NCBI GenBank assembly: GCA_038380435.1
Contig: JAWZYU010000013.1
Location: 9,809,901-9,873,900 of the forward strand
DNA from: Ryuthela nishihirai
Lineage: Eukaryota > Arthropoda > Arachnida > Araneae > Heptathelidae
Direction: 5' to 3'
DNA length: 64,000 bases
Below the pieces are notes generated by a model. That model saw only the letters and a list, made by a program, of their open reading frames with translations. It searched no databases and was not told the DNA's origin. Of the stretch, positions 1 to 64,000 are shown piece after piece; positions within the stretch are counted from its first letter, which is position 1; every line of letters begins with the position of its first letter. The translations under genes were made by a program, and so were the position numbers.

Positions 1-287
1 TGATTCCCGATCCGTCTGTAATTGTAACACTTTATCGGTTTAAAACAGGGAATCAGCCAATCCGTTAGAGGCAACGGCATTTCCACGTGCATTGTCAAGT
101 AAATCTTTTCTTTGGATTTAAACACAGGACCGTTAGTCACTATCTTGTTACTGGGCTTATAGCGCACTTCGGCAGAAACAACTTCATTTTCGGTGTATAA
201 TTTGTAGCAATCTATAAAATAGTTTAAAGATGTGTTCTCACAAATTAATAGAGTTATAAAAGGAACATCCTCTTTACCATTATTCAT
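1..287 (-). CDS. Partial viral gene, 3' part off the window edge, unknown function
   Basis: Reading the minus strand from an ATG at 285-287 gives about 95 uninterrupted codons that run off the left edge, so only the N-terminal part of the protein is present. It begins MNNGKEDVPFITLLICENTS. It has no obvious membrane segment or domain motif, and I do not recognise it. It is divergent from the helicase, with only 21 bp between the two start codons, so the two genes must share a very short promoter region. AT-rich codon use matches the neighbouring viral genes. That it is real rests on the open frame, the tight head-to-head spacing and the absence of a competing plus-strand frame. Confidence 0.6.
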   Translation of the reverse strand, partial: MNNGKEDVPFITLLICENTSLNYFIDCYKLYTENEVVSAEVRYKPSNKIVTNGPVFKSKEKIYLTMHVEMPLPLTDWLIPCFKPIKCYNYRRIGN

Positions 288-308
288 TCTAAAGAATATT
301 GAAACGAG

Positions 309-1571
309 ATGACCACTTATACAAGTGCAAAGTCGTGTATCGTTGACATGTATGAATTTATTCCTATATTCAATACAGTTGGGTTCAATAAACATTTTGA
401 GAAATTAAACGAAGACCAAAAGCAAATTGTCGCTTTAATTAACGGCTGGTTCAAAGATAAATGTAACGCTATTTGTTTATTGAGCGGAGCCCCCGGTACT
501 GGTAAAACGTATGCTGTATTGAACACTCTGGATCTCGTCAAATGTGAGTGTCTTAAATTAGCACCCACAAAGAAGGTAGCCAACAGCATCGGAGGGAAAA
601 CTTTACACAGCGCCTTTACAATTCCTTACGATAAGGGATCTGCCCTAGAGAAAATATATACAGAATCAGAAACGATTGAAAACAATGAAAAATATGTCGA
701 ATTATGCCAGGAATTGAGTAAAAGCTTACACAAAACATTTTATACAAATTCATTTAACCCCGGGGTCATAGATATCGTCTACATTGACGAAATTGGAATG
801 ATACCCTTTTGGTTTACACATCAGATCATCCACTATTTTATAACGCTGAAACCTAATACGCTATTCATCTTTAGCGGAGACAAGTTTCAATTACAGCCCA
901 TTCGCTGTAAATATAATGCATTCGATGTATATTATCCCATAAAAACTTTCTTGATAGAATTAGGAACGAATAATCGTTTCACCAGAGAATACAACGAATT
1001 AATAATCCAGATTAAAAGGTGCGTAGTGGATAAAAATAGTCCTCAACTGATACACTTGATTAAACAGAATTATAAAATGGTTAATGAGTTAAGCGATGAA
1101 ATGTTAGAAAATTGTAGCGCCATATTAGCCTATAGAAATTGTACAGTAGACAAATACAATAAAATGTATCTAAAACACTTCCCCGGTAAAAAACTAACCA
1201 TTCCCAAAATACTAAAAGACGTGGCTTACATTAATGGCGCTTTAAAAGTTAAACCCAACTGCTTATTAATCACCACTAAAACCTGCGAACTCGCCAATGG
1301 AACCAAGGTGGTTTACGAAAGCTTTGATCAACACAATGACAAGCTGGTGGTCAAAAACGAATGCGGTCTGTTTTTCAAATTGTCCAGATGCTATGGCCAG
1401 TTTCCTGTAAAATTGGGATTTGCAGTTACCATACATCGTTACCAGGGTGAAACGATCAATGGAAACATATTTATAGATTTCGATAAAAAATGCGATTTCC
1501 ATTTGATTTACACCGCTCTCAGTAGAGTAAAGTCGTGCGATCAAATATTGGGAATAATGAACTTGGAATAA
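309..1571 (+). CDS. SF1 DNA helicase, Pif1/RecD-like (viral 'helicase 2' type)
   Basis: The 420-aa protein carries the ordered motifs of a superfamily 1 helicase. These are Walker A GAPGTGKT (60-67), motif Ia with APTKKVANSI (85-94), Walker B YIDE (158-161), the Q-containing motif III GDKFQLQPI (190-198), motif V TIHRYQGETI (374-383) and motif VI YTALSRV (401-407). This is the Pif1/RecD pattern: an ATP-driven 5'-3' DNA translocase acting in replication or recombination. Nudiviruses and hytrosaviruses carry such a second helicase besides the large replicative one, and about 420 aa is a plausible compact length. Walker and arginine-finger motifs are intact, so the protein could be active. The last codons lie in a short repeat (AATAATGAACTTGG units, 1555-1599) that also duplicates the stop codon. 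Helicase identity is firm; the virus-family assignment is inference. Confidence 0.9.
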   Translation: MTTYTSAKSCIVDMYEFIPIFNTVGFNKHFEKLNEDQKQIVALINGWFKDKCNAICLLSGAPGTGKTYAVLNTLDLVKCECLKLAPTKKVANSIGGKTLHSAFTIPYDKGSALEKIYTESETIENNEKYVELCQELSKSLHKTFYTNSFNPGVIDIVYIDEIGMIPFWFTHQIIHYFITLKPNTLFIFSGDKFQLQPIRCKYNAFDVYYPIKTFLIELGTNNRFTREYNELIIQIKRCVVDKNSPQLIHLIKQNYKMVNELSDEMLENCSAILAYRNCTVDKYNKMYLKHFPGKKLTIPKILKDVAYINGALKVKPNCLLITTKTCELANGTKVVYESFDQHNDKLVVKNECGLFFKLSRCYGQFPVKLGFAVTIHRYQGETINGNIFIDFDKKCDFHLIYTALSRVKSCDQILGIMNLE

Positions 1572-1599
1572 TGAACTTGGAATAATGAACTTGGAATAA
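1555..1599 (+). repeat. Short direct repeat spanning the helicase stop codon
   Basis: A 14-15 bp unit with the core AATAATGAACTTGG occurs three times and breaks off in a partial fourth copy. The first copy encodes the helicase C-terminus and stop, and the others form the spacer to the next gene. It looks like slippage that copied the gene end downstream, a pattern also seen after the nuclease gene at 22178-22300. Confidence 0.8.
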
Positions 1600-1607
1600 T
1601 TAAGATC

Positions 1608-2129
1608 ATGGAATACTATATTGCTATGAGCGAAATAATATGTCAAACAGCGATGGCATTCACTTATTATTTATTGGTTAAACACGAATATGATGAAATT
1701 CCACATCTAAGGTTAATTCAGAAAACTAACAATATCATACTCAATGATAAGTTTAGAAATATGCACAAACTGCGTTTTGACAAAAGAATCAGGTCTATTC
1801 CCGACCTTTACACTCAACGCTATTATCCCGGCATACATAGAGTCGATTTCACATTAAATGCGATCAGTGAAAATTTAAAAGTAGAAGACATGTCTCGCAT
1901 ATTTAAATCCTTTTACAGAGACGAATATTCTAAAACAAATTATCCAATAATGGTGAAAAAAATTATTCCTTTACAACACGATTTCTCTAACTTGCACATT
2001 TCTACACTCGTACAAAATTACGATTTAATACGTCAATTAGCACCTATCAAAATAACCCTTCCCACAGACGTAAAATCAACTGTGATAAAATCAGACGAAA
2101 CCGACAACAATTCTCAAATAGGTTCTTAA
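1608..2129 (+). CDS. Unknown viral protein, paralogue of the next gene
   Basis: A 173-aa ORF. Its N-terminus, MEYYIAMSEIICQTAMAF followed by TYYLL and YEYDE-like residues, matches the N-terminus of the adjacent downstream gene (EYYIATSEIIRSMQMSF, then YYLLREYEYDEL). The two are therefore tandem duplicates. The rest has drifted: this copy ends in a Ser/Thr/Asp-rich tail. No membrane segment or catalytic motif is visible, and I do not recognise the family. A TAAG at 1601-1604 lies four bases before the ATG, as in baculovirus-type late promoters. The spacing to the next ATG is 9 bp, suggesting co-expression. Confidence 0.75.
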   Translation: MEYYIAMSEIICQTAMAFTYYLLVKHEYDEIPHLRLIQKTNNIILNDKFRNMHKLRFDKRIRSIPDLYTQRYYPGIHRVDFTLNAISENLKVEDMSRIFKSFYRDEYSKTNYPIMVKKIIPLQHDFSNLHISTLVQNYDLIRQLAPIKITLPTDVKSTVIKSDETDNNSQIGS

Positions 2130-2138
2130 AATAAGATA

Positions 2139-2678
2139 ATGGAATCAGATTTAGAATATTACATTGCCACTAGTGAGATTATCAGAAGCATGCAAATGTC
2201 ATTCATTTATTATCTATTACGAGAATATGAATATGATGAACTATACACATTTTTGATACATATTGATTTTGTGACAAAAAATAAGTTGAATCACTTGTAT
2301 GATAAGTTTTTTTACGGGCTGAAACGAACAAATGCTTTACCAATTAAGAATATTATTAAACGTAGGGAAATAAGTTCGTTCCACGTGAACCGATTAGCTG
2401 CAAATATCATTAGTAATGAATATGACTTTGAAACAGCCACTTTTAAAAGACCTTATTATAGACAAATATTTAATATGGACAATAAGGCTTTTGAAATTAT
2501 AAAAGATTATACAGACTTGGACTATTCAAACGTGCTTTATTTAGAAATAATGATCCCTAAACCCAAAGAACCAATCAAAGAAGAATTTTTTGATGCAAAA
2601 ATGGAAATTGATGATAAGAATCCTCTCAAGAGACCATCATCAGAATCGAATGATAAACTCAAAAACAAGAAAAAATAG
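2139..2678 (+). CDS. Unknown viral protein, paralogue of the preceding gene
   Basis: A 179-aa ORF related through its first 40 residues to the upstream 173-aa protein. The C-terminal 25 residues are very basic and Lys/Ser-rich (ending KLKNKKK), which could act as a nuclear-localisation or nucleic-acid-binding tail; the upstream paralogue lacks this, so the tails have diverged. TAAG at 2132-2135 precedes the ATG by three bases. Downstream is a short GCATTATTAA-type repeat (2690-2785), and then a convergent minus-strand gene. The function is not known to me. Confidence 0.75.
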   Translation: MESDLEYYIATSEIIRSMQMSFIYYLLREYEYDELYTFLIHIDFVTKNKLNHLYDKFFYGLKRTNALPIKNIIKRREISSFHVNRLAANIISNEYDFETATFKRPYYRQIFNMDNKAFEIIKDYTDLDYSNVLYLEIMIPKPKEPIKEEFFDAKMEIDDKNPLKRPSSESNDKLKNKKK

Positions 2679-2689
2679 CCATTATTGAG

Positions 2690-2785
2690 CATTAAAAATA
2701 GCCTTAGCATTATTAAATTCCTGCATTATTGAGCATTATTAAGCATTATTAAGCATTATTAAGCATTATTAAATTCCTGCATTAT
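2690..2785 (+). repeat. GCATTATTAA-type intergenic short repeat
   Basis: Units of about 10-11 bp built on GCATTATTAA or GCATTATTGA are repeated, with TTCCTGCATTATT interspersed, in the convergent gap between the 179-aa gene and the minus-strand 311-aa gene. The last units run into the stop of the minus-strand gene. No coding frame is evident. It probably arose by slippage and may act as the shared 3' region. Confidence 0.7.
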
Positions 2786-3721
2786 TTAGCATTTTGCCCA
2801 CAGTTGATTAGTAATTTTAATTAAATTTTCAGACATATTAATATTATATTTTTCAACATCGGTCTTTGGATTGAAAATACAAAATCCATTCACCACACTA
2901 ATATTACTTTGTGACCTGACTTCGTTAACATTGACTGTTTGAAAGGGTGATGCACGAATTATGTCCCATTTATTTTTCACATTTCCTAGAGAAAAGTCTA
3001 CGCAACAAATTTTATCCACGTGCCTTTGAACCAAGCTCTCAAATGCTTCTAGCATTCTGTCGGGAAAACATATGACCCAGTTTGTAACACTCAGGTTATT
3101 ATGCTTTAAAACCTCAAATATGTATAATAAATGAATGAATGCTTCGAAGCTGGTAGTCGTGTGTGACAAATCAACAACTATGTAGACTTTATTTTCGTAA
3201 AAATCTGGTAATTCTCTGTTGTATAGAGCTAGATAATCCGCATCGGGTTTAGTGGAGATTGTTTTGATCACGTGAGTTTGAGCAAAAGTTTTCCAGATAT
3301 GCGTATTTCTATGAGTGACCGAATTATCTTGGCGTTTAATTAACTCCATTGACGTTTCCACATCTTTCTGTAAATCTTGGCCGTGGTAGTAACAGACATG
3401 AGTAGTTTCGTCATCTGGAACCTGAAACAGCAAATGACTGCTAAATATAATTATTCTGGCTATATGGGAAGAACTAAATATGATGCTATCGGCTTGTGGT
3501 TCCAAATAAATTAAAAGGTCGCATTTATCAAAAGCCGTGTTAACGTGTATATTACCACTTTCGGGAAAAGAAATATATTCCGATTTTATAACTATTTCTA
3601 GCGTGGGATAATTTTCTATCAAATATCTATATAATAGTAAGGGGTTTCTTGCTAAGTTTCCAAATACTACCGATATTTTTTGTTGTAATAAAAACTTGAA
3701 AAGCTTATCGATAGAATCCAT
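2786..3721 (-). CDS. Unknown viral protein, 311 aa
   Basis: A long minus-strand ORF with ATG at 3719-3721, read away from the repeat-rich gap to its right. It is a soluble-looking alpha/beta sequence with hydrophobic strand-like stretches (around 15-35, 85-100, 175-190 and 205-225) and no transmembrane helix or signal peptide. No Walker, zinc-finger or nuclease motif is evident. Segments such as VYIVVDLSHTTTS and WVICFPDRM alternate strands and loops like a Rossmann-type fold, but that is only an impression. It converges on the 179-aa gene. Its length and codon use agree with a genuine gene; I cannot name it. Confidence 0.75.
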   Translation of the reverse strand: MDSIDKLFKFLLQQKISVVFGNLARNPLLLYRYLIENYPTLEIVIKSEYISFPESGNIHVNTAFDKCDLLIYLEPQADSIIFSSSHIARIIIFSSHLLFQVPDDETTHVCYYHGQDLQKDVETSMELIKRQDNSVTHRNTHIWKTFAQTHVIKTISTKPDADYLALYNRELPDFYENKVYIVVDLSHTTTSFEAFIHLLYIFEVLKHNNLSVTNWVICFPDRMLEAFESLVQRHVDKICCVDFSLGNVKNKWDIIRASPFQTVNVNEVRSQSNISVVNGFCIFNPKTDVEKYNINMSENLIKITNQLWAKC

Positions 3722-4313
3722 GTCCTTTATTTTTCTAAAAAACTTTTAGCAACGGCTCAGTTTGTACAGGCAAGTGGTCATAATTGTGGTTACGTCATTA
3801 TTTGGGGAAAACCCCAAAATGCCTAATGCAGCCATCCACTTGAATAACTAGTTGTTACTTATTAACTACTTATTGAATAATGAACTAACACATATAATTA
3901 ACTTTATTAAGTAATTAAATGAATCATTAACACATTTAATATTATCATGAACACTTTAGTTCCTGGGGTTTTCCTTATTATGACGTCACATCTTAATGAC
4001 TTATTAATTACAATCATTAATTAATACTTGAGTGTATCAATGCTTGAAATGATTACTTGAGTGTATCAATGCTTGAATGGCTCAGCCTCTCATGATCATA
4101 CCGTGTATGTTGGTTTTTCCGTATACATTTCCTTAATGCGGGAAAATCTCCAATAGGAAAAAAAATTTGATTCATAACTATGTTTGACTCTAACTACCAG
4201 ATATTAACACATATAGCTAGCTTTAGTGAATAAACATAAGCGAAGTAATCCCGATGAGCCGCCATTGAAACTATATACAAGAAAACTCAGCTTGAGGAAA
4301 GCTATTAAGCTAT
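3722..4313. promoter_or_regulatory. AT-rich intergenic region with an imperfect inverted repeat carrying CRE-like sites
   Basis: There is no credible ORF in 590 bp. GTTACGTCATTATTTGGGG followed by AAAACCCC (about 3787-3818) recurs inverted at about 3963-3990 as GGGGTTTTCCTTATTATGACGTCAC. Each arm thus pairs a GACGTCA/TACGTCA element with a GGGG-AAAA-CCCC-type box, and the arms enclose about 145 bp of nearly pure AT. Two direct copies of ACTTGAGTGTATCAATGCTTGAA follow at about 4027-4075. Baculovirus hr elements, which are origins and enhancers, contain palindromes with CRE-like sites, so a replication or enhancer role is possible. It also lies upstream of the 311-aa gene. The function is inference. 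Confidence 0.5.
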
Positions 4314-4337
4314 ATGTCCTGTGATACTGCCATCCTT

Positions 4338-4706
4338 TATGGTCCCAACCGTCCATTAAGCCGTGGTCCTAACCGTCCATTAAGCCGTGGTCCCAACCGC
4401 CGCCCATTAAGCCGTGGTCCCAACCGCCGCCCATTAAGCCGTGGTCCCAACCACTGTCTATTAAGCCGTGGTCCCAACCGCCGTCCATTAAGCCGTGGTC
4501 CCAACCGTCCATTAAGCCGTGGTCCCAACCACTGTCTATTAAGCCGTGGTCCCAACCATCCATTAAGCCGTGGTCCCAACCATCCATTAAGCCGTGGTCC
4601 CAACCATCCATTAAGCCGTGGTCCCAACCGTCCATTAAGCCGTGGTCCCAACCGCTGTCTATTAAGCCGTGGTCCTAACCGTCCATTAAGCCGTGGTCCC
4701 AACCGC
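4338..4706. repeat. 24/27-bp tandem array (CCATTAAGCCGTGGTCCCAACC)
   Basis: About fourteen units of CCATTAAGCCGTGGTCCCAACC with a variable 2-5 bp insert (CG, CGCCG, ACTGT). Because the unit length is a multiple of three, both strands stay open (Gly-Pro-Asn-Arg repeats on plus, Leu-Gly-Pro-Arg on minus), but no unique coding sequence extends on either side. I treat it as non-coding repeat, downstream of the first family gene. It is noticeably more GC-rich than its surroundings. At 4783-4792 a TATAAAAAG lies on the plus strand with no plus-strand gene behind it. Confidence 0.85.
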
Positions 4707-4852
4707 TTTCTATTAGATGAAATCTCCGTGTGCACCCCCCTCCATAGTGCTTGATCACCCCCTATGAGATACTCCCGTGAGCGTATAAAAAGAACCTCCT
4801 TCCGTGTACAAACACTAGTAGATCTCCCTTCAACCCATAAAGTACAACTCCA

Positions 4853-5656
4853 TTATTTTAAATATTTATTACACATGTATAGTAAATCATTATAAATATG
4901 ATCAATCAAAATTTCACAATCAATTTCACCAATTTCATAATTATCAATTTCATAAACAATTCGATAATTAAACCATTTAGCTAATATCTCCAAGTTTAAT
5001 GCATTAATTGCTTCATAGTAATATCGATCAAGATCATCCGTATTCATAAACAAACAAACATTTAAAACGCCACCGTGATGAACAATTCCACAAGCACAAA
5101 CTTTTGCAGGACATTTATCTAAAATATAATACGTAACTTGAATAATTATGCATTGTTTTAATAAATTCCATACACTATCTCCATCTTTATAATTTGGGGG
5201 AAATAATTTGCTGTGACAAAACAAAAAACTTTGTTTATAATTCTCCCAGTATCTATAATATTTGGAATATTCATATTTTATGAGTAAACATAATTTTTTA
5301 AAATTAGAAATTCCAATAATTCTAGAAAAATGATTGCAATTTTGTTTCAAAAGAATTTTATCTTTAAAAATATCACTTGTTAAAAAAGTACCTTGGTTTA
5401 GTTCATTGTTTATTATTAAAATATCCCCTTCAACACCTTTACCTATATTAATTTGAGAGCTAAATTCTTGATAACGAAGGTTATCTAAATCAAAACACAA
5501 TAGTCTATATAATTTAAACCATTCATCAGTTGTCAATTGAACATATTGGCCATCATTATTTATCAATTGAACATATTCTCCTCCCTCCAATTTTTCCCCA
5601 TCACTTGATGTATCGCAAAAGTTACAATTTATATTAAACCCTAGAGAAATGGACAT
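4853..5656 (-). CDS. Four-member viral paralogue family, member A (267 aa)
   Basis: The frame is open to 5758, but the ATG at 5654-5656 (protein begins MSISLGFNINCNFCD) is preferred. A TATATAAAG lies about 41 bp upstream of it, and it gives 267 aa, the length of its three relatives. Shared features are an N-terminal C-x2-C (residues 13-16), a DEWFKLYRLL-type segment near residue 50, a central VWNLLKQCIIIQ segment, a Cys-rich stretch (CPAKVCAC) and a C-terminal amphipathic ILIDHIYNDLLYMCN. It has no signal peptide or membrane helix. The role is unknown; a cytosolic or nuclear regulatory or structural protein of lineage-specific expansion fits. Tandem repeats lie both upstream (5720-5960) and downstream (4338-4706). 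Confidence 0.75.
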   Translation of the reverse strand: MSISLGFNINCNFCDTSSDGEKLEGGEYVQLINNDGQYVQLTTDEWFKLYRLLCFDLDNLRYQEFSSQINIGKGVEGDILIINNELNQGTFLTSDIFKDKILLKQNCNHFSRIIGISNFKKLCLLIKYEYSKYYRYWENYKQSFLFCHSKLFPPNYKDGDSVWNLLKQCIIIQVTYYILDKCPAKVCACGIVHHGGVLNVCLFMNTDDLDRYYYEAINALNLEILAKWFNYRIVYEIDNYEIGEIDCEILIDHIYNDLLYMCNKYLK

Positions 5657-5688
5657 GTTTTTAACTAAAAACTCATTAAATATCACCT

Positions 5689-5697
5689 CTTTATATA
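5689..5697 (-). promoter_or_regulatory. TATA box for family member A
   Basis: TATATAAAG on the minus strand lies 32-41 bp upstream of the ATG at 5656. It decides the start: the longer frame begun at 5758 would place the TATA box inside the coding region. Confidence 0.55.
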
Positions 5698-5719
5698 AAC
5701 ATTTACAAATTACTACAAA

Positions 5720-5960
5720 TGCATTTAACTTTATGCAAGGGACACTCAACTTTACCAATAATTCACCCTACTTTACGCAAGGGGCACTCAACTTTACCAA
5801 TAATTCACTCTACTTTACGCAAGAGACACGCAACTTTACCAATAATTCACCCTACTTTACGCAAAGGGCATTTACGCAAGAGGCACTCAACTTTACCAAT
5901 AATTCACCCTACTTTACCTCAAACTCACCCCACCTTACCTCAAGCTCAACTAACCCCACT
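5720..5960. repeat. 39-42 bp tandem array upstream of member A
   Basis: Five or so units of CTTTACCAATAATTCACCC followed by TACTTTACGCAAGGGGCACTCAA, with truncated units at the right end. The plus strand is open through it (Asn-Phe-Thr-Asn-Asn-Ser repeats) but joins no unique coding sequence, so I read it as regulatory or neutral repeat in the gap between the start of member A and the stop of member B. Confidence 0.75.
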
Positions 5961-5980
5961 TCAATAATTTCACCCCCGAT

Positions 5981-6799
5981 TTACACCTCCGTTTCACAAA
6001 CATTACTCAATTCTACATATATTTCTTGTAATAAAAGTTTATAGTTTATGGTAGCAATAAATTTCAAAAGTTGATTAATACATTCTAATTTTGCCACTTC
6101 CTCATAAAATTTCTGTGCGAGATCAGATAAATTAAAATTATAAACAGCCCTGTAATATTTAGTAATGTCGCATGGGTAGAATGAATGACAAGTGTGCATA
6201 TCTTGCGCACGTTCATTGTTAACACATCCCTCGCATCCCCTCTTCATATCAATTGTCATTCTCCCATATATTTTAAATTTAAGCAATTCCTTTAATATGA
6301 ATAAAATTTTTGAATTATTCAAGTTTACATCCATAGAATGATATTTCATAATCTTTATATAATTTTCAACATATAAAGGAAATAAGTTTTCAAATCTTTT
6401 ACAAAGTATGAAATAAGAAAGTTCATTGCACGTTTTTTTCAGAGATTTAAACTGCTCTAAATCGAAACAAATAAGCTGTCTAAATTCATTCTCTTTATTC
6501 CCGTATAACAACAACATACCAGATGCATTAATTATTACAAATTTTTGAAAACCAAAGCAACTTTCAATTGAATCGTAATTTAATAGTATTTTATTTAATT
6601 TAAAATACTCATTAACATGCATTTTAAAGTTATTTTCAGATATTTCAAACTCTACAAAACCGTTACATATTTTACACTGAATTCCACACATCATGGGAAA
6701 TATATATTCCTTTTTATCATCGAAATATAAGTCCTCATCAGAATCACTGTCACTGGTTGATATTATCTCTCCCATACTACCACTGTCGTCACTATACAT
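5981..6799 (-). CDS. Four-member viral paralogue family, member B (272 aa, most diverged)
   Basis: The protein opens with an acidic Ser/Asp-rich stretch (MYSDDSGSMGEIISTSDSDS) absent from the relatives. Then comes CGIQCKIC (a C-x3-C-x2-C group), the family segment VNEYFKLNKILL, a central LFILKELLKFK in place of the W-x3-RQC motif, a Cys-rich patch (CEGCVNNERAQDMHTC) and the closing LLLQEIYVELSNVCE. The shared order of segments and similar length support homology, although identity is low. It shares a 62-bp divergent promoter, containing an alternating TA run at about 6829-6837, with the plus-strand membrane-protein gene. The acidic head could be a protein-interaction tail; function unknown. 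Confidence 0.7.
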   Translation of the reverse strand: MYSDDSGSMGEIISTSDSDSDEDLYFDDKKEYIFPMMCGIQCKICNGFVEFEISENNFKMHVNEYFKLNKILLNYDSIESCFGFQKFVIINASGMLLLYGNKENEFRQLICFDLEQFKSLKKTCNELSYFILCKRFENLFPLYVENYIKIMKYHSMDVNLNNSKILFILKELLKFKIYGRMTIDMKRGCEGCVNNERAQDMHTCHSFYPCDITKYYRAVYNFNLSDLAQKFYEEVAKLECINQLLKFIATINYKLLLQEIYVELSNVCETEV

Positions 6800-6861
6800 G
6801 ATTCTTCACCTTTATACGGGGTGCGATATATATATATCCATACAGTAAAAAATCTTTTTAA

Positions 6862-7782
6862 ATGGATTCAACACTATTTGAAAACATCCTCGAAGAAATT
6901 TGTGTGAATGCGAGAGTAATAAGTAATTTTTTATCGTCATACACATACATTGACGATGAAACTAAAAGTAACATTCAATCACTAAATAAAATATTTAGAA
7001 GGTGGGAAAATTTAAACTATTACGCAAAAGTGTTCATGTTTACGTTTCTTATTATATGTTTTATAAATACATCAACAGGTAACGAACAATTAATGTTATG
7101 CTTATATTTTTTCATAATACTTTACGATTTTATATTTATGAGAAATGTCGAATCGATAATAGCAAATATTCCTAAAGAAAATTTGAAAATGATTAAGATT
7201 AAAATAAAACAAACTTTATTCATTAATAAAAACATCTCACAATCTACTCTAAAGGGGATTTCGTTTCTCTTTCAGCTCGAAGAGGAAAAATCCTCGAAAT
7301 TTCAAAATATCTCGAAGCTTCTGCTAAAATATTTAATTACTGCACTTGAAGAGTTCTTAATCGGAATTGTAATTTTTGCTTTTCTCAATTTAGTACATTA
7401 TACAAAACAAGACATTTTTTATGTTACCCTCATAATGTTTACTGTACTAAAAATCGTATTTTGGAAATATTCCAACTATTTTGCAATATCATCTGCATAT
7501 TTACTAAGACATATTTACGAAGATTCTGAAACTATTAATAGATGGCTAGAATTATCAACTATTAGGACTTTAAGTTTTTATAGAAATTTAAGTTTAGTTA
7601 GATGCATTTTAAAAGAATTTCCCGAAAGTAAACAATTCGAGAAACAACTCGAGAAACAACTCGAGGAACAATTCGAGGAAAACAATCTAACTAGAGCAAT
7701 GGCTGTTTTTTTAGTGATAAAACGAAGAAAATTATTGGAAAAATATATTGACGAAAGATCTGACAACGCTGAAGGGGTATGA
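6862..7782 (+). CDS. Four-pass membrane protein of unknown function (306 aa)
   Basis: Hydrophobic segments at residues about 55-70, 76-93, 158-178 and 184-202 suggest four membrane spans arranged as two hairpins around a basic loop (110-150). The C-terminal third is soluble, with an EKQLEKQLEEQFEE charged repeat near 257-272 likely to form a short helix or coiled coil; the matching DNA (CGAGAAACAACT units, 7638-7680) is itself a small tandem repeat. It is divergent from family member B. It is not recognised as a known per os infectivity factor or envelope protein. It could be an envelope or nuclear-membrane protein; that is inference from topology only. Confidence 0.75.
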   Translation: MDSTLFENILEEICVNARVISNFLSSYTYIDDETKSNIQSLNKIFRRWENLNYYAKVFMFTFLIICFINTSTGNEQLMLCLYFFIILYDFIFMRNVESIIANIPKENLKMIKIKIKQTLFINKNISQSTLKGISFLFQLEEEKSSKFQNISKLLLKYLITALEEFLIGIVIFAFLNLVHYTKQDIFYVTLIMFTVLKIVFWKYSNYFAISSAYLLRHIYEDSETINRWLELSTIRTLSFYRNLSLVRCILKEFPESKQFEKQLEKQLEEQFEENNLTRAMAVFLVIKRRKLLEKYIDERSDNAEGV

Positions 7783-8147
7783 CAAAATGTAGCCTTTGAT
7801 AGACAATGAAGCACACGCTCCTAGGTAACACCAGATATTAACCCCTTCCTCTGTAAATTCTTCAAAAGGGGAAAAAAGAGCGTTGAAACAAATTCTCTAT
7901 AACACTGTGTGCTTGTGGCCGTTTAGATCCTGGGCTTCTAAGCACCTTCGGACGGCTGCAATCTTACTAGTGTTAATGGAGGGCAAGAGTTAGAAACAAA
8001 CGCTTCAAGTCCATTTTAAAGCCTCTATGGACTTGTTCTCGGTTAGACCACCCATTACTACTTGAAGACGTATAGCAATCAGCTGAAAGCTCCACAATCA
8101 GCTACGCCCTCTTTTACTGAAGCTGTCAATATCCATCCTTCCAATTT
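7783..8147. other. Non-coding gap of mixed composition
   Basis: No ORF or repeat of note. It is less AT-rich than the flanking genes (for example GGACGGCTGCAATC and TCAGCTACGCCC), so it may be a foreign insertion or a transcript leader. Nothing in it identifies an element. Confidence 0.4.
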
Positions 8148-8951
8148 TTATTCATCATATAAAGTACAAAATATATCTTCATAAACTTCCTCTAACAAAG
8201 CCTTCCAATTTTTATTATTTATAAATTTAAAAAGATAGGGAAGACAATTCATATCCACCACAAGCGTATAAACCCAATCTGCAAACGTTTTCAATTCTAA
8301 ATCGTACATTATTTTAGCATATAACGGAACATTTAAATAGCAAACATTCAAATAATTATCGTTAGGAATATCTCGTGATTCACGCTTAAAGAACAATTCC
8401 ATATCACGTAATACATTAATTATTAAGCATTGTCTAAATATTGTCCATAATTTTGTTTCGGGAGACATTTCGTCATCAATTACAGCGGGACAATTTTTTG
8501 CATAACGAATAAACAAAGAATATTTAAATTCATTTAAAGGCTCGACACTATTTTCGTCACAAATAATATCAGATCTAGTAATTAAATTTGGAAACTCTTT
8601 GAATTTTAAGAGCATTATATCATACAAGATAATTTCATAACCCCCATTCAAAGTCTTTAATTGTTCTTCATTTAGGTAGACGGCATTTGTAGTTCCCAAT
8701 GGACGTCTACTTTTCCTGATGAGCAAGCCCCGTTTAAAGGGTAAAACAATGACTAACGCGTGCATAGAAATATCAAATTCAGTATATTGAGTGCATATAT
8801 CAAAAGATTTCAATAACCCCAGAAACTCGAGCCATTCTTTCATTGACAAATTGATTTTACTACGTTCGTCTCCGTCACAAACCATAATTTCCCAATAATA
8901 TTCATCGTTATGAAACGAAATTAAACCATCATTGGGTATGTGATATTCCAT
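8148..8951 (-). CDS. Four-member viral paralogue family, member C (267 aa)
   Basis: The protein is closest to member D. Shared landmarks are a MEYHIPNDG start (MVYSIPFGE in D), MKEWLEFLGLL, a basic KRGLLIRKSRR stretch matching GLVIKRNK in D, a D-I-x-L-L-K-F-K-E-F-P segment, LWTIFRQCLIIN with a following RD, an LNVCYL stretch, and ALLEEVYEDIFCT at the end. It lacks the N-terminal Cys pair seen in A, B and D. It has no membrane helix. Its start abuts the large 19-bp tandem array (8977-9727), which must therefore contain or flank its promoter. Function unknown. Confidence 0.8.
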   Translation of the reverse strand: MEYHIPNDGLISFHNDEYYWEIMVCDGDERSKINLSMKEWLEFLGLLKSFDICTQYTEFDISMHALVIVLPFKRGLLIRKSRRPLGTTNAVYLNEEQLKTLNGGYEIILYDIMLLKFKEFPNLITRSDIICDENSVEPLNEFKYSLFIRYAKNCPAVIDDEMSPETKLWTIFRQCLIINVLRDMELFFKRESRDIPNDNYLNVCYLNVPLYAKIMYDLELKTFADWVYTLVVDMNCLPYLFKFINNKNWKALLEEVYEDIFCTLYDE

Positions 8952-8976
8952 TATGGGGGAAAAGGAACTAGATGGG

Positions 8977-9727
8977 GGGCAATCAAAGACCTAGTAAGCA
9001 ATCAAAGACCTAGTAAGCAATCAAAGACCTAGTAAGCAATCAAAGACCTAGTAAGCAATCAAAGACCTAGTAAGCAATCAAAGACCTAGTAAGCAATCAA
9101 AGACCTAGTAAGCAATCAAAGACCTAGTAAGCAATCAAAGACCTAGTAAGCAATCAAAGACCTAGTAAGCAATCAAAGACCTAGTAAGCAATCAAAGACC
9201 TAGTAAGCAATCAAAGACCTAGTAATCAATCAAAGACCTAGTAAGCAATCAAAGACCTAGTAAGCAGACCTAGTAAGCAATCAAAGACCTAGTAAGCAAT
9301 CAAAGAGAACACTTAGCAGTCCAAGACTTAGTAAGCAGTCCAAGACCTAGTAAGCAGTCCAAGACCTAGTAAGCAGTCAAAGACTTAGTAAGCAGTCAAA
9401 GACTTAGTAAGCAATCAAAGACCTAGTAAGCAATCAAAGACCTAGTAAGCAATCAAAGACCTAGTAAGCAATCAAAGACCTAGTAAGCAATCAAAGACCT
9501 AGTAAGCAATCAAAGACCTAGTAAGCAATCAAAGACCTAGTAAGCAATCAAAGACCTAGTAAGCAATCAAAGACCTAGTAAGCAATCAAAGACCTAGTAA
9601 GCAATCAAAGACTTAGTAAGCAATCAAAGACTTAGTAAGCAATCAAAGACTTAGTAAGCAATCAAAGACTTAGTAAGCAATCAAAGACTTAGTAAGCAAT
9701 CAAAGACTTAGTAAGCAATCAAAGAGA
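8977..9727. repeat. 19-bp tandem array (AGCAATCAAAGACCTAGTA)
   Basis: Around forty units of AGCAATCAAAGACCTAGTA, with zones of variants: AGCAGTC in the middle (about 9317-9410) and GACTTAGTA at the right end. Both the middle and the end carry the interruption AATCAAAGAGAACACTTA. It lies directly upstream of family member C and has no open frame of interest. The graded variant pattern shows expansion by unequal exchange or slippage. Each unit is a direct repeat with no hairpin or variable spacer, so it is not a CRISPR array. Confidence 0.95.
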
Positions 9728-9744
9728 ACACTTATATAGCACAC

Positions 9745-9872
9745 ACATTTTTAATTACACATTTTTTAATTATACATTTTTTAATTATACATTTTTTAAT
9801 TACACATTTTTTAATTACACATTTTTTAATTACACATCATTTTTTAATTACACATCATTTTTTAATTACACA
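9745..9872. repeat. TTTTTTAATTACACA 16-bp array at the 3' end of member D
   Basis: About seven to eight units of ACATTTTTTAATTACAC (variants TATAC, CATCATTT) run into the stop codon of the minus-strand gene ending at 9862. They are very AT-rich and easily melted. Confidence 0.85.
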
Positions 9873-10674
9873 TTTTATAAACATCTTCAAAAGTATAAAT
9901 TAAATCTTTATGCAATTGAGTCAACAAAACTCGCAGGTTTAAATTATTTATAAACGTAGAAAGATGGGAAAACCAATCACCACTAATACTCGAGAAAAAA
10001 AAATCCTTAAAAATTTCCAAATCGATATTATACATTACATCAAAAAAAAATTTGCGAATGTCGTTTTCGTCGACCATCAAACAGGGGTGATTCAATTGAC
10101 TGGGATCATTAATTTCGCAACCGTAACACTCAGTCTGTAAAAGCGGCGTGATGTCACGCGACGCATTAATTATAAAGCACTGTCTGAGAATAGTCCACAG
10201 TTTTTCTTCGATATTCATTTCGGCCGTAATATTTGCGGCATGCTTGATTGGGGAGCAAACGTATAGAACATGTTTGTATTCCTTTAGGATTTTCACACCC
10301 GCACTTTCTTCCAAAATAATGTCGGCATCGAGTAAACTGGGCAGCTCTTCATATTTCAAAATCAATATATCATACGAAACTGTTTTGTAAATATCTTTCA
10401 AAGCGTCCACCTGTTCTACACTTAGATAAATGGAAAATGGTACAATTTTATTTCTTTTAATGACTAAACCCACAGGTAAACTTATAACCATAATTTTATA
10501 AGAAATGACGTATTCAGCATAACTTGAATACCTTAAGGTTTTCATTAACCTGCCAAATTTAAACCACTCCTCCACATATAATTTAATGTGATCTGAATAA
10601 GACATAATGTCCACATAATACTTTGCATTTTTTTTACATATGGAACATTCACCAAAAGGTATGGAATAAACCAT
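9862..10674 (-). CDS. Four-member viral paralogue family, member D (270 aa)
   Basis: The protein begins MVYSIPFGECSICKK, giving an N-terminal C-x2-C. It then has EEWFKFGRLM, a basic LVIKRNK, a DILILKYEELP segment, LWTILRQCFIIN with RD following, CYGCEIN plus a later Cys (HPCLMVDEND), and a C-terminal LLTQLHKDLIYTF. The line-up with member C is clear over its full length and with A over several blocks. A good TATA box lies at 10703-10711 and an array of E-box/CRE-like repeats lies just beyond, giving this member the clearest promoter of the four. Function unknown. Confidence 0.8.
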   Translation of the reverse strand: MVYSIPFGECSICKKNAKYYVDIMSYSDHIKLYVEEWFKFGRLMKTLRYSSYAEYVISYKIMVISLPVGLVIKRNKIVPFSIYLSVEQVDALKDIYKTVSYDILILKYEELPSLLDADIILEESAGVKILKEYKHVLYVCSPIKHAANITAEMNIEEKLWTILRQCFIINASRDITPLLQTECYGCEINDPSQLNHPCLMVDENDIRKFFFDVMYNIDLEIFKDFFFSSISGDWFSHLSTFINNLNLRVLLTQLHKDLIYTFEDVYKMCN

Positions 10675-10702
10675 TTTTTAAAAACCAACCTTGATAATGT
10701 CA

Positions 10703-10930
10703 ATTTATATAGTTTCACGTGATGGGTATGACGTAATCACTTGATGGGTATGGTGTGCAAATCACGTGATGGGTATGACGTAATCATGTAATGAGTATGG
10801 TGTGCAAATCAAATGGTGGGTATAACGTGCACGTGATGGGTATGGTGTGCACGTGATGGGTATAACGTGCACGTGATGGGTATAACGTGCACGTGATGGG
10901 TATAACGTGCACGTGATGGGTATAACGTGT
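10703..10930 (-). promoter_or_regulatory. Promoter with TATA box and CACGTG/TGACGTAA tandem repeats
   Basis: On the minus strand TATATAAAT (10703-10711) sits 29-37 bp before the member D ATG. Upstream is an array of about 20-bp units, ACGTGATGGGTATAACGTGC, running to 10930. The units closest to the gene hold CACGTG E-box palindromes and TGACGTAA, a CRE-like core; more distal ones are homogenised to the ATAACGTGC form. The array is bounded on its far side by the 3' end of the mucin-like gene. That it is an enhancer is inferred from motif content and position. Confidence 0.6.
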
Positions 10931-10940
10931 AAATATTACT

Positions 10941-12455
10941 TTAATGAATCAAAATCAATATAACTGTAAAATAAAATAAAATAAAACAATATTGTAAAAC
11001 AACAGAGTTTTCATAGTGCGAATCTGCGTCATTAAACATTCCTCCGAGTATCCTTTTACTGTAATTTATGAACTCATCAATGTCCGATGTAAAAGCCGCC
11101 GTCGAACTAGACGAATTACTTGAAATCGCGTGCAGCATTGTTGCATTTTCGTCTATAAGCAACCCAGTCATTAATTCTGGAACGGATTTAGAAGCAAAAA
11201 AAAATTTTTCAGTTAAATTTTTTATCAGACGAGGTATTAGATTAAATAAAACTTTAAGGGTAGGACGTTTTTTAGTGATAGTTTGTTCAGTAACTGCTGG
11301 CGGCACTGTTTGTTCAGTAACTGCTGGCATATCAGTAACTGCTGGCGGCACTGTTTGTTCAGTAACTGCTGGCATATCAGTAACTGCTGGCGGCACTGTT
11401 TGTTCAGTAACTGCTGGCATATCAGTAACTGCTGGCATATCAGTAACTGCTGGCGGCACTGTGGTAACGGTGGTATCTGCTGGCATATCAGTAACTGCTG
11501 GCGGCTCTGTGGTAACGGTGGTATCTGCTGGCATATCAGTAACTGCTGGCATATCAGTAACTGCTGGCGGCACTGTTTGTTCAGTAACTGCTGGCGGCAC
11601 TGTGGTAACGGTGGTATCTGCTGGAGGCTCTGTGGTAACGGTGGTATCTGCTGGCATATCAGTAACTGCTGGCGGCTCTGTGGTAACGGTGGTATCTGCT
11701 GGCGGCTCTGTGGTAACGGTGGTATCTGCTGGCATATCAGTAACTGCTGGCGGCACTGTGGTAACGGTGGTATCTGCTGGCATATCAGTAACTGCTGGCG
11801 GCACTGTGGTAACGGTGGTATCTGCTGGCGGCTCTGTGGTAACGGTGGTATCTGCTGGCGGCACTGTTTGTTCAGTAACTGCTGGCATATCAGTAACTGC
11901 TGGCGGCACTGTGGTAACGGTGGTATCTGCTGGCATATCAGTAACTGCTGGCGGCACTTTGGTAACGGTGGTATCTGCTGGCGGCTCTGTGGTAACGGTG
12001 GTATCTGCTGGCGGCACTGTGGTAACGGTGGTATCTGCTGGCGGCACTGTGGTAACGGTGGTATCTGCTGGCGGCACTGTGGTAACAGTGGTATCTGCTG
12101 GCATATCAGTAACTGCTGGCGGCACTGTTTGTTCAGTAACTGCTGGCATATCAGTATCTGCTGGCGGCTCTGTGGTAACGGTGGTATCAGTAGAATGTTC
12201 ATCAAAAATTTCAATGTCACCTCTTTTATATTTTTTTCCCATTATGGGATCAATTAATTCGTCATTAAGGGGTAAATCTTCGCTAGTTATATACGAAAAG
12301 GGTCTTGCCCTACCACACTCATTAATCAAATAGGTCGCTTCTTTAATTTTCGAATCATAACCATAATTAATTATTTTAAAACGTATTCCCGTTATATTTG
12401 CCGATACAAATCCTCCACATATCAAAAGAATTAAGAAAATCATTTTTCTAATCAT
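10941..12455 (-). CDS. Mucin-like type I membrane glycoprotein with Thr/Pro repeats
   Basis: The 504-aa protein starts with a signal peptide (MIRKMIFLILLICGGFVSA). A unique ectodomain to about residue 85 follows, then about 300 residues of irregular Thr/Pro-rich repeats built from ADTTVTTVPP, AVTDMP and AVTEQTVPP modules. After this come a unique 90-residue stretch, a C-terminal hydrophobic anchor (about 484-503) and no cytoplasmic tail. Dense Thr and Pro predict heavy O-glycosylation, so a surface mucin of the virion or infected cell is likely. The repeats are almost identical at DNA level and probably vary in copy number. It overlaps the upstream gene by 8 bp, with a TAAG 11 bp before its ATG. 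Topology is clear; function is inferred. Confidence 0.8.
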   Translation of the reverse strand: MIRKMIFLILLICGGFVSANITGIRFKIINYGYDSKIKEATYLINECGRARPFSYITSEDLPLNDELIDPIMGKKYKRGDIEIFDEHSTDTTVTTEPPADTDMPAVTEQTVPPAVTDMPADTTVTTVPPADTTVTTVPPADTTVTTVPPADTTVTTEPPADTTVTKVPPAVTDMPADTTVTTVPPAVTDMPAVTEQTVPPADTTVTTEPPADTTVTTVPPAVTDMPADTTVTTVPPAVTDMPADTTVTTEPPADTTVTTEPPAVTDMPADTTVTTEPPADTTVTTVPPAVTEQTVPPAVTDMPAVTDMPADTTVTTEPPAVTDMPADTTVTTVPPAVTDMPAVTDMPAVTEQTVPPAVTDMPAVTEQTVPPAVTDMPAVTEQTVPPAVTEQTITKKRPTLKVLFNLIPRLIKNLTEKFFFASKSVPELMTGLLIDENATMLHAISSNSSSSTAAFTSDIDEFINYSKRILGGMFNDADSHYENSVVLQYCFILFYFTVILILIH

Positions 12456-13779
12456 TTGATTTGGACTTAACGGTATATATAGATAGTATATCCAATATTT
12501 TAGTTAAATTCGCTGTCATGTTTTCATCAGAACTGATAAAGAGCTTTAACATTTCTAAATTAAAATAGGGAATGTTAATACCCTCATTAAAAAGTTTAAA
12601 CTTGTTACTATAATACTCGATGAATTCAAAAAGCAATTTAGCATTACAAAAAGTATTTTTTTTACAAGTTTTCGATTGTTTATCAAAATTACTAGCTAAT
12701 ATGCTAAAAGCCGAAACGTAACCATAATAATTATGAATATTTGGAAATAAAACGTAAGGAAATACTTGCACACAGGCAAAATTAAGAATATTTTCGTTAG
12801 GAAAGGATATTTGTTTCCCAAGTTCTTTATTAACTATACCGTTCATTTTTGAAATTTTTTCGAAAAAGTCCAAACTCAAATGCAATTTGCACTCCCCATT
12901 TTGAATACATTTTTTTGAATAATGAAAATTAATATTCTTTCTGCGCGAAAATTCATTTTCAACAATTTTCTTACTTCTTTCGATTAAAAAATGTTGTCTT
13001 TCAAAATAACCATTGCATAATTTGTTGAGAAAATCAAGAACGAAATTAGCCAAAGTGTCTATTGAATCGCCACAGAGAAAACTGTAGACCATAACAAATA
13101 CAATATCAAATTGTATGCAATTAGGAGAAAACTTTTGTCTAACGTGAGAGGCTAAAGCATTTAAATTTTGTAATAGGTGACCCGGAGACTGTAAAGATAT
13201 TTGGTCTATAGGATTTTGAATAATCTCATAATCAGATACTAACATTTTCACATAAGGACATATAGTTTCAAAATAATGATCTATAATATTAATTTCATCT
13301 TTAACAAACTCCTTAATGTATTGTAAAATAGTTAAAAGTATGGTATTTATATCCTTATCGGGCCCATAATTAGTTTTTTCCACTATGCTTACGTATTGCT
13401 TTAAAAAATTCTGTATAAATTTTGAGTTTAACGTATTATTTTTTAAGAATAAATTAGTATGATAATTTACAAATTCTGAAGTTAATACTCCTAATAGGTG
13501 AATGACCATTATAAGCGTCTTGTATGAAACTAATAATTGAGTAGGTTGTATTCCAGGTATTCCGTCCAGATAAACTTTGCATATTATATCAACATTGCCC
13601 GTAGTCTCCGCAAAACATTTCGCAACAACGCAAGAACGAAAAGGATCTAATTGAGCCAATAAATCGTTTATTTCTAACGTTTTATTACACACCACACAAG
13701 AGATGGTTTTATTTACAATTTTTATTTCTGGATGACATATAGCTTCGGGACATAATTGTAACAAACATTTGTCAAACAT
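12448..13779 (-). CDS. Unknown viral protein with N-terminal cysteine cluster (443 aa)
   Basis: The first 60 residues hold C5, C10, C15, H16, C28, C31, C50 and C55, with C-x2-C at 28-31, compatible with a zinc-binding module. The rest is helical and hydrophobic-rich, with no membrane helix. A KRG-type basic region is absent, and no polymerase or nuclease signature is visible. The ATG lies 2 bp after the stop of the upstream gene and its end overlaps the mucin-like gene by 8 bp, so three minus-strand genes form a tight cluster. A TAAG lies 5-8 bp before the ATG. Size and position would allow a capsid or transcription-factor role, but I cannot assign one. Confidence 0.75.
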   Translation of the reverse strand: MFDKCLLQLCPEAICHPEIKIVNKTISCVVCNKTLEINDLLAQLDPFRSCVVAKCFAETTGNVDIICKVYLDGIPGIQPTQLLVSYKTLIMVIHLLGVLTSEFVNYHTNLFLKNNTLNSKFIQNFLKQYVSIVEKTNYGPDKDINTILLTILQYIKEFVKDEINIIDHYFETICPYVKMLVSDYEIIQNPIDQISLQSPGHLLQNLNALASHVRQKFSPNCIQFDIVFVMVYSFLCGDSIDTLANFVLDFLNKLCNGYFERQHFLIERSKKIVENEFSRRKNINFHYSKKCIQNGECKLHLSLDFFEKISKMNGIVNKELGKQISFPNENILNFACVQVFPYVLFPNIHNYYGYVSAFSILASNFDKQSKTCKKNTFCNAKLLFEFIEYYSNKFKLFNEGINIPYFNLEMLKLFISSDENMTANLTKILDILSIYTVKSKSND

Positions 13780-13781
13780 CT

Positions 13782-14660
13782 TTACTTAACTACTTTGCGT
13801 TTTTTCGATACCTGTTTATTCGAAGTAATTTTCTTCAAATGCAATTTAATCAAATTAAGCTTGGCATCTGTTATCGTATCTAAATCTGTGACATATTTCA
13901 AGTAAACACTCTGTAGTTTCTTGTTAAAGTCGGAGTTGAGACAATTGTTGATTTCTTTGTAATAGGAAGCATTATTTTGTAAATATAGGTTCGAATCTTT
14001 TAAGATGTCTTCCACAATTATTTGACAATCGGAATCTATCAAGTTAGATCTGTAGAGTTCCAGCAAAGCGATCTTAACCAAGTGACAAGCGTCAGTACCC
14101 AATATATTTGCTGGAATTTCGTCATACATGGTTCTAACTGCAAAGACGTGTTGTTCTTCAATGCTGCTAGGGGCATTTCCTATACTCAAATTAGATATAT
14201 AATTTTTATAATCATTGATCTGAGTGCCCAAGAGACCGTCAATAGCTAAAATAACATTGATTGTCGTGTTCAATAAGATTTTCTCTTTGCTCTCGAGTTT
14301 TCTATTGCCTTGATTTCTTTTAATGAGAGACATGATTAGCTTTTGACAATCTCCGTTGCTCAAAAAATCACACGATTTCAATTTTTCAAACCTGGTAAGT
14401 TCGTCGTGATTTGCATTTGAACTAGAAGAGGGAATAATTTTTTGATTCCACTCATTTTCTATGAGTTTAAAGATATCTGGATGAACGTATATTTTATCGT
14501 GAGAATTGCTATGTTGATATAGGGAAATGTTCAAAGCCTTAGCTACGCCATTAAGTACTCTATAATTGATTACTTCCTTTGTGGCGTATAAACTAGCCTT
14601 GTCATTCTCGTAATTGTATAAAGGTTTAATAGCATTCCTATAAATTTCATTTTCGTCCAT
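13782..14660 (-). CDS. Unknown viral protein with basic C-terminus (292 aa)
   Basis: First gene of the minus-strand cluster ending at 10941. It is largely helical, with a Ser-rich loop (SSSSNANHDE) around residue 78-87 and a basic C-terminal tail (SNKQVSKKRKVVK) that looks like a nuclear-localisation signal. It has no membrane segment or recognised catalytic motif. It is divergent from the small zinc-ribbon gene at 14750 with 89 bp between the ATGs. A nuclear structural or regulatory protein is a reasonable guess only. Confidence 0.75.
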   Translation of the reverse strand: MDENEIYRNAIKPLYNYENDKASLYATKEVINYRVLNGVAKALNISLYQHSNSHDKIYVHPDIFKLIENEWNQKIIPSSSSNANHDELTRFEKLKSCDFLSNGDCQKLIMSLIKRNQGNRKLESKEKILLNTTINVILAIDGLLGTQINDYKNYISNLSIGNAPSSIEEQHVFAVRTMYDEIPANILGTDACHLVKIALLELYRSNLIDSDCQIIVEDILKDSNLYLQNNASYYKEINNCLNSDFNKKLQSVYLKYVTDLDTITDAKLNLIKLHLKKITSNKQVSKKRKVVK

Positions 14661-14740
14661 GTTCTGCTTTAATATACGGTCGAGAATTTATAGTATTTAC
14701 CAGCTGCAAAACGCTAATATAATTACTTTTCGATTAAAAG

Positions 14741-14744
14741 TAAG
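14741..14744 (+). promoter_or_regulatory. TAAG late-promoter-like motif
   Basis: TAAG lies six bases before the ATG of the small zinc-ribbon gene. The same tetranucleotide lies within 15 bp of the starts at 1608, 2139, 17249, 12455 (minus) and 13779 (minus). Baculovirus and, as far as known, nudivirus late transcripts start within TAAG. Singly this is weak in AT-rich DNA; the recurrence is what counts. Confidence 0.4.
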
Positions 14745-14749
14745 AGAAA

Positions 14750-15043
14750 ATGAATTTATTAGTAAATCTAGGAGAATTTATAACTAATCAACTTGGAAAT
14801 TTTATAACAAGCACTTTCCCCCAAAACTCTTTCCAAGAAAGCCAAGATGATAATCTTTTAGTGGTAGAAAAACCAGCATTGTGTGTTTTAATTTACGATA
14901 AAAATCACCTGATCAAATGTAATGTCTGCACTTTCAGATCACATTGGAAATGTAACAAATGCAATTTACATTTCTGTTACAACAAAAAAAGAAATTGCTA
15001 TAAAAATTATCACGAAATTAATAAACTAAATTACCACCCTTAA
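14750..15043 (+). CDS. Small Cys-rich (zinc-ribbon-like) protein, 97 aa
   Basis: The C-terminal half has C57, C60, C68, C71, C76, C83 and H88, spaced C-x2-C-x7-C-x2-C-x4-C-x6-C-x4-H. This spacing recalls the Cys-rich ribbon at the C-terminus of piggyBac-type transposases, but the transposase catalytic domain is absent, so here it would be a stand-alone DNA- or chromatin-binding module. The first 45 residues are an amphipathic helix and an acidic linker. TAAG precedes the start. It is first in a plus-strand run of small genes. The zinc-binding assignment is from spacing; the piggyBac resemblance is a weak inference. Confidence 0.65.
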   Translation: MNLLVNLGEFITNQLGNFITSTFPQNSFQESQDDNLLVVEKPALCVLIYDKNHLIKCNVCTFRSHWKCNKCNLHFCYNKKRNCYKNYHEINKLNYHP

Positions 15044-15070
15044 ATACCTTCAAATAGCTGCCGACGGGTT

Positions 15071-15077
15071 TATATAC
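15071..15077 (+). promoter_or_regulatory. TATA box for the 111-aa gene
   Basis: TATATAC lies 33 bp before the ATG at 15104, in a 60-bp gap whose upstream edge is the stop of the zinc-ribbon gene. Confidence 0.45.
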
Positions 15078-15103
15078 CTCAATAAAAACAAGACAAAATC
15101 ATA

Positions 15104-15439
15104 ATGAGTGCAAAAGACATTACGTATAAAATATTTTTAAGCTTATACGAGTTTATGGAGGTACTATCGATGGACATGTTAAACGAAGATCAAAAAGTTA
15201 TTTTAAAGCAACACTTTAACGATTTATTCAAAGAATGGAACACATTTTGGGAGGAAAAATTAAAACTGTGGCTGTTGGAAACTAACCTTTCAGACCCATT
15301 ACCTCAAATAATCAACATTACAGAATTAAAAAATTTAAAACCAATTATCATTTATTCAGTAAATTCCTATCCAGACTATTGGAAAGTATTTTTTGAAAAT
15401 CTAAGAAAGGCACAGTCCGTTTTAAATGTGGAACTATAA
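15104..15439 (+). CDS. Unknown small viral protein (111 aa)
   Basis: An acidic, Trp/Phe-rich, predominantly helical sequence (KEWNTFWEEKLKLWLLE near 45-61) with no signal peptide, membrane helix or Cys motif. It lies between the zinc-ribbon gene and a small membrane-protein gene, each with its own TATA-like element. Its start is supported by the TATA box 33 bp upstream. Not recognised. Confidence 0.65.
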   Translation: MSAKDITYKIFLSLYEFMEVLSMDMLNEDQKVILKQHFNDLFKEWNTFWEEKLKLWLLETNLSDPLPQIINITELKNLKPIIIYSVNSYPDYWKVFFENLRKAQSVLNVEL

Positions 15440-15470
15440 ATTTCCAGCAGAAAATTTTCATAAAACTCAT

Positions 15471-15479
15471 TATATAAAT
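15471..15479 (+). promoter_or_regulatory. TATA box for the 70-aa membrane protein gene
   Basis: TATATAAAT lies 43 bp before the ATG at 15514 in the short gap after the 111-aa gene. Confidence 0.45.
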
Positions 15480-15513
15480 AAAGAAATAAAGAAACTCTAA
15501 ATTATCAATAAAA

Positions 15514-15726
15514 ATGACAAACTTGGAAATCACCGCACTATACTCTATGGGAATAGGAATATTATACGGTATTCTAAATCTCTTTAAGGAAATTAATGTG
15601 TCAGTATTAATTTTGACGCTCATCTTAACCACAACTCTATTCATGATCTTGTTAAATAAATATTTAATCAAAACATATGCCAATCACAAAATTAACGACT
15701 TGATAAACAAAATGAAAACGAGCTAG
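15514..15726 (+). CDS. Small two-span membrane protein (70 aa)
   Basis: Two hydrophobic segments (about 8-24 and 29-47) are followed by a basic, polar C-terminal tail (KTYANHKINDLINKMKTS). Its start follows a TATA box by about 40 bp. The stop overlaps the stop of the minus-strand gene at 15723 by 4 bp. Small membrane proteins of this size are common envelope components in large DNA viruses of arthropods, but no specific family is recognisable. Confidence 0.6.
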   Translation: MTNLEITALYSMGIGILYGILNLFKEINVSVLILTLILTTTLFMILLNKYLIKTYANHKINDLINKMKTS

Positions 15727-16043
15727 ACCAACTCGACATTGAAATACGTATCATCTTCATTAACCAAAGTGAGTTTATCGCCGACAGAACAGCCGAAAAT
15801 GGCAAAATAATTCAGTTTTTCCCTTATGCAATCGTCACCAGAATAGGGTCTGATCGATATATCTTTGAATGTACTTAAAAATATGCGAAGATTAGCATTT
15901 AATTGTACTCTGTATATCGTATTATCTTGAAATTTAACTAATAAAATAATTTTGTTCTTATTAATAATTTGTGTAGATACCTTTTTTAATGGTTTAATTC
16001 CCTTATTTATTATACTTGTGATGGTGTCCAAAAATAAAGTCAT
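15723..16043 (-). CDS. Small unknown protein (106 aa), start overlaps the divergent gene
   Basis: The frame stays open to 16295, but that extension lies wholly inside the opposite-strand gene. The ATG at 16041-16043 is the likely start, giving a protein opening MTLFLDTITSIINKG. It is a beta-rich sequence with no membrane helix or Cys cluster. The first 23 bp overlap the start of the plus-strand 200-aa gene, so the two promoters must lie inside each other's coding sequences. Not recognised; a compact fold of the ubiquitin-like size class is possible but unproven. Confidence 0.55.
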   Translation of the reverse strand: MTLFLDTITSIINKGIKPLKKVSTQIINKNKIILLVKFQDNTIYRVQLNANLRIFLSTFKDISIRPYSGDDCIREKLNYFAIFGCSVGDKLTLVNEDDTYFNVELV

Positions 16044-16623
16044 GCAGAGATGTAATACGGTCACCCCAGATTTCTTCAAAGACAGTTGTACCGAAGAACA
16101 GGAAACTACTCTCCTGTCGGATTTAGAAATTGTTTGTGAGCTAATTAAAAAAAACAGCATATTTAAGCGAATCTTTTCAGATAATTTCATTCCCACAGAC
16201 GAGGAAAAATTAGAAGCGGAACAAGCCCTAACACAAACGTATCCAAACAAAGATATACTGCAATTGTTACATTCAGTGAGGCCCGAACACCCCATGTTAT
16301 CAAAGCAACAAGATTATTGTTTTCCCATAAAAAATATTTATGACGTGAAAAAACGAGAATTTTTTAACCCCAACATATCACCGGGTGTGAAAAAACAAAC
16401 GGAATTTAACATAGTAGAATTCTTAAGATCATCCACCGATATAAAACCCGTTTTAAACTTTGATTTTTACATTGATGATTATTACCCCGATGACGAGGAG
16501 GAAGACCATTCAATAATCGAATATTCACTTAGAAACATAGCAAAGTTAGCTTTAGTCTTGAATAATTTAAAAGAATTGCCTTATCCCATAATCGAAGTTA
16601 ATCCCATCAAATACATAGAATGA
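16021..16623 (+). CDS. Unknown viral protein (200 aa)
   Basis: The frame is open from 15952, but the hydrophobic upstream residues lie over the opposite-strand gene; I prefer ATG 16021 (MVSKNKVMQRCNTV), with 16042 as an alternative. The body has an acidic C-terminal half (YIDDYYPDDEEEDHS, about 157-171) and no catalytic motif or membrane helix. The stop overlaps the next ATG in an ATGA arrangement, so translation of the following gene may be coupled or the two may be separately transcribed. It is the first of four closely packed plus-strand genes leading to P74. Confidence 0.65.
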   Translation: MVSKNKVMQRCNTVTPDFFKDSCTEEQETTLLSDLEIVCELIKKNSIFKRIFSDNFIPTDEEKLEAEQALTQTYPNKDILQLLHSVRPEHPMLSKQQDYCFPIKNIYDVKKREFFNPNISPGVKKQTEFNIVEFLRSSTDIKPVLNFDFYIDDYYPDDEEEDHSIIEYSLRNIAKLALVLNNLKELPYPIIEVNPIKYIE

Positions 16624-16832
16624 TCAAACGTTATAAAGTTAAAAGTAAAAATTTAATTTTATTCTTAAATAAAAAACTATTTATATATTGGCTAGCATCC
16701 CATTACTTGTTAGAGAACAAAAAAATCAAATTTAAAATCATATCGCTTTCGAAAGTATATCACAAAAATTCCTTTTATTACGCAAATTTGGTAATATACG
16801 AATATGGTAAGGTTATATTTCGATCGCATTGA
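16620..16832 (+). CDS. Small basic protein (70 aa) between overlapping genes
   Basis: It starts inside the previous stop (ATGA) and ends 29 bp inside the following gene. It is strongly basic (Lys-rich, with a KVKSKN and KKLFIYWL pattern) and moderately hydrophobic in the middle (FIYWLASHYLL). The double overlap is typical of compact viral coding and is the main support; there is no recognisable domain. Confidence 0.5.
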   Translation: MIKRYKVKSKNLILFLNKKLFIYWLASHYLLENKKIKFKIISLSKVYHKNSFYYANLVIYEYGKVIFRSH

Positions 16833-17247
16833 CCCCACAATAAATAACTATAGGCACGTCATAGAATTTACTGACGAAAAACCACTGAAATATGTGACAA
16901 TAGAAAATGACAAGCCGTGTGCTTGCAACACCATAGATGACATTTCAGTCTCAAACAACACTATTTATGTGGCTGACGACAAACACCTACTCTCGGGGTC
17001 AATGTATTATCTTATTCAATATTGCTCGTTCTCGGAATTTGAGACGGCTCTCGCTTGGATCCTAAAATCCAATTACAGCACGCCTAAATTTCAAAATTTC
17101 AAATTGTCGAATGAATACTTTAAACTAAAATGCATACAGTGCTGCGGATGTAAACGATTTCAAATCGAAGGTATCCCTTGTTTTTTCACACCAGAACAAA
17201 TTGTGTTTCGCGAAATGATTGGACTAACTGTTAACAATATAATCTAA
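16804..17247 (+). CDS. Unknown Cys-containing viral protein (147 aa)
   Basis: The C-terminal third contains CIQCCGCKRF and a further Cys (IPCFF), a possible metal-binding knuckle; an earlier CAC lies near residue 38. No membrane segment is present. It begins 29 bp before the end of the previous gene and stops one base before the P74 ATG, with the P74 TAAG motif embedded in its last codons. Not recognised. Confidence 0.65.
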   Translation: MVRLYFDRIDPTINNYRHVIEFTDEKPLKYVTIENDKPCACNTIDDISVSNNTIYVADDKHLLSGSMYYLIQYCSFSEFETALAWILKSNYSTPKFQNFKLSNEYFKLKCIQCCGCKRFQIEGIPCFFTPEQIVFREMIGLTVNNII

Positions 17248-17248
17248 G

Positions 17249-18742
17249 ATGGAAGTTATCGATTATGACATTAAGCACGCTCTAGCTTATGCCGAATATT
17301 ACGTAACGAAATACAAATACGAAAAATGCAAGAAATATCACTACTTATTTACTTATGCACATGTGAGTGAAAGAGCAGCTACCGCAGATGATTTTTACAT
17401 TCCGCCCAAAATTGCAGACAAGTGTAAGATCATTACTTACAAATTTAACGAAATTGGCTGCAATTTGATCAGTTGCTTTCCATATTTACCCAATGAGGGA
17501 GAATGTACCAAAGATTCGCAACCTAGATACATTCACTTGGGAGAAGAATACACATTAGCATGTCAGCCAGCGTGTTTTAAATTAAACCCCCAAAGCGATA
17601 AGCCTTCTCCATTCGACGTTAGTTTTAAAAATGGCATATGTAAAATGAATAACTTTATAATTAAAAAATTTGCTATAGACCAAAATAACAAGAGACCCAT
17701 CAAACATACCGGATTAAACGTAGATGAGAACCATCGACTGAAAATAAACAAACTGTATTGTAAATCTTACGGCTTATTTTTCGACAAAGATGATTGTTAT
17801 TTAAACAAGGGACAAGAAATTGCCGAATTTTTTATCGGAACAACGACATATAGATGGACCGATAGTAAAATCACTAAAGAGGAAATTCCTCCCCCTCCTC
17901 CCACTAAATTACCAGAATGGATAAGTTATCACTGGCCCAAACCACGTATGAAAAGAGAAGTGAATGAAGCTAATCACCCCTTATCGGCAATATTCAAAGA
18001 TACTGAAAGTGTAGTTTTAAATATGGCCAGAGATATTTCCATAGATTTAGGAGTAGATCTTACATACGCCCAGTTGAAAAGGTTCATTGGTAAATCACTA
18101 CCAAAAATGTTAACAAAATCCACGGCTAATTTATTATCAAAAGTTAACTCTAAAGTTTTACTGGGTGCTATCACTCATATTATAGTGAAGAAAAACGTTA
18201 GTTTTGCCATTTCACTCGCTGTCAAATTATCTACAGCAATGACCGTAATAGGAATTATATATATACTAGCAACGATATCTTTCTCAATCGCAGATATGAT
18301 AGATCCTCTCGATTACAATACAGTTTTAAATAAAAAGGCATTAGACGCCATTAGTTTAGAATTTAACAATAAATTGTTTCATTATCTAGGGGTATACGAA
18401 TATCCCGAAATTACTCCTATGTTTGTATGGGAATATCTCGAAATGAATCTCCCAGAAGACGAAAACTATCTTAAATTATTAATTGAAAAAATGAATGAAT
18501 ATATCGATGCGTTAGATAATAATTTTTATGGCCAAGCTAAAAAATTAAAAGTTCCCCAACTCTACCACGTCGAAAAGAAAAAGAATTCACACGTTTATTT
18601 TTTAGCTGGTCATTTGTTAATTACTTCAATCATTATAATATTTGCATTCTTATTTGTAAAAAAAGTAGCCCTTTTTTCCATTTGTTTTTTATATTTTACA
18701 ATCTTGTATAACAAGTATGTATTAAACGATTCGTGGTTATAA
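17249..18742 (+). CDS. p74 (pif-0): P74 / PIF-0-type per os infectivity factor (envelope protein)
   Basis: This 497-aa protein is recognisable as the P74/PIF-0 family, an occlusion- or virion-envelope protein needed for oral infection in arthropod nuclear DNA viruses. The N-terminal part holds DDFYIPPKIADK (47-58), GCNLISCFPYL (70-80) and YTLACQPACF (101-110), the characteristic Cys-bearing blocks. A proline run (PPPPP, 214-218) is followed by a basic site (KPRMKREV, 231-238). The C-terminal half has a hydrophobic stretch (about 319-347) and a terminal membrane hairpin (about 450-486). It is shorter than baculovirus P74 proteins, which exceed 600 aa, mainly through shorter loops. The frame is intact. 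TAAG immediately precedes the ATG (17245-17248). Confidence 0.85.
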   Translation: MEVIDYDIKHALAYAEYYVTKYKYEKCKKYHYLFTYAHVSERAATADDFYIPPKIADKCKIITYKFNEIGCNLISCFPYLPNEGECTKDSQPRYIHLGEEYTLACQPACFKLNPQSDKPSPFDVSFKNGICKMNNFIIKKFAIDQNNKRPIKHTGLNVDENHRLKINKLYCKSYGLFFDKDDCYLNKGQEIAEFFIGTTTYRWTDSKITKEEIPPPPPTKLPEWISYHWPKPRMKREVNEANHPLSAIFKDTESVVLNMARDISIDLGVDLTYAQLKRFIGKSLPKMLTKSTANLLSKVNSKVLLGAITHIIVKKNVSFAISLAVKLSTAMTVIGIIYILATISFSIADMIDPLDYNTVLNKKALDAISLEFNNKLFHYLGVYEYPEITPMFVWEYLEMNLPEDENYLKLLIEKMNEYIDALDNNFYGQAKKLKVPQLYHVEKKKNSHVYFLAGHLLITSIIIIFAFLFVKKVALFSICFLYFTILYNKYVLNDSWL

Positions 18743-18769
18743 AAAAACAAGACTCCCAAACTTCTAAAC

Positions 18770-19100
18770 ACACTCGCCTACCTAAAAAATTTCTATTCCA
18801 AGCTTCCTCGCATACCAAGGTTCGCTTCCCAAGCTCGCATAAGCTTCCAAGAATAAGTATTCCAAGGTTCACTTCCCAAGCTCGCATAAGCTTCCAAGAC
18901 TAAGTATTCCAAGGTTCGCTTCCCAAGCTCGCATAAGCTTCCAAGACTAAGTATTCCAAGGTTCGCTTCCCAAACTAGCTATTCCAAGCGCTCTAAGATA
19001 CGCTTCCAAGCGCTCTAAGATACGCTTCCAAGCGCTCTAAGATACGCTTCCAAGCGCTCTAAGATACGCTTCCAAGCGCTCTAAGATACGCTTCCAAAGC
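18770..19100. repeat. Two nested tandem arrays after P74
   Basis: The left part (about 18795-18975) has three to four units of about 49 bp built around CCAAGGTTCGCTTCCCAAGC with TCGCATAAGCTTCCAAGA. The right part (about 18985-19096) has about five to six 22-bp units of CCAAGCGCTCTAAGATACGCTT. Both share the CGCTTCCAAG core, so the short array probably grew from the long one. No coding frame continues through it. Confidence 0.85.
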
Positions 19101-19117
19101 CACACTAACCAAGAATA

Positions 19118-19264
19118 ATGCTTTATTTTAACATTTTAATGTTACTCTTATTATTTTTAATGTATTGCAAAATGTATCAAAATTATATAAGTTATTTCAC
19201 TGGAGTAAATAACATAAAAACATTTAACTTGTTAAAATTAAAACGAGAATCTGTCTTTATCTAA
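19118..19264 (+). CDS. Tiny membrane ORF (48 aa)
   Basis: ATG at 19118 and TAA at 19262-19264 encode MLYFNILMLLLLFLMYCKMY followed by a 28-residue basic tail. The N-terminal hydrophobic segment (2-17) is an obvious signal-anchor. The stop is 6 bp before the ATG of the 379-aa gene and nothing else occupies the gap after the repeat array. Arthropod-virus infectivity complexes contain very small proteins with just this topology, but 48 residues are too few to assign a family by eye. It may equally be a chance ORF. Confidence 0.4.
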   Translation: MLYFNILMLLLLFLMYCKMYQNYISYFTGVNNIKTFNLLKLKRESVFI

Positions 19265-19270
19265 TAAAGA

Positions 19271-20410
19271 ATGGCTTACACAGATGTTCTAATGGGAAAA
19301 GAAATAATTAATTTCTTTAAAAGCATAATATTGGGCGGCGAAAATTCATGTTCTAGTAGTGATCCCGTTACACAATTACTGATAAACGAAACTAAACAAA
19401 TTTTAGAAAAATATTTTAATGTGAAAGATGTCATGGCTAGAGGTGGTCTGTTAAAATGCCAACAGGATGTGAATGCGGATCTGCAGAGTTTTATTAATCA
19501 CGTATCTGAGTGTAATGCTAATTTCTACAACGACAACAATAAAACATCCGAAAGGCCTCAATTTCATACCCCAATGGTTAATCGCTTTTACGACCAGTTA
19601 CAAGTCGCTTGCAAAGGTGATTTAAACAGGGGTATATCGTCTAATAAATACGTTCACGATTTAATGAATCGTGACCATTCTCCCTTTAAACTCTCTGCCC
19701 CCAAGAAGAATGATAATTATTCAATCTTGGCGAGTATAATGAATGGAGACACCGATAGTGTTTACGAGTTTACAGACGCTCATTTTTGGGGTAGCATCGC
19801 TCGAAACACCATATTGAAAACATTATCGAACGACGAACGTTTAAAGATAATTAGGAACACTCCTAATCAGTACTTGAGAGATATACAGATATTATATCAG
19901 ATAAAGTGCAACTCTTTAGGTAAAATCATCCCGCCATTCGCTTTAGACTTGGTGGTCGACGAGGAATACTTAGAAAGCATTCATTGGTCTAATCCAGACA
20001 CATTTCTCCACTTCTTAAAAGAATATCCCAATCATCAATTAACTCTCACAGTTAAACAATTATTCACAAAACTCTTCAATTCCTTCTTGAATGCGTCAGA
20101 ATGCGACTCTTCCACATTACTAGAAGAAAACACTGCAAGATATATTTCTAAATTTATCAAAAATGTTTTAAATGTAGATATTTATATCCCCCAAGTTCTA
20201 TCCAATAAGATCCCACCCAAAGTCATTGACGTATTTATACGATTATTAGCTTACGTTAACAAGGAAAATTTGTGGCAAGATATACCAGTCACTACAATCA
20301 TCGCTGAAAATAACAACACGACTGCATTATTAAAATTATTTTATAAATATTTAACCATAAAAAATGAATTACATCAATTTAAAAAGAATGGCTTAACAAC
20401 CACTCTCTAA
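19271..20410 (+). CDS. Unknown viral protein (379 aa)
   Basis: A long soluble protein, largely helical, with an N-terminal region carrying few cysteines (C23, C54, C70) and no motif I can name. There is no membrane helix or signal peptide. The size and lack of catalytic residues would fit a structural protein such as a capsid or tegument component, which is a guess. The end overlaps the convergent minus-strand gene by 32 bp, so both frames are selected together there. Confidence 0.7.
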   Translation: MAYTDVLMGKEIINFFKSIILGGENSCSSSDPVTQLLINETKQILEKYFNVKDVMARGGLLKCQQDVNADLQSFINHVSECNANFYNDNNKTSERPQFHTPMVNRFYDQLQVACKGDLNRGISSNKYVHDLMNRDHSPFKLSAPKKNDNYSILASIMNGDTDSVYEFTDAHFWGSIARNTILKTLSNDERLKIIRNTPNQYLRDIQILYQIKCNSLGKIIPPFALDLVVDEEYLESIHWSNPDTFLHFLKEYPNHQLTLTVKQLFTKLFNSFLNASECDSSTLLEENTARYISKFIKNVLNVDIYIPQVLSNKIPPKVIDVFIRLLAYVNKENLWQDIPVTTIIAENNNTTALLKLFYKYLTIKNELHQFKKNGLTTTL

Positions 20411-20906
20411 TCAGTAAGACCTTTTGAAATGCGCAACACTTGTTACCAAAATGAAAATTACAGTCTCTGATAATATTAGGATAAATATTTTGCAAGGTTT
20501 TTAAGTTGGGACAACCCACGTCTTCCAAGTTGAGATAAGGAATACCAGCTCTCTTCAAAATGTTAGATTGGAAACTATTACCCTTAATTCCAAACACACG
20601 AGCGGGAAATTTAATTTTTAATTTGGCATATCTCGTTTTCAAAAACCAAATGACTTGTTCGAATTCGTACATCTTATTACCCCGATATTGAAGATGGGTA
20701 CACATTTGTGTGTCTATCGACTTCTTTACTACACAGGGATTAAATAATCGAAGAGCCGTACTATAATTTAAATAACTCCTTAAGCAAAATTTAACAGATT
20801 TTCCTTCAATGTCATAGTATCCAACTTCTAAGATGTAATATCTAGTCTTTTCATCTCTATATAGTACGACTCCTTGCGTGTGAACGATAGCAGAAACAAG
20901 CGTCAT
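20379..20906 (-). CDS. Unknown 175-aa protein with GCP/Cys-His motif
   Basis: The C-terminal half has a distinctive block: FGIKGNSFQSNILK, then IPYLNLEDVGCPNLKTL, then DCNFHFGNKCCAFQK and a final WLL. Spaced Lys-Gly, Gly-Cys-Pro and Cys-His-Cys-Cys elements of this kind recall a family of RNase H-fold-like proteins found in arthropod viruses and selfish elements, but I cannot confirm that without a profile search. The N-terminal half is beta-rich (VVLYRDEKTRYYILEVGYYD). It is divergent from the XRN-like nuclease, with 47 bp between the starts, and convergent with the 379-aa gene. Confidence 0.65.
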   Translation of the reverse strand: MTLVSAIVHTQGVVLYRDEKTRYYILEVGYYDIEGKSVKFCLRSYLNYSTALRLFNPCVVKKSIDTQMCTHLQYRGNKMYEFEQVIWFLKTRYAKLKIKFPARVFGIKGNSFQSNILKRAGIPYLNLEDVGCPNLKTLQNIYPNIIRDCNFHFGNKCCAFQKVLLIREWLLSHSF

Positions 20907-20953
20907 TTAAATAAAAAAATCTTTTTCCTTTTCGTATTATATAGGAAGAAAAA

Positions 20954-22177
20954 ATGGGCATTACCAATTTCACTCTATTATTAAAAGCTTTAAACTGTAA
21001 ACCCGAACCTTATATTACAAATGAATTCGACAGTATATTAATAGACATTCAGAGCATTTTATATTCTGAAATATCAAAAATCGATTCTCAGATTTCAGAC
21101 ACACTGGATTTTGTAAAATGCAGCGTGACCAAATGCATAGGTAAAATACTCCAATCAATCTTGGATCACGACAAGCATACCTTAAATCATTTAAAAGTAA
21201 TTATATCCTTCGACGGAAGTTGTGTACCCATGAAATTACCCACTCAAAAGGAGAGAAGACTAAAAAACACACCCGTACAGACCGAAAAAGAAATATTATT
21301 AGCTTCGTTATTCGAGAATAACGTGGTTTCCCAAACTGTAGCGAACCATCTGATAGACGTATTGGACACAAATAGTCAATGGTTTAAAAATAATTATTTA
21401 TCACTAGTACGAACATTTCCCAATAAAATTACTTATTACATCAGCGGAAGTGATAACGAGGGAGAAGGGGAACAAAAGTTATTCGATTACGCCGTAAAAT
21501 ATCAATGTAATAAATTACTGATAATTAGTGTAGATAATGACGTGTTTATAATTTCTTGCGTTCGAGCAAAACATTTCGAAAGCATAGAAATTAGTAAGAC
21601 GGGTAAAGATTTTTATGCCCTGAATGATTTATCACATTTTATCCAACAAAAATTAGTCTACGCGTCATTTTTATTTGGAAACGACTTTATTCCTACCATC
21701 ATTAATTTAACGGAAAGTAACGTGAAAACCATTTCAAATTATTTAAAGAAAACGGAAAAAAATAACATGGTTGAAATTATCTATAATTTAATTAAAGTGT
21801 TACAGGAAACTAAGAAAATTAGATACAAAATTAATCAAGCAAAAAACTCATTCATTCTAGTTTCCTTTTGGAAAAATTGCCTGTGGATCTCGGATTATTA
21901 TTCACGTTCTAATTTTCCGCAAAAGTTTATACACAACCATTTTTATTCGGCTTACGAGCGTAACGCATTTCTCGCTTCTAGTTTAAAGTGTTTAGAGGAC
22001 GCCTTTCAAATAGCCAATAAAGAATATTACGCAATTAAGAATCAAACTATCAATACTCAGCCTGCAAAAATTCAAGTGTTTAACCCCACGATCTTAAAAA
22101 TCATAGAGCCTTATCTTTTAAACGAAGTAAAAAAACAATACATAACCAGAATCCACTGGGACATTAAAAAAGTTTAG
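20954..22177 (+). CDS. XRN-like 5'-3' exonuclease (FEN/XRN superfamily)
   Basis: The 407-aa protein has the acidic-residue series of the PIN-like XRN/FEN nucleases: MGITNF start, LIDIQSILY (D31), ISFDGS (D87) followed by the basic KLPTQKERR, SGSDNEGEGEQK (E170 and E172 region), SVDNDVF (D194/D196) and FGNDFIP (D244). The order and the GSD-GEGE and GNDF-P wording are specifically XRN-like rather than FEN1-like. It would degrade or trim 5' ends of RNA or DNA. It is about the size of the catalytic core only; the long C-terminal domains of cellular XRN1/2 are absent. All visible metal ligands are present. Nudiviruses carry FEN-type nucleases; a viral XRN core suggests either that gene or a separate acquisition. 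Confidence 0.8.
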   Translation: MGITNFTLLLKALNCKPEPYITNEFDSILIDIQSILYSEISKIDSQISDTLDFVKCSVTKCIGKILQSILDHDKHTLNHLKVIISFDGSCVPMKLPTQKERRLKNTPVQTEKEILLASLFENNVVSQTVANHLIDVLDTNSQWFKNNYLSLVRTFPNKITYYISGSDNEGEGEQKLFDYAVKYQCNKLLIISVDNDVFIISCVRAKHFESIEISKTGKDFYALNDLSHFIQQKLVYASFLFGNDFIPTIINLTESNVKTISNYLKKTEKNNMVEIIYNLIKVLQETKKIRYKINQAKNSFILVSFWKNCLWISDYYSRSNFPQKFIHNHFYSAYERNAFLASSLKCLEDAFQIANKEYYAIKNQTINTQPAKIQVFNPTILKIIEPYLLNEVKKQYITRIHWDIKKV

Positions 22178-22340
22178 AATATCCACTAGAACAAAAGCTT
22201 TCAGTGGAATTGGCTTTAGAATTTACTTGCTTGCCTTGAGGACATTCTAAATTTCACTGGGACATTAAAAAAGTTTAGAATATCCACTGGGACATTCACT
22301 GGAACTAGCTTTAAACCTAAAATTAGTTTTAGAATTCACT
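22178..22340. repeat. Duplicated tail of the nuclease gene
   Basis: The last codons and stop of the nuclease gene (CACTGGGACATTAAAAAAGT then TTAGAATATCCACT) are copied at about 22254-22288, and shorter pieces (CACTGGGACATT, TTCACTGGAA, AGCTTT) recur to 22340. This is the same gene-end duplication seen after the helicase. Confidence 0.75.
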
Positions 22341-22346
22341 GGAAGC

Positions 22347-22568
22347 TTAAACTTTTTTATCTATCGCGTTGACTATTAACACGGACTTGGCCCCCCTTCT
22401 CATTAATTCTAAGACGGGCACTCTGGGAATGAATCCCCTAAAGTGCGGAAGTTTCGCGTAATCATTTAAGATGACCAACCACCGTAATATAAAGTCCTTG
22501 TGATTTTTAAATTCGAATAAAATCCTAACAAAAAAATTAATCACTTCGAGTTGAATTTCACGTTCCAT
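22347..22568 (-). CDS. Small unknown protein (73 aa)
   Basis: ATG at 22566-22568 overlaps the 3' end of the upstream minus-strand gene by 28 bp. It is a mixed helical, basic sequence (RRGAKSVLIVNAIDKKV at the end) with no membrane span. It could be a genuine small viral gene because it fills the gap and overlaps tightly, but it has no family signature. Confidence 0.5.
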   Translation of the reverse strand: MEREIQLEVINFFVRILFEFKNHKDFILRWLVILNDYAKLPHFRGFIPRVPVLELMRRGAKSVLIVNAIDKKV

Positions 22569-22975
22569 ATCGCAAAATAACAGGATACCAGTATTAGTAG
22601 AAACAACACAATGCTATTTATTTTTATCTGGGGAAATGGATGTATACCGAATATATAATTAAAAGATTTCTCGTGATCGAATATTTTGTACAGTTTTTCA
22701 AATTTTTTTAATGGTTCTGGAACGTTTATAAAATCATAATTTGAATTAAAACTTATAATTGTATCTTCCCAGTCTACTGTATTCAATTCCTGGAAATCAT
22801 AAGTTTTAGCATAGGGATATTTCTCATAAATTTCGTTCAGTTGTTTTAAACGCAAAGTTATTAATTGAACGGTAAATATTAAACAATCGGGATATTCCAA
22901 TATAATGTACTGATTTACGAATTTTATTTTATATTTAATCCAAGGATCACGGACTAATATTTTTTCGTACGTCAT
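22541..22975 (-). CDS. Tail-anchored membrane protein of unknown function (144 aa)
   Basis: The frame is open for eight more codons to 22999, but those lie in GC-richer sequence with a hairpin; ATG 22973-22975 (MTYEKILVRDPW) is the likely start. The body is soluble and helical, and the C-terminus has one hydrophobic span (NSIVLFLLILVSCYFAIW, about 121-138) with a short basic tail. This tail-anchored form is frequent among envelope-associated proteins of arthropod DNA viruses. It is the rightmost viral-looking gene. Not recognised. Confidence 0.65.
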   Translation of the reverse strand: MTYEKILVRDPWIKYKIKFVNQYIILEYPDCLIFTVQLITLRLKQLNEIYEKYPYAKTYDFQELNTVDWEDTIISFNSNYDFINVPEPLKKFEKLYKIFDHEKSFNYIFGIHPFPQIKINSIVLFLLILVSCYFAIWNVKFNSK

Positions 22976-22987
22976 GTCTTTACTTGG

Positions 22988-23024
22988 CCGGTCGTGCAAA
23001 GCGCCACACTCGGTGCATGACCGG
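22988..23024. other. GC-rich hairpin at the edge of the viral block
   Basis: CCGGTCGTGCA (22988-22998) and TGCATGACCGG (23014-23024) are inverted with one mismatch around a 15-nt loop. It lies immediately outside the last viral gene, where composition changes from AT-rich coding to GC-richer, repeat-rich DNA. It may be a recombination or terminal hairpin, or chance. Confidence 0.45.
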
Positions 23025-23034
23025 GAACCGCCCG

Positions 23035-23480
23035 TAACATCCTCCTTCTAAAAACTAAGACTTATTTACTAAGAGAGGACTTATTTACTAAAAGAGCTAA
23101 TATTTAGAACAAAGAGAGGAAGATTTACTTTTTTAAGCCTTTACTAAGAGAAAGACGGGTATTTTTAAGCCTTTACTAAGAGAGACGGGTATTTTTGGTA
23201 GACGAAGGAGAGCATGTGGCAACCTCAATGGCGGAAACAGGGTTATTACCATTGGTGCTCGAACTGCCGACCGTGTGGAACTCACAACGGCATGGACAGC
23301 CCGTAGGTCTGGCCCGAATGGCAGCGTGCTACAAGAGCACTATCAACGGGGGAGTCTCGTACAATGGGATCCGATGGCGCGTCACTGTGCATGAGAGGTG
23401 TGTACACCACTATGCGTTCGTCCATACTTTCCTATGTTCTTATTCCCCACTAAATGATGACCCTGTAGGAACTATATTTC
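23035..23480. other. Transition segment without a convincing gene
   Basis: 23040-23190 holds short direct repeats of ACTTATTTACTAAGAGAG and TTTTTAAGCCTTTACTAAGAG, evidently ancestral to the satellite that follows. 23195-23500 is GC-rich and open in one frame, but without an ATG near the start and with no recognisable domain. Confidence 0.5.
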
Positions 23481-26005
23481 TAGATGCTAAGAGATGCTAC
23501 TAGTTAACTAAGAAAGCTTCTTTTATTACTAAGAGAGAAAAGCTACTAAGGAACTATTTCTTTAAGAGATGCTACTAGTTAACTAAGAAAGCTTCTTTTA
23601 TTACTAAGAGAAAAGCTACTAAGGAACTATTTCTTTAAGAGATGCTAAGAGATGCTACTAGTTAACTAAGAAAGCTTCTTTTATTACTAAGAGAGAAAAG
23701 CTACTAAGGAACTATTTCTTTAAGAGATGCTACTAGTTAACTAAGAAAGCTTCTTTTATTACTAAGAGAGAAAAGCTACTAAGGAACTATTTCTTTAAGA
23801 GATGCTAAGAGATGCTACTAGTTAACTAAGAAAGCTTCTTTTATTATTAAGAGAGAAAAGCTACTAAGGAACTATTTCTTTAAGAGATGCTACTAGTTAA
23901 CTAAGAAAGCTTCTTTTATTACTAAGAGAGAAAAGCTACTAAGGAACTATTTCTTTAAGAGATGCTACTAGTTAACTAAGAAAGCTATTTTTCTTTTATT
24001 ACTAAGAGAGAAAAGCTACTATTATAAGGAACTATTTCTTTAAGAGATGCTACTAGTTAACTAAGAAAGCTATTTTTCTTTTATTACTAAGAGAGAAAAG
24101 CTACTATTATAAGGAACTATTTCTTTAAGAGATGCTAAGAGATGCTACTAGTTAACTAAGAAAGCTTCTTTTATTACTAAGAGAGAAAAGCTACTATTAT
24201 AAGGAACTATTTCTTTAAGAGATGCTAAGAGATGCTACTAGTTAACTAAGAAAGCTATTTTTCTTTTATTACTAAGAGAGAAAAGCTACTATTATAAGGA
24301 ACTATTTCTTTAAGAGATGCTACTAGTTAACTAAGAAAGTTTCTTTTATTACTAAGAGAGAAAAGCTACTAAGGAACTATTTCTTTAAGAGATGCTACTA
24401 GTTAACTAAGAAAGCTTCTTTTATTACTAAGAGAGAAAAGCTACTAAGGAACTATTTCTTTAAGAGATGCTAAGAGATGCTACTAGTTAACTAAGAAAGC
24501 TTCTTTTATTACTAAGAGAGAAAAGCTACTAAGGAACTATTTCTTTAAGAGATGCTACTAGTTAACTAAGAAAGCTATTTTTCTTTTATTACTAAGAGAG
24601 AAAAGCTACTATTATAAGGAACTATTTCTTTAAGAGATGCTAAGAGATGCTACTAGTTAACTAAAAAAGCTTCTTTTATTACTAAGAGAGAAAAGCTACT
24701 AAGGAACTATTTCTTTAAGAGATGCTACTAGTTAACTAAGAAAGCTTCTTTTATTACTAAGAGAGAAAAGCTACTATTATAAGGAACTATTTCTTTAAGA
24801 GATGCTACTAGTTAACTAAGAAAGCTTCTTTTATTACTAAGAGAGAAAAGCTACTAAGGAACTATTTCTTTAAGAGATGCTACTAGTTAACTAAGAAAGC
24901 TTCTTTTATTACTAAGAGAGAAAAGCTACTATTATAAGGAACTATTTCTTTAAGAGATGCTAAGAGATGCTACTAGTTAACTAAGAAAGCTTCTTTTATT
25001 ACTAAGAGAGAAAAGCTACTAAGGAACTATTTCTTTAAGAGATGCTACTAGTTAACTAAGAAAGCTTCTTTTATTACTAAGAGAGAAAAGCTACTATTAT
25101 AAGGAACTATTTCTTTAAGAGATGCTAAGAGATGCTACTAGTTAACTAAGAAAGCTTCTTTTATTACTAAGAGAGAAAAGCTACTAAGGAACTATTTCTT
25201 TAAGAGATGCTACTAGTTAACTAAGAAAGCTTCTTTTATTACTAAGAGAGAAAAGCTACTAAGGAACTATTTCTTTAAGAGATGCTACTAGTTAACTAAG
25301 AAAGCTTCTTTTATTACTAAGAGAGAAAAGCTACTAAGGAACTATTTCTTTAAGAGATGCTACTAGTTAACTAAGAAAGCTTCTTTTATTACTAAGAGAG
25401 AAAAGCTACTATTATAAGGAACTATTTCTTTAAGAGATGCTAAGAGATGCTACTAGTTAACTAAGAAAGCTTCTTTTATTACTAAGAGAGAAAAGCTACT
25501 AAGGAACTATTTCTTTAAGAGATGCTACTAGTTAACTAAGAAAGCTTCTTTTATTACTAAGAGAGAAAAGCTACTAAGGAACTATTTCTTTAAGAGATGC
25601 TACTAGTTAACTAAGAAAGCTATTTTTATTACTAAGAGAGAAAAGCTACTAAGGAACTATTTCTTTAAGAGATGCTACTAGTTAACTAAGAAAGCTTCTT
25701 TTATTACTAAGAGAGAAAAGCTACTAAGGAACTATTTCTTTAAGAGATGCTAAGAGATGCTACTAGTTAACTAAGAAAGCTTCTTTTATTACTAAGAGAG
25801 AAAAGCTACTAAGGAACTATTTCTTTAAGAGATGCTACTAGTTAACTAAGAAAGCTTCTTTTATTACTAAGAGAGAAAAGTTACTAAGGAACTATTTCTT
25901 TAAGAGATGCTACTAGTTAACTAAGAAAGCTATTTTTATTACTAAGAGAGAAAAGCTACTAAGGAACTATTTCTTTAAGAGATGCTACTAGTTAACTAAG
26001 AAAGC
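23480..26005. repeat. Satellite array (about 76-105 bp units)
   Basis: About thirty units of CTACTAGTTAACTAAGAAAGC, TTCTTTTATTACTAAGAGAG, AAAAGCTACTAAGGAACTAT and TTCTTTAAGAGATG in series. Units vary by three independent indels: an extra CTAAGAGATG, an inserted TATTTTTC before the T-rich part, and an ATTATA insertion after GCTACT. The indels recur in patches, pointing to higher-order expansion. The unit contains the palindrome ACTAGTTAACTA. There are no ORFs. Confidence 0.95.
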
Positions 26006-26029
26006 TTCTATATAATTTAGCTAAAAGAA

Positions 26030-26085
26030 TAATGCCTTATTAATACTAATTAATTAATTAATTATTAATTTTTAATTAATAATTT
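26030..26085. other. TTAATTAA-rich low-complexity tract
   Basis: ATTAATACTAATTAATTAAT and its continuation form a self-complementary AT run directly upstream of the promoter. A second such run occurs at 26612-26700 in the downstream duplicate. Confidence 0.7.
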
Positions 26086-26200
26086 TCAACCAATCAGAAT
26101 GCGAGAAAAATTAATTTTCAACCAATCAGATCGCATCTTTCCTGTGACGTCATCAATAGGATTGGTATATAAAGCCATTTTTTTTGCGGTTTACTCAGTG
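26085..26200 (+). promoter_or_regulatory. RNA polymerase II core promoter (CCAAT x2, CRE, TATA, TCAGT initiator)
   Basis: CAACCAATCAGA-type boxes occur twice (about 26087-26100 and 26117-26129). They are followed by TGACGTCATCA (26137-26147), ATTGG (26161-26165), TATATAAAG (26166-26174) and TCAGT (26195-26199). The distance from the TATA start to the initiator A is 31 bp, the canonical value, and TCAGT is the arthropod initiator consensus. This is one of the best-formed regulatory regions of the window. The transcript would start GTGTGGATCAACC and form a short CAACCG/CGGTTG stem; no ORF of note follows for 600 bp, so the product may be non-coding or the promoter may belong to a repeat. Confidence 0.75.
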
Positions 26201-26830
26201 TGGATCAACCGCTCCCCCCCGATCGGTTGTCTTTAATTAAGGGGGAATAATTAATTAATTTATTTATTATATATATATACATTTTTTCTCTCAACTCAGA
26301 TTCTCACAGACCTTTCAACACGGGCCTTCCAGAATCTGTCCAATCAGGAACACGGAAATCAACCGGAAGTGTCACTTCCTCTTTACACTTGTATATTACT
26401 AAGGCTTGTGCTAAGAGACCCACCCCATTGGCCCAACGTATTTCTCATTATAAGGGAGTCGGTTTAACCTAAGAACTGAGGCTTCTATAGAAAAAAATAT
26501 TTATCTAGGTGGAATTACTATTAAGAGAATCTAAGAACTAATAGCTAAAAGAATATTTATCTAGGTGGAATTACTACAATCTAAAAAAGGAACTATGGCT
26601 AAAAGTGCTTAATGCCCTATTAATATTAATTAATTATATTAATTAATTATACTAATTAATTATTTACTTATTAATTATTTACTTATTAATTATTTATTTT
26701 TTGCGGTCAGTGTGGACCAACTGCCCTCCGGTTGTCTTTAATTAAAGGAGAGTAATTATTTCTCATAGACCACACGGACAGAATCCGTCCAATCGAGAAC
26801 ACTTCCTCTTTACACTTGTGGCTTGTGCTC
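26200..26830 (+). repeat. Imperfect duplication of the promoter-downstream segment
   Basis: 26182-26410 and 26700-26830 are related. Both contain GCGGT, CAGTGTGGA-CAAC, a GGTTGTCTTTAATTAA element, a purine-rich GGGGAATAATT or GGAGAGTAATT, GAATC(T/C)GTCCAATC and ACTTCCTCTTTACACTTGT with a following GCTTGTGCT. The second copy lacks the TATA/CRE block. Between them, AATATTTATCTAGGTGGAAT and TACTA occur twice (about 26497-26570). No coding frame. Confidence 0.65.
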
Positions 26831-28077
26831 CTTTGAGACGTATTCCTTATTGGGGGAGACTCGTGAGTGCCTTCAGCCAAAGGCTTTAGGGGACCTTAGT
26901 GCCGAGAGTGCGATATGTATTTTTAAGCCAACGACTGAATTAGAGGATTCGTCTTGTGCGACGGCCGTGTATGCGACGATAATGCTGTCGCGATCGAACG
27001 GTATTCAGTTTTTGCGGAAACTCATCGTGGAGACTTAGAGACGGAGTGGTCTGGGGACGCGAAGAGTGATGGTGTCAGACGGTGCTGTCGTACCAAGACG
27101 CTCTTGGAAACACGTAAATACGTGCACGCAGAATCCGTGACGAAGTATATAACCTGACCAAGGCCACCCGCTTGTGATCCATACTTAATAACGTGGCCCA
27201 AGTAAGGCTTTCCCACGGACGGACGGCGCTTACTTGCTAGAAACTACTACGAGGCTGGCGACGGTACTTATTTCTAGCTCCTGGTAGCACCGCTTCTGGT
27301 AGCACCGTCTTTCCCCCACGTCAACAACGGGATAGGAGCGGGCTCCACACAATGGAGTCCCCCCCCAAGTAAGTGCTAACACCTAAAAACTTACCCACTG
27401 TAGCCCACAACTCGTAGCCCACAACTCGTAGCTGCCGTGGCTCACAACTCGTAGCTTCGCCGTGGCTCACAACTCGTAGCTTCGCCGTGGCTACTGTGGC
27501 CAACTCTTCAGACTTCCCCTTTTAAATTCACTTTTTTTTTGACCTTCTCGTTTAAAAGTCTTAACCCCTTAGCTACTACAAACTAATTATAGCCCGGTGC
27601 CGCTAGTAAGCTTTGTGCAGTTCACTGATTCCCATACGCAGTCAGTGCGCGCTGGGTGACTACCCGCTGAGTGCGGCGAGCGGAACTCCCAAAGTTATAA
27701 ACCCATAAAACCGACTAGAAATATTTCATTTTGAAGAAACCTTTACTAATTTAAAGAAACGATGAACTCGTAGTGCTTTGCTCGGGATGCGGTTCTCAAT
27801 CCCTTTTGACCGTGCAGGGAACAAGATTCTTACAGAGTTCAAAGTTCCTCAAAGTACCCGCTTACAATGCTGGTGGGCGTGTAGAGCCTTAGAAGCGGCC
27901 TCTTTTGTGCACATTGGTCCGCGACCAGAGGGGGACCCTACACAAACAATTATCCGAACACTTTAGATGGAAGTTTGTAACCCCTTCCCCCCGAACATTA
28001 TGCTCCAAGTTAAAAAGCAACCAGTTCTCCTCTTCAAAAAAACTATCCGAACAAATGGCTCCAAGGGGATCACACAC
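26830..28077. other. GC-richer unique sequence without a supported gene
   Basis: Only short frames occur (under 100 codons), with no motif. A minisatellite of AACTCGTAGCTTCGCCGTGG lies at about 27405-27485. ACGCAGTCAGTGCGCG at about 27638 resembles a stretch at 32655. AAAAAACTATCCGAAC at 28036-28051 recurs at 28086-28100 at the outer tip of the inverted repeat. Confidence 0.5.
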
Positions 28078-28114
28078 AGTCCCTCAAAAAACTATCCGAA
28101 CGCTTTGTGTCAGA

Positions 28115-31100
28115 GGCCACCCGACACTTCGTTTACAGATGCGCTTCAAGAAAATTTGGAGCAACTTGAAAAACGGGGGGGGGCTTTAGGCCACCCGACA
28201 CTTCGTTTACAGATGCGCTTCAAGAAAATTTGGAGCAACTTGAAAACATTGACACTTCGTTTACAGATGCGCTTCAAGAAAATTTGGAGCAACTTGAAAA
28301 ACGGGGGGGGGCTTTAGGCCACCCGACACTTCGTTTACAGATGCGCTTCAAGAAAATTTGGAGCAACTTGAAAACATTGACACTTCGTTTACAGATGCGC
28401 TTCAAGAAAATTTGGAGCAACTTGAAAAACGGGGGGGAGCTTTAGGCCACCCGACACTTCGTTTACAGATGCGCTTCAAGAAAATTTGGAGCAACTTGAA
28501 AACATTGACACTTCGTTTACAGATGCGCTTCAAGAAAATTTGGAGCAACTTGAAAAACGGGGGGGGGCTTTAGGCCACCCGACACTTCGTTTACAGATGC
28601 GCTTCAAGAAAATTTGGAGCAACTTGAAAACATTGACACTTCGTTTACAGATGCGCTTCAAGAAAATTTGGAGCAACTTGAAAAACGGGGGGGGGCTTTA
28701 GGCCACCCGACACTTCGTTTACAGATGCGCTTCAAGAAAATTTGGAGCAACTTGAAAACATTGACACTTCGTTTACAGATGCGCTTCAAGAAAATTTGGA
28801 GCAACTTGAAAAACGGGGGGGGGCTTTAGGCCACCCGACACTTCGTTTACAGATGCGCTTCAAGAAAATTTGGAGCAACTTGAAAACATTGACACTTCGT
28901 TTACAGATGCGCTTCAAGAAAATTTGGAGCAACTTGAAAAACGGGGGGGGGCTTTAGGCCACCCGACACTTCGTTTACAGATGCGCTTCAAGAAAATTTG
29001 GAGCAACTTGAAAACATTGACACTTCGTTTACAGATGCGCTTCAAGAAAATTTGGAGCAACTTGAAAAACGGGGGGGAGCTTTAGGCCACCCGACACTTC
29101 GTTTACAGATGCGCTTCAAGAAAATTTGGAGCAACTTGAAAACATTGACACTTCGTTTACAGATGCGCTTCAAGAAAATTTGGAGCAACTTGAAAAACGG
29201 GGGGGGGCTTTAGGCCACCCGACACTTCGTTTACAGATGCGCTTCAAGAAAATTTGGAGCAACTTGAAAACATTGACACTTCGTTTACAGATGCGCTTCA
29301 AGAAAATTTGGAGCAACTTGAAAAACGGGGGGGGGCTTTAGGCCACCCGACACTTCGTTTACAGATGCGCTTCAAGAAAATTTGGAGCAACTTGAAAACA
29401 TTGACACTTCGTTTACAGATGCGCTTCAAGAAAATTTGGAGCAACTTGAAAAACGGGGGGGGGCTTTAGGCCACCCGACACTTCGTTTACAGATGCGCTT
29501 CAAGAAAATTTGGAGCAACTTGAAAACATTGACACTTCGTTTACAGATGCGCTTCAAGAAAATTTGGAGCAACTTGAAAAACGGGGGGGGGCTTTAGGCC
29601 ACCCGACACTTCGTTTACAGATGCGCTTCAAGAAAATTTGGAGCAACTTGAAAACATTGACACTTCGTTTACAGATGCGCTTCAAGAAAATTTGGAGCAA
29701 CTTGAAAAACGGGGGGGGGCTTTAGGCCACCCGACACTTCGTTTACAGATGCGCTTCAAGAAAATTTGGAGCAACTTGAAAACATTGACACTTCGTTTAC
29801 AGATGCGCTTCAAGAAAATTTGGAGCAACTTGAAAAACGGGGGGGGGCTTTAGGCCACCCGACACTTCGTTTACAGATGCGCTTCAAGAAAATTTGGAGC
29901 AACTTGAAAACATTGACACTTCGTTTACAGATGCGCTTCAAGAAAATTTGGAGCAACTTGAAAAACGGGGGGGGGCTTTAGGCCACCCGACACTTCGTTT
30001 ACAGATGCGCTTCAAGAAAATTTGGAGCAACTTGAAAACATTGACACTTCGTTTACAGATGCGCTTCAAGAAAATTTGGAGCAACTTGAAAAACGGGGGG
30101 GGGCTTTAGGCCACCCGACACTTCGTTTACAGATGCGCTTCAAGAAAATTTGGAGCAACTTGAAAACATTGACACTTCGTTTACAGATGCGCTTCAAGAA
30201 AATTTGGAGCAACTTGAAAAACGGGGGGGGGCTTTAGGCCACCCGACACTTCGTTTACAGATGCGCTTCAAGAAAATTTGGAGCAACTTGAAAACATTGA
30301 CACTTCGTTTACAGATGCGCTTCAAGAAAATTTGGAGCAACTTGAAAAACGGGGGGGGGCTTTAGGCCACCCGACACTTCGTTTACAGATGCGCTTCAAG
30401 AAAATTTGGAGCAACTTGAAAACATTGACACTTCGTTTACAGATGCGCTTCAAGAAAATTTGGAGCAACTTGAAAAACGGGGGGGGGCTTTAGGCCACCC
30501 GACACTTCGTTTACAGATGCGCTTCAAGAAAATTTGGAGCAACTTGAAAACATTGACACTTCGTTTACAGATGCGCTTCAAGAAAATTTGGAGCAACTTG
30601 AAAAACGGGGGGGAGCTTTAGGCCACCCGACACTTCGTTTACAGATGCGCTTCAAGAAAATTTGGAGCAACTTGAAAACATTGACACTTCGTTTACAGAT
30701 GCGCTTCAAGAAAATTTGGAGCAACTTGAAAAACGGGGGGGGGCTTTAGGCCACCCGACACTTCGTTTACAGATGCGCTTCAAGAAAATTTGGAGCAACT
30801 TGAAAACATTGACACTTCGTTTACAGATGCGCTTCAAGAAAATTTGGAGCAACTTGAAAAACGGGGGGGGGCTTTAGGCCACCCGACACTTCGTTTACAG
30901 ATGCGCTTCAAGAAAATTTGGAGCAACTTGAAAACATTGACACTTCGTTTACAGATGCGCTTCAAGAAAATTTGGAGCAACTTGAAAAACGGGGGGGGGC
31001 TTTAGGCCACCCGACACTTCGTTTACAGATGCGCTTCAAGAAAATTTGGAGCAACTTGAAAACATTGACACTTCGTTTACAGATGCGCTTCAAGAAAATT

Positions 31101-31197
31101 TGGAGCAACTTGAAAAACGGGGGGGGGCTTTAGGCCACCCGACACTTCGTTTACAGATGCGCTTCAAGAAAATTTGGAGCAACTTGAAAAACGGGGG
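28115..31197 (+). repeat. 128-bp dimeric satellite inside the left arm
   Basis: Each 128-bp unit is a dimer of a shared 53-bp core (GACACTTCGTTTACAGATGC, GCTTCAAGAAAATTTGGAGC, AACTTGAAAA) linked once by CATT and once by a C-G-run-CTTTAGGCCACCC linker. The G run is 8 or 9 bases, and a GGGGGGGA variant marks units near 28435, 29075 and 30611. Because 128 is not a multiple of three, every unit yields the same 71-codon frame ending in a stop; these frames are by-products of the repeat. Confidence 0.95.
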
Positions 31198-31639
31198 GCC
31201 ACGGTGAAGCCCCTCGCAGGCTCTCGTCGGGTCGCTGCCACCCACAGGCGCCGGGAGTTGTCGAAATGCTCATTCACTTGCCCATAAGCAATGAAGGCTC
31301 GCATTGCTCATACCGATAAGAAGGCTCGCATTGCCCATAAGCAATGAAGGCTCGCATTGCTCATACCGATAAGAAGGCTCGCCCATACCGATAAGAAGGC
31401 TCGCTGGCTCATTCACTAGGCACACCCGCCAATCTATCCATACGGGCAACAGCGGAGCTGCTTAAAGGGGGGTTGCCTACAAAGTTACCATCTAGAGTTT
31501 CTTGTTGCTTACACGGCGTCCAAGTTACCTAACCCTAGAAAGAAGTCTTTAACTGTATACGCCTATTTCTCTACAATCTCCATAGATTCTGTCCCGGCAG
31601 CAATACCTACTGTCATGCTGCACCAGTTACATAGCTCAA

Positions 31640-32130
31640 CCAAACCTACTACCAGTCTCATCAACAGTTCGAATGAATCAGTTCGAATGAATCAGTTCGA
31701 ATGAATCAGTTCGAATGAATCAGTTCGAATGAATCATCATTTGACGGCATCAGAAATTTTCGTAAGCCCATTTAAGGCCAAAATCTTTCCCTCGAAGTTC
31801 GCAACCAAAGAGAAAATGCGTCGAACACCAGAAGCTAATTGCTCCAACACACGACTCAGTGTTAGAGAGATTATGTGTCTGGTATACCATAAATGATCAT
31901 GACGATCAACAGAGTCGAAAGTTTGAAAAAGCCTGAACACTGCCTAAGTGATCCACACACTTCTGAATCCACGTCAATTCTAAGCACAATTAGAACCTGG
32001 GTAGGCCCCTATCGATCACCTTTTGGGAAAACAGGGTAAAATCTTTAGGTGCCACAAAAGATCAGTCAAGTCCAGCTCTGAGCATACCGATAAGCAGGCT
32101 CGCATAACGTAAGTAGTTGCTGGAGGTTCA
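31640..32130 (-). pseudogene. LINE reverse-transcriptase fragment with many micro-deletions (left arm)
   Basis: On the minus strand this segment lines up in order with the LINE at about 41,180-42,090 in short, well-matching blocks: CTTTCGACTCTGTTGATCGT, TGGTATACCAGAC, CTTCTGGTGTTCGAC, GGGAAAGATTTTGGCCTTAA, ACGAAAATTTCTGAT, GTTGATGAGACTGGTAGTAG. They are separated by many deletions of a few to tens of bases. It cannot encode RT. Five copies of GAATGAATCAGTTC (31667-31738) are a local expansion. The other arm carries the same derivative. Confidence 0.75.
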
Positions 32131-32504
32131 GGTCTTGCTAAGGTTGCGAAAGCTGTCAAGGTGAACCGAAGAACGTGTGTATATGCGCTTCATACCGAGG
32201 CTCGCAGCCGATCTTCTGAACCCGGCTAGGAACGGCCGTGGCTGCTTGAGGGGGGCTCTGGGAGTCGCGCCAGGCACCCAACAGTCAGTAAGTCCACGCC
32301 CGTTTGTTTCCCCACCGCTTGGAATTGCGGACTGAGAGCCAATGGGCGGCCCAGTCCCAGAGGTCTCAGCTGGGCCGCCCCCACGGTCGGGGAGCAACAG
32401 GCCATGTAGCCTAACGACGTGTCGTTCTATGGGAGCTAGCAAATTCACGACTAAAGGAGTAAGTGTCGAATGAACTAGACGACCTCCGTAGCCCACGAAT
32501 GCTT

Positions 32505-33139
32505 GCGCTCACCAGCACATGGCGGCACGCTGCAAACGGCACCGTTCTCGCACCGAGCCTCTCGTCAAGGTCATCCGTGCAACGCGTCAGGCCCGTGTGC
32601 ACCGAGGTAACAGATCCCTTTGCGTGCCGGGCTACCTAGACACCATTCTCTTGGGCATGCGCAGTCAGTGTTGAACATTGTGCAGAGATTGGCCATCCAT
32701 TTGAATAATTATCGAATATAATTATCGAAATTATCAAATTATCGAATTACAAATTATCGAATTACAAATTATCGAATTACAAATTATCGAAATACAAATT
32801 ATCGAAATACAAATTATCGAAATACAAATTATCGAAATATCGAATTCTGTCATTGTAACGTCTGCCACCGCTAACGGGAACCTGGGACTCGTTATAAGAG
32901 CATCATTGTCCGTTCTATAGGAGCGATTCCTATTAAGAAACTACTCTAGGAAACCCGTTGCTTGGTAACCCATGGTTGCTTCCCTCGAGTGCGTGCCGAG
33001 AGCGGTGACCTTTCAGAGTGCGCGCCTCCTTCCGCGTGGCCCCCTCCTCTTGGCAACTGGCCTTCCAACCGCCAGCTCCCGTGAAGGGCAGAATCCGTTG
33101 CGTACTATGGGCTTAGATAACCTTCGGGGTTGTGTATGG
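32505..33139. other. Inner spacer, left part: no supported gene
   Basis: 32505-32690 is GC-rich with a 50-codon Arg-rich frame that I do not credit. 32705-32845 is an array of about 14-16 bp units, AATTATCGAAATACA and variants. 32850-33139 is mixed sequence without a repeat or domain. It leads to the 3' end of the LRR gene. Confidence 0.6.
32705..32845. repeat. AATTATCGAA(A/T)TACA minisatellite
   Basis: About ten AT-rich units of 14-16 bp, grading from ATTATCGAATTACAA to ATTATCGAAATACAA from left to right. They lie within the loop of the large inverted repeat. Confidence 0.85.
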
Positions 33140-34815
33140 TTAAAGTATATTCCATTTCTCAATAATATTACGGCTATGTAGAGGTAAAAATTGAAAATAC
33201 GTCTCTTCTTGGTAATCGTAATATACGTGTTTAAAACATATATTTAAATTGTAATATTTAATATATTTTTTCGCATATGCTTCCATAACTTGCATATTAA
33301 AACCAATAATTTGAAGATGTGTCAAATGCGGCAAGTTTAATACGTCCACTAGACATTTCTTTTTAATTTTACATAGTAATGTTATATTTTTTAATGTGGA
33401 AAATATTTCTGTTATTTGAGTAATTTTGTAACCAACGTATTTTAGAATATGAGTGTTTTTCGTTATACTCTGTAACTGATTTAAATGATACTCTGAATCC
33501 TTTTTTAAATTATAGTACACTAAAGTTTCTAAATTATATGATTTTTTAGCTTCACCATAAAATGCAATATTTTTAATGCATAATTTTTTTATTGCCGGAC
33601 AACATTTTAATATGTCTGATAATGTAATTAGCGAAATATTAATGATATTGCTACAATCATTACAGAATTGTAACACTTTAAGGTTATGCTTTTTTCGCGA
33701 TAAATATTGTAAATAAAAGTTTTTTAAATTATTTTCGGTATAAATTAATAATTGTAATTCTTCTAGATTTTCTGGTAATAAATGGTAAACGTCAATTTTT
33801 AAATTAAATTTCAATATTTTTAAATCTGGTAAGTATTTATCTATTTGAGAAAATGTATGAATATCAAAAAACGAAAGCTCTAAATTTTTCAAAGCTACAG
33901 TTTGATTCAATAACTTTATCAAGTTATACATTCCATAATGTTTAATATATATGGGTTTGCTGTTTTTTAATAAAGAAAAAATTCCTTGACTCGATATTTT
34001 TGTATTAATCATATCTATATACAACAAGTTTTTAGGTAAATATAAAATTATATCGTCATTGATGAACCGATTATTAGAAATAATTAAAACTTTTAAATTA
34101 GGACAATTAAAATGCGTTAAATCACTCACGTTCGTACGACTAAGATCTACAAAGATTAAATTGTTGTGATTGAGTTGAATTTTACCGTAAGGAATATAAC
34201 AATTAAATTGTAGGCCTCGTAAATTCTGTAAAAAAAAAAATAATTTTAGAAATTTTAAGCAGCTGCTTGGGGGGTATTTATTTTTAAAATTATTTAAAAA
34301 TTAAAAACTTACTCGACACCTTTCCAAGTTTTTGATACGTGTTTGGTAATTCTCTAAACATTTCAAACATTTATTAAAACACTTGCAGAGTTTATCTTCG
34401 ATTATGAAATGTGTTAAATAATTATTGAAAATTAAATCGGGAGCACAATCTCTTTGATCCAGCAGTTGAAAATAAATTTCATCGCTATATAATTCTGTAA
34501 AAAAAGAAATATAACCGTTACCACCAGTCAACGCCTAAAGGGATTAATTAGCTCAAAAATTTTCACAGGCCAATTGGAAAACCTTCACCAATTCTTACAC
34601 GTTTGTTGGGGAGTGCAAATTGAGAGCCCCTTTTGAACAGTTTCCTCAAGGCCTAAGTGAAAAAATACATCCCGTATTAAAAAAAGTTTCTTACGTAATA
34701 TTGAATAATCAATTGGATTCTTTTTATAATTTTCATAATGAAAATTTATATTTTGTATAATATTAGCAAGACAAGTATTTACTAATTTTAAAACGTGACT
34801 TCTTTCATGATTCAT
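33140..34815 (-). CDS. Intron-containing leucine-rich-repeat protein gene in the palindrome loop
   Basis: Exon 3 (34225-33140) and exon 2 (34494-34313) are joined by an 87-bp intron (34312-34226) with donor CGA|GTAAGT and acceptor T-tract-ACAG|AAT. Both sides are phase 0, and the join gives LERCR|NLRGLQFNCYIP, continuing an LRR pattern. Exon 3 holds several irregular LRRs (NLKVLIISNNRFIN, ALKNLELSFF, DLKILKFNL, NLEELQLLI, NLKVLQFCND, NLETLVYYNL, HLTHLQIIGFN), as in F-box/LRR substrate receptors. Exon 2 has a second T-tract acceptor (34495-34497). A first exon starting at ATG 34815 with donor TTAC|GTAAGA (34694) keeps frame, but other first-exon solutions are possible. It is AT-rich, unlike the flanking arms. 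Function beyond protein binding is not known. Confidence 0.65.
34226..34312 (-). other. Intron of the LRR gene (87 bp)
   Basis: The intron begins GTAAGTTTTTAA and ends with a ten-T tract and ACAG. It contains a CAGCTGCTT-bearing middle, stops in all frames, and joins two phase-0 exon ends. It is the strongest single sign that this locus is a nuclear, spliced gene. Confidence 0.75.
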
Positions 34816-35288
34816 TTTTTATTTGTACATTTTTTATTCGTATTTATACTTTCATGACCCATTTCGTACATTCGTAATTTTACTCATTAGGTAATCGGGA
34901 ACGGCGATCCTCCCAAAACAGCTGTGTGAGAAAAAAAGGGGGGGGGGGGCGCGAGACTGGAGGGAGGATGGTCACAGTTTCTTAGATCCCACTCGTGGTT
35001 GAACAAAGCCGTGTGGCGTAACCGAGTTACTCGAGCAACAACCAATTAGTCTCCGTGCTCAAGACGGAAGAGTAATTCACTAGAGTTTTGGGGGGGCTCT
35101 AGAAGTTGATTGTGGTCCCAGCTTATGCCTCAAGCAGCCATGGGCTACTCCGTGTTCACATCTGTCCTCAGATTGCTTCACCGCAGGTCCCCACCTTTAA
35201 GATTCGACACACTAGAAAGTTGGTGGAAAACGAGTTATATGAGTCGAGGGTTTGATTGGAATCCTTGCTAGCAACTGCTCCCATAGAA
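34816..35288. other. Inner spacer, right part: no supported gene
   Basis: AT-rich upstream region of the LRR gene to about 34890, then GC-richer unique sequence with a 12-G run at about 34940. CCTCAAGCAGCCATGGGCTA (35128-35148) is the reverse complement of the LINE 3' end found at 42574-42592, showing that LINE tail pieces reach into the loop. Confidence 0.6.
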
Positions 35289-35699
35289 AGCATTCGTGGG
35301 CTACGGAGGTCGTCTAGTTCATTCGACACTTACTCCTTTAGTCGTGAATTTGCTAGCTCCCATAGAACGACACGTCGTTAGGCTACATGGCCTGTTGCTC
35401 CCCGACCGTGGGGGCGGCCCAGCTGAGACCTCTGGGACTGGGCCGCCCATTGGCTCTCAGTCCGCAATTCCAAGCGGTGGGGAAACAAACGGGCGTGGAC
35501 TTACTGACTGTTGGGTGCCTGGCGCGACTCCCAGAGCCCCCCTCAAGCAGCCACGGCCGTTCCTAGCCGGGTTCAGAAGATCGGCTGCGAGCCTCGGTAT
35601 GAAGCGCATATACACACGTTCTTCGGTTCACCTTGACAGCTTTCGCAACCTTAGCAAGACCTGAACCTCCAGCAACTACTTACGTTATGCGAGCCTGCT

Positions 35700-36370
35700 T
35701 ATCGGTATGCTCAGAGCTGGACTTGACTGATCTTTTGTGGCACCTAAAGATTTTACCCTGTTTTCCCAAAAGGTGATCGATAGGGGCCTACCCAGGTTCT
35801 AATTGTGCTTAGAATTGACGTGGATTCAGAAGTGTGTGGATCACTTAGGCAGTGTTCAGGCTTTTTCAAACTTTCGACTCTGTTGATCGTCATGATCATT
35901 TATGGTATACCAGACACATAATCTCTCTAACACTGAGTCGTGTGTTGGAGCAATTAGCTTCTGGTGTTCGACGCATTTTCTCTTTGGTTGCGAACTTCGA
36001 GGGAAAGATTTTGGCCTTAAATGGGCTTACGAAAATTTCTGATGCCGTCAAATGATGATTCATTCGAACTGATTCATTCGAACTGATTCATTCGAACTGA
36101 TTCATTCGAACTGATTCATTCGAACTGTTGATGAGACTGGTAGTAGGTTTGGTTGAGCTATGTAACTGGTGCAGCATGACAGTAGGTATTGCTGCCGGGA
36201 CAGAATCTATGGAGATTGTAGAGAAATAGGCGTATACAGTTAAAGACTTCTTTCTAGGGTTAGGTAACTTGGACGCCGTGTAAGCAACAAGAAACTCTAG
36301 ATGGTAACTTTGTAGGCAACCCCCCTTTAAGCAGCTCCGCTGTTGCCCGTATGGATAGATTGGCGGGTGT
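35700..36370 (+). pseudogene. LINE reverse-transcriptase fragment with many micro-deletions (right arm)
   Basis: Plus-strand copy of the derivative in the left arm. Blocks match the LINE at 41,180-42,370 in the same order, from GATTTTACC and AAAAGGTGATCG through the RT core to AAGCAGC and CCGTATGGATA. ATTCATTCGAACTG is repeated about five times (36058-36127), where the LINE has one TTCATTCGAGCTG. It has no coding capacity. Confidence 0.75.
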
Positions 36371-36591
36371 GCCTAGTGAATGAGCCAGCGAGCCTTCTTA
36401 TCGGTATGGGCGAGCCTTCTTATCGGTATGAGCAATGCGAGCCTTCATTGCTTATGGGCAATGCGAGCCTTCTTATCGGTATGAGCAATGCGAGCCTTCA
36501 TTGCTTATGGGCAAGTGAATGAGCATTTCGACAACTCCCGGCGCCTGTGGGTGGCAGCGACCCGACGAGAGCCTGCGAGGGGCTTCACCGT

Positions 36592-39443
36592 GGCCCCCCG
36601 TTTTTCAAGTTGCTCCAAATTTTCTTGAAGCGCATCTGTAAACGAAGTGTCGGGTGGCCTAAAGCCCCCCCCCGTTTTTCAAGTTGCTCCAAATTTTCTT
36701 GAAGCGCATCTGTAAACGAAGTGTCGGGTGGCCTAAAGCCCCCCCCCGTTTTTCAAGTTGCTCCAAATTTTCTTGAAGCGCATCTGTAAACGAAGTGTCA
36801 ATGTTTTCAAGTTGCTCCAAATTTTCTTGAAGCGCATCTGTAAACGAAGTGTCGGGTGGCCTAAAGCCCCCCCCCGTTTTTCAAGTTGCTCCAAATTTTC
36901 TTGAAGCGCATCTGTAAACGAAGTGTCAATGTTTTCAAGTTGCTCCAAATTTTCTTGAAGCGCATCTGTAAACGAAGTGTCGGGTGGCCTAAAGCCCCCC
37001 CCCGTTTTTCAAGTTGCTCCAAATTTTCTTGAAGCGCATCTGTAAACGAAGTGTCAATGTTTTCAAGTTGCTCCAAATTTTCTTGAAGCGCATCTGTAAA
37101 CGAAGTGTCGGGTGGCCTAAAGCCCCCCCCCGTTTTTCAAGTTGCTCCAAATTTTCTTGAAGCGCATCTGTAAACGAAGTGTCAATGTTTTCAAGTTGCT
37201 CCAAATTTTCTTGAAGCGCATCTGTAAACGAAGTGTCGGGTGGCCTAAAGCCCCCCCCCCGTTTTTCAAGTTGCTCCAAATTTTCTTGAAGCGCATCTGT
37301 AAACGAAGTGTCAATGTTTTCAAGTTGCTCCAAATTTTCTTGAAGCGCATCTGTAAACGAAGTGTCGGGTGGCCTAAAGCCCCCCCCCGTTTTTCAAGTT
37401 GCTCCAAATTTTCTTGAAGCGCATCTGTAAACGAAGTGTCAATGTTTTCAAGTTGCTCCAAATTTTCTTGAAGCGCATCTGTAAACGAAGTGTCGGGTGG
37501 CCTAAAGCCCCCCCCCGTTTTTCAAGTTGCTCCAAATTTTCTTGAAGCGCATCTGTAAACGAAGTGTCAATGTTTTCAAGTTGCTCCAAATTTTCTTGAA
37601 GCGCATCTGTAAACGAAGTGTCGGGTGGCCTAAAGCCCCCCCCCGTTTTTCAAGTTGCTCCAAATTTTCTTGAAGCGCATCTGTAAACGAAGTGTCAATG
37701 TTTTCAAGTTGCTCCAAATTTTCTTGAAGCGCATCTGTAAACGAAGTGTCGGGTGGCCTAAAGCCCCCCCCCGTTTTTCAAGTTGCTCCAAATTTTCTTG
37801 AAGCGCATCTGTAAACGAAGTGTCAATGTTTTCAAGTTGCTCCAAATTTTCTTGAAGCGCATCTGTAAACGAAGTGTCGGGTGGCCTAAAGCCCCCCCCC
37901 GTTTTTCAAGTTGCTCCAAATTTTCTTGAAGCGCATCTGTAAACGAAGTGTCAATGTTTTCAAGTTGCTCCAAATTTTCTTGAAGCGCATCTGTAAACGA
38001 AGTGTCGGGTGGCCTAAAGCCCCCCCCCGTTTTTCAAGTTGCTCCAAATTTTCTTGAAGCGCATCTGTAAACGAAGTGTCAATGTTTTCAAGTTGCTCCA
38101 AATTTTCTTGAAGCGCATCTGTAAACGAAGTGTCGGGTGGCCTAAAGCCCCCCCCCGTTTTTCAAGTTGCTCCAAATTTTCTTGAAGCGCATCTGTAAAC
38201 GAAGTGTCAATGTTTTCAAGTTGCTCCAAATTTTCTTGAAGCGCATCTGTAAACGAAGTGTCGGGTGGCCTAAAGCCCCCCCCCGTTTTTCAAGTTGCTC
38301 CAAATTTTCTTGAAGCGCATCTGTAAACGAAGTGTCAATGTTTTCAAGTTGCTCCAAATTTTCTTGAAGCGCATCTGTAAACGAAGTGTCGGGTGGCCTA
38401 AAGCCCCCCCCCCGTTTTTCAAGTTGCTCCAAATTTTCTTGAAGCGCATCTGTAAACGAAGTGTCAATGTTTTCAAGTTGCTCCAAATTTTCTTGAAGCG
38501 CATCTGTAAACGAAGTGTCGGGTGGCCTAAAGCTCCCCCCCGTTTTTCAAGTTGCTCCAAATTTTCTTGAAGCGCATCTGTAAACGAAGTGTCAATGTTT
38601 TCAAGTTGCTCCAAATTTTCTTGAAGCGCATCTGTAAACGAAGTGTCGGGTGGCCTAAAGCCCCCCCCCGTTTTTCAAGTTGCTCCAAATTTTCTTGAAG
38701 CGCATCTGTAAACGAAGTGTCAATGTTTTCAAGTTGCTCCAAATTTTCTTGAAGCGCATCTGTAAACGAAGTGTCGGGTGGCCTAAAGCCCCCCCCCGTT
38801 TTTCAAGTTGCTCCAAATTTTCTTGAAGCGCATCTGTAAACGAAGTGTCGGGTGGCCTAAAGCCCCCCCCCGTTTTTCAAGTTGCTCCAAATTTTCTTGA
38901 AGCGCATCTGTAAACGAAGTGTCAATGTTTTCAAGTTGCTCCAAATTTTCTTGAAGCGCATCTGTAAACGAAGTGTCGGGTGGCCTAAAGCCCCCCCCCG
39001 TTTTTCAAGTTGCTCCAAATTTTCTTGAAGCGCATCTGTAAACGAAGTGTCAATGTTTTCAAGTTGCTCCAAATTTTCTTGAAGCGCATCTGTAAACGAA
39101 GTGTCGGGTGGCCTAAAGCCCCCCCCCGTTTTTCAAGTTGCTCCAAATTTTCTTGAAGCGCATCTGTAAACGAAGTGTCAATGTTTTCAAGTTGCTCCAA
39201 ATTTTCTTGAAGCGCATCTGTAAACGAAGTGTCGGGTGGCCTAAAGCCCCCCCCCGTTTTTCAAGTTGCTCCAAATTTTCTTGAAGCGCATCTGTAAACG
39301 AAGTGTCAATGTTTTCAAGTTGCTCCAAATTTTCTTGAAGCGCATCTGTAAACGAAGTGTCGGGTGGCCTAAAGCCCCCCCCCGTTTTTCAAGTTGCTCC
39401 AAATTTTCTTGAAGCGCATCTGTAAACGAAGTGTCGGGTGGCC
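36592..39443 (-). repeat. 128-bp dimeric satellite inside the right arm
   Basis: Same dimeric unit as in the left arm in the opposite orientation, about 22 copies, with one AGCTCCCCCCC variant near 38531 and two isolated half units. Copy number and variant positions differ from the left arm. Confidence 0.95.
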
Positions 39444-39480
39444 TCTGACACAAAGCGTTCGGATAGTTTTTTGAGGGACT

Positions 39481-40830
39481 GTACCCACTGGGGAAGTTCC
39501 TGCAAAACCCTCCTTGTCCTGTACAAGCACTAGATCCTCTCCTGCATCAACTACAGTTGTCACCTTCTGAGCAATGCCTCTGCTCTACTGCTGAGCAAGT
39601 TGGCCACCCTCCACACTGTATCTTTGCGCCTCTGTCTCAGATTCTGTCCTAACACACCAAATGCTTCTGTACATGCCTTTTCACCTGCACCAGAAGAGAA
39701 ATATATTGTGTCATCTCTCGAGGCTCCATTCCCCCCACTTTAACCACGAGCTTCTCAGAAAGTTGCAAGACAGGCCAGACTCTGCCATTTCCGTGTCTGC
39801 CAATGACTTCTACTACAGAGTCCTCCCTGTCAGCTCCACTGCTAGCAATATGCTCTTTCCTGACCTTCCACCCTGGAGGAACAATGATCTTATGATCAAT
39901 TCAGTGGCCACAAGCTTCCCTCCACCTCCTAGGTCACTGCATTATATGAAAGATGTACCGAGGTCTACACCGATGGATCTGTTGATCGGGAGAGGCTACG
40001 TGCTACCTCTGCCATCCCCGATATCACCAGAGGTTTCCGCCTCCCTAATCTCATTTCCTCCACCTGTGCTGAGCTCCACACCATCCTTGAGGCTGTAACT
40101 TTCATCCATAGCCTCGGGAGTGGCAACTTTGTCATCCTTTGCTACTCGAAGTCAGTCTTGGAAGCGAGACAGCAAGAGCTGCAACCCATTCCTCATCCAA
40201 AAGATCACGGAGACTTGCTCCAAGGTCACTTCCACTGGTATCACGATCCACTTCCAGTGGATCCCTTTCCATGCAGGGATACCTGGCAATGAGGTCGCTG
40301 ATCACACCGTGAAAGAGACACTTTAGAATCAGAGGTATGTTTCTAATTACCCTCTCTCTCCCAAGCGACTGCAAGTCGTTTGTCTCACAACTGATGAGCC
40401 AGTATCGTCTTGTCCAGTGGCAGAGGGACTCTAGTTGTTCTTCATTCAGGTACCTGGTTGAACCTTCTCTCACTGCTCCTAACCTCGGTAATCTCCACAG
40501 ATCTGAGGAGATACTCCTTCATCGTCTCCGAGTTGGTGTCTCCACAGCAACTCTATGCTTCACACTCTCTGCAGAGCGTACAGTCCCAACTGTGCTGCAT
40601 GCAGCACACCTGAGACTGTTTCTCACGTTCTGCTCAACTGCTCCAGCTACAATGCTGAAAGAGAAGCTTTGTTCCGGGAGCTTCATTCTATCGGAGCCAC
40701 CGACTACTCCATCAACTCCCTTCTTGGTAACCACCATATACTGAAGTTGCAGCGAACGCGCTTACGACTTGCTACTGATTTCTTTCAGAATATTGGCCTC
40801 TTCTGCAAGGTCTAATGCTTTCCATTTTTC
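39481..40830 (+). pseudogene. Decayed LINE: RT C-terminal part plus RNase H domain
   Basis: Several frames must be joined. 39661-39990 encodes the RT-to-RNase H linker (LHSPHFNHELLRK and FPDLPPWRNND-like residues). About 39965-40180 encodes EVYTDGSVDRERL, the first RNase H aspartate block, and AELHTILEAVTFI with the glutamate. The expected TDS is changed to CYSKS. A further shift gives HFQWIPFHAGIPGNEVADH (about 40240-40300), the last RNase H block. 40555-40815 encodes a C-x2-C zinc motif, CAACSTPETVSHVLLNCSSY. This is the 3' half of an I/Jockey-type non-LTR element. At least two frameshifts and a lost catalytic residue make it dead. Confidence 0.75.
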
Positions 40831-40914
40831 TTTAACGAGATTAGTATAGTTAATAGTTTCTAGAGATAACTGAGAGGCAGATTCTTCTGCTTCTACTCTC
40901 TCGCCCTTTCTGTT

Positions 40915-42625
40915 GTGACTGGGAGCCCCTCATTGGAGGCTAATTTCACCATGAACTTACAACATCTTGAAAGTGAGGATTCTGTAATATATAGGTGGGC
41001 TAAGCATTTCAGTAATGTTCTAAACAATGTGGTTAGTTCTACTTCCATTGTTTGCAATGATGATAGACGCATTGGTGGCTTTAATGTTGGCCCTATAACA
41101 CAATCTGGAGTTATTTTGGCTATTTCTAAACTTAAGCTTCATAAATCCCCAGGGGTAGATGAAATTACTACGGAAATGCTCAGAGCTGGGATTGTTTCTG
41201 TTACCACTTGGATGACTGAAATTTTGAATATCTTTTATGATAGAGGCATGGTTCCTAAGGATTTTACCAGAGCTATTGTTATCCCTATTTTCAAAAAAGG
41301 TGATCGCAGTTCTTGTGATAACTATAGGAGTATCAAGCCTACTCTCCGTTCCAGGTAAAGTTCTTTCCATGATTGTGCTTAATAGAATTAAGAATCTGGT
41401 TGACAGTCAATTGCGTGATGAGCAATGTGGATTCAGAAGTGGTAGGGGATGTGTGGATCAGATATTTTCACTTAGGCAGATTCTTGAGAAATGTTTAGAG
41501 TTTCAGAAACCTTTGGTTGCTAGCTTTGTTGATTTCAAAAAGGCTTTCGACTCTGTTGATCGTCATAATTTATGGTTCATTGTGAGATCATATGGTATAC
41601 CAGACAAGTTAGTTAACATTATGAAAGCTCTCTATAATAACACCGAGTCATGTGTGAGAGTTGGTAAGGCTTGTAGCAATTGGTTTAGCATTACTTCTGG
41701 TGTTCGACAAGGGTGTATTTTGTCTCCTTTTCTCTTTAGTTTGGTTGTTGATTATGTTATGCGAAATTCGCTTCAAGGGAAAGATTTTGGCCTTAAATGG
41801 ACTGGAGATACGAAAATTTCTGATTTAGATTATGCTGATGATTTAGCCCTTTTGGCAAATGATGTTGATGAGATGAACTCTTTCATTCGAGCTGTTGATG
41901 AGACTGGTAGTAGAGTAGGTTTGGTTATAAACAGAGAGAAAACTAAAGTGATGAAAATTGGTCAGGCAGGCTGTGATTCAGTTAATCTGAATGGTTGCAG
42001 TTTTGAGCAGGTGTCACAGTTTAATTATCTTGGGAGCTGTGTAATAGATAATGCTGATGTGCTTCATGAGATTAACAGACGAATAGGGATTGCTGCCGGA
42101 CTTTTAAGAATCTAGAGAGAGTGTGGAGAAATAGGTGTATACACCTAAAGACTAAAATTAGACTGTATAATAGTTTGGTTCTTTCTAGGGTTAGTTATGG
42201 TAGTGTAACTTGGACACTTTGTAAACAAGATAACATGAAACTAGATGCTTACATAGTATCTTGGGTATTAGGTGGTTCAACTTTGTAATGAGGTTAGGCA
42301 AAGGAGTCTGCATCCTCCTTTAAGCAGCATATTGTGCGAGAGAGACTCCGTTGGTTTGGCCATGTTGTCCGTATGGATAATTACAGATTATTGAATAGGT
42401 TATGAACAGTGTTCCTAAAGGCCTCAGAAAGAGGGGGAGACCTAGGATGCGGAGGGGAGACAATGTCAAACAGGAACGTATTAGAATTGGTGTGCAGTGG
42501 CCAGATGCAGTAGATGTGGCTCAGGATAGATATATTGGAGAACTAAATTGCATGGTCTGGTTGGACCTCCGTAGCCTATGGCTGCTTGAGGATTCTGTTT
42601 GTATGTATACAAAATGATTTTACGT
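40915..42625 (+). mobile_element. Non-LTR retrotransposon (RTE/craniofacial-type LINE), RT core nearly intact
   Basis: 40915-41330 encodes the RT N-terminal part (SKLKLHKSPGVDEITTEML, RAIVIPIFKKGDRSSCDNYR). A frameshift near 41,325-41,345 moves to the frame of 41237-42115, which holds FVDFKKAFDSVD, TSGVRQGCILSPFLF and LDYADDLALL, with both catalytic aspartate sites intact. Beyond 42115 the reading breaks up (FGHVVRMDN, then KRGRPRMRRGDNV and WPDAVDVAQDR in shifted frames), the usual 3' end of such LINEs. The endonuclease half is missing, so the copy is 5'-truncated. The inverted-repeat arms carry an eroded derivative of the same element. Confidence 0.8.
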
Positions 42626-44212
42626 AAAGTATTAATAAGGATATTGAAAGTAAAATACAAATTAGTGTCAGATAAAGAGTGGAAATACCTTTTTAAACTT
42701 AATATGTATAGCTATTAAAGCAAAAATCCAAATTCTTTAGTAAGTTCACGAACACCTACAAACCCTGATAAGTTGTAATAAAAAATATGAGTTTGAAAAG
42801 TTTCGTTGATCTGATCGTAATCAATGCTTCTACAGAGTGATCGAAAATTCCCTCGACACTTGCTGGATTCTCTTCCGCAATGTCGAAGTGGACACGATGA
42901 GATTGCGCAGTTGAAGCATCGGCGATGCTCCCAATGTAACACTCCATTGCATATCAATCATCCAATAACATCATAGATCAAAATCATTGGTTGATTCCCC
43001 AATCATTAATAATTTGATCAACCCGTGAGAACCGACGACCGAGTTGCCTTTTGGCATCTGCCCTAATGGCACAGACTTGAGTGACAGAAAGAGAAAGTTA
43101 TTTTAATAGCATAAATAAAAGAAAGAAAAGGGAAATTCATTCGCAGAGTGTTTACATTTCTTGCATACATCGAAAGTAGGAAAAAAGTAAGAATGAATTG
43201 ATCTGGGATTTTGGGATTGCTGCTGGGATGAGTTTGCGCATATATAAAAATTTTGTTTAAACCAATAAAGCATAATAAAACATTCAAAGAGTCAAAACAC
43301 GATTTATGTTTCTTAGATTATAATGAAATAATATCGTTTTTTGAGTTTTGTTTTCAGTGAAACCTTGATTCCAAACCCAGAATTTTCTGCTAAGGTGACT
43401 GGGCATAGTGTTATGATGGGAAGAAAGCTGGAGCATATTTCATAAACGTTTGAGCTTTACGATTGTCTGGGTGCTTTTTCAAATGGGCTCTTAATCTATT
43501 TGTAAGAAGTTCATATAGATATATTCATTCACAATCACCAATGCGCCTTGCAAAAGAAAATAATTTCGTTATCACGTGATATAATGTGGCAGATTAAAAC
43601 ACTTCATTTTCGTTGATCTGATTTCATCTTAAAACAAATGAAGACCACAAGCATTCTGCTTTTTGGCTTTGTAGAAATATTTAAAGATTTTTTTTAGATT
43701 GTTGATACAAAATTGTATGGTTGTTGTACAAAATTCAACGCCTAATTTAAGCAAAAATATTCAATGTGGAAGCATTCACACAAATTGAAGTGCCTCATTT
43801 TCGGAATCTATTTCTCCTCACTTCACCTCCAAGCGATGCCCATTAGCGAATCTTCAATATCATTCTCTGATAGGAATATCTGGCGAATCAACGTGAAGGT
43901 CAACCGTCCGCGTTTCTGTTCCGTGATTTAAGCAATGGATCTATCAATTGCATGGCGGAGACTTTCTCATTTCACACTCTTCAATTCATGTTACTTTAAA
44001 TGTCCTAAAATAAATATCACTGAATAATAAATGATTATGGAGATGTCATTCTATACGTTGCTTTATGCTAATTGCGAACATAATCATAATTTTTTTACCA
44101 TCCACAGCGATTGAAAAAACCATAAATAAAATTCTATTGAAAAGTAAGGAATTGAAAAGCCCATAGTAAGTCAATAGGTTTACTGTAATATTATCTTAAA
44201 ATCATTTTAAAT
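42626..44212. other. Host intergenic DNA, nothing recognised
   Basis: Frames are under 85 codons and without domain features; no repeats of note. Composition is typical of the rest of the right-hand side. Confidence 0.6.
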
Positions 44213-44617
44213 TCACTTCTTCTTTACATTTCTAGGCAGCGTTTGGGGCACAAACGGCTGCCTCGTCCTCTTGAAAATGAGACAATCATCGAGACAAGGA
44301 AAAGGGACATTTTTCAAAACATCCAGGTAGGTCCACGAATTTACGTTTTCATCCATGATTTGATCCTTGTGAACATCACACGCGGATCTTGAAGATGCAA
44401 TGAGGATACGCATCCGAACAATTCCTAAACGATGAAAAATCGCTTCCTCTGCACAGATGATCTTTTTACCTACGTTATCTCTATGATGCAACACCCATTC
44501 ACAGATCTCCATCTTGCGGTCATAATCGTTAGGGGGGAGTTGTTGCACAAATTGAACAAAAAATGTATATATATATATATCAGAAGGCAATGCACAGATT
44601 TCTGGCTGGTTTGACAA
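44213..44617 (-). pseudogene. Degraded mariner-like transposase fragment
   Basis: The 134-codon minus-strand frame has FVQFVQQLPPNDYDRKMEIC followed by EWVLHHRD, then AEEAIFHRLGIV, then DENVNSWTYLDVLKNVPFP. This order resembles the part of Tc1/mariner-related transposases that runs from the linker to the second catalytic Asp/Glu region, where a (S/D)DEA-F motif is normal; here it reads AEEAIF. Flanking coding sequence is missing. The ATATATATAT run at 44569-44580 lies inside it. Relic status is likely; family is tentative. Confidence 0.4.
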
Positions 44618-47600
44618 TCACGTGACATGACATGCTAGTAGCCTCATCTGTTGCGGAGAGAGGACATTTCCCTGTTGTTGCATCTTTAAAACGAATTTTT
44701 GCAGCATTTCGTGTAGAGGGCGGCATAGAAACGATTTATCTGGACATGGATATCTTGAATAAGAAGGCATTGGGCTGTTAACGAAGAGCAGCAAGAACCA
44801 GACTGACCTTAGAGCTAATTTGCGTCATGTCGCATCGTTTCTAAAGTGAAGTAGTTTGCATAGCAACCATTGACTTTTCTGCTCTGGAGATGAAATTGTG
44901 CATCCAATATCTTTAACTTTGGTGTCGTTTGTCAGACTCATGACACATACTGTATTTTTAGAGTTATCTTGCAACCCATTGTCTTAGAAAGATTTCTTCC
45001 TTTGGGTTAGGTTTAATTTTTGGCTTTCGCTCTGCACAAGAGGTTTTTGATTTATTACTCTTCCACGCAGTTCCTTCTATTTCATCCAAAACATATTGAA
45101 ACTTTGTCTTTCAAAATTCTTGCGGCCTCTTTGATGACCCTTGCTGCAAATCTGTTGAAGAATTCATGAGTTTGGATGCAAACCTGTTATTCCTTTACCA
45201 CGTACCAGTATAAATGTCCGTTTCGTGTGTTCTGTGCATCCAAATTTAAAAAATATTTTAAATTTTATCATGTTCTTATATCTCAGGAGGCAACCTAAAA
45301 TTAGTCTATCGTTAAACCTGATTTTATCTGAAATTGCTTTTCACTTGCTCTTTCACAACATAGTCTTATTTGCTAGATTAATCATTTCCTCTCTGCTATT
45401 AATGTTGTTGGCCATATCTCTTTTCCATTATTTAAAAGTACGAGCTTTGCAATGACCTGAATCCAACTGAACAACAATTTTAATAAATTTAAATCTCTTC
45501 ACATTTTATTTTCAACTGCAAAAGACTAGCACAAAGGTACACTTGTGTCCAAAATGAAAGGCTAATGTTGTATCTCGAAAAGCATATATGGAAATGACAT
45601 CAGATGTGGTGTAAAGTATGCAATGCGGAAGAAGATGCGTGCGCATTTAACGGACGGGACTACAAGCATGCAAATAAGAGTTATTATATAAGAGAGAGTG
45701 GCAGCAGTCGTCATCTATTTTGTTCTAGTCCGCTTGGCCTTATTACCTTGGGCATTTGATTGCACCACGTGCCAAAGACGGCGTATGGATGACGACAGAC
45801 AGGATGGCGCTCCTAGACCCAAGTGCCCAGGGATTTAAATGCACCAGAATGCATCCTTTCAAAACTTGGGAGACAATTTCCAAAAACGAGAGAAGTTAAT
45901 CGTAGACCAGGACAAAGTCTTCTCAGTGTTGCAACTGCTAAGGACCACTTTTATTTTAATTTAATAGCAATAAATGGGAGGAAAATACTATTTACACTGA
46001 CTCCATTTGGGAGAATGAACAAACATATAAGGCATTACAAACATAAAATGAATTCGACGATTATGTACAACATCACATATAAGAAAAAAGACTGCAGATG
46101 AATGAGTCCTTTGGCAATCTTGAGATAAAGGCAAATGAAGCATTTAAAATTTATAGCATTTGAAATATTTATATACGTCCATGCTTCGTAAATGTTTTTT
46201 AAAAACGGCTATGATAGTTACTCTCTTTAACAGCTAGATGATGACGTAGGTAAATGGTACGTCCAACCCTCTTCAAACACTCCTAAAGCACTCATTGTCG
46301 CCATCCCGCGCTTCAGCATGTCATCTGGAATTTTTTCGGTTTCCACGCGTATTTTCTTCTGAAAAGATGCGATACCTTCTTAGAAATATTGTTTTTGTCA
46401 AATACCTTTATGCAAAACGCTCGCTTTTCATCCGACCAACGCTTCATGGAAACTAACTCTCCAAGATTTACGCATACGAAACAAATCGCCTTTCGACCCC
46501 AGCCTAACAGTTCATTAGCAAATCGGTTTTTAAAAACGCCCCACTTTCTGGACCACATGCAAAAGTGGGTCATTCGAAACACCAAGTCTGTAGATCATCG
46601 GAACGAAAAGCAAGAGCTGAATGAGAACTTCTTTCATCGTTTGCTAGATGACCCTGCCTTGCATCGCTGTATTCCTTCGATCAGACTTCAGTCAAATTCT
46701 GTGAGCCAAATATTTCAGAGGATGCTGGAGCGAGATTCGTCATATGGAGAGGAACGAAATATTAGGGGGGGGGGGAGATCAAATGAAAATACTTTTACCA
46801 CATTGCAAAGATCCTTCTCTTTGCAATGTGGAAGAAGAGCGTGAAATGGGAACTGCTCAGTCCGCTCTTACTTGCGGAAGCGAGTCCTGTGCGCGTCAAC
46901 GCCTGGCTATGATTAAGTCAAAAGTTCAACTTTCAACTGATTCGCTAAATAAAAAAACATTTCTCAATCTCCCTTAACAACTAATAGGATATGATTCAGT
47001 TTGACCTTGCATGTCCTTTCTTGAAGGAATAAGAGGGTTAGAAATGAGGTTTACATTTCTTATAACATTTAGTTTTGTGAAAAATTTTAAAAAGCAATTG
47101 TAATATTGTTAATTAAATAAAATAATTATACTTATTTTTATCATTTTCTTGAATTTCTTACTTTCATTAAATTACATCTAAGGAAATTATTTTCTAATTC
47201 CATTCTCAGTGTCATTTTCATTTAAGACAATTTTTGAATTTTCAACGAGGAATATTTACCAGCAGGATATACCAGAGGGGGAGGAGGGAACTTTGAAAAT
47301 GCCAGTAAGGGTAATGGAGGGAAAAAAATTATTAAATTTGTGCGTATTTGCCGCATTTTTCAAGACATTTTTTTAAAAAACACCAAAACGAAAGAGAAAT
47401 TGTTACACTGAAATGGAAATCCACTCTCTTGCCCAAACTACTCCCCCCCCCCAAATTACCATTTTCCAGCTCGATTGCGTCACTTGGCCCCCCTCCTCTT
47501 TATTTTTTTCTCTATTCGGTTCTAATGTCCAGCATATTCAGTAAATGACATTGAAGTTTGAAACCTGACACAAGAGTTAGAGATTCGCTACCGATACATT

Positions 47601-47919
47601 TTCATACTCCGTAGTTGCCATTTTATGGGACACATCACTCAGAGATAAAGAGGAAGATTTATTCGACATCAGCTTCATATACATATGACCATATTCCGAA
47701 TGACATGTTTAATGGGAAGTGAAATATTTTATCGCTGGAAAATAAAATGGTTTTATTGGAAATATATTGCTGAAAAGCGGATATCAGAAATTAAAATATG
47801 AAATCACAGATAGGTAAAAGGGCAGGCACGTCCTCGTGAGAAATAATACAAAAAAAAAAAGTTAAAAGGCAACAAGAGAAAAAAAAAATATATAAAAAAA
47901 TTGAGCTTTTCGCCTCAAA
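44618..47919. other. Host intergenic DNA, no supported gene
   Basis: Only scattered short frames; the longest (46389-46844, 151 codons) shows no domain, a G run and a hairpin within it. A perfect 14-bp inverted repeat lies at 46798-46831. 47840-47910 is A-rich, with runs of 10 and 8 A. Confidence 0.6.
46798..46831. other. Perfect 14-bp inverted repeat (hairpin)
   Basis: CCACATTGCAAAGA and TCTTTGCAATGTGG pair perfectly around a 6-nt loop. No flanking gene uses it. A small foldback relic, precursor-like hairpin or chance palindrome are all possible. Confidence 0.6.
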
Positions 47920-48275
47920 ACGGCAATTTTTCGCAAGAAATGGGCTAAATGGTTAGGTCACCAGGAGACTAAGGGCTAGGAGAAGAATGGGGGAAGGGGA
48001 CTCACTGGATAGCTTTTAGGAGAAAGATGGCAGCCTCCTGTCAAGGTCATCCAGTGTGTTCTTTAATGTTCACGAGATATGGCTCTCCTGCGCACGGAGT
48101 CACGGCTTAACGTCCCATCGGAAGAACGGCGGCCTTTCCAAGCCCATCGGTTTCCCCTTTCTGAGCGAGGCCAGAGTGGGTGAGGGTTTAGCGAAAATAA
48201 ATCTCAAAGCTGGCTCAGGCGGGACTCGAACCTGGGCCTGTAGCGCTACCGACTAAGCCAAGCTCCCTCCCCATC
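47920..48275 (-). mobile_element. tRNA-derived SINE, copy 1
   Basis: The right end holds GGGACTCGAACCTGGGCCTG and CTACCGACTAAGCCA, the reverse complement of a tRNA-like head with T-arm (box B) and D-arm (box A) sequences, so the element reads on the minus strand. The body shares with the other copies GGTCATCCAGTGTGTTCTTT, a CACGGCTTAACGTCCCATC core and GGCGGCCTTTCCAAGCCCAT. It is diverged from the others at several percent or more by eye. Confidence 0.75.
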
Positions 48276-51017
48276 TGAAAGAGAAGATTTTGAAAATACT
48301 GACTAAACGAAGGAGGTTGTGATCAGTGGAGGATGACTTAAGAGTTATCATCGTGCAACCATGAATGGAAGGATTTCCCGCAATTATCCAAGGTCAGCAG
48401 GAGCAGGCTAACAAGAGAGACGAGCTATTTCAACGCTTCTTCTCCAGGGAGAGATCAAAAAACACACTCCACGCATTCGTTACTTTCAGAACCTAAAGGA
48501 AGACACGTGCAACAAAAGTTTTGCGACGGCGAGATCACAGAGATCGATTTCGTCTCACCTCAGAACGAAGCGAAATCTCTCTGAAATTTGCCATGAGTTG
48601 ATTTGCCATGAGCACATGCATTAGAGAGCACCTGAAATATTTAAAGGATGAGAGAGAAACGTTTCTAGAAGAGAACTCATGTGTAGAATGAAGTCGGACT
48701 ATAGCTCTTCTTAATGAAATACTTTAAATAACAACCACAATTCTGGCATCACCCATTAAGACCTCCTCAAGGTGCTTTCGTGCAGGGCCTGCTACCGGAA
48801 GTAAGAGCAAATGAGGAGTTCCCATTTAGAGTTCTTCTTGCTTACGTTTGCATGATAGTAAAAAGAGGTTTCATTTGTTAAGTAGAAGTTATTTATTCAT
48901 TTAATTATTCAAGTCATGAAATGCTGAAGTTTAAATTATTGTCTGTAGGAATGAAATCTCATTTGCAAGGTTTGCAAATGAAGACAAGACCTCCTCTCTT
49001 TGGAGTTTCGCAATCATTTCTGGCGAAAGGGCGCCCTCAAGATTGAGAGGCAAGAGTTGCACTTTCTCCCTTTCTCGGGAAAGATGAAACTTTTCAACTT
49101 CGTTACTTGTTGCCGGCACGAAGTAATCACTCTGCATTGAAATGAAGTCGTCTGACTTTCTGTCCGGGAAGAATTTGCATTTGCGCGTCACGCATCTCCG
49201 CCGCCGAGGAGGATGCCAGATTCTGCCTTCCAATGACTCCGTAATGCCTCGAAATTTGCAATGCATCTGTTCAACAAAGGTAACAAATAAAGCGGTGCTT
49301 TTGTCCCGGGAGAATCTCTCTCTCGAGGCGCAGGTGCGGCTCGTGCACCCACTTGACATTCTCTGTCCTCGGCGATTACGTATTCAGGAGGGTCTGGGGA
49401 CGAGGAGGTAATGAAGCAACTGGGCCTCATTAAATATTCAGCGCCTAATAAAGCTGCTCCTGGCTCGCGAGGCCAAGACGCGGGTGTCCGAGCTGTGGCG
49501 GATACGGCTGTCAAATTTCTCTCTCGTTATTGAATGTGAAGGAAACGACGAAAATTGGCTTTCGTTGGACAAGTCCTCTCTCGAAGGTGTGCGTCTACCG
49601 AAGACGAAATGATCACTCTCTCATTCATGCAGACTGGCCCTGCGGAGACTCATCGGGAGTCATCTTAAATGGTCGCGAGGATTAAAGCCATTGGGAAATA
49701 ATTCACTCCATTTCTAAGAATGTTGAACCACAGTGCTTAGACAGGCTAAAAATAAACTCAGGTGGCAGTGGCATCGCATCGGGAGCCAAAGACAAATATT
49801 CAGAAGTACATAGGTGGAATGTTTGAAGAAATTGCGGGGGGTGGGGGGAGTGGTCTGAAAAGGCCTCTGTGTTGTGGTCACGTGGTGGAAATGATTATAC
49901 TTTGACTTTCTGAGTCTTTGCGCCTGCAAACGAATTTCTACATATCTGTGCATTTTTACCATTTTCAGAAAATTCGAATAGTTACAATACATTTTCAGTT
50001 TATCTGTCCTCCGATTGTAACAAAGTGTTATTTCATTTAAGTGTCACGTGATCCTCGTTCAATCCTTATCTCCAGGGGAAGATAACCTCTTTCCTCTCAG
50101 TCGCAGAGCTATTTGCTTATCATCAGGTTGTCGCGAGAAGCATCATCGATACAATTAATCGTAAAGGATAAATGAATCATTAGAAAAGAAATATTTTCTA
50201 ACATCTCGGGATTAAACTTCCGCTGATGAGATTGGGGTGGTGGTGGGGGGAGAGGGATTTCTCCTCCTCCTTTCATCTCAGGCCAAGTTCTACAAGAAAG
50301 AGGAACAGTGCTGAAGGAGAAACGCTTTGCGCAGCAACGAGAAGTGGTCACCTGAACGATAGACGGCATTCGGGATGATTGACAGGTGATTCGAAATGGT
50401 CATCAGCTTTGTTAATGGAAGGCCTTGTTTCCTTTCGACATTATCTATATTGGCGTCACTTCAGAGATATATTTTTTGAGTGTGCTGTTCCATTTGTCAC
50501 GAACGAAGTGAATATGTCCTCTTCAGTTCAGGTCCGTCATATCAGCAACTTTCTCAACACGACGCTCTCAGCTTGAAACGTTCCTCATCTCGATGTTACA
50601 GATTTCGCGTCGAAACAATAAAGTGGCGGTCGCCCGACCTTATAACCAAGGCCTAAGAAAGAGAGATAATTGTAGCAGTTCCAATGAGTTCTGGTTTTGA
50701 GAGTTGATCACCGATCGCCCCCAAACCCCTCCAAAAAAATCTTCTTGTAACTGCCATTGAAACGAAATTAGATTGTTTGGCCATTCCTCAGAAAAACTGA
50801 ACAGAAGGTGACAAAAAATAAATTTTGTTCTCTCATCGATTAAGATCGGGAATATTTTCACTTTTTCTCTCGCTTCTGGCAGCAGACTAGCCTCTTAGGA
50901 TCATCGGAGGAGGACTTCTATTACGCAATGGGGATTAAGTGAACTGGAAGACATTTAAGGTTATTAATATCCCAAAGGCTAATGATAATATCGAGAAGAT
51001 GTTTTTACATCGGAACA
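48276..51017. other. Host intergenic DNA, no supported gene
   Basis: Frames up to 142 codons occur (48931-49359) but overlap others on both strands, lack domain features and show no coding periodicity I can see. G-rich runs lie near 49840 and 50240. Confidence 0.55.
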
Positions 51018-51407
51018 GGTTGGGTTGGGTTGTTTTACCTCTGAGCGGCACTTTTTTGCACACCATGGGCTAAATGGCCAGGTCACATGGACCCCGAAGG
51101 CTCAGAGAAGGTTGGGGGAGGGGACACACTGGAACAGCTGTTGGGAGACAGATGGTAGCCTCCCGTCAAGGCCATCCAGCGTGTTCTTTAACGTGCACAG
51201 GGTATGGCTCTCCCGCACACGGGACTACGGCTTAACGTCCCATCCGACGGACGGCGGCCTTTCCAAGCCTATCGGTGTCCCCTACTGACCGTGGGCAGGG
51301 CGGGGAATTTTGCAGAGATAAATCTCGACGCTGACCCAGCTGGGACTCGAACCTGGGAACTACAGATTACGAGCCTAGCGTGCTACCAACTGAGCCACCC
51401 CCGCCCC
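51018..51407 (-). mobile_element. tRNA-derived SINE, copy 2 (full length)
   Basis: The most complete copy. In the minus reading it starts with GGTGGCTCAGTTGGTAGCAC, a good box A, then GGTTCGAGTCCC, a perfect box B. The conserved central domain (ACGGCTTAACGTCCCATCCG on plus, about 51230-51250) follows, then a tail containing CTCTGAGCGGCAC and AACCCAACC-type repeats. RNA polymerase III transcription from the tRNA-like head and mobilisation by a LINE are expected for this class. Confidence 0.8.
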
Positions 51408-53179
51408 TTACATCGGAACAGTTTAGTTTATTTTTAAAAGCATTACGTTCAACAACTTATTAATCTTTACTTTAAGCGCTTAAATCTTTTGGATTCGGTT
51501 CCTTTTTAATGGAAATAAGAGAGGAGGATGATTTATATGTCTAAAGAGGGCAGCACTTATTAGCCATTACTACCGATTCAAAGGATTACGTTAACGAAGT
51601 GTAACATTCAGCTCCTCTTGGATCGAGAATCTCCTTCGTCTCCGCTCAGTGAGTGTCGTCGAGAGCCGAGTGATCGTTGCACTCCGCCATGGCAAAGAAA
51701 CTACCTTGGGGAAGGGAGGAGGGGGGTGGCTCATCTCCCTCCCCATTACGAGAAGGGAGGAGAGGGGTGACTCATCTCCCTCCCCATTACGAGGAGGTCA
51801 CCCAGGTAGTTAGCAGACGTTTTCACCTGGAATCGCGATCGATCTTTCTCCAAATGGGTTCCATTATTGATGGATGGCCCGCGTGCGTGTCTCGTGGCAT
51901 CACTCTGTCTCTGAGCATCCTTCCTCATCCCAGTTATCAGCTCCCTTCGTTCTTTCCTTCATCGCAGGAGAGGAAGAGCTAGCGAAAAGGTGGAGTAACT
52001 GACGACCATCCAGTAGCCATTCGCGAGCTTGTGAGCTCGCCCACTGACGACGCTACACAAGAGACTGAATATTTAATGGCGCCCCGGTAGTTTCATTAAA
52101 TTCTCGTCTTGAGTCCCTCTTGAATAGATGATGAGGTAGGGGTTTAGTGGAGGACGTGAGTAGGTATTGCGCACGCACATATTCAGAGAGAGAGAAGGAA
52201 GGGGGTGAAACCTTATTCCTTCCCCCCTTTCTCCTCAGTCGGCTGCACAGTTTATTTTGTTGTCCCATCTAACAATGCAGTTGCCAGTGTCTTCCTCCAC
52301 TAGGCCGTAATCACCATGACATCGCACGAGGCCGGAGATCCGTGGCAGCAGCAGAGATGGCTCTTCTGGGAGAGAGTCCGTCGACGAATTAGAGACTTCA
52401 AATGGCAGCAAGAAAGAAGAAAGTTTCGCGCCTACAAGGATCTCGGTTCAGCCTATTCGCTGGCTCTCGAGATCACGTCGCTGCATAACAAATGAATCTC
52501 TCTAAACTGTTTCTGGAAGTTCGAAAATGGAAGAATGGTCCTTTCTCAACGGGCTTTCATAACTTCGACATCCACGTGCACAAAACACGGATGGAATCTT
52601 CCGTTTGGTTGGACATTTGATAAGAATAAAGCTTTTCATTGCTGAAGGGGAAAGGAACCGTGGAGGCATTCAGCCACTAGAACAATCGGTGGAAATGGTA
52701 AGAGTTTTAAGAGTTCTGAAATTTAAAATTCTACTGGAAGGGAGGGGGAGGGGAGAGGTAGATGTAAAAAGCATTCAGGGGAGGGGGAGAAGTGAGATGC
52801 AAAACGTATTCGTGGAAGTCGCTGCATCAGGAAACGAGGAATTTCTGAAACCATCCCAGTCGCAAATGACAAGAAGCGAAAATGTTTCATCTCATGTGCG
52901 AGATCAAAATAACGAAGAGGAAAAAGATCGCCTAAAAATTAACTCTTTTATTCGAGGCAGACCACATAGAGAGGCCATCTGTTTCAGTTTCGCTGTTCGT
53001 GAAATCGAAAATCATCCTAGAAATATCGATTGTGAAAAATGCATTATTTTCAAATGAACGGATGATTTCGACATGGAGAAAAATTGTTCTTACCAGCGGT
53101 CCAGAAGCTTTTGCTTGTGGTCTATTGGAAAATATTTAATTTAAGGTGAAATTCGTTTTCGTTGCTGTTACAGTACGCA
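51408..53179. other. Host intergenic DNA with a short tandem duplication
   Basis: 51695-51790 is two copies of a 44-bp purine-rich unit (AAGGGAGGAG-GGGGT-CTCATCTCCCTCCCCATTAC). The rest holds only weak frames such as 52605-53057 (150 codons), which has Gly/Arg-rich low complexity and no domain. Confidence 0.55.
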
Positions 53180-54095
53180 GCAGTTAGGCAACAGATGATG
53201 CAGTAGCATGACGCAATAAGCCAACAGATGCCCTAGTAGATATGCAACAGCTAGCCAACAGATGCTGCAGTAGACATGCAACACTCAGCCAACAGATGTT
53301 GCAGTAGACATGCAACCTCAGCCAACAGATGATGCAGAAGACATGCAACACTCAGCCAACAGATGTTGCAGTAGACATGCAACCTCAGCCAACAGATGAT
53401 GCAGAAGACATGCAACACTCAGCCAACAGATGTTGCAGTAGACATGCAACCTCAGCCAACAGATGATGCAGAAGACATGCAATACTCAGCCAACAGATGT
53501 TGCAGAAGACATGCAACACCCAGCCAACAGATGTTGCAGTAGACACGCAACAGTCATCAAACAGATGATACTGTAGACATGCAAGTCATCTAACAGATGC
53601 TGCAGTAGACATGCAACAGTCATCAAACTGATAATGCAGTAGACATGCAATAGTCATCAAACAGATGATGCAGTAGACATGCAACAGTCATCAAACAGAT
53701 GATACAATAGACATGCAACAGTCATCTAACAGATGTTGCAGTAGACATGCAACAGTCATCAAACTGATAATGCAGTAGACATGCAACAGTCATCAAACAG
53801 ATGATGCAGTAGACATGCAACAGTCATCAAACAGATGATACAGTAGACATGCAACAGTCATCTAACAGATGCTGCAGTAGACATGCAACAGTCATCTAAC
53901 AGATGCTGCAGTAGACATGCAACAGTCATCAAACTGATAATGCAGTAGACATGCAACAGTCATCAAACAGATGATGCAGTAGACATGCAACAGTCATCAA
54001 ACTGATAATGCAGTATACTTGCAACAGTCATCTAACAGATGATGCAGTAGACATGCAACACTCAGCCAACAGATGCTGCAGTAGATGTGTATCAA
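53180..54095. repeat. About 33-35 bp minisatellite (CAACAGATGATGCAGTAGACATG)
   Basis: About 26 units. The left third has CACTCAGCCAACAGATGTTG linked to CAGTAGACATGCAA in alternating long and short forms. The right two-thirds has AACAGTCATCAAACAGATGA with TGCAGTAGACATGC. The two sub-families meet near 53,545, and the last units return to the CAGCCAAC form. No stable coding frame. Confidence 0.9.
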
Positions 54096-54263
54096 CGATA
54101 GCAAACGTCCTCTTCATCGATTCTCAATGACATTTCAGTTACTTTTAAGTACATGATCGCCATCAGGAAATTACAATTAAACCACCGAAATTGGTGACGA
54201 ATGCTCACCATGGGCACAGAACACCAATTGGTGGAAATCCATGGGGGCAGCTTACGTCTGGAT

Positions 54264-54840
54264 ATGGGTTAGGTTATTCTATCTCTAAATGAATCTTTTT
54301 CACAAATAATGGGCTGTCAGGTCACAAGGATCCCAATGTCTCAGAGAAGGTTGGGAAAGGGGACTCACTGGATATGTTACGAGATGGAGCACCACAATGG
54401 AGCTTCCACTGAAACTTCACATAATTAATGATTCGATGACACTGTTTTAAAAAACTATATCTATGCATTTTCATGTGATATTATTCTTCTCTCCTGCAGA
54501 TAAGCAGATGCTTTGCGGATCATTTGTTTAAACTTTTGTATAACTAACATGAATGTGAATAAAGATTATTACTATTATTATTTAAAAAAGGATAGTTGGT
54601 AGCTACCCATCAAAGATATCCAGCGTATTCTTTACTGTTCACAGGGTATGGTTCTGCTGCACAAAGGGACCACGGCTTAATGTCTCCGACTGACGGTGGC
54701 CTTTCCAAGCCCGTTGATGTCCTCTTTCTGATCGAGGACAGGGTGGTAGATTAACAGAGATAAATCTCAATGCTGGCACAGGTGGGACTCGAACCTAGGA
54801 ACTGCAGATCACAAGCCAGGTGCGCTTCCAGGCTGTGTAC
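54264..54840 (-). mobile_element. tRNA-derived SINE, copy 3, split by a nested insertion
   Basis: 54264-54380 holds the 3' part (GGTTATTCTATCTCTAAATG, AATGGGCTGTCAGGTCAC, GGACTCACTGGATA) and 54593-54835 the central domain and tRNA head (GGTGGGACTCGAACCTAGGA). Between them lie about 210 bp foreign to the SINE, ending AATAAAGATTATTACTATTA, which looks like the 3' end of a LINE-type transcript. The nested order dates the insertion after the SINE. Confidence 0.7.
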
Positions 54841-56744
54841 GGCTCAGAAGCCTTGTAAGTGTGACATGCGATGAAACTGTGCCCAGAATACTTCAAGCTG
54901 CATAATGAACCTTCCTACCACCCCTGGTGATGGTAATTGCTATCACCCATCATGAAGTGAAGAATCTTACTTGTTTGGGAAGTGGAAGAAAAATCTTCAA
55001 GGATGATGCTTTCCATTGGATGACACCATTAAAGATGAAATTACAAAGCGGATGCAAAGAAGGAAGAAGAATCCTTCTCTCGGACGGCTTCAACAAGATT
55101 ATCAATCGTTACGAAGGTAAGTCTGGCTACTACATGAAAAGTAATACACGTGTGGGGGGGGGATATTTTCTGTACATTGTCTCCTATTCCCTCCACAGCA
55201 GTGGAAGAGGGAACCTTACTTGCTGAATGACCTTAGTATAAAAAAGAAATTAAAATCGTTATATTAAAAAATGTAAATCTTTACATGAGTGAATAAATTA
55301 TGATGTGTAAACAATTATACCTCCATTATTGCAAAGAAAATCCCAAGTAGTTGCCAACAGTAGTTAACTGCAAACATTTAATAAGAAAACATGATCTATG
55401 ACTAACTGGTGCATTCCTAGTCGACTGACGAGGCGCCATTTGTTGTGAAAGGGATGATTCAGCAAAAGTTATTAATAAGATTTAACTGGGATCTTGAAAG
55501 AGATGGAAATCAAGGAAATCTTAAACTTAGTAGAGGGCTGTTTTTTTTTAAACTTTAAGTCGTACTTTATAATTGTTTTAGAAATTCAGAAATTTTTATC
55601 TCTTCTACATTTCAATTATTTTACGTGATTGAGCGTTTGTTGCTCGTATTCATTTAACAGATGCGGTTGAGGAAAGGGACGCATCCTCCGCTTATTGATG
55701 AAAAAAGATCGGCATCCCCCTTGCCCCCCCTCCCCCTGAATCTCTTTCTTCACTCCTAAGTGCTCAGCAAAGCAAACACGAAGCAGCGAGATAATCCCTC
55801 TTCTGCCTGAGAGATGTTCCCTCTCCTCGACAGTTAGGGACAATGCACGATCGCTGTCTGAGAGTCGTTTTATGTTTACCGACACTAATACCCTCAAGAG
55901 AATGTGCAAACAGCTTTTCAAACCGATCTCTAACGAGATTCTCTGCTCCAATCTCTCTTACATCCTGACTCTTTTGCTTGCACGAGATGCGATTGGAAGT
56001 GAAGCATTGAAACTGATTTCAGACGGATTACTGTGTTGCCATCGTGACCGAGTCTTCTTTTCCATTCGAGATCGTAGCTGTCTTCTTTACCAGAGGCGGC
56101 AATCGCTGCTCCACTCGTTAGAGGTCATTACTTGCTCTCCTTCCTTCGTTGTCCTCAGGCAGGACATCGATTCCTCCTCCAGGTGCACAACTCTCAGCAA
56201 AGGTTGTTCAAGAACACACTGTACAGCTTCTAATTACTCTCATCTACTATGTTCGTCGATCTGAGTGTATGAACCTCCTCCTGACCCTCGTGTTAGGGGT
56301 CAAAACCCAGTATCAAGAAGATCTGCTTCCTTCCTTCTGAAGTCCAGTGATGTACCCTGAAAGTGGGGGTGGGTGGGGTGGAAAATCGAAGAAAATCTCG
56401 ACCATTGCACCCGAACCTGTGAATTTTATACAATTTTCTTTATTAGAAAATCTTGCCTTTGATTTAATTGAAAATTTGCCATCCAGTTATGAGTCGCATT
56501 CTTTTTTTTTTTGTTTCCTATTCAATGATTCCGGATCGACTGCTTACATTCATGACAGTCTCGCATTAAAGCAGTCCCACTGATATTCCTCCTCTGAAGT
56601 GCCTCTTAACAGTGCAACAAAATGCTGCCTATGCAACCGTTTTCCTCAACGCCTAGCAACTCTCCAATACAATTGTAAACGTCTGTTGAAGGATTGGCCA
56701 TGCCATTTTTCCATCCACCTACTTTTCGCCGTTCGAGGATTCAG
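54841..56744. other. Host intergenic DNA, no supported gene
   Basis: Short frames only (up to 130 codons at 55872-56264, without a domain). A run of eight G lies at 55152 and C runs near 55727. Nothing diagnostic. Confidence 0.55.
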
Positions 56745-57090
56745 GTCGGGTTGTTTTACCTCGGAGAGGCACTTTTTTGCACACCATGGGCTAAATGGTC
56801 AGGTCACAAGGACCCCGAAGGCTCAGAGAAGGTTGTGGGAGGGGACCTACTGGAATAGCTGTTGGGAGACAGATGGTAGCCTCCCGTCAAGGTCATCCAG
56901 TGTGTTCTTTAACGTGCACAGGGTATGGCTCTCCCGCACATGGGGCCACGGCTTAACGTCCCATCCGACGGACGGCGGCCTTTCCAAGCCCATCGGTGTC
57001 CCCTACTGACCGTGGGCAGGGCGGGGAATTTTGCGGAGATAAATCACAACACTGGCCCAGCAGGGACTCGAACCTGGGAACTGCAGATTT
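56745..57090 (-). mobile_element. tRNA-derived SINE, copy 4
   Basis: Very close to copy 2 over the body (GTTTTACCTC-GAG-GGCACTTTTTTGCACACCATG through CCCTACTGACCGTGGGCAGG). It keeps GGGACTCGAACCTGGGAACT but is cut after CTGCAGATTT, losing the first part of the tRNA head. The similarity to copy 2 suggests recent activity. Confidence 0.8.
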
Positions 57091-58590
57091 CTAAGTATTT
57101 TTCTTGACTCATGGGCCTTCTGTTATAGGAGGTGCTGATTGAGACATGCGATTTGGTCCCCCCCCCCACACACACCATATCTTTCGATTAATTATTTCCC
57201 CTCCCCCGTCTATTCGACGCAACGTAATTGTTTTAAGTCTCCTGCCCTTAACTGACATCCAGAGGTTCTACTTTGCATAATTTTGCCTTGATTTTTGAGG
57301 TCCATGTGACTTGGCTATTGAGCACCTTGACTGAGCTGTCTCGCCTAATGCTCATCCAATACCACCTGGAAAAGGAAATGATCCCCTAAGAGGAATTTTA
57401 TTTAGTGGAGCGATTTCTGCAGAGGACGACGCCCTCTCTGCAATGTTAGAAGAAGACCTGAGAGAACTCTAAAGAGATGTCGAAGGAAGGAGAGAGGAAG
57501 CTTTCCGAGGCAATCAGGGCTCCTCTTAATAGAGGAGAGAATGTTTTCCGCCTGGCTGAGAAGTATTCCTATGTGACGAGAGTTTCCTCCCAGTGCATTA
57601 AGAAGAGAGCAAACTGAGAACATCCCTTCCCTTCTTCTCTTACTCGGAGTCGGAGGATGGTGCAAAGATGAAACTTCGATGCTCGTGAGTGAGTGCGAAG
57701 ATGAATGTGTGTCGGCCTTGGGAGTTGGGGGGGGGGGCTTCCGCAGCGCAGTGCATGAACTGCGAGGAGCTCCCAGATGCTGAACACCAGGCTGCCAGTA
57801 ATTATGTAACCAAGATGGATGATGGCAACACCAAACCCGTACTTTCTCTTCACGCCATGATCGATCATCTACGTTTGGAAGGTTAATCGGTGGCTGGCCC
57901 TCTTCCACGTCCGCCGCCAGAGAGGTGATCACTCTCAGTGACTCTCCTCCTCCTCCTCCTCCTCCGAGGAACAGCTATGCCTGCCAAGCAGAAGATCGCG
58001 ACGACTGTTTGCCGTCGCAATGCGTTTGTTTGGGGAAATGCAAATGTTACAGTTCGTCGTTGAAGGACACATAATTGGTTCTTTGGCGGAAATGGCGCTA
58101 AGAGACCACCGATGCTCAGTTCTGCTAACGAAGACCAGTGGAGCAATTTTTTGGAATCTATTTCTGTGGCCTACTGTATATGGCTCAACAGCTGAAGTGC
58201 ATCAGGGATGGAAAGTACAATCGATAAAATTTTGGGGCTTAGTTTGAAGAACTAATGCGGAGAACGAATTTTTCTCTTCCTCATTGGCCAGGGGAATAAC
58301 AAAATTCTCTTGTAGAGCACCCATTGCGCAAAATAAGCTGACGTTCTTGTTTCTGACAGAACTAGCTGCGCCTGCGCTGAAATATTCTCTTCTATTCTCA
58401 ACTCTAATCTCGGCGAAAAATGAAACATTGATGGAGAGGAGAGATTCCGTCGGATGGATAGTTAAGCATTGATCGCGTCGGCAGAAGAGCCATGCGCTAT
58501 GAACCTTAACGAACAAGCTAGATGACCTTTATGGGGAGTTTCTTTCTCCTAACATCCGTCCAGTGCATCTCCTTTCCCAACTTTTTCTGA
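57091..58590. other. Host intergenic DNA, no supported gene
   Basis: C and CA runs at 57160-57175, a 12-nt G run at 57727, and TCC repeats at 57945-57965. Frames up to 176 codons (57402-57932, minus) overlap others on the opposite strand and show no domain. Confidence 0.55.
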
Positions 58591-58725
58591 TCCTTGGGGG
58601 CGCTTGTCACCTTGCCGGGAGAGCAGGGTCTAGCAGAGAAATTCTTTGTGCAGACGCAGTTGGAACTGGAACCTGAGAAGATCAGGTTACGATATCAAAG
58701 CTCTATCGATTGAGCCACCAAGGCC
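58590..58725 (-). mobile_element. Second tRNA-like SINE fragment
   Basis: GGAACTGGAACCTGAGAAGA and ATCGATTGAGCCACCAAGGC are a worn tRNA-like head in minus orientation (box A GGTGGCTCAATCGATAGAGC is good). The attached body (CACCTTGCCGGGAGAGCAGG) is only loosely like the main SINE. It is either an old diverged copy or a different family. Confidence 0.5.
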
Positions 58726-58969
58726 CAGCCTATGAAATGTTTCTGAAGCCAATGTAGGAAGAACCGATTGCAGCCTGCGATCGAAGTGCGGCATGTAACA
58801 AACATGGCTCACAAAGAAAAAATTATGAAATAAAAGTAACTTGAACGATAAGCGATCCTTTCCTTTTTTTTGGTATTGGGAATTTAATATTTGTTTTAAT
58901 TTGGGACTTTCTAGAGATTGAGAGAGAGAGAGCACAACGCATCATTAGGTGAAGTGTCAGTTGTAAGAG

Positions 58970-59240
58970 GGTTGGGTTGTTTCACCTCTGAATGGCACAT
59001 TTTTGTATAGAGTGGGGACCCCGGGGGCTCACAGAATATGGAGGGAAGAAGGGGACCCACTGGACAGTTGGTGGGAGACAGATGGTAGCCTCCCGTCAAA
59101 GTCATCCAGCGTGTACTCTAACGTGCACAGGGTATGGCTCTCCCGTACACGGGGCCACGGCTTAACGTCCCATCAGACGGACGGCGGCCTTTCCAAGCCC
59201 ATCGGTTTCCCCCAATGACCGAAGGCAGGGCGGGGGGTCG
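58970..59240 (-). mobile_element. tRNA-derived SINE, copy 5, truncated head
   Basis: GGGTTGTTTCACCTCTGAATGGCAC through the central domain (CACGGCTTAACGTCCCATCA) to CCCAATGACCGAAGGCAGGG match copies 2 and 4. The element stops before the tRNA-like head, so it is truncated at the end that is normally 5'. Confidence 0.75.
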
Positions 59241-59985
59241 TGAGAGGATTGAGTGCGAAAAGAGGAAAAAAGTTGGACGACATTTTGGCGATGCTGATTG
59301 TGGAAAAGAAAAAGAGCGGGAAAGAGGAGATGCAGATTTTATTTCAAAAGGAATAAGAGACTAAATGGTGGCAACGAAAATAACGAAGGTAAAATGTCAT
59401 TTCTGCGAAGTGAAACAGAAGAAGCGGAAACTGTTGAGCAGCGTTTAGGAATTCATTTGGAGACAACAGATCAAGAGAATGGAACTTTAAATGCAAAAGA
59501 AAAAGCTCCGAGAAAAAATCCTCAATGGCATCCAGCACGTGACCAGGACATCTTTCGTAGTAGAAACAGAAATTGTGGTCAAAAGTCGTAAGTCTAACCG
59601 AAGAAATTTTGAAATTACAGATAATAGGGAAATACTAAAATTATTGAAATATGAATTAACAACGGACTAATTCTATTTATATTAACTAAACACCCTCAAT
59701 AGTAATTAAAATAATTAATGCATTCAAAAAGAAGAAACTGAAATAATACTATAAGGAAAAAAAATATCCTTGAAGCTGCTACCTGGCTGAAATGGAGGAA
59801 ATCTAGGATTGCGTTATTGGAAATATTGAAAAATTTATTAATGCTGATAATTGCTGTTTTTAAATGTTGGAGAAACAAAATTTATACATTTTATTTTAAA
59901 TAACACAGAAAAGTATGTTGGAATTGTATTTTCATTCTAATGTTTGAAATATTGAAGACTTTTGCAAATGTCATGAAATCGAATA
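59241..59985. other. Host intergenic DNA, no supported gene
   Basis: Purine-rich at 59240-59400, AT-rich after 59600. No convincing frame or repeat. Confidence 0.55.
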
Positions 59986-60600
59986 AGTTAATACTATTAA
60001 ATATCTTGGAGTACATTTGGACGCCAACTTCAAACGGCATACCCACACGAATATGCTTTCGCAAAGGATTAAGATTTCATTCATATAAACTATATTATTT
60101 AAGAAAAATTGTCTCTGACCGGTTTTTGATTCAACTATATATTGAATGGTTTTAGGCAGCTAATCAGTACGGTCTGGGAACGTATCTGTTTTCATTAAAT
60201 AATGTAATGTGTATACAAAACAAATTTCTAAATGTTATGGCTTTTTACCATAAAAGTAAACGTGAAAGAATAATTATTGATAATTTAATTATGTTACTGA
60301 GAAAATTATATATATCGTATTATATTTTACATTAATTCTCCCCCCCAACAAAAAAAACCCCCAATGCCATTGCAAAGAAAGGCAATTCTGCGTGATATGG
60401 ATTACAAATTTGTTGTATCCTTTAACGACGAAGTATGCCTTGGACATGCTTTGTTTTATGGACCAAGAATATTTAATCTCCTACCAATGAGCATCATTAG
60501 AAAAACATGAAAATGGATTTAAAAAGCAATTAAAATCTTTCTCGATGGATTTAAATAACGTTGAAGATTTATATAGATTTGATATTTAACAAAAAACACT
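59986..60600 (+). pseudogene. Remnant of a non-LTR reverse transcriptase C-terminus
   Basis: Three plus-strand frames together give LGVHLDANFKRHTHTNMLSQ (about 60005-60070), then YKLYYLRKIV, YGLGTYLFS and QNKFLNVMAFYHKSKRERII, and finally FNDEVCLGHALFYGPRIFNL with LPMSI (about 60415-60495). This is the thumb and post-thumb region of LINE or related RTs, where a YLG-DxN and a G-P-W/F-N-LP pattern are standard. Frameshifts and stops throughout; a relic of a family different from the LINE at 40.9-42.6 kb. Confidence 0.65.
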
Positions 60601-61409
60601 AAACCCATTAATTTTATATGTATGAGTTATCACTTAATACGAATTTCATAGGTACAAAGTTATTCAATCTTTGGGTTTTTGTTTTATGTAAATTTGCGTT
60701 TTCGTATCAGTGAACTGTAATAGGTTAGCAAGAGCTACGCATCACAGCACCTGCCAATGCATATTTTATTTCCAGGCGTTTCCGTTTTTTATTTTCGTTT
60801 CTCAACACGTTATTTTTTGCCTTTTTTTTTTAACTTCGTGCAGGTATTTACATTGAATGTGACTTCTTTCAGTAAGAGAGTAGCAACACGTGTATATGCA
60901 AGGCGTGCACCTGCTTATGAAGTAGAAATGATAACTTAGACTGCATAATTAATTTACATTTTGTGCTGTTCACGGTAGGATGAAGAAGTTCCTCATGCAT
61001 ATTGCATAGTGGAGTAATACTTGATTTGATAACTTTATTTGATAACTTTATTTACGTGATGACTGCCTCTAGCACTGCACTTTTCAACAAAAAGCTCAAT
61101 AACCCAAAAATTCTGAAAAAAAAAAATGGACTTTGGCAGTAAACGTCAGGCCTCCAAACACTGTAAAAGGAAGAAGATTCCTAGAATATCGTCATTTCCT
61201 GCCAGGTTGGAGCAAAATGAATACATTGTCGTCTTTGAGGATATCCGACTTCTGATGCCTTGCACTTTCATCAAGGCAAATGCATCAGGAGGACTGGGAG
61301 ACATTTAGAATGAGACTGCGGACTTAAGAGAGGGGGGGGGGGGAGTGAGGAAAAATATTCTTCTTCCACAATGAGAGAGATTGAACACGACAGCACTAGC
61401 AGCGGACAG
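60601..61409. other. Host intergenic DNA, no supported gene
   Basis: Contains T-rich (60780-60835) and A-rich tracts, a direct repeat TTTGATAACTTTATT (61023-61050) and a 12-nt G run at 61331. No gene recognised. Confidence 0.55.
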
Positions 61410-63690
61410 TGGAGAGGAAACCAATGAGAGATTGAACGTGAGAGTTTGATATCGAACAGTGCAAACTAGTGAGAGATTGAACGTGAGAGTTTGATATCGA
61501 ACAGTGCAAACTAGTGAGAGATTGAACGTGAGAGTGTTGATATCGAACAGTGGAGAGGAGACTAATGAGAGATTGAACGTGAGAGTTTGATATCGAACAG
61601 TGCAAACTAGTGAGAGATTGAACGTGAGAGTTTGATATCGAACAGTGCAAACTAATGAGAGATTGAGTGAGAGTGTTGATATCGAACAGTGGAGAGGAGA
61701 CTAATGAGAGATTGAACGTGAGAGTTTGATATCGAACAGTGCAAACTAGTGAGAGATTGAACGTGAGAGTTTGATATCGAACAGTGCAAACTAGTGAGAG
61801 ATTGAACGTGAGAGTGTTGATATCGAACAGTGCAAACTAATGAGAGATTGAATGTGAGAGTTTGATATCGAACAGTGCAAACTAATGAGAGATTGAACGT
61901 GAGAATGTTGATATCGAACAGTGCAAACTAATGAGAGATTGAACGTGAGAGTGTTGATATCGAACATGCAAACTAATGAGAGATTGAACGTGAGAGTGTT
62001 GATATCGAACAGTGGAGAGGAGACTAATGAGAGATTGAACGTGAGAGTTTGATATCGAACAGTGCAAACTAGTGAGAGATTGAACGTAAGAGTTTGATAT
62101 CGAACAGTGCAAACTAATGAGAGATTGAACGTGAGAGTGTTGATATCGAACAGTGGAGAGGAGACTAATGAGAGATTGAACGTGAGAGTTTGATATCGAA
62201 CAGTGCAAACTAGTGAGAGATTGAACGTGAGAGTTTGATATCGAACAGTGCAAACTAGTGAGAGATTGAACGTGAGAGTTTGATATCGAACAGTGCAAAC
62301 TAGTGAGAGATTGAACGTGAGAGTGTTCATATCGAACAGTGGAGAGGAGACTAATGAGAGATTGAACGTGAGAGTTTGATATCGAACAGTGGAGAGGAGA
62401 CTAATGAAAGATTGAACGTGAGAGTTTGATATCGAACAGTGCAAACTAGTGAGAGATTGAACGTGAGAGTTTGATATCGAACAGTGCAAACTAATGAGAG
62501 GTTGAACGTGAGAGTGTTGATATCGAACAGTGGAGAGGAGACTAATGAGAGATTGAACGTGAGAGTGTTGATATCGAACAGTGGAGAGGAGACTAATGAG
62601 AGGTAGAACGTGAGAGTTTGATATCGAACAGTGGAAACTAATGAGAGATTGAATGTGAGAGTTTGATATCGAAAGCGGAAACTAATGAGAGATTGAACGT
62701 GAGAATGTTGATATCGAACAGTGGAAACTAATGAGAGATTGAATGTGAGAGTTTGATATCGAACAGTGCAAACTAATGAGAGATTGAACGTGAGAGTGTT
62801 GATATCGAACAGTGGAGAGGAGACTAATGAGAGATTGAACGTGAGAGTTTGATATCGAACAGTGCAAACTAGTGAGAGATTGAACGTGAGAGTTTGATAT
62901 CGAACAATGCAAACTAATGAGAGATTGAACGTGAGAGTGTTGATATCGAACAGTGGAGAGGAGACTAATGAGAGATTTGAACGTGAGAGTTTGATATCGA
63001 ACAGTGCAAACTAGTGAGAGGTTGAACGTGAGAGTTTGATATCGAACAGTGAAAAACTAATGAGAGATTGAACGTGAGAGTGTTGATATCGAACAGTGCA
63101 AACTAATGAGAGATTGAATGTGAGAGTTTGATATCGAACAGTGCAAACTAATGAGAGATTGAACGTGAGAATGTTGATATCGAACAGTGGATAGGAAACT
63201 AATGAGAGATTGAACGTGAGAGTCTGATATCGAACAGTGCAAACTAATGAGAGATTGAACCTGAGAGTTTGATATCGAACATTGCAAACTAATGAGAGAT
63301 TGAACGTGAGAGTTTTGATATCGAACAGTGGAGAGGAGACTAATGAGAGGTAGAACGTGAGAGTTTGATATCGAACAGTGGAAACTAATGAGAGATTGAA
63401 TGTGAGAGTTTGATATCGAAAGCGGAAACTAATGAGAGATTGAATGTGAGAGTTTGATATCGAAAGCGGAAACTAATGAGAGATTGAACGTGAGAATGTT
63501 GATATCGAACAGTGGAAACTAATGAGAGATTGAATGTGAGAGTTTGATATCGAACAGTGCAAACTAATGAGAGATTGAACGTGAGAGTGTTGATATCGAA
63601 CAGTGCAAACGAATGAGAGATTGAACGTGAGAGGTTCATATCGAACAGTGGAAATTAATGAGAGATTGAATGTGAGAGCTTGATATCGAA
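61410..63690. repeat. About 46/52-bp minisatellite (AATGAGAGATTGAACGTGAGAG)
   Basis: Nearly fifty units of AATGAGAGATTGAACGTGAG followed by AGTTTGATATCGAACAGTGC and AAACT. A longer variant carries GTGTTGATATCG and GTGGAGAGGAGACT. The long variant recurs at near-regular intervals, giving a higher-order pattern of one long per two to four short units. TTGATATCGAA is a near-palindrome in each unit. Minus-strand frames are open in places because 45 is a multiple of three, but they code only for the repeat. Confidence 0.95.
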
Positions 63691-64000
63691 CATTCGAGTG
63701 GAAGGACTCCCCCAGAGTGTCAGCAATTGCTTTGGGATCAGCAATTGTCTGTCCATTGTGATTTGTTCTGAGCTGCGTTGCAATCTGGATTCCACCACGG
63801 TTTCGGAAAACGAGAAAACCGTGCCAAGTTTGAGGAATTGTTGATGCAGCTGCATCTATGAAACAGTCCGTTATCTCCGCTACTGCCACATTGGCACCTG
63901 GCTGACAGAGTGGTCATCGAGTTCAGAGAGCAGCTCAAAGTCACTGCAGTCAGCCCAATCAAGCCTCCACCGTGAGTCTTGTGAAGGGTTGCAAGGCTGC
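63691..64000 (-). pseudogene. Decayed LINE fragment (region before RT), runs off the window
   Basis: On the minus strand, frames give RWRLDWADCSDFELLSELDD (about 63964-63900), then FIDAAASTIPQT, PKPWWNPDCNAA (about 63800) and NGQTIADPKAIADTLGESFH just before the satellite. This order (WWNP-C block, then GxxIxDPxxIAxxLxxxF) is typical of the endonuclease-RT linker of Jockey/I-type LINEs. At least two frameshifts. The satellite replaces the RT that should follow, so the array arose next to or inside this element. Confidence 0.65.

What the first reader, a model, noticed from the sequence alone, without database searches (positions are those of the whole stretch)
1..22980. Apparently intact block of an arthropod-type large DNA virus joined to host DNA
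P74/PIF-0, a second SF1 helicase and an XRN-like nuclease sit with about 20 other dense, intron-less, unbroken AT-rich genes. About 23 kb of visibly intact viral coding sequence next to SINE- and LINE-rich DNA would mean a recent or maintained integration, or a chimeric assembly. Most of the genes are not recognisable, so it may be a new lineage.
Basis: partly seen in the sequence, partly recalled or inferred. Interest (0 to 1): 0.88.

Follow-up and report, generated by a model that had tools for sequence, protein, structure and literature searches.

The report
Virus genome turned giant jumping element
At least twelve closely similar 170-186 kb copies of an arthropod-virus-like DNA genome sit at different places in one animal's genome assembly (likely an arachnid's), each bounded by the ends of a Tc1/mariner-type "jumping gene" and carrying an unbroken Tc1-type transposase gene, with which it would likely move - a large virus fused with a transposon, as in the Teratorn element of fish.

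Summary
The viral genes are real: P74/PIF-0, an SF1 helicase and an XRN-like nuclease. The block does not end at 22,980. It is the right part of a 177,183-bp element that ends at window 39,481; the supposed host DNA from 22,980 to 39,481 is its 17.1-kb terminal inverted repeat. The host assembly (3.1 Gb) holds at least 12 complete copies of 170-186 kb on 10 contigs. All 12 have the same terminus (CAGTCCCTCAAAAAACTATCCG...) and TA on both sides, with different flanks. For the window's copy the reconstituted empty site matches 40 of 40 scored places of a LINE-like repeat. All 12 carry a stop-free Tc1/Sleeping Beauty-like transposase gene, P74 and PIF-2. The part read also encodes DNA polymerase B, two RNA polymerase subunits and PIF-1. 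Best reading: a naldavirus (class Naldaviricetes) fused with a Tc1/mariner-type transposon, convergent with Teratorn (herpesvirus plus piggyBac). In three copies checked, the two arms are virtually identical while copies differ from each other, and P74 shows purifying selection, so activity looks recent. Mitochondrial gene order suggests an arachnid. Not shown: transposition, expression, virions, or which transposase cuts these ends.

The parts
1..39481 (.). Right 39.5 kb of a 177,183-bp virus-derived element (C13:9672199-9849381); the other 137.7 kb lie left of the window
   Evidence: Outer termini C13:9672197 (+) and 9849383 (-), flanking TA included; both ends read
309..1571 (+). SF1 helicase (PIF1/Dda-like), 420 aa
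   Evidence: Pfam AAA_19 1e-8, PIF1 2.3e-7; PHROG Dda-like helicase 1.1e-33
2786..3721 (-). unbroken ORF, 311 aa, unknown
4853..10674 (-). Four ORFs of 267-272 aa (4853-5656, 5981-6799, 8148-8951, 9862-10674), likely a diverged paralogous family (19-25% identity to the first), function unknown
   Evidence: AlphaFold model of the first: mean pLDDT 65, no fold match at E<=0.001
10941..12455 (-). ORF of 504 aa with Thr/Pro-rich repeats between an N-terminal and a C-terminal hydrophobic stretch (mucin-like by eye)
12448..14660 (-). two unbroken ORFs, 443 and 292 aa, unknown
16021..17247 (+). two unbroken ORFs, 200 and 147 aa (16021-16623, 16804-17247), unknown
17249..18742 (+). P74/PIF-0, 497 aa
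   Evidence: Pfam PF04583 4.4e-12 and PF08404 6.4e-12; among 71 matches in the host assembly 20 are full-length and stop-free at 78-100% and 4 more at 48%
19271..20410 (+). unbroken ORF, 379 aa, unknown
20954..22177 (+). XRN-like 5'-3' exonuclease, 407 aa
   Evidence: Pfam XRN_N 5.5e-9
22353..39481 (.). Right arm of the terminal inverted repeat (17.1 kb)
   Evidence: Left arm L014/L015; 1 mismatch in 7,702 compared bases
23482..26009 (.). Tandem array inside the inverted repeat (TRF periods 75, 160, 240 bp)
28077..39481 (.). End module: a transposon-like unit with the terminus at both of its ends and palindromic 128-bp arrays; a solo relative without virus sits at C5:38354749-38362641
33140..34300 (-). 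Leucine-rich-repeat-like ORF carried by the end module (about 385 aa)
   Evidence: LRR_4 0.003, below cut-off; 384-aa homologue in the solo module
39442..39481 (-). Outer terminus, reading inward CAGTCCCTCAAAAAACTATCCGAACGCTTTGTGTCAGAGG
39482..39483 (.). TA, right half of the 2-bp target-site duplication
   Evidence: left half at L014:787-788
39484..39591 (.). Host repeat (LINE-like by eye) into which the element inserted
   Evidence: joined flanks align across the site in 40 of 40 scored places at 88-91%

Best explanation
The block is one end of a 177-kb element in which a naldavirus-type genome is bounded by Tc1/mariner-type transposon ends, and it likely moves between chromosomal sites by its own Tc1-type transposase. 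Shown by sequence: identical outer termini flanked by TA in 12 of 12 complete copies examined; 17-kb inverted terminal arms in the window's copy; end modules that also carry an inner copy of the terminus; a stop-free transposase gene inside each of the 12 copies (DD34E triad read in the window's copy, where it lies about 67 kb from the nearer end); and virus genes (DNA polymerase B, two RNA polymerase subunits, PIF-0, PIF-1, PIF-2). Inferred: the transposase binds the outer termini, excises or joins the whole element and inserts it at TA. Also inferred: between insertions the genome is copied, which would keep the two arms of a copy identical while copies diverge, and virion spread would explain why P74 is under purifying selection. 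The likely origin is the one proposed for Teratorn: a transposon inserted into the virus, its copies came to lie at both ends of a replicating genome, and the pair then mobilised everything between them.
For: Virus: Pfam P74, PIF-1 1.7e-17, PIF-2 in 49 places, with 0 of 14 control genomes ringing (the controls named are microbes), DNA_pol_B 7.7e-33 and RNA_pol_Rpb2_6 4.4e-17, RNA_pol_Rpb1_2 4.4e-10. Multi-copy with inverted arms: the 40 places scored (of 93 candidates) form 20 pairs, 19 of them on one contig. Termini: 12 copies with both outer ends, 170-186 kb (list cut short); TA on both sides in all 12 with different flanks. Empty site: 40 of 40 scored. Transposase: DDE_3 2.3e-16 and HTH_Tnp_Tc3_2 1.7e-15, Sleeping Beauty catalytic domain 1.3e-40, DD34E. 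In one search (121 of 95,331 candidates scored) 26 full-length stop-free copies are 95-100% identical, a second virus family has 69-74%, and apart from fragments of the same lineage the rest are at most 36%. Inside all 12 complete copies by coordinates: transposase, P74, PIF-2. Selection: transposase, window's copy vs C15 and C21 lineages, 50/8 and 44/12 synonymous/non-synonymous codons; P74 in 12 copies 21/12, P about 1e-5 against neutral at kappa 4. Arms within a copy: 1 mismatch in 21,473 compared bases over three copies, against 9 and 37 substitutions in about 4.8 kb between copies. Architecture: Teratorn also has long inverted repeats and internal terminal repeats (PMC5601938, passages).
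Against: No transposition, excision, expression or particle was observed. The cognate ends of this transposase are unknown. The host holds 141,404 matches (3 mismatches or fewer) to the 24-base terminus and very many Tc1-type genes (51,893 first-look DDE_3 candidates), so host transposases could move it in trans. The transposase gene lies far from the termini and has none of its own nearby. One decayed 86-91% transposase stretch (C12:78165309-78166099) lies away from the P74 and PIF-2 places listed. Several other copies are broken or partial. Gene conversion after integration could also keep arms identical. P74 between deeper lineages is only moderately constrained (dN/dS 0.27-0.67 among four lineages). 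About 62% of the window's copy was read.
Confidence: 0.78

Rival explanations
1. The virus is passive cargo: abundant host Tc1/mariner transposases recognise the captured ends and move the element in trans; the virus-coded transposase has another or no role.
For: 141,404 near-matches to the terminus in the genome; an end module without a transposase that moved on its own (C5 solo copy; none seen among its ORFs of 90 aa or more); two relatives with the same ends and no transposase ORF.
Against: The virus transposase is stop-free in all 12 complete copies, conserved between lineages, and shared with a second virus family at about 72%. Host relatives in the scored set are 36% identical at most.
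Confidence: 0.2
2. It is now purely an intragenomic transposon; the viral genes are leftovers and no particles are made.
For: Teratorn particles have not been detected despite intact genes (PMC5601938 and PMC10175614, passages). The transposase looks more constrained than P74 between lineages.
Against: P74, not needed for transposition, is under purifying selection among recent copies (21 vs 12 variable codons), and arms are identical within copies but not between them.
Confidence: 0.3
3. An ordinary endogenous virus, integrated once by illegitimate joining and spread by segmental duplication.
For: [quoted passage not shown]
Against: Different flanks with precise TA-to-TA ends in 12 of 12 copies and a precise empty site for the window's copy.
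Confidence: 0.02
4. An endogenous nimavirus like those of crustaceans.
For: Endogenous nimaviruses are multi-copy giant elements with their own integrases, one group with a DDE transposase (PMC10871703, parts 1-3 of 9).
Against: RNA polymerase subunit homologues are present, which nimavirids lack (PMC10271883, passages); the copies sit at TA in varied flanks rather than in telomere, 28S or (AT)n targets; the host looks chelicerate.
Confidence: 0.03

Closest known systems
Teratorn (medaka and other teleosts; PMC5601938, PMC10175614)
   Same: About 180 kb; large DNA virus between transposon ends; long inverted repeats; internal copies of the terminus; transposase gene; tens of copies
   Different: Alloherpesvirus plus piggyBac (TTAA target) in fish; here naldavirus plus Tc1/mariner (TA target) in a likely arachnid, the transposase gene deep inside the virus part. 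Teratorn's internal termini lie at the repeat/unique boundary, here 5.7 kb outside it
Endogenous nimaviruses of crustaceans (PMC10871703)
   Same: Naldaviricetes-type giant transposable elements with virus-coded integrases; the sesarmid ones use a Ginger2-like DDE enzyme and inverted termini
   Different: No RNA polymerase genes in nimavirids; 46-bp termini and (AT)n target, or tyrosine recombinases and telomere/28S targets; crustacean hosts
Tc1/mariner (Sleeping Beauty-type) transposons
   Same: DD34E transposase, TA duplication, CAGT... ends
   Different: Typical elements are 1-2.4 kb with the transposase between close ends (recalled); this one is about 100 times larger
Nudiviruses and other Lefavirales
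   Same: PIF-0, PIF-1, PIF-2, family B DNA polymerase and RNA polymerase subunits
   Different: No close relative found here; the RNA polymerase genes hit the general Rpb1/Rpb2 domains and no LEF family; integrated form with 17-kb inverted repeats

Membership tests
Naldaviricetes | pif genes (pif0, pif1, pif2 conserved in all families, PMC10271883) | tested here: met
   pif0; pif1; pif2
Naldaviricetes | pif3 and pif5 | tested here: inconclusive
   Candidates by eye only: L034:1460-2131 (223 aa) and L034:4947-5693 (248 aa); no Pfam or PDB support
Naldaviricetes | enveloped rod-shaped virions, nuclear replication, circular genome | not testable with these tools
   sequence only
Lefavirales | lef-8 and lef-9 (RNA polymerase subunits) | tested here: inconclusive
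   Rpb2-like 908 aa (PF00562 4.4e-17) and Rpb1-like 558 aa (PF00623 4.4e-10) are present, but no LEF family was among the Pfam hits at E<=0.1
Lefavirales | lef-4, lef-5 | not tested
   38% of the copy was not read and no family search was made
Nimaviridae | no viral RNA polymerase genes (PMC10271883) | tested here: not met
   two RNA polymerase subunit homologues
Nimaviridae | nimaviral core genes | not tested
   no reference sequences at hand
Tc1/mariner superfamily | TA target-site duplication | tested here: met
   12 of 12 copies
Tc1/mariner superfamily | DD34E/D transposase with Tc3/SB-type helix-turn-helix | tested here: met
Tc1/mariner superfamily | transposase acts on the element's own termini | not testable with these tools
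   needs a bench assay
Teratorn-like element | herpesvirus genome with piggyBac transposase and TTAA duplication | tested here: not met
   naldavirus genes, Tc1-type transposase, TA
Teratorn-like element | long inverted repeats and internal terminal repeats at their inner boundary, round a complete virus | tested here: inconclusive
   Long inverted repeats and internal termini are present, but the internal terminus lies 5.7 kb outside the repeat's inner edge; completeness of the virus not shown

The most novel reading that the evidence does not exclude
A temperate, phage-Mu-like animal virus: a chelicerate naldavirus lineage that uses a virus-coded Tc1 transposase as its integrase, lives as a giant transposon in the germ line, and still makes infectious particles that carry new copies between hosts.
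Probability: 0.3. Interest if true: 0.96.

Novelty: new variant of a known kind. Interest (0 to 1): 0.88.

Why it matters
It would show that fusion of a large nuclear DNA virus with a cut-and-paste transposon arose separately at least twice in very similar form: herpesvirus with piggyBac in fish, naldavirus with Tc1/mariner in a likely arachnid. That makes "virus becomes giant transposon" a repeatable evolutionary route. It also points to a naldavirus lineage in chelicerates and offers many young copies in one genome to test whether the virus part is still under selection and active.

Tried and rejected
Led nowhere: IMG/VR scans with P74 and with the Rpb1-like protein and phage records gave no relative. 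PDB searches with P74 (single sequence and profile), PIF-1 and the PIF-3/PIF-5 candidates gave nothing useful. A P74 tree was not possible because only one homologue was found. The structure model of the four-paralogue family had mean pLDDT 65 and no match at E<=0.001. Host species was not identified; COX1 and gene order give only a chelicerate-like arrangement, judged against recalled orders.

Rejected: chimera (multi-copy ends), single 23-kb block, crustacean nimavirus, segmental duplication.

Paper searches for this combination; among the papers they listed (2-15 each, in most cases of more that matched) none described a Tc1/mariner-naldavirus element. Papers: PMC10871703 parts 1-3 of 9 and passages; PMC10271883, PMC10175614, PMC5601938, PMC10675110 passages only; all others search listings only.
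Full report
What was checked. ORF listing of 1-25,000 shows a dense set of unbroken AT-rich genes. Of 20 ORFs scanned against Pfam, three pass a curated cut-off: P74 at 17249-18742, an SF1 helicase at 309-1571 and an XRN-like nuclease at 20954-22177.

It is not a single insertion. A translated search of the host assembly (3.11 Gb, 1680 contigs; window = C13:9809901-9873900) with the window's P74 gave 71 matches. Twenty are full-length, stop-free and 78-100% identical, and four more are 48% identical; the others are partial, carry stops or are more distant. Broken copies thus exist beside unbroken ones.

It has long inverted ends. DNA from window 22380-23230 was found in 40 scored places (93 candidates) that form 20 inverted pairs, 19 of them on one contig; window 26090-27790 gives the same picture, with more fragments. 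In the window's copy the left and right arms match from window 22,353 to the outer end.

Exact ends. The outer terminus is CAGTCCCTCAAAAAACTATCCGAACGCTTTGTGTCAGAGG. In the window's copy it lies at 39,442-39,481 (minus strand), followed by TA, and at C13:9672199, preceded by TA. The element is therefore 177,183 bp. One search lists 12 copies with both outer termini, 170-186 kb long, on 10 contigs (two each on C3 and C13); the list was cut, so more may exist, and one search also shows both termini with TA at C31. All 12 have TA on both sides and different flanks: C13a, C27 and C17, nine others (first 28 bases of the terminus identical in all nine).

Empty site. The window's copy lies in a host repeat that is LINE-like by eye. 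Its two flanks joined at a single TA align as one piece across the site in 40 of 40 scored places (1439 candidates) at 88-91%; the best four show no net length difference. This shows a precise insertion with a 2-bp duplication and argues strongly against a chimera.

End modules. The outer 11.4 kb (28,077-39,481) carry the terminus again at the inner side and palindromic arrays of a 128-bp unit. A 7.9-kb relative stands alone at C5 between TA and TA, with 2.6-kb inverted arms and an LRR-like ORF; no transposase was seen among its ORFs of 90 aa or more. The module can therefore move alone, and the giant element is composite. The inner junction differs between copies: in C27 it joins just after the position of window 27,856 with TA, in the C13 and C17 copies about 220 bp further out without TA. 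This is unexplained. The terminus belongs to a very large group: 70,850 + 70,554 matches with up to 3 mismatches, against 0 and 1 for the reversed control.

Transposase. Each of the 12 complete copies contains a DDE_3 gene in a 376-codon stop-free frame, in the window's copy at C13:9739451-9740449. It has DDE_3 and HTH_Tnp_Tc3_2 domains, is closest in the PDB to Sleeping Beauty (1.3e-40) and has D149, D235 and E270 with 34 residues between the last two. In one search (123 matches; 121 of 95,331 candidates scored) 26 full-length stop-free copies are 95-100% identical; a second virus family (C24, C68, C99, C162) has 69-74%, in two cases in split pieces. There are further partial or stop-bearing copies, one of them (C12:78165309-78166099, 86-91%) away from the P74 and PIF-2 places listed; everything else scored is 36% or less. 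No terminus-like sequence flanks the gene. It is thus most likely an old gene of the virus lineage rather than a fresh host insertion.

Virus genes in the part read outside the window. DNA polymerase B (947 aa), a protein kinase and an Rpb2-like RNA polymerase subunit; an Rpb1-like subunit and PIF-1; PIF-2, inside all 12 complete copies. PIF-3 and PIF-5 candidates and a Nudix-like protein are by eye or below cut-off. P74 has one homologue at 29% among 5.8 billion proteins (the search needs shared 5-residue words). The DNA polymerase has 12 homologues at 34-40%, one annotated in the spider Trichonephila clavipes.

Age and selection. Eight copies differ by 0.13-0.68% over about 4.4 kb round P74. 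Repeat arms within a copy, segment by best match, differ by 1 in 7,702 (C13a), 0 in 7,068 (C27) and 0 in 6,703 (C17) compared bases, while the same repeats differ between copies (9 substitutions to C27, 37 to C17 in about 4.8 kb, plus gaps). In C17 two of the segments share the same left partner because the module is palindromic. This is what copying of one arm from the other before or during integration would give; gene conversion afterwards is an alternative. With a recalled rate of about 3e-9 per site and year the arm difference would mean roughly ten thousand years; the rate was not measured. P74 in 12 stop-free copies (8 best-hit loci, 4 added) has 21 synonymous and 12 non-synonymous variable codons, P about 1e-5 at kappa 4 and 2e-4 at kappa 20; pairwise differences there reach 1.3%. 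Between deeper lineages P74 has dN/dS 0.35-0.45 against the window's copy and 0.27-0.67 among the others; comparisons with the 48% family are at or near saturation in dS. The transposase of what are probably the same C15 and C21 copies shows 50/8 and 44/12 synonymous/non-synonymous codon changes from the window's copy, so it looks the more constrained gene.

Host. Mitochondrial copies show trnI-trnQ-trnM-nad2-trnW-trnC-cox1-cox2-trnK-trnD with tRNAs of 56-68 nt and a repeat unit of about 14.2 kb. From recalled gene orders this fits an arachnid and not a crustacean or insect; the species is unknown and other arthropods with this order are not excluded.

Comparison. Teratorn has a very similar architecture: about 180 kb, long inverted repeats, internal terminal repeats, transposase and virus genes (PMC5601938 and PMC10175614, passages); its internal repeats lie at the inner edge of the long repeats, here 5.7 kb outside that edge. 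Endogenous nimaviruses are described as giant transposable elements with various integrases (PMC10871703). Nimavirids lack the RNA polymerase genes found here (PMC10271883). A survey of ixodid ticks already lists some elements it assigns to Lefavirales (Baculoviridae), grouped among the rare ones (PMC10675110, passages). Eight paper searches listed no Tc1/mariner-naldavirus element; most subscription journals and all bioRxiv preprints are outside that library.

Shown versus inferred. Shown: ends, TA flanks, one empty site, copies, stop-free genes, selection counts. Inferred: that this transposase moves the element, that particles are or were made, that the host is an arachnid, and that the fusion arose as proposed for Teratorn.

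Noticed in passing
G000:C24:17290387, C68:1942185, C99:751908, C162:477155: A second virus family: P74 48% identical to the window's, the four matches scoring alike, with PIF-2 and a 69-74% transposase on the same contigs. Its ends were not found.
   Followed up: partly
G000:C573:62501-65300 (L030): A third, distant P74 (at least 584 aa, 24% aligned identity) on a 101-kb contig; possibly a separate naldavirus, free or integrated.
   Followed up: no
whole genome, pattern: 141,404 matches to the 24-base terminus at 3 mismatches or fewer: a huge Tc1/mariner-like group; two members read (L036, L037) have long inverted repeats and no transposase ORF.
   Followed up: partly
window 28123-31190 and 36594-39435: Palindromic 128-bp tandem arrays inside the end module; module length differs between arms and copies.
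   Followed up: partly
window 27857-28076 against L016:8274: The inner junction of the end module differs by about 220 bp between copies, with TA in one and no TA in two others.
   Followed up: partly
C13:74316502-74316601 (L042) and C74:1117440-1117539 (L048): The left flanks of two copies end in a related but different Tc1-like terminus: apparently inserted beside another transposon.
   Followed up: no
G000:C12:78165309-78166099: A decayed 86-91% piece of the virus transposase away from the listed P74 and PIF-2 places; origin not looked into.
   Followed up: no
C1316, C1414, C1436 and other small contigs; C27, C28, C1 and others: About 14.2-kb mitochondrial genome repeated head to tail on small contigs, plus many COX1-like copies on large contigs.
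   Followed up: no
P0014 (annotated Trichonephila clavipes, 89-kb contig): A protein annotated as a spider DNA polymerase is 38% identical to the element's polymerase over 56% of the query; related viruses may lie in spider assemblies.
   Followed up: no
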